This document shows, in pieces, positions 1-64,000 of a stretch of DNA of 64,000 nt (position 1 is its first letter; each line of letters opens with the position of its first letter). Origin of the DNA: Owenia fusiformis (taxonomy: Eukaryota > Annelida > Polychaeta > Sabellida > Oweniidae); the NCBI GenBank assembly GCA_903813345.2, contig CAIIXF020000010.1, positions 558,001 to 622,000 on the forward strand. The letters are read 5' to 3'. Made by a program: the position numbers and the translations under genes. The notes beneath the pieces are model-generated. The model saw only the letters and a list, made by a program, of their open reading frames with translations. It was not told the origin of the DNA and ran no database searches.

Positions 1-307
1 TGAGGTCTGAAAAAGTGAAATTTTCAAGGTCGAAGGTCATCAAATTAGGTCACAAACAATGTTATCTAAATTTTCCCAAAGTTCAAGACTACAAATAAAT
101 TCTTGTCATCAAAATTGCAGGAAACCCGCTAACCTTGTCAACTTGAAATGTTTACAGATGCAAGAGCAGACTAGTGCCAAGGTCTGATTAGGTTTTGGCC
201 ATGCAGGGTAAATTGCATGGTGGTCAGTTTGCTCTTCAAAGTGCGATATTTATCACTGTGTGTCTTGTTTATATATACAGTAGTAAACGCCACTTTTGAT
301 ATTGCAG

Positions 308-1921
308 GCTTTAAGAATGAAGAAGGCACATGTGACACATCCAGAGTTAAAGGCTACATTCTGTCTGCCAATCATAGGTGTAAAGAAGAATCCAAGTTCC
401 CCTATGTACACATCTCTGGGGGTCATCACCAAGGGAACAGTAATAGAGGTAACAACCCCCCCCCCACACACACACACACACGACTGGTCCTTAATTCATT
501 TTCATGAAAGGAATCAAATTAAATTGAAAACTGGTAACTGGTATTTTGATTATTAAACCAAAGTATGTTGTTTGTGTGAGAAGATGTTGCACAAGTTACT
601 ATGACAACTGCTGCAGGGCCAAAAGTCAACTTATCTCTCTGTATTTTTGGCCATGAAGAGTCAGTGAAATGTACAATGCTTCTTCTGTAAAGATTTCTGC
701 AAAGGGTGAAAAGTGTGAAAGTTTTGGGGTAAATTTATGGTTTTATTAAGTAATTTACCTTGTGTGTTAATCTGTGTTTTTATTTCAGGTTAACATTAGT
801 GAACTCGGACTTGTTACTCAAGGTGGAAAAGTTATATGGGGTAAGTTTTTTAGGTCTGTGTTATTGGGCTGTGTTTTAATCAGTTTATTTTACTTGAGGT
901 TCCACTTTTCCATACGACTTTATCCACTAAGTCTTATTTGCATCGAATAAAGAATTTGAGCAAAAAGTGTCTCTGAGTGTCTCAGTCATATTTTGGCAAG
1001 TCTAAGTCTGATGTTGGAATAGAATTCTCACAAAGTTAACTAGAAGAAGAGTACAGTAAGTCCTCTGTATTGATTAGTTTTATGACCAAAACAATTCATC
1101 AGCTTAGTTAGGTTTTCACCAGAGTCAGGTTCGGGTGTTCTGCTTATAAAGGGGATCCCTTTATACGTTTAAACCATGAAATGTGGAACCATAACTGTAA
1201 TCTTGGAACCTGGTAGTCCACAGAATTTTGCTACTTGACCCAAAGGTTGTAACAATATCTCCATAAGAAAACAGCATTAGAAGTTCAGAGATTTTAAGCA
1301 CCAATCCATATGCATTTTTCACCAAAGTGTTTTCAAATTACTTTTGCAAGCAAGTATTAACTATGCCTACTATTCCCTCACTGAGACTATGACACATGAC
1401 CCCAGCCTGTCCTATTTCCCATTTCTTATCCAAATTGCTGCTATTCTTCCATATTACATGCATTTACATTTGTAATTAAATTTATGTATTTTCTAGCTTA
1501 GCCTATAATGCTTTATAAGCGATTGGCAAGCCATTCTTGAAAAACATGATTATGATGAAATAAATTGATAATGTATAAAAAAAAAAATAAAAAAAAAATT
1601 ACTTTTGAAAAAATATATGATTAACACATATACCAAAAATGAATGACTGATGTACTGTGAACGCCATCATCATCTTTCATTTCAGATTGTAAAAAAAATT
1701 TAACTGATTGAAAAAATATTTTTGCTTATTATTGTTAGCTCCAGTGTTTGAGCTGTCTTTGGTGTCAAATGAAAGTTTGAGTACTTATTAATCCATTGAA
1801 AATATGATGTTATAATAAATTTGTAAATACATGTTTCTTATGTTGTTTTTCAGGTAAATATGCTCAGGTGACAAATCATCCGGAAAATGATGGATGCATC
1901 AACGCTGTTCTGTTGGTATAG
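308..1921 (+). CDS. NSA2: NSA2 ribosome biogenesis factor, last three coding exons (5' partial)
   Basis: NSA2 is a nucleolar factor needed for maturation of the 60S ribosomal subunit and 27S pre-rRNA processing. Three exons are visible: 308-448, 789-840 and 1854-1921 (stop TAG 1919-1921). Each is bounded by AG/GT sites, and the phases fit (0, then 1). Exon one reads [14 protein letters not shown] and [18 protein letters not shown]; exon two reads [14 protein letters not shown]; exon three ends GCINAVLLV and stop. From memory these match the extreme C-terminus of animal NSA2 almost residue for residue, which is one of the most conserved stretches of the family. The first exon starts at the point equivalent to GLRFKKAHV in human NSA2, so roughly the first two thirds of the protein lie left of the window. 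The intron after exon one begins with a C-run and a short CA microsatellite. Identification is firm. Confidence 0.95.
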
Positions 1922-1980
1922 CAACAGTTGTTCTAGAAACGGTTGTGTATGTTTACAGTTGAACCATAGTAAAAGGACTA

Positions 1981-2213
1981 AATAAAAATAAACTCAAGAA
2001 CGAACTATTATTGCAGGCCAACAAAGGTTTTGTAATAGAAATGTTAAAATATTGTGAAATGGCAAACCTCAGATGTGAGAACATCTTGAAATTAAGTACT
2101 TCAACACATCTCAATGTACATCAGAGTATATTTGATGCACAAATATGAAGCTTGTTACAAGCATTGTATTATCATCATTATGGTGTAGTCTAAACAAGTC
2201 TACATCAAATAAA
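1981..2213 (+). promoter_or_regulatory. Candidate polyadenylation signals of NSA2
   Basis: AATAAA occurs at 1981-1986, about 60 bases after the NSA2 stop codon, and again at 2208-2213. Either could end the transcript. The hexamers are seen directly; which is used is inference. Confidence 0.5.
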
Positions 2214-2439
2214 AAAAATTGTAAAACACTTAAAAAGTTTGTTTTTGAATTGTACCCTTTGTTTAATCCTTTATGAAATTGGTATTTCAGCATGAATATT
2301 AAATATGACAAAAATAAATATGACCATGATATTTGCCAACGAATTGGGATGAATGAAACATATTCCTCAGAACTGTTTTGTATTATTCACTTCATTGAAC
2401 TAGAGGTAATTCTCGGATAGATGAGTTATATATTTGTAT

Positions 2440-2545
2440 TATGAACACTGTACAATCTATGAGTCCAGGTCGTGTGCTTTTTAGATCATCTGCGGCGTGG
2501 CAATGAAGCCATCTATCGCCTATGTACCATTGAATTGAATTGAAC
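2440..2545 (+). mobile_element. Possible 3' tail of a CR1/L2-like non-LTR retrotransposon
   Basis: A moderately GC-richer segment (GTGGCAATGAAGCCATCTAT region) ends in a short tandem of the pentamer ATTGA. Ending in a short microsatellite instead of poly(A) is typical of CR1/L2-type elements. No reverse transcriptase sequence is visible nearby, so this would be a short 5'-truncated copy. Confidence 0.3.
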
Positions 2546-4845
2546 AAACAGTTTGAGAAAATGGGATTCCTTTCATCATAATGGTTGTAAAATATTCAAA
2601 GCTTTTCAGATTAAAGATACAATTTTCGTTACTGTTTCTATGTAAAGCTGATCAAAATAGGAACCCATGAGCATGATAGACGGATGGGTTCTGTTCACTT
2701 TGTCAAGCTTTTGAAACATTTCTGAATGTCTAGTTATTCAATATGTTCTCCCACTATGCTCTATTATGTTTCACCCAAGAAGTGGTCACGTATTGTTATA
2801 CCCTCTGTTTCTGATTGGAACTTACGTTCGGCCGCCATTGTCTGTATAATGTTACTTTTGTATAAGTTCTCATTTAGACATTTAGAAGTAATCTATTCAG
2901 ATCGACTTGTTCATGAACTGTTTACTGACATCATATAGCGAGTTTGAACAGATAGAATTGGCAATATACGTTACTGTGGTAATGAATAAGAGAACATGGG
3001 GATCATAACTTGTAACACTCAATTCGTAGCTCATATGTGAAGATACATGTAAAACAAACAACTTTAATCTAAATGCTTTTATTTTTTAACATTATTTATT
3101 AACTTTAAATGATGAATCAACAGTATTGTTGTCGCTCTGTACACAATCGTTTTACAACTGCTATCCGTCGTTAAGACATCATGAAAGTTAAAAACCAGAC
3201 ATCAATGGGTCGAAATATCAGTATTTGTTTTATAGATGGCATAATGATCATTGACAAAAGTCGTGTTATGAATCCAAAATGAGTGAACAATACAATATGA
3301 AGAAGATATCTAAGATAATGTAATTTATGGATGCCATGGCAACCTAGTCAACAGAATCCATAATTACGTAAGCAGATGTCTTTCCGATTTAGACATTCAC
3401 GAAATTGGATCATATATTCGTATTGATTTTGTGCCGTTATTTTATTTGTCTGAAGAGCTAAATGAAGATCCAATGCAGAACTGCAGAATGCGAGTGAATC
3501 ATCCCAAGTGAATTTCGCGAGACGTGATGTTCGTCGTTATCAAATGATCAGAAAGGGAATCGAATTCATCTCATTCCCAGCTGGGTGTTTATAATTAAAC
3601 CCAGCTGCTCCTCGAGTAAAACTTCAAAATATCTTCCATTTCCTTTCCTCCTACTGTTACAACCGAATCAGTAAAAAGAGGGAAATCTGGTTCGGACTTG
3701 AGAAGCCATACCTGCGTTCATCAAAACTTGGCATCGGGCTTAGAATGTACTCTAGAAATCTGCTTACAAAACGATAAATTGAACTCTAAATCGAACCTTT
3801 TTCTAAGCTGGTTTGAAACTTAGCTTTTGGAAGATTTGCGAAATACGATATTACCCATTTTTGTTCCTAGGGTACCAGACTTTCTAAAATTGATCAATTT
3901 CTAAACAGCGAGGTACCCTTCACTTGCTACATTCTCAACAATATAATGCACATTTCCCCTGTTTTATTAAAAAATTTGCATAAAATCCGGGGCATCATTA
4001 AAATGTCTGAGATAATATGTTCCCCCTGGGCATACTTAATGTACAACTTTGCAAAAGTTTAATTTTTGACAATATTCGATTGTGCAACTGAATCTCCTAA
4101 AGTCGGAAATTTCCCTTGACTCATATGCTTTTTTTCAGTAGAACTAAGCATCCGACGTTGATCGTTGAAATTAAACGTTGCCATAAATCAGATTAAGAAG
4201 TTGATTGATTAGCTCGAACTGCAATGACATTTATTATGCCCCTGGGACACAAAACTTCTGACACCAAGTCATATGCACGGCCATCATTTTAGAACATTTT
4301 AACTACAACACAAAATGTACACTTTATATGATTAGCAATAGGCTTGTGCCCATCTAGCTTAGATTATCGAATACTCACTACATTATGATACAAGTTCAGA
4401 TTATATGGGTCTGGAAAAATATACTGTACACTTTAGGTGTATTGATGTACATGTATGAAAAACTCCCTATATTCTCAAAGTATACACCTCACATTAGGCA
4501 TTATAAACAGGCAGATGTGTAATAATATATACGTATATAGCAAAAAAGATAAAATTAACTATCTGAATGAACGAAACACACACACTGAGGAATGATATGA
4601 AATAATAACATTAAAAAGCTACATTGCTGTGTGTATACTGTTTCCGATACTCTAAAATCTTGCTCTTCTTAGTTTTCCTCCAAATGCATTTAAAGTAAGC
4701 GTCAATACAGTCACTTTGTATAGTTTATCTGCGAGAACGACATCGTTTAAAGGTGAGAAAGTGTTACGGCCCGAATCACTGAATTGAGTATCACGTGATT
4801 ATACTTGGTGGGAATTGTGACGTAAAGCGCAAGTGCTGCCATCTT
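2546..4845. other. Intergenic stretch without recognisable genes
   Basis: AT-rich sequence between NSA2 and the small GPI-type gene. The short open frame at 2726-2938 has no recognisable domain and no supporting splice or start context. I see no RNA gene or clear transposon end here. Confidence 0.5.
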
Positions 4846-6297
4846 TTAGTGGAGTAAGTACATGGCTGCACCCAAAATGAGCAAGCAGGTGCCTTGTAGC
4901 TTCCCGGCTCCAGATTCTGGTGTTGTCTCGGGTTCTGGCTCGGCAGAGGCTGTAATAGAAACAAGGCAAATAAAACGATTTTGGAAGTTTTGGATATGTT
5001 TTGTGTGATCATAATCAACCTTATCATTTCCTTCGAAGGCAATGGCTCTGGTGAGGATGATCAATAAGATAAGGTTTTATTTTGAAGTCTTGAAGAAATA
5101 TTTTAAAAAGCTATCTGGGAGTATTAAATCCTGATTTGTTGGTATTATGATGCCAGGAATGCTACATGGTAGTTCTGTATTTTCTGAAATTGCAATGGCT
5201 TTCGAATTCGAGTCTCATGTTATTTCAGGTACTGTGTATATAACTCATACTTTACATTATCTACTTTCAGTTTTACACAAAGATTTCAGATTTACCTACT
5301 GTAGATCATTGCTTGAGGGCTAATAATGTTCTACGATGTATAAAATTCAGCATGTACATGTAGTTAAGGTTTTGGAGTAGTTTTCAGAAATGACCGCGAG
5401 TTGTTTGAAGAATGAATCTGGGGAGCTATTTCTCATTTTCAAGGATTATCTATGGATTAACACCCAGGTATTGTTATATTTCAAACTTCAGATGGCTGGG
5501 AATCATTATTACGATCGCTTTTGAATAATATTAATGCTGTTTTCAATAGAGATAACAGAAAAGTTAATCATTAATTCACACCTCATTGGCTTGTGATTTA
5601 AACCAAAACTACCCAATAAGGTGTATTAATGATTAACTTTTCTGTTATCTCAAAATCTGCTTGGAACTATACCATCGGATTACTATTGAAAATTCCTCAA
5701 AGAGAAAATTCTTGGGATTAAGGAAGGGGTACCATTTGCACAATTTAAGAAATTATCGGCATACATGAAACTTATTTAAAACAGCATTGATATTATTCAA
5801 AAACCATCGTAATAATGATTCCCAGCCATCTGAAGTTTGAAAAATAACAATACCTGGGTGTTAATCCATAGATAATCCTAGAAAACGAGAAATATGTTTA
5901 AGGATTATATGGTGCTATCTTATAGTCAATAAAATGTGTTAAAGTGTATTGATGTAATAATACTAAAAATTGCTTATATAATATTTTGTACCAGAAAATA
6001 GCATGGGCAGGTTTAGCATTTTCAAAAATGTTGTTTGGAAAGAATAACCTAATGAGTTTATGTTTCTGAAAATAACATAAAATGCAATTAGAAGCCATTA
6101 CATTTCTGAACACGCAGAGGGATTTTGAACGTTTCAAATTTTCGATCTGGTGTAATGAACATACTTGTTGGTTCTGCTTCAGGGGTAGTTTCAGGTTCTG
6201 CTGAGGTTTCAACGGCTGTACCATTTGTAGTTGCATCTTGGGCAGAAAGACAATAAACCATAGCTGCCAAGAGAGCGAATACCAACCAGTGCCTCAT
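4846..6297 (-). CDS. Small secreted, probably GPI-anchored peptide (78 aa, two exons)
   Basis: Exons are 6165-6297 (start ATG at 6297) and 4846-4949 (stop 4846-4848). The donor GTATGT and the TTACAG acceptor split a Thr codon, and 133+104 nt gives exactly 79 codons. Residues 1-19 form a clear signal peptide (MRHWLVFALLAAMVYCLSA). The mature part is Thr/Glu/Pro rich, with one N-glycosylation sequon (NGT, 25-27) and a doubled motif, TSAEPETTPE (31-40) and TSAEPEPETTPE (45-56), that spans the splice junction. After SGAGK (57-61) comes a hydrophobic tail (residues about 66-77) ending at the stop, as expected of a GPI-attachment signal with cleavage near S57/G58. The layout resembles CD52-like mucin peptides, but I recognise no homologue and assign no function. 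The intron is largely a foldback element, and a TTAA element lies about 137 bp upstream of the ATG. Confidence 0.7.
5427..5894. mobile_element. Foldback / long inverted-repeat element in an intron
   Basis: The sequence around 5427-5545 reappears as its reverse complement at about 5775-5894 (shared landmarks: GGATTATCTATGGATTAACA and CAGATGGCTGGGAATCATTA). An inner pair, around GATAACAGAAAAGTTAATCA at 5551 and its complement near 5631, is part of the same palindrome. Spacers are unequal, and the two arms differ at several sites. It lies wholly in the intron of the small GPI-type gene. No coding sequence is present. It is best read as a MITE or foldback relic of unknown superfamily. Confidence 0.7.
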
Positions 6298-6434
6298 GAT
6301 GTATGTCTTTGTTTACTGCACCTGAAGTCAAAGATATATATGATCATGAGTATTACAGGCACAAATCAGATGTGCCGAGTCATATATTCACTCATCACGT
6401 CGCCTTCGAGTGTTTTGGTCTAAAAAGGCATTAA

Positions 6435-7381
6435 CCACGCTGTTATAGCATGGCGGTCACGCCACCTCTGAAAACGAGGTTGGACGGCTACGTTTACTGA
6501 TTTATCCAATAAAATGGCCACGATGGAACAGAAAAAGAAAACTAAGGTTGGTGCATTATTTTCTACTACTGTGTATCAATGAAAGGATGAACGATTTATG
6601 TAAGCGTCGCATTCGGTGATGCATTCAGTAATGTACATTTTGAACGTGGTCTTTGCAAATTGATGCCCGCGCCCGGGGATAACATGAAATAAACGAAAAA
6701 CTATCGAGTTTGAAATTCAAAACTACATATTCCATTTCTTACCCATTATAACAATAACATGGAAAGAGGCTATCGGATCTAGCACCCTTGACTTGACAGG
6801 TGTACATGCACGTAACCGTCCGCTAAATATCTAGTGTACAAGAAATACAATAAGTTACCGTCCATAAAATTCATACGGAGTCGTCTAACGACATTGCGTC
6901 TGAAACCTAATTATTTACAAAATACACCACGTTCCTGTTCTGGATTTGTCATTTTATGGCTTGTTTATACACAGTTTACTTACGGATAATATTTTGAGTG
7001 GCTCTGAGGCACATATACTGAGAAAACAAAGCATGGACTAAAAATTATGAACTTGGATATCTCAGTTGGTAGGTTTACACATCCTTCTTCAAAGGACTTC
7101 ATTTATGCTTAAATTCTTATATACTTTTTATAATACCCTTGCAGCAAGGATGGGTTTACAGCTTATATTCTACTTCTTGTAGAACACCTGGCTGATTTGA
7201 CCCAGTCTTTACAACCATCCATGTATACGTCACCGAATGGAACTAGTTTTAAAGGAAATCTTCTCAGTGAATCTTGCCTACAGGCGAGAAAGAGGACATG
7301 CTGTCTTTCCAATCCGCCATTTGTTATTATCGTTACCGTTGCAAATCGCCTTGACGTAACCGTCATGTTATAACAGCGTGA
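6435..7381. mobile_element. 947-bp non-autonomous TIR element with TTAA target site
   Basis: The left end CCACGCTGTTATAGCATG and the right end, read as reverse complement TCACGCTGTTATAACATG, form imperfect terminal inverted repeats continuing through the GGTCACG/GGTTACG region. Both ends are flanked by TTAA (6431-6434 and 7382-7385), the target duplication of piggyBac and Kolobok elements. There is no transposase frame inside. It sits about 130 bp 5' of the start codon of the small GPI-type gene, so it may lie in or next to that promoter. Confidence 0.65.
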
Positions 7382-7385
7382 TTAA

Positions 7386-7744
7386 CACTTTGGTGATTAT
7401 GATTATTCGGCTCAAAGCGGCGTGTTGTCTTACAAAGACGTGTATGATTAATGATGAAAATACTTACTGGTTCATTGAACTAGCAAAAGGAATGCAATGT
7501 TGGAGTTGGTAAATGATGGTGATGGACTATTGGCAAAGATACTTTCACAAAAAAACAATAGAGTGTGAAAATGTACATAAACCAAAATGGAGACATCTCT
7601 GAAAATCGCTATTATACAGTCATGACTATTTTCTGGAACAAATTGGAGTATGAATTGAGTGTATTTCTTTTTTTCTGAAGAGCAACCATGTTGGAGAAAA
7701 CATTTGAAATGAGAAGGTGGCCATTTTGAATTTTTTTCTTTCCA
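7386..7744. other. Intergenic spacer, nothing recognised
   Basis: AT-rich unique sequence between the TTAA element and the minisatellite. No open frame, transposon end or RNA gene is apparent. Confidence 0.5.
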
Positions 7745-9530
7745 ATTCTTTTAAAATTCAAAAGCAATCATCTGATTCAATAACAATCACCAAATTCAAT
7801 AGCAATTACTCAATTCAACAACAATCACCAAATTCAATAACAATCACCAAATTCAATAACAATCACCAAATTTAATAGCAAACAACAAATTCAATAACAA
7901 TCACCAAATTCAATAACAATCACCAAATTCAATGGCAATCACCAACGTCAATAGCAATCACTAAATTCAATAACAAACAACAATTTCAATAACAATCACC
8001 AAATTCAATAGCAATCACCACATTCAATAGCAATCACCAATTTCAATAGCAATCACTAAATTCAATAGCAATCACTAAATTCAATAGCAATCACCAAATT
8101 CAATAACAATCACCAAATTCAATGGCAATCACCAACGTCAATAGCAATCACTAAATTCAATAACAAACAACAATTTCAATAACAATCACTAAATTCAATA
8201 GCAATCACCACATTCAATAGCAATCACCAATTTCAATAGCAATCACTAAATTCAATAGCAATCACTAAATTCAATAGCAATCACCAAATTCAATAACAAT
8301 CACCAAATTCAATGGCAATCACCAACGTCAATAGCAATCACTAAATTCAATAACAAAGAACAATTTCAATAACAATCACCAAATTCAATAGCAATCACCA
8401 AATTCAATAACAATCACCAAATTCAATAGCAATCACCAAATTCAATAACAATCACCAAATTCAATAGCAATCACCGAATTCAATAACAATCACTTTTAAT
8501 AGCAATCACTAAATTCAATAGCAATCACCAAATTCAATAGCAATCACCAAATGTAATAGCAATCACCAAATTCAATAACAATCACTTTTAATAGCAATTA
8601 CCAAATTCAATAACAATCACCAAATTCAATAGCAAACAACAAATGCAATAGCAATGACCAAAGTCAATAGCAATTACCAAATTCAATAGCAATTACCAAA
8701 TTCAATAGCAATTACTTAATTCAATAGCAAACAACAATTTCAATAACAATCACTTTTAATAGCAATCACTAAATTCAATAGCAATCACCAAATTCAATGA
8801 CAATGACCAAATTCATTAGCAATCACCAAATTCAATAAAAATCACTTTTAGTAGCAATAACCAAATTCAATAACAATCACCAAATTCAATAGCAAACAAC
8901 AAATGCAATAGCAATGACCAAAGTCAATAACAATCACCAAATTCAATAGCAATTACCAAATTCAATAGCAATTACTTAATTCAATAGCAAACAACAAATT
9001 CAATAACAATCACTTTTAATAGCAATCACTAAATTCAATAGCAATCACCAAATTCAATAGCAATCACCAAATGTAATAGCAATCACCAAATTCAATAACA
9101 ATCACTTTTAATAGCAATTACCAAATTCAATAACAATCACCAAATTCAATAGCAAACAACAAATGCAATAGCAATGACCAAAGTCAATAACAATCACCAA
9201 ATTCAATAGCAATTACCAAATTCAATAGCAATTACTTAATTCAATAGCAAACAACAAATTCAATAACAATCACTTTTAATAGCAATCACCAAATTCAATA
9301 GCAATCACCAAATGTAATAGCAATCACCAAATTCAATAGCAATCACCAAATGTAATAGCAATCACCAAATTCAATAACAATCACTTTTAATAGCAATTAC
9401 CAAATTCAATAACAATCACCAAATTCAATAGCAAACAACAAATGCAATAGCAATGACCAAATTCAACAGCAATCACCAAATTCAATAATAATCACTTTAA
9501 ATAGCAATTACCAAATTCATAATCAAAATT
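7745..9530. repeat. 19-bp minisatellite with higher-order structure
   Basis: About 1.8 kb is made of variants of AATTCAATAACAATCACCA (19 bp). Neighbouring units alternate AATAACAAT, AATAGCAAT and shorter CACTTTTAATAG forms. A higher-order repeat of 190 bp (10 units) is marked by CAATCACCAACGTCAATAGC recurring near 7931, 8121 and 8311. A second order of about 260 bp is marked by AAATGCAATAGCAATGACC near 8641, 8901 and 9161. The period is not a multiple of three and no frame is open across it. Confidence 0.95.
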
Positions 9531-11755
9531 CCAAAACCTCTGAATTATTTTGGATAATTGTGTAAGAGGCTGAGAATTCAAAGTTACACTCTATTAAGGT
9601 GGGTCAAAAGAGTTGCACCCGGTCTACCTTAATGGAGTAGAATATGAATATCTTCCCTGCATTACTCACCCATCGACTACAATTTTTCTTATTGCCACAC
9701 ATATCAGTTTTGGTAGTCCAACAGTAGTTATATTAATATGGCATGTATAGGAGAAAATAATTAAGCCACTTAGATAAGATGTAAGTCAACGTGACACTCT
9801 TATTTACAATTAACCCCAACTTATACAAATTAGACTGGTGCTCCTGATACTATGGAGATATGTTCCCTCAGTACAAACATAAAATAAGTTGTTTTTGTAC
9901 AGATATGCAACGACATATACTGAAATGCTAACATTTACGTCATTGTAATTCGATGCTCTCTCTCTCTCCCTCTCTCTGTTTTACTTTGAGCAACTTGGCT
10001 CTAATGAATTAAACAACCTTTGAGGCCAACTACATTATATCATCATCATATTTTATCGCCGTATCATCCTGCCACTTAACAATAAGGTGTTTATCTAATT
10101 GGTGTTGATGGGTTAGCTTTTAGTGCCTTATTTTATATGTCGATTGCCATATTGCGTGAATTGAGACGATACCAAGGGCTGGATTATATTTTGTAGGCAA
10201 CGATCAGGTGTTGCGCCTCTTACTGTTAAACACATTTATGACTAGCCTGTCAAATTAGACAGAGTGGGCCAAAACATCCACATCTCTTTTGGTTTAACTT
10301 TTTGATGATGCACGGATTTCAGTATTTTCTCATTGAATGCAACAAGCAATTAAAGTTATACAATGGATCCGAAATGGCATAATTGTTTATAACAATAAAG
10401 GTACTTGAATGATAGGTGAGGGTAATAGCCTGGGATGTGAATACAAACTCACAATTTCGAGATAATATTTGACGTTTCACTTTTACATTGAAGCTAGTTA
10501 TGCCCCATATATTGGAATCGGATGGACATACTAAACAGTCTATCAGAGTGCCAAGAATATTATGCGTTGTACTTATATCATTCATGTCATTGTAATTCAT
10601 CTTTCTGATAGATTGAGAGGGTACTGAGACCAATAAAGAAGATTGACTGGACTGGTTCACTAGGTGATAAATGGATGAGTCGAATTTTCTATTTTTCGTG
10701 GGTTCATTGAGTCAGGCACCATCTTTCAGACACCGTTTTCCTTATGCTGAATCAGTTGTTCTTCATCTTACTTATTTGAGTTGTGATTCTTCATTCTAAT
10801 ATTTCATTTTCGTCTGGAAACAATTTCAGAATGCACTGTTCAACCTCTCTTGTCCAGAAATCCCTGACGATCTATTCATCTCATATCAGGAACAATTTCA
10901 AAAGTGATTTCTGCTTCTCCATCAATTAGGATTTTTAAAAGCCATGCATTATTAAAGAAAATGGAAGCAAGGCGGTTTTCAAAACCATTGTATTTCCGTA
11001 GTTTTGAGTGTGAGAAGCAATCATGATTCCGCAATGAATTCAAACTATTAAAAATGCAGAATTCTAGAAAGCAATGGAAAAAATGTCTCTTAATATGACA
11101 AGAATCGAGGTCAATAGAAATTCCAATAAACTATTTCAATTTGGTCAGCAACAATAAAAACTCGAACATCTAAAAGGTTAAACCTCGTGCATTTATCCTA
11201 ATTTTTGGTGAACCCTGTACATCCATGTACTCTCTACTAACATAAACTAATTTGTGGTTCACCCTGTAGATATTATTTACGTCTAGAAAGAGGAGATAAA
11301 CATGAATCATGGTGATATTTCCTTCAGCCTGTGTTTTACATCAGGAATATAGTAGTATATATATGGGGCAGACTAACCTGATGAAATAAATAATGTTCTA
11401 TTTGAAAGCAAACCGTCTGGTGGATATTCAGAGTGCATGCGTAATAGGCAGGTGAGAAGAACCCCTCTCCCAATTTATTTCATTTTGCTTTTGCCAAGAT
11501 ATCTTAATTCCCAGCTTTAAGATTCCATGATAATCTATTAATTGGAGAAAAGAAAGTTGTAATCCAAATCAGCGTGATTTAAACTTAAAATACACTTTGG
11601 TAATATAACAATAAGACAATCGCTAGATGGGATTAATTTTCTTTCGCAACATCTTAGATTTTTATTTTCGTTAACAGTTTGATATTTTTATGCAGAGCAT
11701 CGTGACATCATTATGTCGACTTCTATATAGAGACTTCCAGCAACTCTTTCCAATA
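9531..11755. other. Gene-poor intergenic stretch
   Basis: AT-rich sequence with a CT-rich microsatellite at about 9958-9979. The 113-codon minus-strand open frame at 10319-10660 has no recognisable domain or codon signature and is probably chance. I see no transposon with both ends. Confidence 0.5.
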
Positions 11756-11951
11756 CAGTAAAACCTGTAGGTCCAAACACCTCTCTAATCTGAACACCTC
11801 TCAATCTGAACACCTCTCTAATGTGAATACTTTTCGGCCGTATAGGCTGCCAGAGATTGATATTGCTAAAGAACCCGAAATATGAACACCTGTCAATCCG
11901 AACCCTTTAAGCCGGTCCCAGTAGCGTTCGCATTAGGCAGAGGTTTTATCG
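11756..11951. mobile_element. pogo/Tigger-type MITE
   Basis: The left end CAGTAAAACCTGTAGG and the right end, reverse complement CGATAAAACCTCTG, form short inverted repeats, each flanked by TA (the Tc1/mariner/pogo target). The inside repeats AACACCTCTCTAATCTGAAC-like phrases, as is usual for Tigger-derived MITEs. No coding sequence. Confidence 0.55.
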
Positions 11952-12313
11952 TATGATTTTACTTCTTTTGAGCTTCATTTACCTATTAAAAGTAAACTTA
12001 TAAGTAGACTCTGACCTCCCCCCCCCAGGGAATTAGCTTATACTACGTATACCTTCAGGAGATTATAATACTAATCTAAAGAGGGGAAGGCGGGTATGAT
12101 CTTGAAATGATTTCAATAGAATCACATTTCTTATCTTTGACTTTGTTGCACGTGACTGATATGCTTGAACCCCTACCAGGTTCCTCTGAACCTCTACCTT
12201 GAAAACACATGCAACCAACTAAAACTTTCTATCCAAACATTTCTCATCAAATCGTTAACACCACGTAGGTGCTCATTTTGTAGATTGACCTAACATTGTA
12301 GATGACCTAACAT

Positions 12314-12393
12314 CACACCGGAATAGCCTGACAACGGTCATCCATTTGTGACAACGATATCTGACTTTACCGTTGTCAGGCTATTCCGTTGTG
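12314..12393. mobile_element. 80-bp palindromic MITE, CACACCGG family
   Basis: Ends CACACCGGAATAGCCTGACA and its near-perfect reverse complement surround a short centre. The element is flanked by a 5-bp direct repeat AACAT (12309-12313 and 12394-12398). The same termini occur on the 648-bp element at 36947-37594, so this is a minimal derivative of that family. Confidence 0.75.
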
Positions 12394-12881
12394 AACATAT
12401 GCTTTCACTCAGTATATATATACGACATGATAAATACGCGTATGCCAACCGTAACATGAATACCAAGACACAAGGGAACAACGGCCCGTGTGGTGTTCTC
12501 TTATATTGTTCGGTGCCAACTACATTGTACAAAGAAATGGATTTGAACCTGCAATTTGACAATCGTTATTCACTTTACCTAACTTTTGTTAGCTTTTTAA
12601 AATAAATTTCATATTCCATGAATTTCCATTTACTGAAGTAGAAGCTGCAGATGGCTTGCAATTACTGAATGTAGTCTTTGATCAACTTTCTAACTCGGGA
12701 GTAATAACTCGACACAATGATGGTATCAGAATCAAAATCTAGAGACAGCTTTACTACGCCAGCGTGTTTCAATGCCTCATCGGACAATAATTAGCAGAGA
12801 GCAAAACCTATTGATGCGCTGCATACGGATGTGATTACTGAAAGCATCCGACAAGCCATTTCCATCAACCCTGCAGTCAAC

Positions 12882-15735
12882 CCATTCTGTTGTAATCCAC
12901 CATCAACGCTGCAGTCAACCCATGCTGTAATAATTCACCATCAACGCTGCAGTTAACCCATGCTGTTGTAATTCACCATCAACGCTGCAGTCAACCCATG
13001 CTGTTGTAATTCACCATCAACGCTGCAGTTAACCCATGCTGTTGTAATTCACCATCAACGCTGCAGTCAACCCATGCTGTAGTAATTCACCATCAACGCT
13101 GCAGTCAACCCATGCTGTTGTAATTCACCATCAACGCTGCAGTTAACCCATGCTGTAGTAATACACCATCAACGCTGCAGTTAACCCATGCTGTTGTAAT
13201 TCACCATCAACGCTGCAGTCAACCCATGCTGTTGTAATTCACCATCAACGCTGCAGTCAACCCATGCTGTAGTAATTCACTATCAACGCTGCAGTCAAGC
13301 CATGCTGTAGTAATTCACCATCAACGCTGCAGTCAACCCATGCTGTAGTAATCCACCATCAACGCTGCAGTCAACCCATGCTGTTGTAATTCACCATCAA
13401 CGCTGCATTCAACCCATGCTGTTGTAATTCACCATCAACCCTGCAGTTAACCCATGCTGTAGTAATCCACCATCAACGCTGCAGTCAACCCATGCTGTAG
13501 TAATTCACTATCAACGCTGCAGTCAACCCATGCTGTAGTAATTCACCATCAACGCTGCAGTCAACCCATGCTATAGTAATTCACCATCAACGCTGCAGTC
13601 AACCCATGCTGTAGTAATTCACCATCAACGCTGCAGTTAACCCATGCTGTAGTAATCCACCATCAACGCTGCAGTTAACCCATGCTGTAGTAATTCACCA
13701 TCAACGCTGCAGTCAACCCATGCTGTAGTAATTCACCATCAACGCTGCAGTCAACCCATGCTGTAGTAATTCACCATCAACGCTGCAGTTAACCCATGCT
13801 GTAGTAATTCACCATCAACGCTGCTGTCAACCCATGCTGTAGTAATTCACCATCAATGCTGCAGTTAACCCATGCTGTTGTAATTCACCATCAACGCTGC
13901 AGTTAACCCATGCTATAGTAATTCACCATCAACGCTGCATTCAACCCATGCTGTAGTAATTCACCATCAACGCTGCAGTCAACCCATGCTGTAGTAATTC
14001 ACCATCAACGCTGCAGTCAACCCATGCTGTAGTAATTCACCATCAACGCTGCAGTCAACCCATGCTATAGTAATTCACCATCAACGCTGCATTCAACCCA
14101 TGCTGTAGTAATTCACCATCAACGCTGCAGTCAACCCATGCTGTAGTAATTCACCATCAACGCTGCAGTTAACCCATGCTATAGTAATTCACCATCAACG
14201 CTGCATTCAACTTATGCTGTAGTAATTCACCATCAACGCTGCAGTCAACCCATGCTGTAGTAATTCACCATCAACGCTGCAGTTAACCCATGCTGTAGTA
14301 ATTCACCATCAATGCTGCATTCAACCCATGCTGTAGTAATTCACCATCAACGCTGCAGTCAACCCATGCTGTAGTAATTCACCATCAACGCTGCAGTTAA
14401 CCCATGCTATAGTAATTCACCATCAACGCTGCATTCAACCCATGCTGTAGTAATTCACCATCAACGCTGCAGTCAACCCATGCTGTAGTAATTCACCATC
14501 AACGCTGCAGTTAACCCATGCTATAGTAATTCACCATCAACGCTGCATTCAACCCATGCTGTAGTAATTCACCATCAATGCTGCAGTTAACCCATGCTGT
14601 TGTAATTCACCATCAACGCTGCAGTTAACCCATGCTGTAGTAATTCACCATCAACGCTGCAGTCAACCCATGCTGTAGTAATTCACCATCAATGCTGCAG
14701 TCAACCCATGCTGTAGTAATTCACCATCAACGCTGCAGTTAACCCATGCTGTAGTAATTCACCATCAATGCTGCATTCAACCCATGCTGTAGTAATTCAC
14801 CATCAACGCTGCAGTCAACCCATGCTGTAGTAATTCACCATCAACGCTGCAGTTAACCCATGCTGTAGTAATCCACCATCAACGCTGCAGTTAACCCATG
14901 ATGTAGTAATCCACCATCAACGCTGCAGTCAACCGATGCTGTAGTAATTCACCATCAACGCTGCAGTCAACCCATGCTGTAGTAATCCACCATCAACGCT
15001 GCAGTTAACCCATGCTGTAGTAATCCACCATCAACGCTGCAGTCAACCCATGCTGTAGTAATTCACCATCGACGCTGCAGTTAACCCATGCTGTAGTAAT
15101 TCACCATCAACGCTGCAGTCAACCCATGCTGTTGTAATTCACCATCAACGCTGCAGTCAACCCATGCTGTAGTAATTCACCATCAACGCTGCAGTCAACC
15201 CATGCTGTAGTAATCCACCATCAACGCTGCAGTCAACCCATGCTGTTGTAATTCACCATCAACGCTGCATTCAACCCATGCTGTTGTAATTCACCATCAA
15301 CCCTGCAGTTAACCCATGCTGTTGTAATCCAACATCAACGCTGCAGTCAACCCATGCTGTAGTAATCCACCATCAACCCTGCAGTTAACCTATGCTGTTG
15401 TAATCGACCATCAACGCTGCAGTTAACCCATGCTGTAGTAATTCACTATCAACGCTGCAGTCAACCGATGCTGTAGTAATTCACTATCAATGCTGCATTC
15501 AACCCATGCTGTAGTAATTCACCATCAACGCTGCAGTCAACCCATGCTGTAGTAATTCACCATCAATGCTGCAGTTAACCCATGCTGTTGTAATTCACCA
15601 TCAACGCTGCAGTTAACCCATGCTGTAGTAATTCACCATCAATGCTGCAGTCAACCCATGCTGTAGTAATTCACCATCAACGCTGCAGTTAACCCATGCT
15701 GTAGTAATTCACCATCAACGCTGCAGTTAACCAAT
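12882..15735. repeat. 38-bp satellite array, about 75 units
   Basis: Tandem copies of a 38-bp unit reading ACCATCAACGCTGCAG then TCAACCCATGCTGTAGTAAT. Variation is mostly at fixed positions: TCAACC/TTAACC, GTAGT/GTTGT, GCAG/GCAT. Variant types recur in blocks, which implies segmental (higher-order) amplification. 38 is not a multiple of three, and no frame is open through it. It ends abruptly near 15735 (TTAACCAATGCTCATTAACG). Confidence 0.97.
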
Positions 15736-16269
15736 GCTCATTAACGCGGGTGACGAGTTCCCGACGGTCTTGGAAAGTTATCCAAATGGGTCATTAACCA
15801 AAAGAATAGTTGTATACCTTAAGTTGTTTTTGGCCTCGTAGCTAAATCTATTTGTTCATAGATTTAATAGAGAATATAGGTAAAGCAGGAGGGTACCCAT
15901 TGTAGGAGCCACAGCCTTTACCACAATTCTAGTACCCTTCTTTGGAATAGACAATCATTGAGGCTCTGATAAATCAGAATGGAGGGTATCATGAGAAATC
16001 ATGGCCTTCTATTGGTTTCTTTCTAGAAGACAGAAAGATGTGAGGAGTATCAGAATGGAGGGTATCGCATTGTGGAATCCCCCGTCTCCACTATCCCTTG
16101 GAATAGAGTGTTAGGTAAAGCGCGACTCCGATAATTCATAATGCATAGAGGGTGCCGCGTTAGACAAGATACACCTTAACTACATATGATGGTTACTATA
16201 GCTACTGATCTAAAACATTAAAAGGCAACAGTTTATTATCAACTGAACTTCACGCATCAATAATCACTT

Positions 16270-16314
16270 ATTTGTTTGTTTGTTTGTTTGTTTGTTTGTT
16301 TGTTTGTTTGTTTT
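16270..16314 (+). repeat. (TTTG)n microsatellite
   Basis: About eleven uninterrupted TTTG units. Confidence 0.97.
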
Positions 16315-16507
16315 TAGTGTCATTGCTGGCATGATATACATGGATATGAATTCTGCTTTCCATAAACCAGGTATTGGTGTGGGTCGTGAATGCAAAATAC
16401 TAACTCACAATGAATAAAAAGTTACGGTAAAGATATTCAATTTCATTACGTCCTTTCTGGCATGTGTCGAATTCGAGTCAATTAAATCTATTAATGGAGT
16501 TGTATCC

Positions 16508-16540
16508 CTGACGATAGTTTCCCGTGAAGCTGAAACGTCG
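16508..16540 (+). other. Hammerhead-ribozyme-like core
   Basis: CTGACGA is followed 17 bases later by GAAAC, the two invariant boxes of a hammerhead (CUGANGA and GAAA). The bases between can fold as AGUUUC/GAAGCU (one G-U pair) with a CCGU loop, a plausible stem II, leaving one unpaired U. After GAAA, CGTC could pair with GACG at about 16567-16570. However, the base at the expected cleavage position would be G, and I see no good stem I. Such motifs occur in Penelope-like retroelements and retrozymes, so this may be an inactive relic. Confidence 0.3.
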
Positions 16541-17766
16541 CATGGTGGTTTGGTTTAGAAATGTGTGACGTGTTATTTATCATTTTAAAGCAGAAAGCTA
16601 GTAACAATGGAATTCATATCTAGCTCCAAATATTCATCCGACTACTGGGATTTTTATAATTAAGAATACTGCTCGTGATTAACAAACAGTCAAGCTGTTT
16701 AACTCGCAATGTTGCAATCATAATACGATCGGAGAAGTGCTAATTTCGATAATTGTTTCGTCGTTATGTCATATTAATAATAAACAGGCCAGATACAAGA
16801 TACAAGCCAAGACAGTATATCCAAATATTCTAGAATAACTAAATAATAAATGCATGATCATGGTCAGGTTATATAAGTTGGCATGCAAATGTAATTATAT
16901 AATAGATCTAGAATCTTGTGAACCCTTTGCACGTACGTCTATTGATTTCATATAGATTTGATCGCCATATGCCTCTATTAGAGTTTCCTCCAGAATTGTA
17001 AGTCACAGAAATCAAAGAATAAAATGTTTGAATCCGAATGCCTATTACAGTATATAATACCACTTTGTTTGTTTTTGTTAACAGATCTGTTATCATCACA
17101 TCCTGCACTTGAACAAGGGTGACCCACGAAGCCATGGAAGGGAGGGGGACGTGATGGGTCACGAAGTATGTTTCACAGCCTTCATAGAGTAGATTTGTAT
17201 ATTATATCGTCATTCAGATTCTTTCTTTTTGAAATTCATTTTCACCTAAACTTGGGAATATATTTTGCGCATTGGGATTTGCTAATGACTTTTAAATCAT
17301 TTGTATGTAGGAATGTACAAATTAGTATAGAACACAGAAAATGGATCCTTCATAAAACCCAGCCAGATGGATGGATCGATGTTACAGAATATTTCGATTC
17401 TTACACAAGATCACAGGCTCTGAGAGATCTGTTCCCAGAAATTGTAATCATCGCAACGTAACCATGGCAACTGCGTTGCAAGCATAGTTCATGAAGATGA
17501 TTGAGCGAAGAATCTTCATTCACTTTACCAAATTGACAGATATTGAGATTATACTCGTCATTCGCCCAATTCACTTCAATATTAAGATATTTTGGAAGTC
17601 TGACCCAGTGGATCTATCGTCACTACATCTTATCACGAGTCCCATAGACAAGTAAAGTAAGTTGCAAGACCAGGTCGACGAATCCCAAGATGCTGCACAT
17701 ATGACTCAAGCTAACAACGGTAGATTTATAAATTGAATCTCTCTTTTTGTGGTAAAAAAACTCCAT

Positions 17767-18160
17767 GCGACTGACAAGCATGTGTTCAGAGAGACTGAGA
17801 ACACATGGTGTGCATAATCAGTGGCGGATCCAGGAAACAACAAGGGGGGGGGGCCCAAATTTGAGAATATAGAAAAAACCGCCGCGCTTGCGCGGAAAAA
17901 AATTTTGGGCCCCTAAAACCGAAAAAGTGGGCCCAAATTTTGAAAATTTGAGGCCCATTTTCTTCCAAATTTGGCCTAAATTAAAAAAATAAGGCCCAAT
18001 AATGACCAAAAGGCCCACTTTTTGGGGCCTTAAGGCCTTTTTTGGCCTAAAATTTTTTTGGGCCCAACTTCTTTTTTTTTTGGGCCAACCTTAGGGGGGG
18101 GGGCCCGGGCGACTGACAAGCATGTGTTCAGAGAGACTGAGAACACATGGTGTGCATAAT
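17767..18160. mobile_element. G/C-run element between 52-bp identical direct repeats
   Basis: A 290-bp segment (17819-18108) starting CAGTGGCGGATCCAGG and rich in GGGCCC, GGCCCAAATTT and G-runs is bracketed by two identical 52-bp copies (17767-17818 and 18109-18160) beginning GCGACTGACAAGCATG and ending GTGTGCATAAT. The CAGTGGCGGATCCAG start resembles a widespread class of metazoan TIR elements. Target duplications are normally 2-10 bp, so the 52-bp repeats are more likely a segmental tandem duplication or a repair product. Each 52-bp copy contains a 9-bp hairpin, CATGTGTTC with GAACACATG. Confidence 0.6.
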
Positions 18161-18684
18161 TAATAACTCAGGTACTAACTTTCCATATATGGAGTGAGCG
18201 ATGGATGTACTTATACTTTCATGTTTAGAAGCATTCATCAAGTGCCCTAAAAAGCTGAATGCTAAAAATGCATTTTGAACTAAAATCAAATTCCGTATCA
18301 ATGAAATCTAAAGTTATAATTTTTTTGTTAAAATCAGATACGGTATCGCTGCATGTGAAAGACATCAACGATTTACACTTCTCATTTTTAATGCGAAAAC
18401 TAGACGTTAACGACATCTCGTAAAATATTTTGCTCTGTAGCTCAAAGGTCGACATTTAAATTGAGTGTTACTAAAGATATTACCGGTTAAGAATTTGGTT
18501 AATACAATGTCGGACCTGAAAGATGGGAGGAAGGATTTTATATACGATCTAATCATAAGATATCAATATACTGAACTTTTAAACGTGCCAATTGCTCCAT
18601 TAAATGGCCGCATTTACATGTACAGCATCTACGTTCATGCGTTTTTTAGAAGAGAGTCTTATAAAATAGTGTGCCTCTAGTTAA

Positions 18685-18966
18685 GGTACTATGGTACTTA
18701 ACAGGAAATGTGACAAAACAGAAAGTGACAAAAACCATGCTGGATTTTGAATATTTTTTGAACAAAGATTACAGAGTTCTGTTTTGACCTCCAGTCAATT
18801 TAACCATGTACATTGTGATCCTGGTCATGTAAATGATTATGTGGAACTAGTTAAACTGACTTGAAGTCAAAACAGAAATCTGTTATCTTTGTTCAAAAAA
18901 TATTCAAAATCCAGCATGGTTTTGTCACTTCCTGTTTTGTCATTTCTTGTTAAGTACTATGGTACC
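18685..18966. mobile_element. 282-bp palindromic MITE with TTAA target site
   Basis: The two arms (about 110 bp each, starting GGTACTATGGTACTTAACA) are inverted copies around a spacer of about 60 bp. TTAA occurs at both edges (18681-18684, 18967-18970). Landmarks ACCATGCTGGATTTTGAATA and its complement are at 18732 and 18900. No coding content. Confidence 0.75.
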
Positions 18967-19331
18967 TTAAGCCTGTAAGCTATTCAAAGGAAATGTTTAA
19001 AAAGTAGTTAACAAAGATTTCGTCCAGATCGTTTTGTAGTAAGCCTAATATCAATATCTCAATAAATAGTATTCAAAATGACACAAGAAAAGAAAACTTA
19101 TTGTCGAGATACTGATTCTTTTTCCAACGATCTGGTCAAATCTGTGATTACAAATGATACCATCTTTCACATTTGTGTCATTTCTGTTCAAGCATAAACT
19201 ATTCAAAATTAGAAATCATATATGTGTGAAAATGCTCGCTCGTTAGTCTGATCAAATCAAAGGCATCCTAGTTGACGTAGACTCGCATATACGTGGGTTG
19301 CAAATGAAATCGTCCAATTTTCCTCAATCAG

Positions 19332-19489
19332 GTTATGACAGATTCACTCTTACATTCTTACATGTAACTCTGGTTCACTTCAAATTCAGATTGGGAAAAG
19401 ATGTGTATGTCAGCGATGACACTAATGAAATAGAACTGATTAGATTACGTCCAAGTCACCCTGATCCTCCAGACGAAGTAGACGTCTAA
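19332..19489 (+). CDS. Doubtful terminal exon of an unidentified gene
   Basis: A good acceptor (pyrimidine-rich, ending CAATCAG at 19331) precedes an open frame reading SGYDRFTLTFLHV and ending in an acidic, proline-rich tail, SHPDPPDEVDV, with stop at 19487-19489. The C-terminal EVDV would fit a PDZ-binding end. I recognise no family and could not find an upstream exon, so chance is quite possible. Confidence 0.2.
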
Positions 19490-20371
19490 CATACCGAGCT
19501 AAATTAGTTCGAGATGTACAAGTACGGGTATGTAATGTACATGTCAAGAGAGTCAATATTTGTGGGGTATTGGGGAGTGGCGGCTATCCTAATCCTTTTG
19601 TTTTCAAATGATAAAATTATTCAGCCTTCAGATTTTTAAGGATGATAATTCTTAATAGTTACTGTTTTTGAAAGATGTTTTTATTCAAGTTTCAGTTTTT
19701 GAAGGATGACTGTATTTACACATCTCAAATCTATACTGTATCCTCACCTGGTATGTGAACTTTACAAACTATATGTAAGTATGTAAAAATCAATCAAATG
19801 TGAATATATCATTAAAACTTTTTGCAGTGTCAATGTCTGACATTGAAAAATTGATTTGGCATTATCACTGAACATCAATATGATTGGTATTTTGTGAACT
19901 GCATCTGTTTGCGTTTCAGATTTTTAGGTGTTACATCAACATGCTTCAAAGCGTTTTAAGCGTTCGGAAACGCATTAACATTTACCATAATTAACTAACG
20001 GGTCTGAGCCAAATCAACATTTCAATACAAATTCTCAAATCCTATAAACTATTGATCAGAATCACCCCCCTACCTCCACTGGAGAATTAGGTTTGAGAAA
20101 AATTACCCTTCGATCGCTCAATTTTGACTATAATTATCCTTTTAAATGATTAATCCATTCTTTAAACTTATCGAGTACCAACGATTTCAGAATTAATATT
20201 AGAACTGAAGAACAAGAAATCGAAACCGTGGCAATAGCAACTCAAGGACGTACTAAGTGTTGGGTACACGTTCGTAATTGAATCTTTGATTGAACTATTA
20301 TAGTGGCTGAGACAACCGTTGCGATAACCGCCGTTTCCATTTTTTTCCAAAATGGAGGGACGGCAATCTTT

Positions 20372-20460
20372 ATTACCCCAATCCGCAACACCATCTTGCA
20401 GCGGAAACAGTTCTGAACATTGCATTTCGAGCACTGCGCTGTTACAGCGCTATAAAAAAT
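20372..20460. repeat. Dispersed repeat shared with 32452-32600
   Basis: CATCTTGCAGCG, GAACATTGCA and TTCGAGCACTGCG occur in the same order here and at 32452-32545 in an intron of the ankyrin gene. A second shared block (CATAGGTTTTGGGCCGAT, then GATGGCAG) lies at about 20908-20945 here and 32563-32592 there. Here the two blocks are separated by about 450 bp including a G-rich transposon fragment. Family unknown. Confidence 0.5.
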
Positions 20461-20632
20461 TGGGCCCAAAAACTTTGAAGGGCCTCAGTTAGTGGACCTT
20501 TTTGGGCATTACTTTGCCTTATTTGGGCTTTTTTAAGCCAAATTATCAAAAAGAATTGGCCTTAAATTTTCTATTATTGGATTTAGGGGTCCATTTTTGG
20601 AATGTGCCACCCTTTAGCTTCTGAATGCGCCA
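20461..20632 (-). mobile_element. Fragment related to the GGGCCC-rich element at 17.8 kb
   Basis: In reverse complement it begins CACTGGCGCATTCAGAAG and continues through GGACCCCTAAATCC, GGCTTAAAAAAGCCC and TTTTTGGGCCC. This is the same compositional style as the 17819-18108 element but diverged. No clear target duplication. Confidence 0.4.
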
Positions 20633-21569
20633 GTGATATACTATATACATATCACGCATGATACGACGCCTACTCAGTGTTGTCAATGTAACATGGGATC
20701 AGCCTGTTCTGTCATATGAACTACCAGAGCTAGAGTGACCTTGAACTTTTTGATAAGACACCATATTTGTCCGATATACACTGGTCACAGGTGTTAACGT
20801 TATTAATTCGTTTCCATACGTTTCATTCTACGGAAAAATAGCTGTGTGGTAGCCTAAACACACGAGTGAAAACCAGTGCTTCATTTTCGTATCCATGGTA
20901 ATGGTCATAGGTTTTGGGCCGATATAAAGAATCAAAGATGGCAGCAGCTGTAGAATTCTATCACCTTTCTTTCAAGGAGAGGTGTAAGGTTTAAAAGTAA
21001 TATTTCTATGCCCCTTTATGGGCTAAGGTTAGTTTTTCTTGTCGACGGTTACGAAGATATTGCATTCCTCCTCTGGGTACGTTTGACAATATATTTATTG
21101 AAGCAGAAACTTGCAATTGTTGGCCTCACACAGACGAGTGCATTCCTGTACAAAGTTTGCCAACTCTTGCCTCCCCTTTCCATTGGACTACGTGGTAAAC
21201 GTTGTACATATATATGATCTTAATTCGACCCGAACCATTCCCAAGAAAGGCAATGATAGCTTAGTATTGGCCCGTCTCTACTTCAAGTTAAGGAAATGAA
21301 TGAATGCTTTGACTAGATGACTATAATCTTTCGTTGTTTATTTTGGAAGATCCAGACTTCTTCAGCTCCTGCCTTGTAACATTTCATGACACGCTGCTAC
21401 AGATAAATCAGCATATCAGGGCAAGAGGTATCATCTTACCCCCTGCTGGATTAAGATAACTATTGAAACCCAGTCTTTGACATTCCATCCTCTAGTTTGT
21501 AAACTTTCAACATTTCTTCAAATTACTAAATTACCAGTTTCGATGTGAATAGACTGTGGTCCTATAACG

Positions 21570-21750
21570 TAAATGTAACGTGGCGTATGCGTTAAGAAAT
21601 GCGAATGTATCGTATCGTATGCGTTAAGAAATGCGAATGTAACATGACGTCTGCGTTAAGAAATGCCAATGTAACGTGACATATTAGTTGAGAAACTCGA
21701 ATGTAATGTGTCGTATGGTTTAAGAAATGCGAATGTAGCATGGTGTATGG
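21570..21750. repeat. 32-bp degenerate tandem repeat, about six copies
   Basis: Units of the form AAATGCGAATGTAACGTGAC then GTATGCGTTAAG recur with a 32-bp step (GTTAAG or a variant at 21591, 21623, 21655, 21687 and 21719). Non-coding. Confidence 0.85.
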
Positions 21751-23032
21751 AAGAATCATAGTTTTAGACAGTAAATAAAGCTTAAACAAAACTTTAATGA
21801 TACATTACATCAATGATCAGTTTTGTCCTATGTAAGAATAGGCCTGTATTGATAGTAAACTTCACATTTTTATAAAGAGATATAGCTAACAATTAAATAC
21901 CAGACAATCTATTAACCTATTCATTGCTGAAGCTTTTTAATTGATCATAATGCGAGATAACTTTCAATTTTGACAAACGTTTAATCGATACGATCATCAC
22001 TGGAGTATCGTTTACAATTAATTACGGTGTGAGAAAGAGGCTCAAAGAGCCCGGGGAAATGAATGGTACAAACTGGAGCTATACGTCGAATGTAATATAT
22101 AAAACGCAGAAATATATAAACCAAATGATCTCATCATTATCATATAACTACACAATATTATTATATAATTTTCGAACAAATGAAATACGTAGAAAATAGT
22201 GGTGCATTAATAATGCAGCATTCATTAATGTCGTATTGGAATCTTTTATTCCGCTCAATTGTACGATTGTAATGAAATAGCCTGGGGAAATCAGGTCATC
22301 AGGTAGAATTCACTGATGAATATACAAGGATACCTGATAATGCATTATCACAATACGGTCTGCCATTTCAATTATACTATAAAGGTGCATATACTATGTA
22401 CTTTGAACCATTGTGGGATCAACTGTCTCTACTGCTCTCTACTACTCTAGTATCCTTTGGAATACAATACTTAGATAACGATAGACTCTAGAATATGAGC
22501 ACATCATTTTAAAAATAGAGATTCAAGTTAGCATGGGCAGTAAAATTCAAAAATTCAAAAAGTCTTTAAGATTGAGGAGTTCATCTGAGACAGATAAATT
22601 TAACATTGGAGCAAATGGGAAAAATAGAAGTGGATCCCAAAAATGTAAGGTGTTCACGTTATAAAGATGTTCAGGTTAGAAGAATGTTCAAGTTGAGAAG
22701 CTTTTGAAGTTGTGATTTATTTATACCTGATCGATCATGGCCTTGCAGTAAGTGTTTTTCATATTCTATGATTAACTTATTGATCTAAAATCCTAATTTA
22801 TATTGCTCAAAAGTTACCAAAGAGGCATGAAAACTTGCCATGTGAAACAAATTGAAAGTCTTGCCATGGACATGTATCTCCGATATCATCTGTATGCCAC
22901 ATTTAATATACAAGTACCAGCAAAATCTAACCAATAAATGTAAAACATCTTATGACAACTCAGGAGGGACACAGGTGGGTCATACAATAATGTCATGATT
23001 CATTCATATCTGCGGCAAACCATGGAAACAAT

Positions 23033-23384
23033 ACTAATGTCAAGACTGACGAGCAATCGGATGACTTGACATGGTTTATCACTACTAATGTCAAGACTGA
23101 CGAGCAATCGGATGACTTGACATGGTTTATCACTACTAATGTCAAGACTGACGAGCAATCGGATGACTTGACATGGTTTATCACTACTAATGTCAAGACT
23201 GACGAGCAATCGGATGACTTGACATGGTTTATCACTACTAATGTCAAGACTGACGAGCAATCGGATGACTTGACATGGTTTATCACTACTAATGTCAAGA
23301 CTGACGAGCAATCGGATGACTTGACATGGTTTATCACTACTAATGTCAAGACTGACGAGCAATCGGATGACTTGACATGGTTTT
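23033..23384. repeat. 51-bp array, seven copies with no visible divergence
   Basis: The unit begins ACTAATGTCAAGACTGACGA and ends GACATGGTTTATCACT. Because 51 is a multiple of three and the unit lacks stops in several frames, long open frames exist on both strands (17-residue periods DDLTWFITTNVKTDEQS on plus, and two on minus). With no splice, start or domain evidence I treat these as repeat artefacts. The copies look identical, suggesting recent amplification or homogenisation. Confidence 0.95.
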
Positions 23385-23930
23385 TCAATATTATAGTTGG
23401 AAACAGATGTACATCGGAAACGACGTTACGAAACGAAACATGAGCCATTACTTAGCTATGAAGTGGCATCAGTATTACATTAGCGTTGTCTCCCACGGGA
23501 GAATGCGTATTCCTTTGGGATGAAACTGTCTCATGTACCATAATATCAACTTATGTTTTAACTACACTTGTACATATAGTCAGCCTGTATTGGTATATGT
23601 CTGTTAAGTTTCCTATCGATGTCCCCCAGGCTAAACACATACACAGTCGGTGATCATTTACTCGACTACTGGACCAAATTGTTTGACCTTATTGTTTATA
23701 TGTGAACTACAAAAACTGCCACGTCAAATCAGATCCAGCCAAATGGACATTTTAATGATATCTAATGTAGGGTTAAGCAAGAAAGAAGTTCCCCAAAATA
23801 TTTCAACTTGGTTAATTAGCTTGTATTATAATATAAGATGCTCCTCTGTATAACCTAGACGGAAGGAAGGAATAGAAATGCGGATGCAAGTCAGAAGGAT
23901 TCGTAAGGTTATGATTATATTGCAAAACAC

Positions 23931-24062
23931 CAGGCCCGTAGCCAGGATTTGCCAAGGGGGGGTTCAGTTTTCAAAAATTTCCAGGGGGGTTCACATTTGA
24001 CAATTTTGGCCCAATTTTCGCCCGAACCCTGCGAACCCCCCTCCCCCCTGGCTACGGGCCTG
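23931..24062. mobile_element. 132-bp MITE with 16-bp perfect inverted termini (hAT-like)
   Basis: Termini CAGGCCCGTAGCCAGG match perfectly in inverted orientation, with G/C-runs inside. The flanks are AAAACAC on both sides (7 bp, 23924-23930 and 24063-24069; an 8th base differs). CAGGCCCGTAGCC-type ends are related to those of the elements at 37660, 50038 and 51411. Confidence 0.8.
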
Positions 24063-27000
24063 AAAACACTCTTTTGTAGAATTGAATTTTAAGACCTCAG
24101 ACCGACCCCCCTTTCACTCCATTTCTGTCCCCAGAAGTTCTAAAAGCCATGGGGTCGAACTAGAATTTGTTAAACATCAATAAAGCAGAAGAGCACATCC
24201 AGATATTGAATTGTGATTGGCATATCTCGGATTGCAGAGTTACAGGACGTGTATATGAAGTCCTATTTTCACTGAAGCAAACAAAATATTAGAAAGGGAA
24301 TGATTGACAGTGATTCATCTCTGCTTTGCATCGTATGAATATATTATATTCACTCGGCGCTCATCGTTCATCATCAATAACCAACTAGCTAATTTGCATC
24401 CCTCTTGGACATAAGTTGCATAGAGATCTCCCAATTGTTCTTCATTGTACGTGGATGCAATTGTAATATCAAGAATTGTTGATTCATAACTTGTAATAGT
24501 AAGCGAATGATAATTAAGCATCTTACGAAACGTATAATATGTATCTAATATTGGTCAATATACTATATACATTACTGTTGTATGTATAATCCCGAACTTG
24601 CCAAAAGATTCTATCGCATAAAGGTTTATCTAATTCTAAACTCAAAGGAAATGTTTTCTTATGTTTAACGATTGTATGTATACTAAATCATGAATTCGTG
24701 ATTATCTTTAAAATGGGCCAAAATCGAATAAAGTAATAAGGTTATAAGACTAAAAGCAAATTATTTTTCTGCAATCAGTTCAGCAACCTCTGATAAAAAA
24801 CTATAATCCTCAAAATTGAATACAGTTCATTTAAATCAGTATAAATGCAAAATTCAGACAGAAATCATTAGATATGATTTACAAATTCAAACGAAATATA
24901 CAAAAGTAGAACTTTTAACTTACCGGGAAACGTGATTGCCTTCGCTGTTAACTGCTAAGTCCTGCTAGTGAACGATGATGTGAGATGAGAATAGATGGAT
25001 GGATGGATAGTGCGGAGTGATGCAGCGGAAAGACGAACGCTATACAGTACCAACAACACGACTTAGAATCGTAACTTCGATTTTTATTCATTCGTTTGAA
25101 TCGATGGTATTAAAATAGAAAGATCCGTTCTTGATAGTTAGTTCCTGAGAACTAACTGATAATGATAGAGATCTGAAATCGCGTATGTAAATAACTTGTG
25201 AATTAGAAAACGGCAACGCCACGTAGTAGTAAATCTCAATGAACAATTGATGAATGATCACGTGCATCACTTTCTGGCCAATCAAAATATGATATAGCCG
25301 TTCTTTATTTTACAACAGATGCATGACTAACAACGGACACAAAACTGAAATAAGGGAAAACATTGGCCATGTATATATACAGGTCATTGTGTTGGCCTTG
25401 CAAAAATATTTTATTGTTCAAAATACGTTGCTTTGAAAATAAGATTGTATTCCATGAATGAATTGTAGGTGATTTAAAATATTATTTGAACGGGTAAGTG
25501 ACAAGCGACGGTTCGTCCATCCGTCCGTCCGTCAACACCGGTGGTAAAAAAAATTATTTAAAATTACTCTGTTTGTATATGCAGATACATTTGATGTTTG
25601 ACGTCAACAAGTATATTCCTAAGAAAAATTGAGACAATGCGTGTACATCAGGGAGATTCAGTTGATACGATTATGAGTTTAAATTCCTCATTATAGCTTG
25701 GCGAACGTAAGTTCCATGGACTGCCAACGTGCCAATATTATACAACAATATCATTAGTGTAACCACCAAGCCAACGAGACCACATGATTATCATGTACTA
25801 GTGGATGATTTTCAATTAGCAGTGATTCAACTTAAATATATTTCATTTCTATGTGAACGATCAATTATATTCGTGTTTAGATTTCCTCAATTAGTTACTT
25901 TCATCATATTTTACATGCCATTATATTGAACAAGCAAGCGAGTGGTCCAACTACATAGATATACATGTTCATTAATTAAAATAAACTGAGTAAAATGTTG
26001 TGTTATTGGTATATTTTGGTTAACGTGAGAACCAAAAATAACATATATCATTAATGTTTTTATGCCAATGTTTTTAAATTCTAATTTGAAAGGATTGTCC
26101 TTGGCCTTATGAACTACAGTACGCCTATTCAGTTATCAAGGCGTGACAAGTAGATGCACTGCTAAAATAAAATCTAAATCGAGGGCTTGTAGGGAGGGGA
26201 TGACAGCAGAAATTCCGTGACTTCTTTCTAGGTATTTGAGTAAACACAAATGCTGTGATCGGCGCGAATTTGGCCTCTAATTGTAATTTAAGAACAATGT
26301 AGGTCCTTCCCGGGAAAAGTGTCATCGAATCACGTGACATGTTGCTTGCAAACCATATTATGTTGAGAGACAGACGGTAAGACGTGATGAACATAAGAAT
26401 ATCAATATATGGTAAACCATTGCATTTCATTCCTTCTTAATTCGGGAAAAACCATGAGTATGATGAAATGACTTCTTCGTTGACTTCAAATTTGTATTCA
26501 TTAGAAGTTGAAGCAGTTGAACTTAGTGAATCAATTTGTCATGTGGACGCCATCTATATCTAGCCTTCCAAGTTAGAAATATATGAGAATATCAAAACAT
26601 ATCCATATTGTGAACGCATTTAGACTAGCAGGAAGCAATCATGAATCCCCTTTACTTTATGAGCTGGAACTTTTTAATGAATTTAATGAAACTTTTAGGA
26701 AATGATGCTATGTTCATTTATATCATCATATAGAAGATACACCTCCATAATAGCATCGCGTTTGTCAGACAAATTGGAAAGGTATTCCTCTTAATAATTT
26801 ATGAAGTATTTTGATGTTTATTTAACATGCCACGTGGAAAGAAGGAAGATGAAACATAAACATATCCAAAGATTAATGATCTGTAGTAAATCTAATATCG
26901 TTCATGAAGATGGAAAATATCAATTCTATAGATCTTAAGATAATGGACCGCGTGTACACATTTGAAGAGCCTATGTGAAGTTAAGGTGCAAGTGCTTGGT

Positions 27001-27887
27001 TTATTTCCTATCAAACATATAAGGATAGGTCGTATTATGGATGGGCCTTCTTTAAACCACCTTCTTGTGAATCCTCTCCCGCTGTTAGCGAAACAAACAT
27101 CACATGTTATATTGATCATTCTCCATTATACATAAATTATATTTCTATTAAAGATCTATCCAAAGTTTGACTTTACTCAAATTGAAGATGTTTTTGAGTT
27201 GTCAAACATTGCCACTTTGTCAACGTTAATTGTGAGATCTTGAACATTGCAACTCCGGTAAAATCCGTATTTTAACGATATAAGAAATCAGGTTTCAATT
27301 CAATATTTCCTAGATAATGGGCTGCGGATATGTGAAATTTGCAAATTCCTGTGAACCATTGACTACATGCCACGTAATGAACTACAGGGCGGAACGACTC
27401 CTAAGTGGAACGCTTTTGAGGTTCCAGAAGCTGTTCCAGATTATCCATAATAGAAAGCTAGTATCAATTATAAAGCATCACACTTAATTTTTCTATTAAT
27501 AGATTAATTGAGAAACACGATTAATCATTAAGCCCCATGGAATTAATTCTAAGCTGAATAATCCAAGACTGAAAAGCTACGCAAACACTTAGTAAATCTA
27601 TTTCTGCCTTTGCAAGTATGTATTTATTCAAGAACTAAATGCAAATAGTGGAACCAAAATCAAAGTATGAAATGAGGAACCCATAGACGACAAATCGTTT
27701 TGATGTTTGAATAACAACGTTTTTCAAATTAGGATATGTCAACATTGATTTGCTGTGTTTCCAAGCAGCCCTCCATCGGTGGAAACTCCATGGCGTTAAC
27801 AACAGGCAAGAGAAAAAGTATGTCTTTAAATAAGGATTAACTATAATGATTATTTTTAAGAAAACTGACAAGTAAAACTGACTCAAA

Positions 27888-30800
27888 ATGGATTTCAAAG
27901 ACACACGATTGTACAAAACGCTGACGGGGACAGATGTGGCTGAAATCAGCACCGTTATGCATGAGTTGATAAAAACAGGTCGAGATATCACTCTACAAGA
28001 CCCTATCACCGGAAGAGGATATCTACACGTAATAGCCGAACATTCCGATCGATTTAAAGACGCTCGTGCCATTCCTGTTGTCTACCAGTTGACATATGCA
28101 GGAATAGATATAAACCTACAAGACATCAACGGAGACACGGCCTTGCATATAGTTGTAAAGAATACGGGAGCACATGCCATAATGGTCGCTCTGATAAGGT
28201 AAAGACTATTAAATATATATAAACCTACAAGACATCAACGGAGACACGGCCTTGCATATCGTTGTAAAGAACATGGGAGCACATGCCATAATGGTCGCTC
28301 TGATAAGGTAGAAGACAATTAAATATATATCGTTGTAAAGAACACGGGACACATGCCATAATGGTCGCTCTGATAAGGTAGAAGACAATTAAATATATAT
28401 CGTTGTAAAGAACATGGGAGCACATGCCATAATGGTCGCTCTGATAAGGTAGAAGACAATTAAATATATATCGTTGTAAAGAACACGGGAGCACATGCCA
28501 TAATGGTCGCTCTGATAAGGTAGAAGACAATTAAATATATATCGTTGTAAAGAACACGGGAGCACATGCCATAATGGTCGCTCTGATAAGGTAGAAGACA
28601 ATTAAATATATATCGTTGTAAAGAACACGGGAGCACATGCCATAATGGTCGCTCTGATAAGGTAGAAGACAATTAAATATATATCGTTGTAAAGAACACG
28701 GGAGCACATGCCATAATGGTCGCTCTGATAAGGTAGAAGACAATTCAAAATATATATCGTTGTAAAGAACACTGGAGCACATGCCATAATGGTCGCTCTG
28801 ATAAGGTAGAAGACAATTAAATATATATCGTTGTAAAGAACACGGGACACATGCCATAATGGTCGCTCTGATAAGGTAGAAGACAATTAAATATATATCG
28901 TTGTAAAGAACATGGGAGCACATGCCATAATGGTCGCTCTGATAAGGTAGAAGACAATTCAAAATATATATCGTTGTAAAGAACACTGGAGCACATGCCA
29001 TAATGGTCGCTCTGATAAGGTAGAAGACAATTCAAAATATATATCGTTGTAAAGAACACTGGAGCACATGCCATAATGGTCGCTCTGATAAGGTAGAAGA
29101 CAATTCAAAATATATATCGTTGTAAAGAACACGGGAGCACATGCCATAATGGTCGCTCTGATAAGGTAGAAGACAATTCTATATATATCGTTGTAAAGAA
29201 CACGGGAGCACATGCCATAATGGTCGCTCTGATAAGGTAGAAGACAATTCAAAATATATCAAGGAAAAATATCGAATAATTCGTGCTACAAAATTGAATA
29301 CAAGTGGGATCTTTTTATCTAATTTTTCAAACTCGTTTCTCGATCTCTTTAATGCAATTTTAAACTTTTACGAAGCCACCCTAGCCTTGTTGTCACCATT
29401 TACTCCAAACACGATCCGTTCGTGTTCTATTATTGTATATTTTTTAATCTTTTAAAATAAGCAAATGTCATCATATATCATGATATTCTGATACGTTCAG
29501 ATCCGGGGCAGATATGGGGATATTAAACAAGAAAGGAGAGAGTCCACTCGACTGTATCAAGCACTACCAGCCTCTAGGACACGGTGAAATGGAAATGTGG
29601 CACAACGCTTATAAACCAGGTGAGGGAAATCAAAATTGTTAAACTAACCTTAACAACGTAGAGCCGACGTACCATTTAGAAATCACAGCTAGAACAGGTC
29701 AAGATAATTTGGTAATCTAAGAGAACAAAGAGTTCAATGGTATGAGATGCTACAAATATAATTCCATATATCTATATTCGAATCATAATTTTGGACGAAA
29801 ACTATAGATTACCGACAATATTCATCGAGAAGGTATTTTAATAAATACATCTAACAATTAAATCAGTATAATTTTTGCAGATTTTAAATTGCTTCGACTA
29901 TTTTTATGAAGTGTTTCTATTTATGATCATACAATTACTTCGATCTTTACAGGTCTGTACGACGCCGTAATGGGCGCGAACCCCGACGCGGAGCTCGTTG
30001 AACGCCTCCTTAAGTCCTGGTGCAGGGTGATCATATTCCGTAATAAGGAGTGGATCAATCTGGCTGAGCTTGTTCAACCAAGAACTGGAAATACAGAGAT
30101 CTCAAACCTACTCAAGAAATATCAATGGACAAATCAATACGTACATGCGACGCTAGGTGGCTCTGTTTATCACATGAAATATCTCCTCGCAAAAGGTAAA
30201 CAATTATTGTAGTCAAAAGATAAATCTAAGCAAGTTCAGTTTTCAACACTTACTATAAAGTAATATCTAATCAAATAAACCAACTTTTAATAATTATGAG
30301 GAAAACGAAACTAACTGTATTCACGAGAGCATCTAACTGCATTGCCCGCTTCATTCGGATTGACAATCATAGAATATATTTTATCAATCGACGACGTCAG
30401 TGGTGTCGCAAGATGCCCATTCATATATGTATTTTCCGATGTCCAATGGTAAGCAGAGACCGATGTCAGCGTTTATGATAACTCTTTGTGATAACTTTTA
30501 TCCATTTTGCTAACAATGTATGTTTTAGACACTGGTCCAAAAATCGACGTGAAGACTTTTGACGTGTCTCATTTCACGCCATTCCCGGAGTGTCTCCCTA
30601 TGCCACGCCCCCTTCTTGCCTCGTCCTGGGAGCAATTGAACTTTGACATCATTGAAGAACTAATGACATCTGGTGCCAATACTAGTGTGTTATACGGAAC
30701 TGCAGAGCCGGGAGAAAACTCAAAGAAACCTCTGATATTTCACGTAAAGTACTTTTAGTAACGTAAAACTTGACGCGTAAATTGTACATATGCCTAGGCC

Positions 30801-33800
30801 TGAAAGTGTGTGAAAATTTCTGGGTTAATACAATCCTCAGATTTTCATAAATCACTGTAGGTGATTAAATGGCAGCACACCCAATGTAAAACAATGTGCA
30901 CCACCGATAGTCCCGATAATACAATGCTGTGTCGCACAACCACTGCATATGTGCATATTGAATTAAACCGTTTTTGTTAAGTATGACATCGAAATGTAAT
31001 GGAAAATATCCAGTTAGAACAGTCTAACAGTAACATATAATTGAGCTTTTAATTTCAGTTGGCGATAGGTCCTAACAAACCATCTCTGAGAATCATCCAC
31101 AGGATATTAAAACAATCCAAAATGAACTGTAAAAACCCAATGGGCGAAACATTAATCTACGAGTGTATACGACGAGGTGAATCCAAAGGCATGATACAAT
31201 CATTGATTAACTATGGAACCGATATTAGCTTGAGGAACGTGGACGGTCAGACTGCCCGAGATGCTGCGGAAGAACACAGCAAACCAGAATACGTTGAACT
31301 CATTGATAAGCACGTTGGAGACACTGTCATTAAAGGTGATATGAATGCATTAAAGAAGCTTGCCATACAAGGGTATGACCACCTGGAAGATATTGGTAGA
31401 GACGCAGATGTCACGTATGCTATATGCAGCAAAATATGGAGAGATGACATGTATGCATTTTTCAGAAACATTCCAAAAATAGAGGTAGGTCCGGATTTTT
31501 TTTCATCCTGGCTTGAAATAATATGAAATCACAAACTCAAGAAATGTTGCATTGTAATAAGCAAATTGGATACTTTCTTTAATATTTCAAAATTGTTAAA
31601 TATCACATTTTCATGGAAAAGTTGCCCCTGGGTATTATGATGTCACATTACTATGGTAACCTTAACTCTAACTGCTTTACTTAGTTTTTTTAACTTAAAG
31701 GTTTTAGTTGCAATACTTAAAAGTACATTGTGTAGAAATTTGAAGACAGTTGGTGCAGAATTGACAAAATGCCAGCACCAATCCTATTATTTTTGGAACA
31801 CCCTGTATAAGTCATTCATGAATTCCAGGCGAAATGTGAAGATCTGTTTACAGCGGTTGATACATGTGACCTGGACAAAATCAAGAAGTTATCAGATGAT
31901 ATTGATTACGAAAATGCCAGAGATGCATGCGGGATGAGTCTTCTTCATAGAGCATTACTTCAAAACGATATTCCACACAGACTCGTAGAGATTATCATTG
32001 AGCGCTTCCCCCACACAGTTCAATCTGTTGATAACGTAAGTTAAGACAGAACGTTTTTATTCAAAATTGATAAAGGTACCGTCCTTCTATGTTCCCCTTT
32101 TTACCACAAAAAGTGCTCTTGAAAAAATGGTATGGGAACAAATAATGGTACTTGTAGGGACATTAACCTTAGTATATATATAAAATAATACGATGTGGGT
32201 AGAACTAATCCCTGACAGGACCACAATTCTACAGGTTCGCCCTGGGATGAAGGTTCGGCGCACCAACTTCTATAACCTCCTACTATTTCTCGTTTTAGAT
32301 GATGCGGACTCCACTTCATTTTGCGTACCTACTTCATGGGGACTCGGAAATTATTGATGTGCTGCTAAATAATGGCGCTTCCAACAACAGTATTGATGTG
32401 GTAACACATTTTTACAGTTATTTCGTTATATATCATTTCAAAAGTCTAATACACCCCCAATCCACAAAATCATCTTGCAGCGCTGTATAGAGCTGTAAAC
32501 AGTGAACATTGCAGTTCGAGCACTGCGATGTACAGTGCTATTTGATGGATGTCAACTATTAACATAGGTTTTAGGCCGATTTAAAGATGGCAGAAACGTA
32601 AAGAGAAGATATGGAAAACAGATTGATTGTCACCTTTATCTAAAAATAAAAACTATTGCTGACCCATAAGACCAGACTGTATAAAGATTCATCTGAAATA
32701 ACGTTAAGCGATAAAAACTTAGAATTGGTTTCAGAACAAGGTGGCGACAGAATGAAGTTAAAAGTAATTTCCCAAAATCCTGGCAATCTTTCTATCTTAT
32801 AATGAGGCTATAAAATAATAGCTTTACCAGTCGGGATTTTGCCATTTCTCATGCGAATAGGATTTTAGAAATGGGTTGATGACTAAATGTTATGAAGGAA
32901 AACGCCATTGAATTTTGTTGTGAATTTTCATTTACTTGTGCCAAATATACAAATTGAAACGAATCTCAATACCTGCCAAATAAGGAGCAATGTTTTGTTA
33001 ATTATACTGTGTTTTTAGAATGGATTGACAGCGACCGATTATAAGTCTTCCAACTGCTCCACTCTACAATGGAAGCGGCTACAGAGAAACGTCCTTGACT
33101 TCCAGCTTCATGTAAAACTCAAACAAATGAAGGTTCATGATAACTTCAAAAGAGCAATTCAGGTAAAGAGTATATCCAGTGCAAACCGTATTCTATTCTT
33201 CAAACTTAAATGTAAAAGGCAGTTAGTTATTTACCAAGTTTTTCGAATGAATGCCATCTTAAAGGAAGAGTCTGGCGACTGACCCCCCCCCCCCCCCATC
33301 AATTATACTATTTTGATTTCTTTCTTTTATTTGCCATTATAGGAAAATGACATGAAACGTATTACTTCAATGGTTGAGGAGCTTAAGATAGTGTCAGGTA
33401 ATTCCGTAAAGCCCAATTTGATGTCAGTGTACAGCACTATGTTATTCTATTGTGTGGATGAAAAGAAGGAACACATAGCAAGGTATCTTCTAAAGAATGG
33501 AGCGGATCCAGATATATATCAGGTGTGTACCCTTTTTACAATAACACTGTTAACAGATCGTTTCGGTAACAAAATGTCAGAACCTCGAATGTACGATTTT
33601 TCTTTTTTATGACTTCAGAAACGGTTAAGATCTGCACTTCTAACTCGTTTCGTTTACGTAATTATAGTAAGGTATTAAATCGACGATTCTGTTGTCTTTG
33701 AACTACATGTATTTGCATGTTCGCAAACATGTACATTTTTACATATGATTCTTACACACGTTTGTGATGAAAATGGCATGAAAGTTCTGCCTACAACGCG

Positions 33801-34583
33801 TGAAATAAGGAAAAGAGGAAAATCGTACCTTCGAGGTTTCGCCATTTTGTTACTGAAACGATCCGTTTCGGTTGCTTTCACTTCATTAAGAAAACACATG
33901 ACTAAAATTACCCATGCAGCAAAGAGGTAACTTTACTAGGCACGTGTGCATTGAGATTGATCTAGCCTTATCCAATGATATATAATATGTTATTCCGTGA
34001 CGTATTTTTTACATTCCTTACAGACCAATGCTGACAAAACTACTTCGTGTGGTCAGCCTTGTGTGATTTCTCTTCTGGAAAAGGCCACATCGACTGGAAT
34101 GGCATCTTTGAGAGACGACATTATTCAGATAAGAAACAAAAAGGTACATCTCCATATTGTGTTTATTGCTTCATTTACACACTATTCTCCACAATGGCAC
34201 CTTACCCAACTGCCATTGTCACTTTAAAACAAAAAATGAAGATTCTGTCTTTTTAATTTTTAAAATCACAAGGCCTTCATCTTACATTGACAGAATATTA
34301 AATTGAAATATGAAAAACATAGCCAATACTCCCTGACGTTGAAAAATACGACAACGACTGTTGGGGATAAAATGAAATTATGAGAATTTCTCAATCGGTT
34401 ACGCACATCCTTCTCTTCCTGTATTAAGTAAAACATTTCTTTCAGTTCATGAATTTCATTGATTGTATTGAAAATACTTTGGTTTAATATACTAAAGGCA
34501 TGTTTTCTATTTTACAGCGGACTGAGGGCAGAGGAACAGACGACAAATGCTTAGATGTCTTCATGAACTTCGGTGGAGTCTAA
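27888..34583 (+). CDS. Ankyrin-repeat protein, 11 exons, 710 aa
   Basis: Exons: 27888-28198, 29501-29619, 29953-30195, 30529-30743, 31059-31484, 31829-32035, 32299-32400, 33019-33162, 33343-33522, 34024-34143, 34518-34583. All junctions are GT..AG, phases agree throughout and the sum is exactly 711 codons. Start context is AAAATGG. Ankyrin units are seen at about residues 40-75 (TGRGYLHVIA), 81-115 (NGDTALHIVV..LIRSGAD), 325-357 (MGETLIYECI), 470-507 (MSLLHRALL), 508-541 (RTPLHFAYLLHGD..LLNNGA) and 617-649 (RYLLKNGADPD). Other parts are probably degenerate repeats. No signal peptide, membrane segment or effector domain is visible, so a cytoplasmic or nuclear scaffold is likely and its partner is unknown. 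Exon 1's donor region is amplified into an array directly downstream. Introns 7 and 9 hold a dispersed repeat and an inverted-repeat element. I recognise no named orthologue. Confidence 0.85.
28203..29258 (+). repeat. 71-bp tandem array built from the 3' end and splice donor of ankyrin exon 1
   Basis: Each unit contains about 46 bases of exon 1 sequence (GTTGTAAAGAACACGGGAGC, then ATGGTCGCTCTGATAAG), an intact donor GTAGAAG and about 18 intronic bases. The first extra copy is longer (about 115 bp, reaching back to ACAAGACATCAACGGAGAC), and the later ones are cut to 71 bp. About 14 copies follow the genuine exon end at 28198. The genuine donor reads GTAAAG and the copies read GTAGAAG. 71 is not a multiple of three, so use of a downstream donor would usually shift frame. 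Confidence 0.93.
32452..32600. repeat. Dispersed repeat in intron 7 of the ankyrin gene
   Basis: Second copy of the repeat seen at 20372-20460 and 20908-20945, with the two blocks nearly adjacent here (CATCTTGCAGCGCTG, GTTCGAGCACTGCG, then CATAGGTTTTAGGCCGATTT). The GTTCGAGCAC stretch is faintly like a pol III B box, but no A box is evident. Confidence 0.45.
33547..33880. mobile_element. Inverted-repeat MITE in intron 9 of the ankyrin gene
   Basis: Left arm GATCGTTTCGGTAACAAAAT through TCGAATGTACGATTTT is repeated as a reverse complement at 33812-33870 (AAAATCGTACCTTCGAGGT through GAAACGATC). Arms are about 70 bp with a roughly 190-bp centre. Superfamily and target site not determined. Confidence 0.65.
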
Positions 34584-34899
34584 AGATTTAGTAATTTTTA
34601 CACAAGTAAAAAAGATGTCAAAACAATGTGACTTTCATGTTCAAGAGGAGAATAAGCCCAATGGACAAATCACATAGTTCGTTGCCATGACAACGTATAT
34701 TTATATATTGCCCACATACTGTTTTTGAATTATTGAAGAAACATGTTTAGTTTTTCACAAAAATATTTTATTAGTTGTATGTATATACAATTGCTTGTGT
34801 TGAGGTACAGCATCCTATCTATATACAAGAATTATTTTTACAAGAATACATAACTGTAATGTGAAGAACATATTTTTAAAGATTCTTTCTATGAAATTT

Positions 34900-34905
34900 A
34901 ATAAA
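34900..34905 (+). promoter_or_regulatory. Candidate polyadenylation signal of the ankyrin gene
   Basis: AATAAA lies 317 bases after the stop codon and about 200 bp before the end of the convergent chitin-deacetylase-like gene. Confidence 0.45.
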
Positions 34906-35107
34906 TGATCTGCTGATTTTATCATGATAGATTCTTGTGTCGAACCCTCGTTCAGCCTATCGGCTATTCCTCACATAAACATGCCGAACTTGAAAGAAGA
35001 GAGTAGCGGTGGCCAGAGCCTTGTCGCAAAATCAATTGTAAAGGCGCCTTCTGAGTGCGAGACTAGATGGATTTTGACTTTACGAGTGGCAAATTACTCC
35101 TATTCGT

Positions 35108-36340
35108 CTAAACATCATCAAAATTGTCTCTCTTAATAAGAACAACAGCTGAAATAAACATGATAATGTATTCCCAGATCCATAGTGTACTGAGGTCCCC
35201 CCAGCCTCCTCCCCAGTCATAATCCCCAACCTCCTTTGGGAGTTTGCAATCATCGGGGGTCTGCCTCTTACACGAACGCAACCACGGCTTGAAATTACGA
35301 ATTCTGCTAAGTGGTGTAGGATCCTGGATCCATTTGATCGCATCTGATGATGTCACGATGTAGACGTCATCAAGCTGGAGGAGTTTCTTGATAAACATAT
35401 CGAATCCATCGACTGTGTACTTGTAGCTGGAAAACCAGATGGCGTGCATGTTCAAGCCAAACGGTGCGCGGTTGGTTTCGTAATTGCGGAGAAAATTCAT
35501 CCAAAGGAACTCGTACATTTCCTCGGCATCTCCTGGACGATTAAGACATTTATCCACAAATGAACATTCAATTCCGCCCACGTCCATTGTACGTAAGACT
35601 GGAATTTCCCAGAACCCTGGGTAACGTTTATGTGGACAAGGAGGTATATTACAATTCTGGTCCTGTTCTTCCATACTGAAGTCCAGTGTGTACGGCCAAA
35701 GAGTTGGGTCCTCGAGATTGGCTGGGCCTCCGACAATCGTAGCATCATAGCTAAAATTGAATTTCTCAAGCATACTAAATTGGTTGTCCCCTCCAACAGC
35801 TAAGAATGGGCTTCGCATTCCTTGTATTTCTTTTATGGGCACCTTAGCGTCCCTCATTAAGTTGTTCTTCTGGCCCCAGATCTCAAATTCCCAATCCTCA
35901 TATTCAGCATTCGACCACCAATCTGTGGGGACCCTGTGCGTAATGCTATGGCTGGCAATTTCATGCCCGAGTGCCCACATGCGGTTGACCATACAATAAT
36001 CTGTGTAGTTATGGGACACAAACAACGTGATACTAATTGGGCAGCCATTTGGGTTCTTTCTACTTGGATGAAACAATTTCTTAAAATGACCCCATACTTG
36101 GGCATTTACAGCATCGTCAAATGTAAACATTACCATTTGTGGCGTCTCTTTACGGCTGAGTTTTCCAGGAATTTTAGTCCCTGCACAATTACAATATGGC
36201 AGTTTACAATTGTCCGAGTTACATAGATTTATCGGCTTCCAATCAGGTTCTTCCTCCTCAACTAGATCCTGGCACAGTAAAGGAACAGAGAGGACTATAA
36301 TTCCAAGGACGACTAATCCTGTTTGTCCAAACCTAGCCAT
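35108..36340 (-). CDS. Chitin-deacetylase-like polysaccharide deacetylase, membrane-anchored, intronless
   Basis: A single uninterrupted frame of 410 residues, starting MARFGQTGLVVLG. Family members remove N-acetyl groups from chitin or related glycans using one metal ion. Residues 1-24 are a signal peptide. A short Cys-rich stretch follows (LCNSDNCKLPYCNCAG, 39-54), then a NodB/CE4 fold. Motif 1 is TFDDA (73-77; D75 expected as catalytic base, D76 as metal ligand). Motif 2 is SHSITH (130-135; H131 and H135 as metal ligands). So the metal triad is intact and activity is plausible. Residues about 384-402 are strongly hydrophobic, followed by KRDNFDDV, indicating a C-terminal membrane anchor with a short cytoplasmic tail, which is unusual for secreted CDAs. 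There is no chitin-binding peritrophin or LDL-receptor domain, so it resembles the short CDA5-9-like groups. It converges on the ankyrin gene, 524 bp between stops. Substrate unknown. Confidence 0.9.
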   Translation of the reverse strand: MARFGQTGLVVLGIIVLSVPLLCQDLVEEEEPDWKPINLCNSDNCKLPYCNCAGTKIPGKLSRKETPQMVMFTFDDAVNAQVWGHFKKLFHPSRKNPNGCPISITLFVSHNYTDYCMVNRMWALGHEIASHSITHRVPTDWWSNAEYEDWEFEIWGQKNNLMRDAKVPIKEIQGMRSPFLAVGGDNQFSMLEKFNFSYDATIVGGPANLEDPTLWPYTLDFSMEEQDQNCNIPPCPHKRYPGFWEIPVLRTMDVGGIECSFVDKCLNRPGDAEEMYEFLWMNFLRNYETNRAPFGLNMHAIWFSSYKYTVDGFDMFIKKLLQLDDVYIVTSSDAIKWIQDPTPLSRIRNFKPWLRSCKRQTPDDCKLPKEVGDYDWGGGWGDLSTLWIWEYIIMFISAVVLIKRDNFDDV

Positions 36341-36590
36341 ATTTGGCTGAAATGGTAATGACGCAATATGTATATCTGCTTTGTTTTCTTACTGAATATT
36401 ACTGAGTCACTTTGCAGTGTTGATGCTAATGTTAATGTAAAAGGTTTAGGCCAGAAAGCTATTAATGCCAATCAAGTTAAAGAAAGAGCCTCGGGTGAAA
36501 ATACAATAAACAGCTCGCTAATTACACACTGTTCTCTGACTGTACGGCATTTTACCCGATTGCATTTGCGGAAACAAGCTTGTCTTGACC

Positions 36591-36617
36591 ATGGGCTCTA
36601 TCAGTGGTAGAGCCCAT
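36591..36617. other. 27-nt perfect hairpin between 9-bp direct repeats
   Basis: ATGGGCTCTA and TAGAGCCCAT form a 10-bp perfect stem around TCAGTGG. TGTCTTGAC occurs just before (36581-36589) and overlapping just after (36616-36624). The loop side, CTCTATCAGTGGTAGAGC, resembles a tRNA D-arm / pol III A box as found in tRNA-derived SINEs, but no B box follows. Confidence 0.5.
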
Positions 36618-36946
36618 GTCTTGACATAGTTCATTTATATTTCAATCAAGGGCGTTGTCAAGATACAAAAGATAGGTGAGGCAAAGTTAAATGAAAAATA
36701 GAAATAAATTTGAATTAAGTGGATGACATTATTTATTCATGGTATCGATTAGAACATTTCTGCATTGGAATTTTTGAAACCAGCAAATGTCTAGTCTGTG
36801 CGCCTTATGCCAGGCTACGCTTAGTTCTGGCACTGGATAAATATCACTAATGATGACATATAGGACTTAAATTAGCATTAATTTATCAATTAATTAATTA
36901 ATTAAGTAATTAAAAAGAAAAGAAATAGAACTATGATTAGCAATCA

Positions 36947-37594
36947 CACACCGGAATACCCTGACAACGGTAAAGTCAGATACCGTTGTCAAAAATGGCA
37001 AGCATAACCGTCGCTTCAACTCCGGCTTAAATCACTTGGTCCTCGTCTCATGGGACTTTATCGTCGCTAATTCTGTGCATGTTTTAAGCTCTTGTGATGA
37101 TGTCGTATTATATAAAATCCCATTTTAAATCAAATGGGGTCGTGAATCGCAACAATATAGCGTCTTCGATATCGTCAATGACAACGGAATCTGAATTTGA
37201 AATAATTTAGAAAGGCAACGGCATGTGGTAAGATGTGACAACGGATTATGATGGATGTCTTGCATTGGAACATAGGAAAATGACAAAGGTAGACACTTTA
37301 CCGATGTCTTTACATATACCGTTGTCAAATATTACCGTTGTCATCCCGAGTTTACATCACATTTGACCCACACCTACCGTTGTCATTTATACAGTATCCG
37401 TTGTCCTGTGTCATATTTTGATCGGTAAAATTAAAGCCTTTATTTCGATGGTAGAACATATTTAACGATCCGTAGAAAAACACTTTGAGTGATTGCTGTA
37501 CCAAAGTTCATGAAAATGGAATTGAAGCGACGGTTATGTCCGCCATTTGTGACAACGGTATCTGACTTAACCGTTGTCAGGGTATTCCGGTGTG
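36947..37594. mobile_element. 648-bp TIR element, CACACCGG family, 5-bp target duplication
   Basis: Ends CACACCGGAATACCCTGACA and its complement continue for about 70 bp (ACGGTAAAGTCAGATACCGT, then ATAACCGTCGCTTCAA). It is flanked by AATCA on both sides (36942-36946, 37595-37599). Internally it repeats ACCGTTGTCA-type words in both orientations, which gives multiple subterminal motifs. No transposase frame, so non-autonomous. The 80-bp MITE at 12314 belongs to the same family. Confidence 0.85.
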
Positions 37595-37659
37595 AATCAA
37601 TAGAAAACAACTTAGTTCACAAGTTCAGGACCCATTGTTTTTAAAAATATACGTTTAAC

Positions 37660-39261
37660 CAGGCCCGTAAGACACTTTTCTCCAAGGGGGGAGCGGTTTT
37701 TAGCTTACTAAAGAGAATATAAAATTGTCATTTTTTTGCCGCGTACATCAAATCGCGTAAGACAGAGGGGGGGGGGGTCAGTTACTCCCTATATTGGTTT
37801 GGAATTAACAAATGCATGCAACGTCCAATTGTTTTGTGGGGGGTGGGAAGAGTGGTCCACTCCCCCTAGAAAATTTTACAGTTTTGAGATGCTATTTGGT
37901 GCGTTCTGGGCACTTTCAAAGTGTGAGTTTCTAAGAAGTACGCCACCACCACGGGAATAAGAGTTGAGTGAATACAAAACCGAGCATATATGGGGGTCTG
38001 GGGGTTCTCCCCCAGGAAAATTTTGAAATTTGGTTGTATTTGGAGCGAATTTGCAACCATCTGGTACGCCTGTGCGTTATGAGTCAATAAGAAAAATGTG
38101 ATTTTTTTTCAAATTCTTTTGGGGGTGTCAAAGAGGATGAGAGGGTGAAGTGGGGTGGGGTGCCAGTAGGGGAGCAAGGGGTTGTCCCCCAGAAACATTG
38201 ACCATATCAAGGTGCTTTTTGATGATGTCTGGGCACTTAAAAATGTCTGAGACAATACATAAAATTCAGAATATTTTCTTTTGTTTTGTGGGGGATGTGA
38301 GGGGTGGCTAACTCTCCTAGAAAATTTTACAATTTAAAGATGATATTTGGTGCTTCTTGGCACTTTTAAAGTGTATTAGTCAATAAAAACATTGAAAAAC
38401 AATCACAATTTTTTTCAAATTTGGGGGGTGTCAAAGGGGGGAGGGGTGCCAGAGGGGTAGGTGGGGCTGGGGTGCCAGAGGGGGAGCAAGTGTTTCTCCC
38501 CCATATCAAAATTTACAATAGCAAGGTGCTATTCGATGAAGTTTGGGCACTTTAAAAGTGTCTGTGCCTAAAAGTGCCTATTTCCCAAGAAAATTTTACA
38601 ATTTTAAGATGCTATTTGGTGCTTTCTGGGCACTTTCAAAGGGTATGAGTCAATAAAAAAAATTGAAAAATCTCTTTTTTTTGGGGGGGGTGTTAAGGGA
38701 GGGGGGCTGCCAGAGGGGGAGGGGGAGAAGGAGTGGGGATGCCAGAGGGCGAGTGAGTGTTAGTCTTCCAGAATCATTAACTTTATCAAGGAGCTATTTG
38801 ATGATGTCTGGGCAATTTAAAAGTGTCTGAGACAATACATAAAACAAATTCACAACTTTTTTTTGGGGGGGGGGTCAAGGGGGGGCGCCAGAGGGGGGGT
38901 TATGCAAGTGCAAGATGCAAGAGGGGGAGTAAGTCCCCCAGAAACACGAACTATATCAAGGAGCTATTTGATGATATCTGGGCACTTTAAAAGTGTCTGA
39001 GACAAAACTCTAAAATAAATTTAAAACTTTTCCATTGTTTTGTGGGGGGTGTGAGGGGTAGCCAATACCCCTAGAAAATTTTACAATTTTAAGATGCTAT
39101 TTGGGGCTTTCTGGGTACTTTCAAAGTGTATGAGTCAATGAAAAGAAATTACAAAAAAATATTTTTCAAAGAAAAAAAATTTTTCAAATTTTTTTTTTCA
39201 AATTTATTTTGGGGGTGACAAAGGGGGGTGCGGTCGCACCCCCCCCCATCTGACGGCCCTG
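37660..39261. mobile_element. 1.6-kb non-autonomous element with internal G-rich tandem repeats
   Basis: Starts CAGGCCCGTAAGACAC and ends CATCTGACGGCCCTG, flanked by TTAAC on both sides (37655-37659, 39262-39266). The inside is several diverged copies of a unit of some 350 bp containing GGGGGTGTCAAAG, GCTATTTGGTGCTTTCTGGG, CACTTTCAAAGTGTATGAGT and CCCCCAGAAACATT. No transposase. A second copy lies at 50038-51255. The 5-bp target duplication and CAGGSCCGT ends suggest a hAT-related or similar cut-and-paste group; this assignment is inference. Confidence 0.85.
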
Positions 39262-39648
39262 TTAACCTATTCGATAATTGAATGAAATGTCATATTGACC
39301 GTGTGTTCACACTTGGCCACTTGAACACATGCGCGTGCGCACTTAGGCATTCCGTATGCAGTTATTTGAGAAAATGTCAGATGTCAGAATAAAAAGTAAA
39401 TCTAAAGATAGAATAGATGTGATAGCTATATTGGTATAACATGATTCCTAAAATATAACCATAACTTATGCTTGATTCTTTATGTAATTACTCCCATGTT
39501 GTTGATTTTAGACGCTATTAACGAGGCTCAACTTTTAAAGAGTTAGTACAAATCAAGATATCTCCCATTATACTCGCTCTATCACTGCTTAGAACCATAC
39601 TAGGTTTTTTAAACCGAGCAAGGGAAATAAGTAGATGAAGTCGATATC

Positions 39649-39726
39649 TAGCCATCCAGGAGTCGAACCTGGCTCAAAGAATGTTTAGATCTTTGAGGTA
39701 TCCCACACAACTGTGATTGATATCTA
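39649..39726 (-). tRNA. Degenerate tRNA-like sequence (tRNA pseudogene or SINE head)
   Basis: On the minus strand CCAGGTTCGACTCCTGG is a perfect T-arm. Upstream, CTCAAAG and CTTTGAG could form a long anticodon-like stem around an oversized loop. The acceptor stem pairs only partly, and the D-arm is poor. It is therefore not a functional tRNA gene; a pseudogene or tRNA-derived SINE remnant fits. Confidence 0.3.
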
Positions 39727-41208
39727 CACATAGAAATTTTTCCCAAGGTTAGCAAAACATCCAATCCAGCAAATAGTTGTGTCCATAGTAAGACTAAATT
39801 AGAAAACAGCAACTCCCCAATGACATTGGATTATATTTTTACTAAGAATGGCGGCCATTTTGAAACAGGTTGCCATATTGATGAAAATGCCTTTTTGAGT
39901 GGAGGACATATGCCAATGAAACATTAGCATATGAAAGTTTAAAGTCTGTAAAATCCGTCTACTGTTCTCAGGTTCTTAGTTATCAAAGATTGCATTTTTT
40001 CGAAAAATGGTGGCAATTTTTAATTAAGTGGCCATATCGAAACTTTATTCTTTAGTAGAGGTCCCATGGCCATAAAACACCAGCCTCTTAAATTCTCAAA
40101 TCAGTCAATCAGTATTTGAGTTATTTTCCGGAGAGACAGTACTAGAGACGGCTTCTCCTCGAACGACGTTCGGTGGGATAAATATCGCTCTTACACGGTG
40201 TCTTATGACGTGCACGGACCTGGAGAAATACGGGCTAATCTCAACTTTAAGCGTTAATATCTGCCTTATTTAAAAAGCTAACTATGTGCTTTATATATCA
40301 TTTTGAAGTATTTTTTATTCGCATTTCACTGAAATTATTTTTCCTTGAAACGTTTGATGGGATCTACTACATTTTTAAACTTAAATGTACCTCGTCAAAT
40401 ACGCTGTAAGACGTAACATTTCACGCTTACACTGTTCGTTGAAATCGGGATAACTTTTGAAATACTGATCAGAATTTTACTAAAATTTCACATTTTATTT
40501 AATAGAACATGTGCATTTATGACGTCCCACTTGCATAAAGGCTTCAGTTCAAATTGTCTTATATGAACGCTTTTAAAATTTTCAAAATTGTGTAAGGTTT
40601 TGAAGGCGAAGGAGACAGGCAATAAGTTTACCTAACCTTCTAATTTAGGTCTGATTTAAAAAAAATTAACTGCACAATATTGTCATGGCGGAATTTACAG
40701 ACAATAACCGATTTCTTTATTTTTCAAATAATATTAAAATAACAGCTGATTTTAGAGAGTTGAAAAAATGTAACGCATCGATTTTTTACCACAAATTCCG
40801 TACATATCAATTTTTACTAACGCCCCGAGTGGATTTCCTGACCGTTTTTCAAAAATTCAATATATCTTAGAAATACAATGTCCTCGAGATCTTGTTGCTC
40901 TGTAAATTCTACCAGGATTGAATAAGGATAAAGCATATTATTTTTAGGTTGACTAAACTTGACAAAATGTAACGCTTGTCGTTTTTGACGTTATAAGTCT
41001 CTGCCCAATACTGCCCATTGTTTTGTTTTGGTATTTTGACGCCATTAATGTTACGCTAAGTGTCCCCAGTTTTGTGCGACGTGTATCTTCCCATATATCA
41101 CAATTTGTTCAAAATTCCACGACTTGGTTCAATCATGGCCATTGACTTGGGTTAGTTCACCCTTGTATCCAACCATAGGCAATAGTGAAGTTTCACGTGT
41201 ACATTTAA

Positions 41209-41811
41209 AGGGATATTCCTTGCCAAACCATCTCTCTCCTCATATGGTAGATATAACCATATATATGCTTGCCATGTTTAGCAAAACACGCAAAAATGTT
41301 TTGATATGGTCAAATTTGATCACTTAGAAATGTGATGCTCAATTCCAGTAAGCTGCCATCTTTTAAAATTTCACACAGGAAGTGATGTCATCGACTCTCA
41401 ACTTTGCATATAGCATTTGGTGAGGAGCTATTAAGAATTACAAAACCAGCAAAATATTCTTTTTCAACTTTGTATCTTATTTAATCCTTCTGAAAATCTC
41501 TTCTTTTATTCTAAGTTGACAAGCCCTGAAAATATTTTTGCACAGAAAGTAATGATCACTTGTCTAGAAGTGATTTTGTGCTACTTTCCTATACTGTTAT
41601 GGGCAAGGTTATAGAAGTTGAGAGTTGATGACATCACTTCCTGCAAGAAATCTTAAAAGATGGCAGCTCACTGGAAATAAGCACTAGATTTTTAAATGAT
41701 CAATATTGACCATATTAAAACATTTTCCCATATTTTGCTAAATATGGAAACTATATATATGATTATAGCTACCATATCAAGAGAGAAAAGGGCCGGGAAA
41801 GGAATATTCCT
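41209..41811. mobile_element. 603-bp foldback element with TTAA target site
   Basis: Arms of about 200 bp are inverted copies (AGGGATATTCCTTGCC / GGAATATTCCT; landmarks AAGCTGCCATCTTTTA and AGGAAGTGATGTCATC with complements near 41650 and 41630). TTAA flanks both ends (41205-41208, 41812-41815). No coding content. The AGGGATATTCC ends differ from those of the other TTAA elements in the window. Confidence 0.8.
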
Positions 41812-43695
41812 TTAAAGATCTTTTAAAGAGATTGGCAGCCATCCAAGTACAAAATGACATTTTTTAAAACCACAGACCTCAATATAAGTAAATTGAATAA
41901 AAAATATTTACGGCACAGTCTAGTGTTTACTAAACGAAATGCTGACTCTAATGATAGATATGTTCAAAGTACAATTATGTTTTCAACCCACATCTCATGG
42001 ATCTAGACGAGTAAACATTCCGGAGAAATCGTCTATGATGATTCAACTCTAAACATCATCACGATTACCCTGCAGTCCGATTGGCTCTATACACTCAACT
42101 CTGACTAATATAAATGATTTGAGTTTGATATTGGTAACTTCTGAAAATAAAATATATGAACTAATTGTATGATCCTGATTCTGAATGTATGTTGACCAAA
42201 TCAAAGAATTATCTGTAATCTAAAGAGGGCAGACGAACGTGTCCTCTTACGAAGGGTATATCAAGATTGATTGTCGACAGTGAGGATTCAGGGTTCGAAA
42301 TTCAAAGCTGCCGATTGCCAATGGCAACCACTTTTCACCCTTAGCAGTACAATTGGAAAGACTGGTTGCCTGTTGGGCAATGGACTGAATACCAATGATT
42401 GATTGTGATCGTGTTTTTAACCTTTGAAAATGTTCTATCCGTCTATTGTCCGTATGTTCCGTAACCAAATAACCTGCCAATCATTTACAGTGGATATAAA
42501 TCTAATATCTGTTTCAAGTGCGATATCACATACAGTAATCTATATTAGCTGATGGTCACGTGACCTTCCCATAATGCTCTTTTACCAATTGTAAATAAAT
42601 AAAAGTAGATGAACTTTGTGTGCATGTGTTCTTGTCAGTGTTATTAACATTTGGCAGAGCTTTTAGAAATGTTGCATAACTTCTGGCCAAAAACCAGCAA
42701 CGTTACAGAAATGATTGGGGAAATATCACCGTTTAAACTGTTGTATTTTGGGATGTTACACGTTACAGCTATTAATCCACATCCACACGTGCCAGATCTT
42801 TTTTATTTTTGACTGGCTTCTAGTCCACACACAAATCATTACATCACCTAATAATACTTTGTCCAGAACTGAGATTCAGAGAAATTTCCCTCCAATGATC
42901 TCACACTATTAGTAGTACTAGATATAGTACTCAATGGCAAAAAGAAAAGAAACAGAACATTCAATTTATTATTTTACAGCATAAAAATATTTATTCATAT
43001 ATAAGTCTTGACACTTTGAAGAAAGCATGTGTCAATGACTACAAATGGGCTAGTCCAATACTCTAGCAGATAACATTGCAGGGGTGTGAGGATCCAGCAG
43101 TGTCATTCACCTAAGATAATGTGCAATTATTAGAAATCACGATGATTATTCGCAATTATACTGTTCAAAACATCCTGGTAGATAATCATCATTTAATCAT
43201 GTTAATAGTAATGAATGGGATTTGAGATTAATTACTCGGATATTTATCCATTCTATATTCAGAATGAAATATTTTAGAATAATTATTAACCTATTTACGT
43301 CATCAATTCACAAAAAATATAAATAATCTTGCAAGAATTAAAATCACAAAGATATAGTCCAAAATCTTTACATACATGAGTCTGATAGAGTATAAATGCC
43401 AGTATTTATTAAGCTGCATATTTTGTGGCTGTCATATTCAGTCTCAACCCTTGTCTTAATGGATCCATTGATAATATGGGGATTCTTTAGATAGAGACAA
43501 CAGGCAGTTTTCAGTTTTATTTGATTGTTTTTACAAAATGGCCTTTGTTTTGAGAAACGTATTGTATCCATATTCCATTATAAAAAATCATAATTGTTCA
43601 ATGTTTGTTAAATACTTTTTTGCTATTGTTTTCATTTGTTTCTAACCTGTTGTCAAAAATGCTAAAGAAACCTATGTTCAACACTTCAGGTAGCA

Positions 43696-43854
43696 CAGTA
43701 AAACCTGCCAACATTAAGAACATCCTCCATTTGTCATACTATTCCTAGATTACAAGTCTTACTTACAAGGAGTCTTAGCATGTAAGTCAATGGGACACAG
43801 CTCTTTTGAAAACTGTTTTACGTTTCTTTTTGACTGAATGGTAGGTTTTACTTT
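43696..43854. mobile_element. pogo/Tigger-type MITE
   Basis: ACAGTAAAACCTGCC at the left and the reverse complement of GGTAGGTTTTACTTT at the right form short inverted ends. The inside is AT-rich without coding sequence. It lies in the probable 3' UTR or flank of the MCL1-like gene. Confidence 0.4.
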
Positions 43855-44493
43855 ACATATATCACAGTTTAGGTTTACATTGCTAAATACCTACTGCATG
43901 TCAAACTGAGGAAATGACAACCCAGCACCGGAAAAAGTTATTAACTTTAGTCATTTAATGTAACAAATGGCAGTTTCAAATGCATATGCTTTGTCAGTGT
44001 TTGAGCTCTTGTGAACTCTATATAAGTATTACAATGCTAATTTAGTCTCCATGGTAACATCACTTCTGAAACAATTGGAGAATTAGTTTTTTGATTAATA
44101 TATCCTCTCAGTTTAATATTAACTGAGCAGGAAAAACTCTAAACTGTTTCACCAAATATGAGTTATTGGTTGAAATGCAAGTACAACTTGTAAATCCAAA
44201 ATATCATAGTGAAACTTATTTTAAAACAACTAGTTTTGCGATGTTTTCCTTGATGTACCACAGTGAAATGAAAATGTTCAGTTCAAAATAAATGCCATTA
44301 ACTGATGCCTGAGAAAATTGACTTGAATTAAATCATTCCTTCCTTATACAAACAATATCATGTCTCAAAAATTCAGTTCACCCATCTTTTATTTTTCCAA
44401 AAGTTCTATCTAAGACACATTTAAAATAGATTTTGCTGTAAAATATTTTGTCCCCATAGAACTTTGTCAGTTACTGTGGTCGGAAAATTTGAT

Positions 44494-44554
44494 ATTGGGG
44501 CTGGATGTCTTGACCATACATCCTCAAAGGAAGGATCAAGACATCCAGCCCAAT
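44494..44554. ncRNA. miRNA-like hairpin candidate
   Basis: TTGGGGCTGGATGTCTTGACC pairs with GGATCAAGACATCCAGCCCA about 20 bases later. The stem is about 20 bp with two single-base bulges and a loop near ATACATCCTCAAAGGAA. Length and pairing would suit a pre-miRNA, but no mature sequence is recognised and it may be a tiny inverted-repeat element. Confidence 0.3.
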
Positions 44555-46112
44555 TTCAAATTTCAATATAAGGATGTGTGAAATATTTTCTGTGATAGAT
44601 GAACTTATGAGAGAATATGAATACTGTAAGATTCTGTAACATTAGATACTGTAACATTCTCATCTCCTTTCATTGTAATGAATAGTTATCACTCAACAAA
44701 ACATCATCACAAATAAAATTGAAGTCAACAAATTTTCTGTAGTTTAAGACACAGTATTGTGTACCAGAAAAAGAAGACCCTACAAAATGTAAGGAAGCGA
44801 TCAGACCCAAAACTTTTATCTACGAACATCTACAAGCTTTATCAATTCAAAGACTTATGACTTCAGAAAATTGAACATTTTTTCCTAACTTTTCTAGTAC
44901 ATACATGTATACAAAATGTCACAAAACATTTTAAGTGTCTTAACATCAAAATTACAGATGTTCAAATGATAAAATAAAATAATAAAAATAATTCATGACC
45001 CAACGCAGTCAGGAGAATTCTGTTTCGATTCTTTTCACCTTTGTTTAAACAGAATGACCTCATGAAAAGAGAATACATATTAGCCTATCTCAAACAGAAA
45101 ATGAAAAGAACCGTTAAAAATTCAAATGTAGATCTTAGTTTTGACTGCTATATGTATTTATGCTTTTAAACTCTGAATAAAGAACTATATACTATAGTAG
45201 AAGACTAAAGAAAACACACACAAGAAATTTCAATTTATGACCTCAGTTATTCAATTTTAAGAAGTTTGGTTAGATATAGACACTTCCTTCTGACTGTGTT
45301 GTGACAAATAGCATGATTCTCAAACAATAGTCCTAAGATTCAATAGTTCATAGATAAGATATTTAGTTTCAGTTCTTAGAGTTGGACCTTCATATCTATT
45401 CAATCCATATATGGTAAACTGTACCAAGGATAAATGATGATGCTTGTGTCTAAAGCCGACAGTTCAAAACAGGAAGTGAAATTAATATTTTACAAATGTT
45501 TTTTATTATTATGATTTACTGCAAGTCAAGATAACTTCTCACATAACTGAATAATAAAAAGATCACATCAGAATGCATTCCTTGTAATGTTATATTTAGT
45601 CTTCTATAGTATATAAAATGCTTTATTTATATAAATCTAGCGTTGAAGTTTCTCACTTCAAGTTCTTTGCTGCCTCTTCACTTGTACGCCCTCCTAGCTT
45701 GGCGCGGAGCAGAGTCTTCAATCAATCACATCTTTCAGGAAGTCTTTTTTCATCCATCATAATCTTCGCATCTCCGAAGAGTCCCAAGAAGTCATGGAAA
45801 CCGATGTTTTTCTCGTGTGACAATGAATCACAATTTATTCCATAAATTAGATCATGGAAACTTGTTTACATCGAAGTAAAAATCAATATTCAATTCTTTT
45901 TCTCTTTTGTCCACATACAGTTGTTTACGACTAGAAATATACCACTATAGGTAGGTCAGGTTAAATCCAGTTCAGGTAAATCAATAAAAAAATTCTGTTT
46001 TAGTCGGCTTAGATAGACTTATTGAATGTTTAAAATCCATATAGAGATGTGTTGAGTAGTGACTTGTTGTTTAAGTCATGTTGCATTTGTTACCCATGTC
46101 TGCTTGTGTTAT

Positions 46113-49100
46113 TTATCTTGCTGCTAGGGTCATGGTTGCAAGAGCGCCTAAGCCAATCGCAGTAAACATCAGACCTTTCCAAACTTTGTTTTCAACATCA
46201 TTCTCATCAGGGAAGTATTCAGAGAAAGCATCCTGGAAATATATTAATCAACAGAATATAGAATTTGAGTTTAATCACTTTACTGTATATAGAAAAATCA
46301 AAGGAATTTAGAATTTGATCAACTTTTTTAGAATTTGGGTTCGACCATTTCACCAAACATTTCCTTCTCTTGCAGTTATTTCTATGTGTGAAATAAACAT
46401 TTGATCTTTTGAACATGTAAGGAATGTAAGTAAGTGAAAAACCAATCAACATTTTAAAATTTCATTAAATGATTGGAGGGGTCACACCATAACAAAATTA
46501 ACTTTTTCATGACTATTAATATTGGACACCATCCTTAGTGGCACTACAGATTACAGTAAAACGTATCTAATGTGAACATCACCCAGACTAATCTAAATTG
46601 TTGAGAATAGCAGGTGTTCATATTTCAAGGTTTCTATGACAAGTCAATGGGCGATAACAAAATTAGGACTGAGAGAAAGTTTTAATATCGAAGAGTGAAG
46701 AGGTGTTTTATCAAAAAAACATGAATGGTTTAACCATAACATATTTGAAAGGTGAGCCATGAATGGTGAGCCACTGATGAAAAACAGTGTAATTAATAGT
46801 TTTAGAGAATACACCTAATGAAAGAAATATTTTTTGAAATATTTGGCACTCCTTCAGATTTTTGTTCAGACACAACTGAGGAGGAGGATGATGAAAATCA
46901 ATGAAAGGCAGACAAATGTGAATTGTGACCTGGCATTTTATGTGTATCATGTGATTCAAAAGGAAATCAATAGCTTGAGATATTTCTGGCAATGATGAAA
47001 TTGCACATCCATTATCCTCTAGTTGCCAAAACAGTACTGCTATATATATTTATACAATGAACTTTATTCTCAGGCAACTTTCAAGACTATTGAGGTCTAA
47101 AATCAATAATCCTTTCAAATACATCTAGTTGCCAAACAATAGGCTTTATAGACTGATAAATTGTACAAATAAAGGGCTGGGAGATTTTCAATTTTACTTC
47201 AGTGCATTCTGAATCATAAACAATCAGTTGGTCTTGAATGGGGTCAAAATTAAGCATCTAGAGAACGATTCATATTTTGGACTTTGAAATTCTTATAGAT
47301 TAAAAGTAGATAACTAACAACAAGAGGTGATAAACATATGGTACTTCATACTAACTACCATTGAACAACCATATGTCATCATTAAAAAAATGTAGACACA
47401 TTCACAAATTATTTGAGTTCTTGAATGAAAATTGCATCATCAGTAAAATCATCATTTTGTCCACTGATTAAGAGTTCATTTCAGTACAATCAAACTTACA
47501 TTCAGTATGTTCAAACAAACATGACGTAACTGCTTAGATAAAATTGTCATAAATGAAGTGATTGATGGTTAAGTTTACATAAATAGGTAATTGAAATTTA
47601 TAAATAAAGTTCACCAAAAACAAATGATTTGGACATTAAAAATAGAAAATGTTTGTTAGTTCAACACAATAAAACTTTCATGAACCCCCAAGACACGCCT
47701 AATGAGCAAATGATCACAATGTATATATGCGTGTGACAAGTCACAGACTCTACTGTAATACTGTATTTTGTTTCACATTTAAGATACAGCATGGGGCTGA
47801 GCATGTCTAAGAGTTTCTCATAGATTAACTTTTGGTTTCAACAAACAATTTTCTGGATAACTGTTCTAAAATCACTTTTTGTAAGGGGACTTTTTGGATC
47901 ACAAACTGCTTCATGTTAACCAAGAATGCTCATTTAAGTCTGAACAATCTTCTTGGTAGTAGATACCGCAGTTTTTAATATTTCCATAGACTGTTATTTA
48001 CCATGGGCTTTCAACAGATATTTACTAAATGGAGAAAATAAATTGTTTGTAATTTACAGGGTATTAATCTTGATCTTATTCAGCAAAAGAATTTTTAAGA
48101 AACTGTTCACAATAACCTAACCTGGTTGGTTACCATAGCAAACTAAGTATAGAGTTACAGGCAGCTACTTAAACTACTCAGTCAGAATATTCTAGGAATG
48201 ATGAATTTTTGCCAACATTCTTGTCTAAATCTAATCTGGACCAGGATGCTGTCTGGATGGTAATGCTGTGATTCAAAACACTAAACATTCAGCAATAAGC
48301 ATGTGTCTTGTTTCATTCCTTGTTTCCTGAATGCATATACACCAACACTAAGGATAGTTGTTTTCTAGCACCAAGACAAAACCCTGGTCATATCTCCGCC
48401 ATCACATATCACAATATACACTTAGATGTAGAAGCGTTTCCTGTATATGTAGCCTATTACCTGGATCATTTTGTAGGTAACAGAATGTTGCATTTCCTCT
48501 TTTTGTTGCATAAATCATCACAATCATAAAACAAACTACTTGTGTCTGGATAAAAGATAAAAGCTATACATACCCATCCCCCATTTTCATTGATCCACTT
48601 TCCCAGCCGCACTGCGACATATCGACCCATGAATTCAGAAATTTTTGGCGTAAACTCGGTCATATCATTTTCAGTACAATGTTTCGCTATTCTTGCACCA
48701 AATGTATACACAGTAACAACTCTTCCCCAGTTAACTTGGCCATCCTCGAAGATTTCATCTGCAACATTGACAAATGTTTTGTAACCATTTTCTTGTGAAA
48801 TGTCAAGTTTTTTCACCATTGCTTTGAATACAATGTCATGTTTTTGAGAAAGTTGGTCAACAGTTCTCCTCAGGGTTTGACAATGTCTATCTGGAGCTTT
48901 TGTTTCTTTTCTTTGTGCCACATATGATACAATGTCTTGGGCTAGGAGGCCGGCTTCTTTCTGGATTTCTTCGGGAGGAATATCCTCTTCATTCGTTTGT
49001 GTTCCAGCTGATTTTGATGAAATTTTTACAAACCCATTTGTTGCGGCCATTTTGTTGTTGATGTTGTTCTTCTCCGGGCTGAAACACTGTTCCTTTACCA

Positions 49101-49155
49101 CTGATTTCAACGCCTTAGACTCTGATGCTTTAATCGGGACATTTTCAATTTCCAT
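46113..49155 (-). CDS. MCL1-like pro-survival Bcl-2 family protein, two exons, 233 aa
   Basis: Exons 48574-49155 and 46113-46232 join in phase 0 (donor GTATGT, acceptor TTCCAG). The product should sit on the outer mitochondrial membrane and bind BH3 helices of pro-apoptotic proteins. A Ser/Glu/Lys-rich N-terminus (1-60) is followed by a BH3-like QTLRRTVDQLSQKHD (93-107), the BH1 signature VNWGRVVTVYTFGARIAKH (141-159), and BH2 WINENGGW|DAFSEYF (188-201). The hydrophobic C-terminal anchor is about residues 214-231. The intron splits BH2 right after the Trp, as in many animal Bcl-2 genes. LRR..QRNHETAF-like and MVKKLDI stretches make MCL1 the closest family member I know. The first ATG is used; a second in-frame ATG at residue 36 could also serve. 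Intron (2.3 kb) carries a pogo-like MITE. Head to head with the BH3-motif gene at 51812. Confidence 0.93.
46554..46712. mobile_element. pogo/Tigger-type MITE in the MCL1-like intron
   Basis: Begins CAGTAAAACGTATCTAATG after TA and ends near GAGGTGTTTTATC. The internal GCAGGTGTTCATATTTCAAGG phrase is shared with the MITE at 54817 and with the duplicated segment at 62892, so these are one family. Confidence 0.45.
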
Positions 49156-50037
49156 AATCACATACCCCTCTTGATGATCCCAAGGAGGAGACAGAATCCT
49201 AGTTCCTGTTTCTATTACAAATCCGAGATGAAAAGAAAGAATCGATGAGAAACCAAATTTTCTCGCGTCACTGTTTGTCTGTTCACTTCGGGTAAATAAC
49301 TGAGTTCCGAATTAACCCGAACGATAATATCGATATCCGGAGATTCCAAATATGGAATAATGAACTTTGAACCCTCGGCAAGTGACATCACTTCTAAAAA
49401 TAGCACATTCGAGTAGTCTCGGGAAAATCCGTCAATTTTACGAAGGAATGATGTCATTTTGCTGAACTGTGATTGGTTGTAAATATGGAAATCCCAAGTG
49501 CTACTCGGCGATGTACGTAATGAAAATATTTGATTCATTCTCATCTCAGTTTGTCAATTAGTCCAAGCGATTGAAACTACAACCAAAACTTATTGTATAT
49601 ATTATATTACTTTTAAATTAGTTTTCATATTAGTTTCGCCAAGAGATTTTCGGATGAGGTCGTGATTTGAAGAGATCGATATCAGAAGAAAACAGGAAGA
49701 AATATTGAATTGAAAGTTATCAGGATCGATTTGACTACAGTTCAATCACAAAAAGTAGGTACACAATAATTACAATTACATGTAGCTGTGTACAATATTT
49801 ATTGTAATTTACATTATGTACATATGAAAAATACTAGATTTTGTATGTAACTTGTCAACCCGGTGTGAAAGAAATTATGGTCCCCTGGGGATTATGGTCC
49901 CCTTTCTAAACGGCCCTTATTGGCCCTGATTGTGTATAAGATAATAAGAGAAAGGGTTGTATTTAGGTCACCATATAAATCAATGGAGAGTCGGACCATA
50001 ATTTGAGAGGACCTCCTACCCTTTTACACCGGGCTTG

Positions 50038-51255
50038 CAGGCCCGTAAGACACTTTTCTCCAAGGGTGGTGCGGATTTTAGCTTCCTAAAGAGAATATAA
50101 AATTGTCAATTTTTTTACCGCGTAAATCAAATCGCGTAAGACAGAGGGGGGGGGTCAGTTACTCCCTATATTGGTTTGGAATTAGCAAATGCAACATCCA
50201 AACGTTCCAATTGTTTTGTGGGGGGTATGAGTGGTCCACTCCCCCTAGAAAATTTTACGGTTTTGAGATGCTATTTGGTGCTTCCTGTGCACTTTCGAGG
50301 TGTAAGTTTCTAAGTTAGAAGTACGCCACCACCACAAGAATAAGAGATGAGTGAATAAAAAACCAAGCATTCAGGGGGGTCTGGGGGTTCTCCCCCAGGA
50401 AAATTTTGAAATTTGCTTGTATTTGGAGCGAATTTGGAACCATCTGGTACGCCTGTGCGTTATGAGTCAATAAGAAAAATGTGAATTTTTTTTCAAATTC
50501 TTTTGGGGTTGTCAAAGAGGATGAAGTTGGGTGGGGTGCCAGTAGGGGAGCAAGGGATGTCCCCCAGAAACATTGACCATATCAAGGTGCTATTTGATGA
50601 TGTCTGAGCACTTAAAAAATGTCTGAGACAATACATGAAATACAGAATATTTATTTTGTTTTGTGGGGGATGTGAGGGGTAGCTAACTCTCCTAGAAAAT
50701 TTTACAATTTAAAGATGATATTTGGTGCTTCTGGGCACTTTTAAAGGTATTAGTCAATAAAAACATTGAAAAACAATCACAATTTTTTCAAATTTTGGGG
50801 GTGTCAAAGAGGGGAGGGGGGAGAGGAGTGCCAGAGGGGGAGGTGGGGCTGGGGTGCCAGAGGGGGAGCAAGTGTTTGTCCCCCATATCAAAACATAGAA
50901 AATCACATTTTTTTGGGGGGAGGGTCAAGAGGGGGGGGGGGGGCAGAGGGGGGGGGGTTATGCAAGTGCAAGATGCAAGAGGGGGAGCAAGTCCCCCAGA
51001 AACACCAACTATATAAAAGAGCTATTTGATGATGTCTGGGTACTTTAAAAGTGTCTGAGACAAAACACTAAAATAAATTTAGAAATTTTCCATTGTTTTG
51101 TGGGGGGTGTGAGGGGTGGCCAATACCCCTAGAAAATTTTACAATTTTAAGATGCTATTTGGTGCTTTCTTTCAATTTTTTTTTTCAAATTTATTTTGGT
51201 GGGTAACAAAGGGGGGTGCGGTCGCACCCATCGCACCCCCCATCTGACGGCCCTG
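50038..51255. mobile_element. 1.2-kb second copy of the G-rich non-autonomous element
   Basis: Ends CAGGCCCGTAAGACAC and CATCTGACGGCCCTG as at 37660-39261. It is flanked by GCTTG on both sides (50033-50037, 51256-51260). It is shorter because it holds fewer internal repeat units. The first 700 bp are nearly collinear with the other copy, so divergence is modest. Short open frames such as 50795-51016 are products of G-runs, not genes. Confidence 0.87.
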
Positions 51256-51410
51256 GCTTGTCAACTACACATGACGACTGTTCAAAACACTTTGATATCA
51301 CAGGTGTGGTTCATCCATAGTAAAACTCTATAGACACCAGGGCTAATCGATATGGGTGATATAAAGTTCATCATTGCCTTATCAATATGGACACATACAC
51401 TGTAGGTGTG

Positions 51411-51659
51411 CAGGCCCATAGTCAGGATTTACCAAGGGGCGCGGTTTTACCAAGGGGAGTTTTTGCCAAGGGGGGAGCTTTTCATCATCATCATCATCAT
51501 TTGGATACACGATTGATCAATTTTACTGATCATTATATCACAGGCTTTTGACAGTTTTGGCAAAAAATCATGCCAAATGTGCTCATAATGGTGAAAGACT
51601 GCATGATTTTGAAGGAATTTCTGGCTTGGGGGAGGAAGCGGCGACTCCCTACGGGCCTG
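51411..51659. mobile_element. 249-bp MITE with CAGGCCC ends
   Basis: Starts CAGGCCCATAGTCAGGATTT and ends CTCCCTACGGGCCTG. It is flanked by GTGTG on both sides (51406-51410, 51660-51664). It contains a CAT trinucleotide run near 51482-51500. End sequence is close to the 132-bp MITE at 23931. It lies about 150 bp upstream of the BH3-motif exon. Confidence 0.75.
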
Positions 51660-51811
51660 GTGTGACACTTCATTACTTTACATTTGTCACATACATATAC
51701 ATCTGAGGTTTTCTGATCCAACTCTCCAGTTCAGGGTAGCGCAGGTCAAAACCATTCCATGATTGTCTCAAAAACATTTTTCACACACTATACACATTTA
51801 TTTGCAGAACC

Positions 51812-52081
51812 ATGTGTGGATATCATACCAGGGAAGTAACCAACCTCAATGAGGTCTCACAGCGTGATATTTACAATGACATTATGTCTGAACTTGAAAA
51901 ACAGAATGAGCAAGATACTCTGAATAATAACAATCGTACTGAGGTTCAGAAAAATATAGGACAGCAGCTCAGATCAATGGGGGACTGGTTTAACACAATA
52001 AGTCAGCAGACTCCTCATAACCGTCCAGGGGATATACCACAGCAATTTGATGAAGATGGGAGGGACCAGCGTAACAGGTAG
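51812..52081 (+). CDS. Candidate BH3-only protein (BIM/BMF-like BH3), 89 aa exon
   Basis: BH3-only proteins trigger apoptosis by inserting a BH3 helix into Bcl-2/MCL1-type proteins. Residues 49-61, IGQQLRSMGDWFN, fit the BH3 pattern exactly: I49, L53, M56, small G57, invariant D58, F60, then N61. This is closely like BIM (IAQELRRIGDEFN) from memory. The rest is polar, Asn/Gln/Glu rich and likely disordered, as usual for this class; there are no other Bcl-2 homology regions. The ATG (51812) has context AACCATGT and sits 4 bases after a TTTGCAG acceptor, so upstream exons, coding or not, may exist. The terminal codons CAG|GTAGATG also look like a splice donor, so the TAG at 52079-52081 may be intronic and a C-terminal anchor exon may follow; I could not identify one. 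It lies head to head with the MCL1-like gene. Confidence 0.7.
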   Translation: MCGYHTREVTNLNEVSQRDIYNDIMSELEKQNEQDTLNNNNRTEVQKNIGQQLRSMGDWFNTISQQTPHNRPGDIPQQFDEDGRDQRNR

Positions 52082-54549
52082 ATGCTCCATGAACACTTGA
52101 CTGATGGATTCATGGAAACAACTGCAGGGATTTCCAACAGTTTGTAGCATCTACATCTGTCATATAATATATACTGTATGGGACCATATAGTATTAAAAT
52201 ATATACTTTGATATTCAAAGTGAAGATATGTAGTCCAAAACAGGACAAATGTACAGTATGCATACATGTACACATTCTTGTAGTTTATAACTAATGCTGA
52301 CACTTAACATCATCAGATTTGATGTGTATACACAATATATGTAACCATGGCAACGGGACATTGAAGCAACAAATTGAAATCTGTCCAATCAGAACGTGCA
52401 TTTTACATCACATGTATTGTATTATGATATATATACAAGTACACTGAAAGCTATTTATTGTACCCATGATAACACCGAAACAGTTGCCTTAATTTGACTT
52501 TGCGATTTAAAAAACAGGCCAAGCTTGCAAGTAGAGTTGGCGGGAAATCTTCACATTTCGCCTTTCAAAAGCTGATGGAGTTTCAATGAATGAAGAACCA
52601 ATTGTAACAAACTTTTTATACACTGAATATCTAAGTATAAAATTCAAGTCGATATGTATAAAATTTCTCACATTTTGGGAGGTTATGTAAAACTGTCTCA
52701 TCTTAATTTGATTAAGATCATATGGTGAAATTGATTGGTTAAACATATTTCCTCATCATCATACATAGACCATACATTTATTTCATTATTTAATGGAATT
52801 TGCTTTCTGTAGTTAGTAATAATGATATGAAACCAGGAAGTGAAACACAAAGGCGGTTGTATTGACAATCAAAAGTGAAACCATACATGTTCATTAAATC
52901 CCCTAATTATATTTCTTAGTATTGAGATGAACTGAGAATATGCAATTAGGCATACATGTATTGTTCCATGAAACTGATTTATACAGTGCTCAGATTGACC
53001 TCAGGTTGAATCATTGAATGTAATTATTGTTAAATCGACTAAACATTAAACTGTTGTATTATTTTCATGTCATCCATGATTTATTCATATGATAGTCATA
53101 ATGTATAAATTCACGAATCGATACACAGATACTGTCTAATACATGTAGAAACAGTAAGAGTCCTGCCACATTTCACCGATTTATGTACAGAGGTTCAAAT
53201 CCAGATTTGCTACCTGTATATATTTATTGTCACTATACATGTTGTTCAATGGAGAATAAAAAAGAACAATTGTCTCAAAGAAATATTTATTTTTGAGTAC
53301 TGAGTTGTTAAAAAAAAAGTTTAGGAAAACAATGACAGTCCACCTGATCTTCACAACATTGATCGCCCCACACCCAGTTGAAGAATTATTTGTGCCCATA
53401 TGAGAATTTGAAAAATTATGTTTTTTAGAATATGAATTACTGATACATTGCCCAGTTTGTGCTCATTATTTAATCCCCCAAAAATACCCACAGAATGTCC
53501 TTGATAGGTCAGTTGGGTACTTCAGTGAAGAGCCAAAACACATAATCATGAAAACAGTCTATCAATATTTGTGTTTAATCAAATAACCAATTTTCAATAA
53601 CAATTATTTAAAGATTATTATCCTTTATTACATTCATAGATTTGTTGCTTAATTTGCAGAAAAAGTACCCAGCAAATTGGCAAATCAATAGGGATTTCCC
53701 TAAATAGTACCCAGCAAATTGACAAATCAATAGGGATTTCCCTGAAAAGTACCCAGCAAACTGACAAATCGATAGGGATTTCCCTAAAAAGAAGAAATAA
53801 TACACTCAAAGGGCTCAGAGAAACTGATTGAGATTTTCAGTATACATGTATCTTTGTTCCATTTGAAAGACAGGTTTTCAATTTTAATCCAATAGTGAAG
53901 AACGAATCAACAACTAACCTTAATATTAATAATACAAAACATAAGATTGCAGTACATATTTCATAAAATAATGTACATTCACATTGCTAGTTTTCATCAA
54001 GAGGGTATCATGTTTTAAGTTTTCGGGAGAAGACTTAGACGTCACAAATTTTGCCAATAATTTATCAATTTTGCAGAAATTTTGACAAAAATACAAAATT
54101 CTTGAAAATTGCCTGGGAGGTTGAATCTGTAGCAGCAGGTAGTTTTATATTCTGGGGAACTTAGTCCATAATATTAAGATGATCTTTCTCATGGGTACAT
54201 ACTGATGCATCCCATGCAATGTACATTTGATTGAGTAAAACCGTTCAACGTAATGTACTCAAGCTTCAACATTTTGCTGTTATAAATCCTGTTTAAGTCA
54301 GTCCATTATCTCAGACAAAAAGGACTATTCACTAGTTTTGGCGTATCCCAAAACCTAAACACTGAACACACTATATGCTGCTAAGATTTGAGAAAACTGA
54401 TTCCCAAAACAATAATCCAATTGAATCCATCATACTTGAGCATTAGTGACTCCTGCTATTGCTTTGCATTTGTACTCTGTAATAACAGCTTACAGATCTG
54501 AGTTAATCCAATTAAATTGACATCAATATGGCCTCAGAGAGTTCTAACG
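52082..54549. other. Region between the BH3-motif gene and INTS14
   Basis: AT-rich. The first part is probably 3' UTR or intron of the BH3-motif gene; AATAAA occurs near 53256. It contains a three-copy 42-bp repeat at 53662-53790. No other gene recognised. Confidence 0.4.
53662..53790. repeat. 42-bp tandem repeat, three copies
   Basis: Unit AGTACCCAGCAAATTGACAA then ATCAATAGGGATTTCCCT, three diverged copies. Open on the minus strand only because 42 is a multiple of three. Confidence 0.9.
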
Positions 54550-57500
54550 CTAGGAATCCTCAGAGAAATTAGTCCGCAATGGGACTATATTTTGTGTTAT
54601 ATCCCTGAACTGTTCAGACTTGAGTGCATTGGCTGCATGTGTGAGTTGTAGTGCTGCATCAGGATGGGAGCTGCCAGGAAGGCAGGTACATTCTCGCTCC
54701 AACATCAGGGCCACTGACTTTAGTAAGGCTGTGAAACCATATGATAAAGCTGCTCTACGTAGTCTATTCAGCTCCTGAAATATGCACTTTGATTAATTGT
54801 GTTAATTGTGCATGTACAGTAAAACCTGTATAATCTCAACACAACTGTAACCACACAAAAGTGTTCAGATGAGCAGGTGTTCAGGTTTCAAGTTTCTTAA
54901 TATTTGAGTCAATGGGAGTTAACAGAATAGGGATTTAATTGGAAAAGTTCACATCGAGTGTTTTCAGATTAAAAACCTGTTCAGATATCACAGGTTTTGC
55001 TGTGATTGCGTATATTGGCTAGAATCAACAGTTTGTACATGTATGATATCTAAAAGTTACTTTCAGAATTTCTAAGCTTGGATTATATTTTTTCTATCTC
55101 CTGTAAAGTGCTATGAAGTTTCAAGTTTGGATAATAGGATGATTCTAGTCTGTTTAGGTATCATCAGTATCATTATGTTTCAAAGGTTAGTCATACCTTG
55201 TAAAAGTGTTGTTGTTTCTCTGGCAGCTTCCTGGCATGTCTGAGCATTTTCTGTATATCAGCCTAGAATATAACCACAGTATGATAATCAGGTTGCAAAT
55301 CTGACAATTAAAACATTTCATGCAGATAAGTAAGTGCTGTTTTTGTGTGTGGGAGGCCACAGTACATGTAGTTCATATTACTCTGAATCCCATCAACTGG
55401 CCACACTACCCTCTTACTTTGACAGAGGATTTGACAGTATTTTCGCTGACAAAATCTAAATAATCTCAAAAGCCACTTTTATGGCCTTTCGTTGAATTTA
55501 AATATGAAATGAATGTAAACTATGTGTTCTAAAGGCAGAAAATATAGTGGCATGATTATGAAATGTGTAAGTATGCCAGAAAACAAACTTTGTACTTAGT
55601 AATTTTTGGTGATTGCCAAAATCAGAGAGAATTAGAATACACACTATACCTGTACACCAGAGGCTTTTAACCAGACCACACAGTTATTTGCATAGCTCCT
55701 CTTCTCCTTGGGCCTCACAGGGAATGGGGACTTGTTGTCATCTTCCCCATAGGGAGGCTCAGGGAAGTCAGTAGCTGGTGCTAACATATCCATGTTTCCT
55801 AGCCAAGGAAGGCAGTATTTACCTACAAGGAAATGGGATTTAGATCTGTAATAATCTGTTGATCCCTATAGAATCGTATGAATTCAAGTCAATCTAAGCC
55901 GAAATCCTTCAATTGCTGCATCGTGATTCATTGTTGTGTTACAAAAACCTAACTTTTCTACCAATTCATTGTCATGGTTAGGGTCAACATTTTTTCCAGA
56001 GCTGACCATCAAATTCCAACTCCTGTTGATCAATTAAAAACAGTTACAGATATGAAGCCCCCAACAATGTTTCTTGTTTGACTTGAGTTGAGGGAAAATT
56101 AATATTTGTGCCAGCATGGAGATTTATAAGCCTCACCGATGAACGATTTTCATGGTCATTTTATCTTTCAAGTTATAATAAGCTAAGGTCAACTGGGACC
56201 AGCTGACTGGGACTCTATAAGAGATGCCTTTAACAATTCTGAATTCCTCTTGCCAAGTATAAATTGAATGCATATGTCTGATAACAGTAATATTGTGAGG
56301 ATTATAGGAAGTATTTTGTACCTGGTTCATATATAGTCAACATCAGATTAGATTTCTTCCTATTGTCAGCAAATGAGTAGAGCATTCCATACCAATCTTC
56401 CCTGAAAACATGTAAATACAAAACAATGAACCCTGCCTATCAGTAGGTTTGCACATCAATAGCAAATGAGTAGAGCATTCCATACCAATCTTCCCTGAAA
56501 ACATGTAAATACAAAACAATGAACCCTGCCTATCAGTAGGTTTGCACATCAATAGCAAATGAGTAGAGCATTCCATACCAATCTTCCCTGAAAACATGTA
56601 AATACAATACAATACAATACACATTGCCTATCAGTAGGTTTGCACATCAACAGCAAAAGAGTAGAGCATTCCATACCAATCTTCCCTGAAAACATGTAAA
56701 TACAATACAATACACCTTGCCTATCAGTAGGTTTGCACATCAACAGCAAATGAGTAGAGCATTCCATACCAATCTTCCCTGAAAACATGTAAATACAATA
56801 CAATACACCTTGCCTATCAGTAGGTTTGCACATCAACAGCAAAAGAGTAGAGCATTCCATACCAATCTTCCCTGAAAACATGTAAATACAATACAATACA
56901 CCTTGCCTATCAGTAGGTTTGCACATCAACAGCAAAAGAGTAGAGCATTCCATACCAATCTTCCCTGAAAACATGTAAATACAATACAATACACCTTGCC
57001 TATCAGTTGGTTTGCACATCAACAGCAAAAGAGTAGAGCATTCCATACCAATCTTACCTGAAAACATGTAAATACAATACAATACACCTTGCCTATCAGT
57101 AGGTTTGCACATCAACAGCAAATGAGTAGAGCATTCCATACCAATCTTCCCTGAAAACATGTAAATACGAGGGGTGATCAATAAGTAATTGACGCTTTTT
57201 TACACAGATACTTTTTATAGACCAATCAATCCCTTTAATTTTCCCACCAGTTATACGTCATTCAATTATCTATCAATTCTGAAGATTTGAAGACAAAATA
57301 TATATTATATATGTTGATATATCCTTATTTCCATGAAGAAGATAAATGTTACCTGGGACCGACGTAACGTCACATATTCAGTTTTTAGCCAGTTTGGCAA
57401 ATTTTTTGCTGACTGGTAACACATAAACAGAAAGTATTGTGATGTCAGAGAGTTGTATGGAAGGGGTTTGCAGGTCAATTTGAGTAAGCATTGTGGAAGA

Positions 57501-60500
57501 AAGGGTTGGTGAGAGAAGGAAACACCCTACTCCATATGGACAATGCACCTGCCCACAGATCTCAAAGTGTTCAGAAAACAATATCCCTGGACCTCAAAAT
57601 TGAGCCCATGGCCAATGCACCATATTGTCCAGATCTGCTCACATGTGACTTATTTATTTCTATACTACTTATTTCTATAGAGAAAGAACGCAGGTTTATT
57701 GCCATTGATGAAATAAAACAACCCGTGCAACTGGATCTTGCTACCATGTCAGAGAATGGATCAATCTTGAGTTCAGAGGATGAGGAATTGTGTACATGTA
57801 GCACTTGATGGAATCTATGTAGAGGGCCCTGTGGAATGAATGTGGCATGAATACCACATAGTGATGATAAAATGTTCAAAATCAACTATGGCATAACAAA
57901 ATGGGGTAATTCATGACCATAATGGTTTGTTTTGTTCAGCCTGGATTCAACTGCATTGCATGTTAAACAAGCTAAAATAGCTTCAGAATGTTTGACGTCA
58001 TGTTGGTCCCGGGATACCTAGAGATCCTTCACGGAAATAAAGATATATCAAAATATATTACATGTTTTGTTTTCAAATCTTCAGAGTTGATAGATAATTG
58101 AATGATCTATCACTGGTAAGACAAGGCATTAACATGACAAAATGTCACCACCTAAAACAATTTGGTCAATTTAAAGCAAGTTGGAAAATACCTTTTGACC
58201 TTGAGAAGGTCATTGAAGGTCAAAGGTCAAATCTAAAGTCAGATTTGAACTTCTGAGAACTTGTAAAGTCAAATTTGAACTTCTGAAAAGATGTAGATGA
58301 TTTTGAAAAAAAAATTTGGTCAATTTGAAGCAAGTTGAAAACAGACCTTTTTGACTTTTTTTGACCTTGAGAAGGTCATTAAAGGTCAAATGTCAAATCT
58401 AAAGTCAGATTTGAATTTCTGAGAACATGTAGATGATTTTGAAAAAAAAATTAGTCAATTTGAAGCAAGTTGAAAAAGACCTTTTTGACCTTTTTTGACC
58501 TTGAGAAGGTCATTGAAGGTCAAATGTCAAATCTAAAGTCATATTTGAATTTCTGAGAACATGTAGATGATTTTGAAAAAAAAATTTAGTCAATTTGAAG
58601 CAAGATGAAAAAATACCTTTTTGACATTGGGAAGGTCATTGAAGGTCAAATGTCAAATCTTAAGTCAAATCTTAAGTCAGATTTGAATTTCTGAGAACAT
58701 GTAGATGATTTTGAAAAAAAAATTTAGTCAATTTGAAGCAAGTTGAAAAAAGACCTTTTTGACCTTTTTTGACTTTGGGAAGGTCATTGAAGGTCAAATG
58801 TCAAATCTAAAGTCAGATTTGAATTTCTGAGAACATGTGGATGATTTTGAAAAAAAAATTTAGTCAATTTGAAGCAAGTTGAAAAAAGACCTTTTTGACC
58901 TTTTTTGACTTTGAGAAGGTCATTGAAGGTCAAATGTCAAATCTTAAGTCAAATCTAAAGTCAGATTTGAATTTCTGAGAACACGTAGATGATTTTGAAA
59001 TTTTTTTTAGTCAATTTGAAGCAAGTTGAAAACAGACCTTTTTGACCTTTTTTGACCTTGAGAAGGTCAAACGTCAAATCTTAAGTCAGATTTGAATTTC
59101 TGAGAACACGTAGATGATTTTGAAAATTTTTTTTAGTCAATTTGAAGCAAGTTGAAAACATACCTTTTTGACCTTTTTTGACCTTTAGAAGGTCATTGAA
59201 GGTCAAATGTCAAATCTAAAGTCAGATTTGAAGGTCAAATGTCAAATCTAAAGTCAGATTTGAATTTCTGAGAACATGTAGATGATTTTGAAAAAAAATT
59301 TAGTCAATGTGAAGCAAGTTGAAAAAAGACCTTTTTGACCTTGAGAAGGTCATTGAAGGTCAAATGTCAAATCTAAAGTCAGATTTGAACTTCTGAGAAC
59401 ATGTAGATGATTTAGAAAAAAATTGAAGTCAGTCTAAACAGTATTTGTTAAGTTATAGGAAGTTGTAAGAAATTGTTACAGACGCCGGACGCCAACCTCC
59501 AACCACCAACCGCCAACCACCAACCGCCGTCGCAAAAAAACGGAGACCATAACAATATGTCACCACTTTTGGTGGTGACATAAAAATCGAAGGGATTGGT
59601 CTATAAAAAGCATCTGTGTAAAAAAGCATCCATTACTTATTGATCACCCCTCGTACAATACAATGCACCCTGCCCATCAGTAGGTTTACAATAAAATGAT
59701 ACTTTGAAAATCCTCTTTTGAGGAAGACATGTTCCCATATTGCATATTTCTTAAAAGTAAGAATAATATAGGAGTAATGCCAATTGAATTATTAGGCAGA
59801 GTCATTCTTATTTACATATATGTATATATCAAACAAACTTTATTATATTGGAGAGTTATAGTTATCCATCAAGAGTATAGCATAGCATACCCTATCTGTG
59901 TTAAGGCAATCATACTGTGCACTTTGAATATAGCATAACATACCCTATCTGTGTTAAGGCAATCATACTGTGCACTTTGAATATAACATAACATACCCTA
60001 TCTGTGTTAAGGCAATCATACTGTGCACTTTGAATATAGCATAACATAACCTTTCTGTGTTAAGGCAATCATACTGTGCACTTTGAATATAACATAACAT
60101 ACCCTATCTGTGTTAAGGCAATCATACTGTGCACTTTGAATATAGCATAACATACCCTATCTGTGTTAAGGCAATCATACTGTGCACTTTGAATATAGCA
60201 TAACATACCCTATCTGTGTTAAGGCAATCATACTGTGCACTTTGAATATAGCATAACATACCCTATCTGTGTTAAGGCAATCATACTGTGCACTTTGAGA
60301 GCACCATGAAGCAGTACTGTGAAAGATGGGGTCTTGAATTCATCAGTTTCTTCCTCATCTTCTTTAATGTCCTTGTTTTCTTTCTCTCCATTTGGTTGAC
60401 TTTCATCTTCTAAAATGCATGCAAATTATGAACTACCATATTATGAATTAGGCAAATCATTAGATGTCAAATAAACTGGGCACAAAATGAAACAGAGTAA

Positions 60501-63406
60501 ATTAACAAATTATACAACTTCTTAAATACTTTGTCATTCTTTCCTAATATTGAGAGGCCATTGACATCAAACATTGGCATGACTAAAATCACAACAGCTA
60601 AATCAATTCCAAATCAATGTATTCCTAGTGATTACCTTTAGTGGGTGGATTGGGGAGAACCAAATGCCTCGATAAACCTGCGGGGCTTGCAACATCTTGG
60701 ATGTCAACAAAGCCTAATATTTGGAGATCATTTGAAACACTCTTCTTAAGAGATTGCCTGAAATGTTAAAGTATTCAACAATAACCAACATTACACTTCA
60801 TTGTACTACATTGCTACTTTGGCAGAAATGATGCTCCCCAAGGTAATATTGCCCCCTCGTATAAATTTGTGACCATTATTTGCCTTGATTAAGTATCAGG
60901 AACTATGTAAAGGTTTTAAGTGTTATTATCATATTGTTTTTTTAATTGTTTGTTTGTACACGTTGATCTTTTTATAATTGCATGAATGTATCTCCTTTTT
61001 ATAAAGGGCAATAAATATATACATACATACACATGACTGACCAAAGATTCTGAAGACGTGAATAGGTACATCCGTATTACTATTTGAAGTACTGTATATT
61101 GATATTCAAATGTATGTGAGAATTTCTATCAAGAACTTACATTTTGTAATCTTCTGGTGCTGGGAACAATTGAACTTTACATTTAAGGTTCCCACAATTC
61201 AACACTGCATTAAATGGACTGAAATATTTCTCTGCAAGCTGAGAAAATAGCTGTTGTATTGATGTTATATTCAGACTGCCTTCTGGTACGAACACACCTC
61301 CCTTGCCTCCATTAAGGTCTATGAGTCTATTATAGAGAGGCAATGAGGCTGAAACACTTGGTTCCTCCTGTGATCCAACACAGCAGATGTGTAGTTTGGA
61401 TGGGAAGGGGAAAGGCAGGGGGAATTTAGTGTCTCTGTATTGAATATGGTGTTTTAGAGAGTCACTCCCAGTACCAGTGCTGCCATCTGTTATCAAAACA
61501 ATCTGAAACAGTAATGAATTAAAATAACCTCTTTCCCAGGAGAATGGAGAGAATGGTAGGATAACTGACAATGTTTGTTTTGACAATTTTATTTTGTAGC
61601 CAAAATCAAACCAGTAACAAGGCATTAACATGCATAACGTCACAACCTACCATTTGTTTCAAAATTGAACAGCTATAACAAAAATTGGAATCTGAATAAA
61701 AGTAGGCTAAATTATGTGCACACTTAAATGTATTTCAAGCTACCTTTAAACACCCTATATGAAGACTGTGCTATATAAAAAAAAGCAGTGTGGATATCAT
61801 GTGCATACGGTGCCGATATTAAAGGTCATTTTTTGATTTGAATTCATGATATTTCACAATCTCAGGCATGCTGGGTACTCAATTATATTCATACATGTGT
61901 ACAGGATCCCTAATAAAAAGGAAATTGTGAAAATAGGTGTGTACTTTATTCTATACTGACATCAAGCGATAATATTCTCTCCAAAGCAAATGATTTGAAA
62001 ACAATAAACAAAAATGTGCTACCTCTAAGCAAGCTGTGGGGGTATTCATAAAGTGACGATATCGACACTGCTTGTTTAGAGGTAGCACATATCGGATCAA
62101 TGTTTTTTAAAAAGTTTATGACTTTCAAAATGCAAAAACAATTTATATCAATGGGTCATCTCTATCACCAATACTGAATGAAGGCTGTCAATGGTGTATC
62201 AAAGCAGAATTTCAAATTATTTGCTATGGAGAAAGCATGAATGCTAAGTGTGTCGTTAAAGAATAAAGGACAAAACAATAGACAAAATTTCTCTTTTATT
62301 AGGTATCCTCTATAAATGGGTGAATATAATCGAGGACCCAATATGCCTTAGTTAATGAAATATCATAACTTCAAATTCAAAAATGACCATTAATATCCAC
62401 ACTGTGTGCACGCAATATCTGCACCGCCTGTTTTTGTATAGCACAGTCTGTATAGGGTGTTAAAACAAAATCTTGGAACAGTAACAAAAAAATGAATGAC
62501 CCATATGAACATTGAACGAACCACAACCTTGAGTTACATGTAAAATGTGGTAACAGATAAATCCTTTGGAATAAAGTAATTTAACCCTGCTGTGTTACAG
62601 ATACCATAGGTTGTTTCTTTACCTGACAAGGTGCATTTGTACCCCATTCCTCAGTAACCACTTGTAAGACACCTTGTAAGCCATTGCATACATTAGTTTT
62701 GTCATAGTCATCTAACTTGGTCAAGGCAGATTTAATACTGTCAACATCTCTGGTGAAATTTACAACTTGCTCCCATTGAGAAGAAAATATCATCTGAAAT
62801 CAAAAAGTGCATTTTGGGCTACAGTCTCTGGAAATCTTAGATAAAGATGAACTCTTAATAAGTCAAAATGGCAATGGATCTGGTAGAAAGTGTTGGGAAT
62901 AGCAGGTATTCACATTTCAAGGACTTACGTCTTTTTAACATGGGACTCATTGGGAATAGCAGGTATTCACATTTCAAGGACTTAGGAGGTCTTTTTAACA
63001 TGGGACTCAATCTCACTTTTAATATACTGTACTTCCATAGAACTATTGAAATGTTACAGCTTTTATATTCATGAATTTTCAGAAACTCGTGAAAAGCACA
63101 AATAAACTTAACACGCAAAATTACTGTGAGTACAGTATGACACCATCACTTCAAATATTCTTCATATAAAGTAATTGGCATGAAAAGTTCCAAGATTCTC
63201 CACTCTACAATGTCAGTATCAGTGAGTATTATTCAATGACTTACCAAAGATATAAACTCTAACTTAGAATGAGTGGTGATATGATCGAGAAGTGTATTGA
63301 TGCCTTGGATTGCCAGATGGCGCCTCTGGTACTCTTCATTTGTGTCAGGAATGTTTACTGGGCGTGTCATTGACAAAGAGACATCTAGCAATATTATTGT
63401 AGGCAT
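54550..63406 (-). CDS. INTS14: Integrator complex subunit 14 (VWA domain), nine exons, 502 aa
   Basis: INTS14 is a nuclear subunit of Integrator, which cleaves snRNA 3' ends and attenuates paused transcription; it pairs with INTS10 and INTS13. Coding exons in order: 63245-63406, 62623-62793, 61141-61502, 60636-60757, 60262-60409, 56322-56401, 55650-55822, 55197-55262, 54550-54774. All are GT..AG, phases match, total 503 codons (human about 518 aa). The start MPTIILLDVSLSMTRPV has the MIDAS DxSxS motif of a VWA domain (D8, S10, S12). Later landmarks are KLDDYDKT, VLITDGS, FPLPFPFPSKL, RLIDLN, LSRHLVLP, GMLYS, PYGEDDNKSPFP, KRSYA, RHARKLPEK and LERECTCLP. Exon 1 follows a TTTTAG acceptor at 63421-63422, so a 5' UTR exon lies upstream. 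Intron 5 (3.9 kb) holds two arrays made from its own splice sites plus a mariner relic; introns 1, 2, 3 and 8 hold other repeats. Confidence 0.97.
54817..55003. mobile_element. pogo/Tigger-type MITE in INTS14 intron 8
   Basis: Starts CAGTAAAACCTGTATAATCT after TA, and the right end is the complement of CAGCAAAACCTGTG. The internal phrase GCAGGTGTTCAGGTTTCAAG links it to 46554-46712 and 62892-62999. Confidence 0.55.
56369..57167 (-). repeat. About 93-bp array built from the 5' end and splice acceptor of INTS14 exon 6
   Basis: About nine units. Each, read on the minus strand, contains intronic sequence, a GTTTTCAG acceptor and the first 34 bases of exon 6 (GGAAGATTGGTATGGAATGC and on). Only the copy at lowest coordinates (acceptor at 56402) runs into the complete exon. 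The unit nearest 57055 carries a changed acceptor flank (TTACCTG on plus). Because 93 is a multiple of three, a long artefactual open frame exists on the minus strand. A further partial unit lies beyond the mariner at 59654-59690. Confidence 0.93.
57168..59653 (+). mobile_element. Degenerate mariner-type transposon with long TIRs, interrupted by a nested element
   Basis: Ends CGAGGGGTGATCAATAAGTA are inverted at both sides and flanked by TA. The inverted repeats extend about 170 bp (GACCAATC, CATTCAATTATCTATCAA and GAAGATTTGAAGACAAAA landmarks), the right one being split by the nested insertion at about 58118-59582. On the plus strand, 57491-57808 retains a transposase fragment: LLHMDNAPAHRS (second catalytic Asp region) and PYCPDLLTCDLF (third Asp region) of a DD34D mariner transposase. 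The upstream half of the transposase is missing, and the remainder departs from the family after CDLF, so it is inactive. It inserted into the exon 6-derived array of INTS14 intron 5, so it is younger than that array. Confidence 0.85.
58118..59582. repeat. Nested element of about 140-bp tandem units inside the mariner
   Basis: Roughly nine diverged units with GACCTTGAGAAGGTCATTGA, TCAAATCTAAAGTCAGATTT, GAGAACATGTAGATGATTTT and an A-run. TGTCACCACC occurs at 58143-58152, and at the other end a perfect hairpin, TGTCACCAC..GTGGTGACA, lies at 59558-59580, suggesting inverted termini. A C/A-rich stretch with CAACCGCCAACCACCAACCG is next to that hairpin. A related fragment (AAGGCATTAACATG..GTCACAACC) is at about 61619-61650. 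Family not identified. Confidence 0.75.
59866..60296 (-). repeat. 53-bp array built from the 3' end and splice donor of INTS14 exon 5
   Basis: About eight units. On the minus strand each has 35 bases of exon 5 (AAAGTGCACAGTATGATTGC then CTTAACACAGATAGG), a GTATGTTATG donor and a few intronic bases. The copy at highest coordinates is the genuine exon end (60262). One unit has a changed donor context (ACATAACCTTT on plus near 60048). 53 is not a multiple of three, so use of a distal donor would normally shift frame. Confidence 0.93.
60840..61030 (+). mobile_element. Possible 3' tail of a non-LTR retrotransposon in INTS14 intron 3
   Basis: The phrase GTATCTCCTTTTTATAAAGG, GCAATAAA and then a short (TACA)n run resembles 3' ends of CR1/L2/RTE-like LINEs, which end in microsatellites. 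No coding part. Confidence 0.35.
61750..62459. mobile_element. 710-bp foldback element with TTAA target site in INTS14 intron 2
   Basis: Arms of about 190 bp are inverted copies: ACACCCTATATGAAGACTGT with complement at 62440-62459, plus GGTCATTTTTTGATTTGAA and TTATATTCATACATGTG landmarks. TTAA flanks both ends. A smaller inner palindrome (TGCTACCTCTAAGCAAGC and complement) is at about 62016-62090. No coding content. Confidence 0.75.
62892..62999. repeat. 58-bp tandem duplication in INTS14 intron 1
   Basis: GGGAATAGCAGGTATTCACA followed by TTTCAAGGACTTA occurs twice, 58 bp apart, each with TTTTTAACATGGGACTCA following. Similar phrases occur in the pogo-like MITEs at 46554 and 54817, so it is probably a MITE remnant that duplicated. 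Confidence 0.8.
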
Positions 63407-64000
63407 GTTGACTCAGACTTCTAAAACAAATGATTACATGTACATGTATTACATATAAGAGTAATTTAAACCTTAAACAAGTTACAAACTTAGGTCCAAA
63501 GCCTTCTCTTTATTCTGGCTCCGAGTGAGCTGCCCTGGAAATTCAATATTTGTTACACACGTTGTTGTTGACACACGCACAGTTGTTACGGTATAATTAT
63601 ATGAAACATACCTTTATGCATACATTTGCAGAATATCAGCTCATATCCCCGTCTATTAATCGATTGTTATATATATTTTAATTTAGCTAAGTGGAGAAGG
63701 AACTCGAGTAAGGTGTACTTACTCGAGTCTCTACTGTAGCTTACAGCTAGATGTAACTTCATTGATTTCATATGCAATCTAGAAAAAGTGTGACACGCAT
63801 CTACAGAACTCCTATTTAATAATTCTTATATTAATCATATTGACAGCACAAAGAGATAGCAAAGAGATAACAAAGTGACAGCACCAAGAGATATAGCAAC
63901 CTAGTGATAAACCAGCACAGAGAGACTATTAGGAGACATAAGGATACCAACAACAACATATTTAAGTTGAAGCGTTGCTTGTCTGGATCAAGATATTTCA
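63407..64000. other. 5' flank of INTS14
   Basis: Holds the probable 5' UTR and promoter of INTS14. A 10-bp perfect hairpin CTCGAGTAAG..CTTACTCGAG lies at 63703-63727 with a 5-base loop. The last 170 bp contain loose repeats of AGCACAAAGAGATA-type words. No gene seen. Confidence 0.45.

Follow-up and report, generated by a model that had tools for sequence, protein, structure and literature searches.

Tandem arrays over exon-intron junctions in the annelid Owenia fusiformis resemble the 'mirage' minisatellites of amphioxus

The closest described relatives of the repeats considered here are the amphioxus 'mirages', tandem copies of exon-intron boundaries that are reported, in the parts of the two papers available to us, from the genes for Adh3, troponin C, the globins BflGb6 and BflGb9, and PGBD5 (PMC3087553, PMC3902484). 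According to the same parts, mirage units are 10 to 160 bp long and cover donors or acceptors, with splice signals in many copies; the arrays are unstable in length and leave regular splicing undisturbed, and the mechanism behind them is described as unclear. In the potato RdRp gene, one duplication of an intron end together with an exon start is described as having given rise to a new intron (PMC4974935), and in the earthworm metallothionein gene, minisatellite monomers of at least 25 nt lie in the first intron and the copies of a duplicated exon 4 are missing from the final transcript (PMC12783039), again as far as the accessible text of these reports goes. In the literature searched, which was available in part, we saw no genome-wide test of tandem arrays at splice junctions.

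The window analysed here is a stretch of 64,000 nucleotides from the annelid Owenia fusiformis (assembly GCA_903813345.2, contig CAIIXF020000010.1, positions 558,001 to 622,000). It holds three tandem arrays over splice junctions, which we name A, B, and C. Array A (28103..29260, forward strand, two overlapping Tandem Repeats Finder [TRF] rows) lies across the donor of exon 1 in a gene with ankyrin repeats. Exon 1 (27888..28198, forward strand) is an open frame starting with the ATG at 27888 and ending at a donor read from the sequence as AAG/GTAAAG, the slash marking the junction, and its 3' end and donor lie within the first copy of the array as CTGATAAG/gtaaag. Exon 2 (29501..29619, forward strand) is predicted with a score of 13.4 and the acceptor ttcag/ATCCGG, and the start of the spliced product matches the Pfam Ank_2 family (E 9e-7). 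The array is built from an initial longer duplication (109 bp, 2.1 copies) followed by 71 bp copies, each of which, judged by eye, holds the donor with 48 nt on its exonic and about 23 nt on its intronic side. The GT is present in 15 of the 16 counted copies, the sixteenth being probably a false match.

Arrays B and C belong to the INTS14 gene (54550..63406, reverse strand), whose nine exons (63245-63406, 62623-62793, 61141-61502, 60636-60757, 60262-60409, 56322-56401, 55650-55822, 55197-55262, and 54550-54774, in the order of exons 1 to 9) were set by hand, with canonical sites at all internal exons and an unbroken spliced frame. The product of exons 5 to 9 matches the solved INTS14 protein (6sn1_B) with a phmmer E value of 3e-81, and the alignment is gapless across the junction of exons 5 and 6. 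Array C (59876..60298, reverse strand, eight TRF copies of 53 bp) spans the donor of exon 5 (60262, ATAGG/gtatgt), and array B (56367..57168, reverse strand, TRF copies of 93 bp) spans the acceptor of exon 6 (56401, ttttcag/GGAAG), so that a single intron has an array at either end. By periodicity, the unit of array C has 34 exonic and 19 intronic nt and that of array B 31 exonic and 62 intronic nt, with up to 38 and 35 exonic nt, respectively, when read by eye. The GT is found in seven of the eight copies of array C and the AG in all nine copies of array B. A search of the 498 Mb genome found no second locus for array A, B, or C among the best-scoring candidates.

Array B is interrupted by a mariner-like transposon (57168..59653) with TA dinucleotides on both sides (57166-57167 and 59654-59655) and inverted ends of 62 nt that are 95% complementary. 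Its piece at 57488-57805 weakly resembles the DDE_3 family (E 2e-4, under the Pfam cut-off), and another element, which carries a 136 bp satellite, appears to be nested within the transposon. The insertion came later than the array. Beyond the transposon, a short segment (59656..59690, reverse strand) is, by comparison with the unit by eye, either a remnant of the array or ancestral intron.

As an independent sample, 200 kb of another chromosome were picked blind (C1:1000001-1200000; coordinates in the C1 block are given relative to its start). This block contains genes for mTOR, an SLC12 transporter, an ABC transporter, and others, and five more arrays over splice junctions. For three of them, a solved protein aligns over the junction, with the exon ends of mTOR and SLC12 trimmed by hand: the mTOR acceptor array (45327-45621), the first mTOR donor array (50756-51703), which is interrupted by an insert, and the SLC12 acceptor array (154000-154793). 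The second mTOR donor array (69796-73172, about 10 exonic nt) and the ABC-transporter (ABCG) acceptor array (100437-100619) are based on the sequence and predicted exons. The mTOR gene (37119-85638) alone bears three junction-spanning arrays. Two further candidates found by eye, at 129012 and 178115, are without an adjoining exon and were left out of the counts. As a separate observation, the insert in the mTOR donor array (50976-51539, or L008:976-1539) resembles, by eye, the element nested in the transposon of array B, with which it has a common end and a satellite rich in AAGGTCA.

The three arrays in two unrelated genes that an earlier note on this DNA had described are thus borne out by TRF, the spliced frames, and the INTS14 alignment, and the recurrence that it pointed to holds, with five more arrays over junctions, spread over three other genes, in the C1 block. 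For the exonic part of the unit, given there as 34 to 46 bases, we obtain 31 (B) and 34 nt (C) by periodicity, up to 35 and 38 nt by eye, and 48 nt by eye for A.

Across all eight arrays, the breakpoints are scattered. Measured by periodicity, the unit takes in 31 (B), 34 (C), 8 (mTOR acceptor), 46 (mTOR donor 1), and 76 (SLC12) exonic nt, with 62, 19, 48, 8, and 56 intronic nt in the same order; by eye, the exonic share is about 48 nt in A, about 10 nt in mTOR donor 2, and about 16 nt in ABCG. The exonic share thus has a spread of about 8 to 76 nt, the intronic share one of 8 to about 63 nt, and in the five of the eight arrays that were measured by periodicity, no breakpoint falls at a splice dinucleotide or at a constant offset from it. 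Four of the arrays lie over donors and four over acceptors.

The splice dinucleotides are intact in 99 of the 104 counted copies of the eight arrays, the genic copies included (an earlier and poorer count gave 61 of 62), which would fit copies of recent origin. In A, B, and C, the reading frame is whole when splicing goes through the copy beside the exon body and broken when it goes through an outer copy. A frame continued beyond the proper junction in A or C meets stop codons, and so does starting at any of the eight outer acceptors of B (8/8). The use of an outer copy would therefore be harmful, and the arrays would have to be tolerated through splicing to the copy beside the exon body. Spliced by hand in this way, INTS14 and mTOR contain no extra residues compared with the solved proteins, and this continuity, read from the DNA, is compatible with normal splicing.

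The placement of the arrays was compared with chance in 264 kb in total, which is 0.05% of the genome. The set holds TRF arrays with units of at least 25 bp, where 38 rows became 37 arrays once the split mTOR array was joined; eight of the 37 span a junction, and the other 29 cover no recognised junction. Whether an array spans a junction was decided from homology or by eye, and the null junctions come from prediction, with transposon-like or implausible exons struck by hand, and several of the filters below were chosen post hoc, with the data already seen. In its last round, the exon-level predictor was exact for seven of the nine INTS14 exons, starting exon 1 late and choosing the wrong copy for exon 5. 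An intron-aware gene HMM trained on the 264 kb drifted to genes covering large parts of the blocks and was dropped.

Under uniform placement, 2.31 spans are expected against the eight observed (p 0.0011), and 1.96 against 5 of 27 in the C1 block alone (p 0.036). The starting window alone gives 3 of 10 arrays against 0.35 (p 0.004), calculated from the 40 junctions that were predicted within three recognised genes, but the pattern had first been noticed in this very set. Placement within eight gene spans, two of which (a fucosidase-like gene and an ankyrin gene of C1) were identified by eye only, gives 8 of 24 against 4.52 (p 0.045), and 5 of 19 against 3.46 in the C1 block (p 0.23). Barring exon-breaking placements from these spans sets the expectation at 3.45 for both samples (p 0.011) and at 2.50 against 5 for the C1 block (p 0.080). 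Excluding arrays with units found elsewhere gives 8 of 16 where 2.22 are expected (p 0.0003); the C1 block then has 5 of 12 against 1.6 to 2.6 (p 0.009 to 0.05), with 1.56 and p 0.0089 at the low end. The arrays at 56367 and 62893 were treated as dispersed in the gene-span run, having two matches each, and as local in the units-elsewhere run; the second match of the array at 56367 is presumably the piece of this array left on the far side of the transposon. Capping the unit length at 140 bp results in p 0.002 for the C1 block and smaller values for both samples.

Other versions leave less of an excess. A first pass, in which the randomisation took in every predicted junction, false ones too, gave 7 of 35 at an exon cut-off of 14, against 2.4 (p 0.007) or, near genes, 3.5 (p 0.047); in the C1 block, four of the 26 arrays spanned a junction, with 1.9 (p 0.11) or, near genes, 2.8 (p 0.29) expected. 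When the cut-off is raised to 20, three spans stand against 1.5 (p 0.19) or 2.55 near genes (p 0.48), and the two spans of the C1 block stand against 1.2 or, near genes, 2.0, where the excess is gone. Correcting for missed exons by a factor of 1.3 or 1.6 raises the gene-restricted p to 0.17-0.37, and to 0.46-0.67 in the C1 block, where five spans against 4.4 to 5.2 means that most of the excess is removed. The strength of the excess therefore depends on the filter, and its direction is usually that of an excess; any excess at junctions is 1.5- to 3-fold and unproven.

The claim that arrays would rarely straddle junctions by chance does not stand for these genes. With 103 predicted junctions in 42 kb of mTOR, a unit of 54 to 73 bp covers a junction in 11 to 15% of placements, and the gene-restricted expectation for the C1 block is 2.5 to 3.5 against the five observed (p 0.08 to 0.23). 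Here and in the two samples together (3.5 and 4.5 against eight), the numbers expected within genes have the same order of magnitude as the observed ones. Straddling is to be expected fairly often because arrays are abundant and some genes are dense in junctions, and it is not rare by chance here. In a further 40 kb of a third sample (C2), which enters no p-value, about 10 array clusters were counted by eye, none at a recognised exon end; the absence of genes there was judged from predicted exons.

The sampled sequences contain other repeats and genes that were noted in passing. In the window, a 51 bp unit (17 codons) is repeated seven times at 23032-23387 with copies 99% alike and is open in three frames (141 to 152 aa), one of which gave only matches under the cut-offs when searched against Pfam. 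Two large minisatellites, each in a region of strong GC skew, lie at 7754-9519 (19 bp, 94 copies, GC skew about -0.48) and 12862-15738 (38 bp, 76 copies, GC skew -0.25 to -0.28), and two similar stretches with tracts rich in G and similar open frames (about 37712-38752 and 50082-51029) likely represent two copies of a dispersed repeat. On the reverse strand, a long open frame at 35108-36388 resembles polysaccharide deacetylase just under the Pfam cut-off, and a Bcl-2 family gene is found at 48466-49311 (E 2e-30). In C2 (C2:10000001-10010000, L023), 145 bp tandem arrays at 1-4567 and 8307-9852 have a unit that looks by eye like an inverted tRNA, the tRNA-like part being GGTTCGATTCC on the opposite strand; ARAGORN found no tRNA in these arrays.

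We consider the arrays to be, more probably than not, ordinary minisatellites of the mirage type, that is, chance tandem duplications over an exon end that are tolerated, and ordinary minisatellite formation with tolerance is the most economical account. Minisatellites start from local tandem duplications wherever they arise, and here such a duplication would by chance take in an exon end and the adjoining piece of intron; slippage or unequal exchange would then multiply the copies. The copy beside the exon body would keep an exon end and its splice site intact, and the surplus copies would stay intronic. We infer the chemistry of the duplication, the tolerance by splicing, and the lack of an effect on the transcript alike. 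The scattered breakpoints and the abundance of arrays in the C2 block, which lacks recognised genes, argue against a duplication directed by splicing. Against chance with tolerance, an excess of 1.5- to 3-fold persists in many versions of the test, and tolerance alone cannot yield an excess over the density of junctions, since intronic duplications are likewise tolerated. The spans also look clustered, as mTOR alone has three and a single intron of INTS14 has two. Less probable is the reading that minisatellites in this genome arise preferentially at exon-intron borders, with a bias of two- to three-fold, as in amphioxus; some property of exon ends would then seed tandem duplication in minisatellite-rich animals, and nucleosome edges, nascent-RNA hybrids, or co-transcriptional breaks would be candidates for such a property.

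The earlier note suggested that a mechanism targeted to junctions may be at work, for example through lariat or nascent-RNA structures or microhomology at splice motifs. In such a process, for which R-loops would be a further candidate, exon-intron borders would be copied preferentially. The uniform null (8 of 37, p 0.001; C1 block p 0.036) and the like phenomenon in several amphioxus genes, as described in the accessible parts of the reports (PMC3087553, PMC3902484), speak for such a process, but the excess weakens under the gene-restricted nulls in the C1 block and is level with expectation there at the strictest first-pass exon cut-off. A lariat or splice-motif model furthermore predicts breakpoints at the GT, at the AG, or at a fixed offset, which none of the five measured arrays has; the shares are scattered (exonic about 8 to 76 nt, intronic 8 to about 63 nt), donors and acceptors are hit equally, and the C2 block without recognised genes is, by eye, at least as rich in arrays. 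A donor motif served as a genome-wide proxy. Pairs of CAGGTAAGT spaced 40 to 70 nt apart number 233 in the genome compared with 95 for the reversed motif, with big arrays dominating both counts; merged by eye into loci, there are at least 26 against 20, a lower bound because matches with an A after the motif are only partly included, among 4020 and 4453 single sites, respectively (Fisher p 0.24). The test is weak because donors are degenerate here: CAGGTAAGT does not occur in the collapsed 248 kb, and only 4 of 12 occurrences of AGGTATGT and 1 of 6 of AGGTAAGT lie at predicted donors. As probably just a minority of these motifs mark true donors, the proxy can neither establish nor dismiss a bias of two-fold. 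Taken together, we regard a junction-directed process as unlikely.

Selection could instead retain the arrays, with the extra donors and acceptors tuning splicing or serving as a nursery of introns and exons. The intact dinucleotides in nearly all copies would fit this, and intron gain from such duplications has been proposed (PMC3087553) and reported (PMC4974935) in the text available to us. The copies are, however, so alike that intact splice sites may reflect youth, with TRF matches between copies of 97% (A), 96% (B), 97% (C), 92% (mTOR acceptor), 91% (mTOR donor 2), 98% (SLC12), and 91% (ABCG), that is, 91 to 98% in seven arrays, and, in the split array of mTOR donor 1, 92 and 83% for its two parts. 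The stops met on outer-copy use in A, B, and C and the whole INTS14 and mTOR proteins, with no residues added at the array junctions, also count against selection, which we likewise hold to be improbable. An assembly artefact with collapsed or stuttering repeats, to which tandem arrays are prone, is very improbable, given that individual copies bear their own substitutions and indels, that a TA-flanked transposon lies within B and a further insert within the split mTOR donor array, and that the assembly is long-range (C1 measures 62 Mb).

If the excess is true, exon ends would be hot spots where DNA is duplicated locally, and this would bear on intron length, cryptic splicing, and intron gain. 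Even under chance and tolerance, the arrays place many intact-looking splice sites beside the true ones in genes as conserved as mTOR and INTS14, and so offer a natural experiment on the choice of the right copy by the spliceosome. They are also a trap for gene predictors, as the exon finder overran into a second copy of array C in an array-shortened sequence.

On the DNA sequence of one assembly, the arrays are anatomically of the mirage type. They share with the amphioxus mirages, as far as the available text describes these, the tandem unit over an exon-intron boundary and the kept splice signals, and the unit length of 53 to 132 bp lies inside the amphioxus range. The host genes differ, being INTS14, mTOR, SLC12, ABC-transporter, and ankyrin genes here. 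Amphioxus also has a higher G+C content than this genome, for which we find 35 to 36% in the parts read. Searches for COX1, the GFP family, and mollusc haemocyanin gave no match, and the GFP and haemocyanin searches gave none in the control genomes either. The potato RdRp case resembles the arrays in that the duplicated segment consists of an intron end and an exon start, and differs, in what the accessible text reports, in that no new intron or exon is required here and in that there are many copies instead of one. The earthworm minisatellites are intragenic too, and are reported, in the text available, in the first intron and not over a junction. A placement null was tried for the arrays here, unlike for the amphioxus mirages in the accessible parts of the reports. 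The kind of array is thus already known from amphioxus, and what is added is that it recurs in five more genes, together with a placement test on a small sample, whose outcome is compatible with a modest bias towards junctions.
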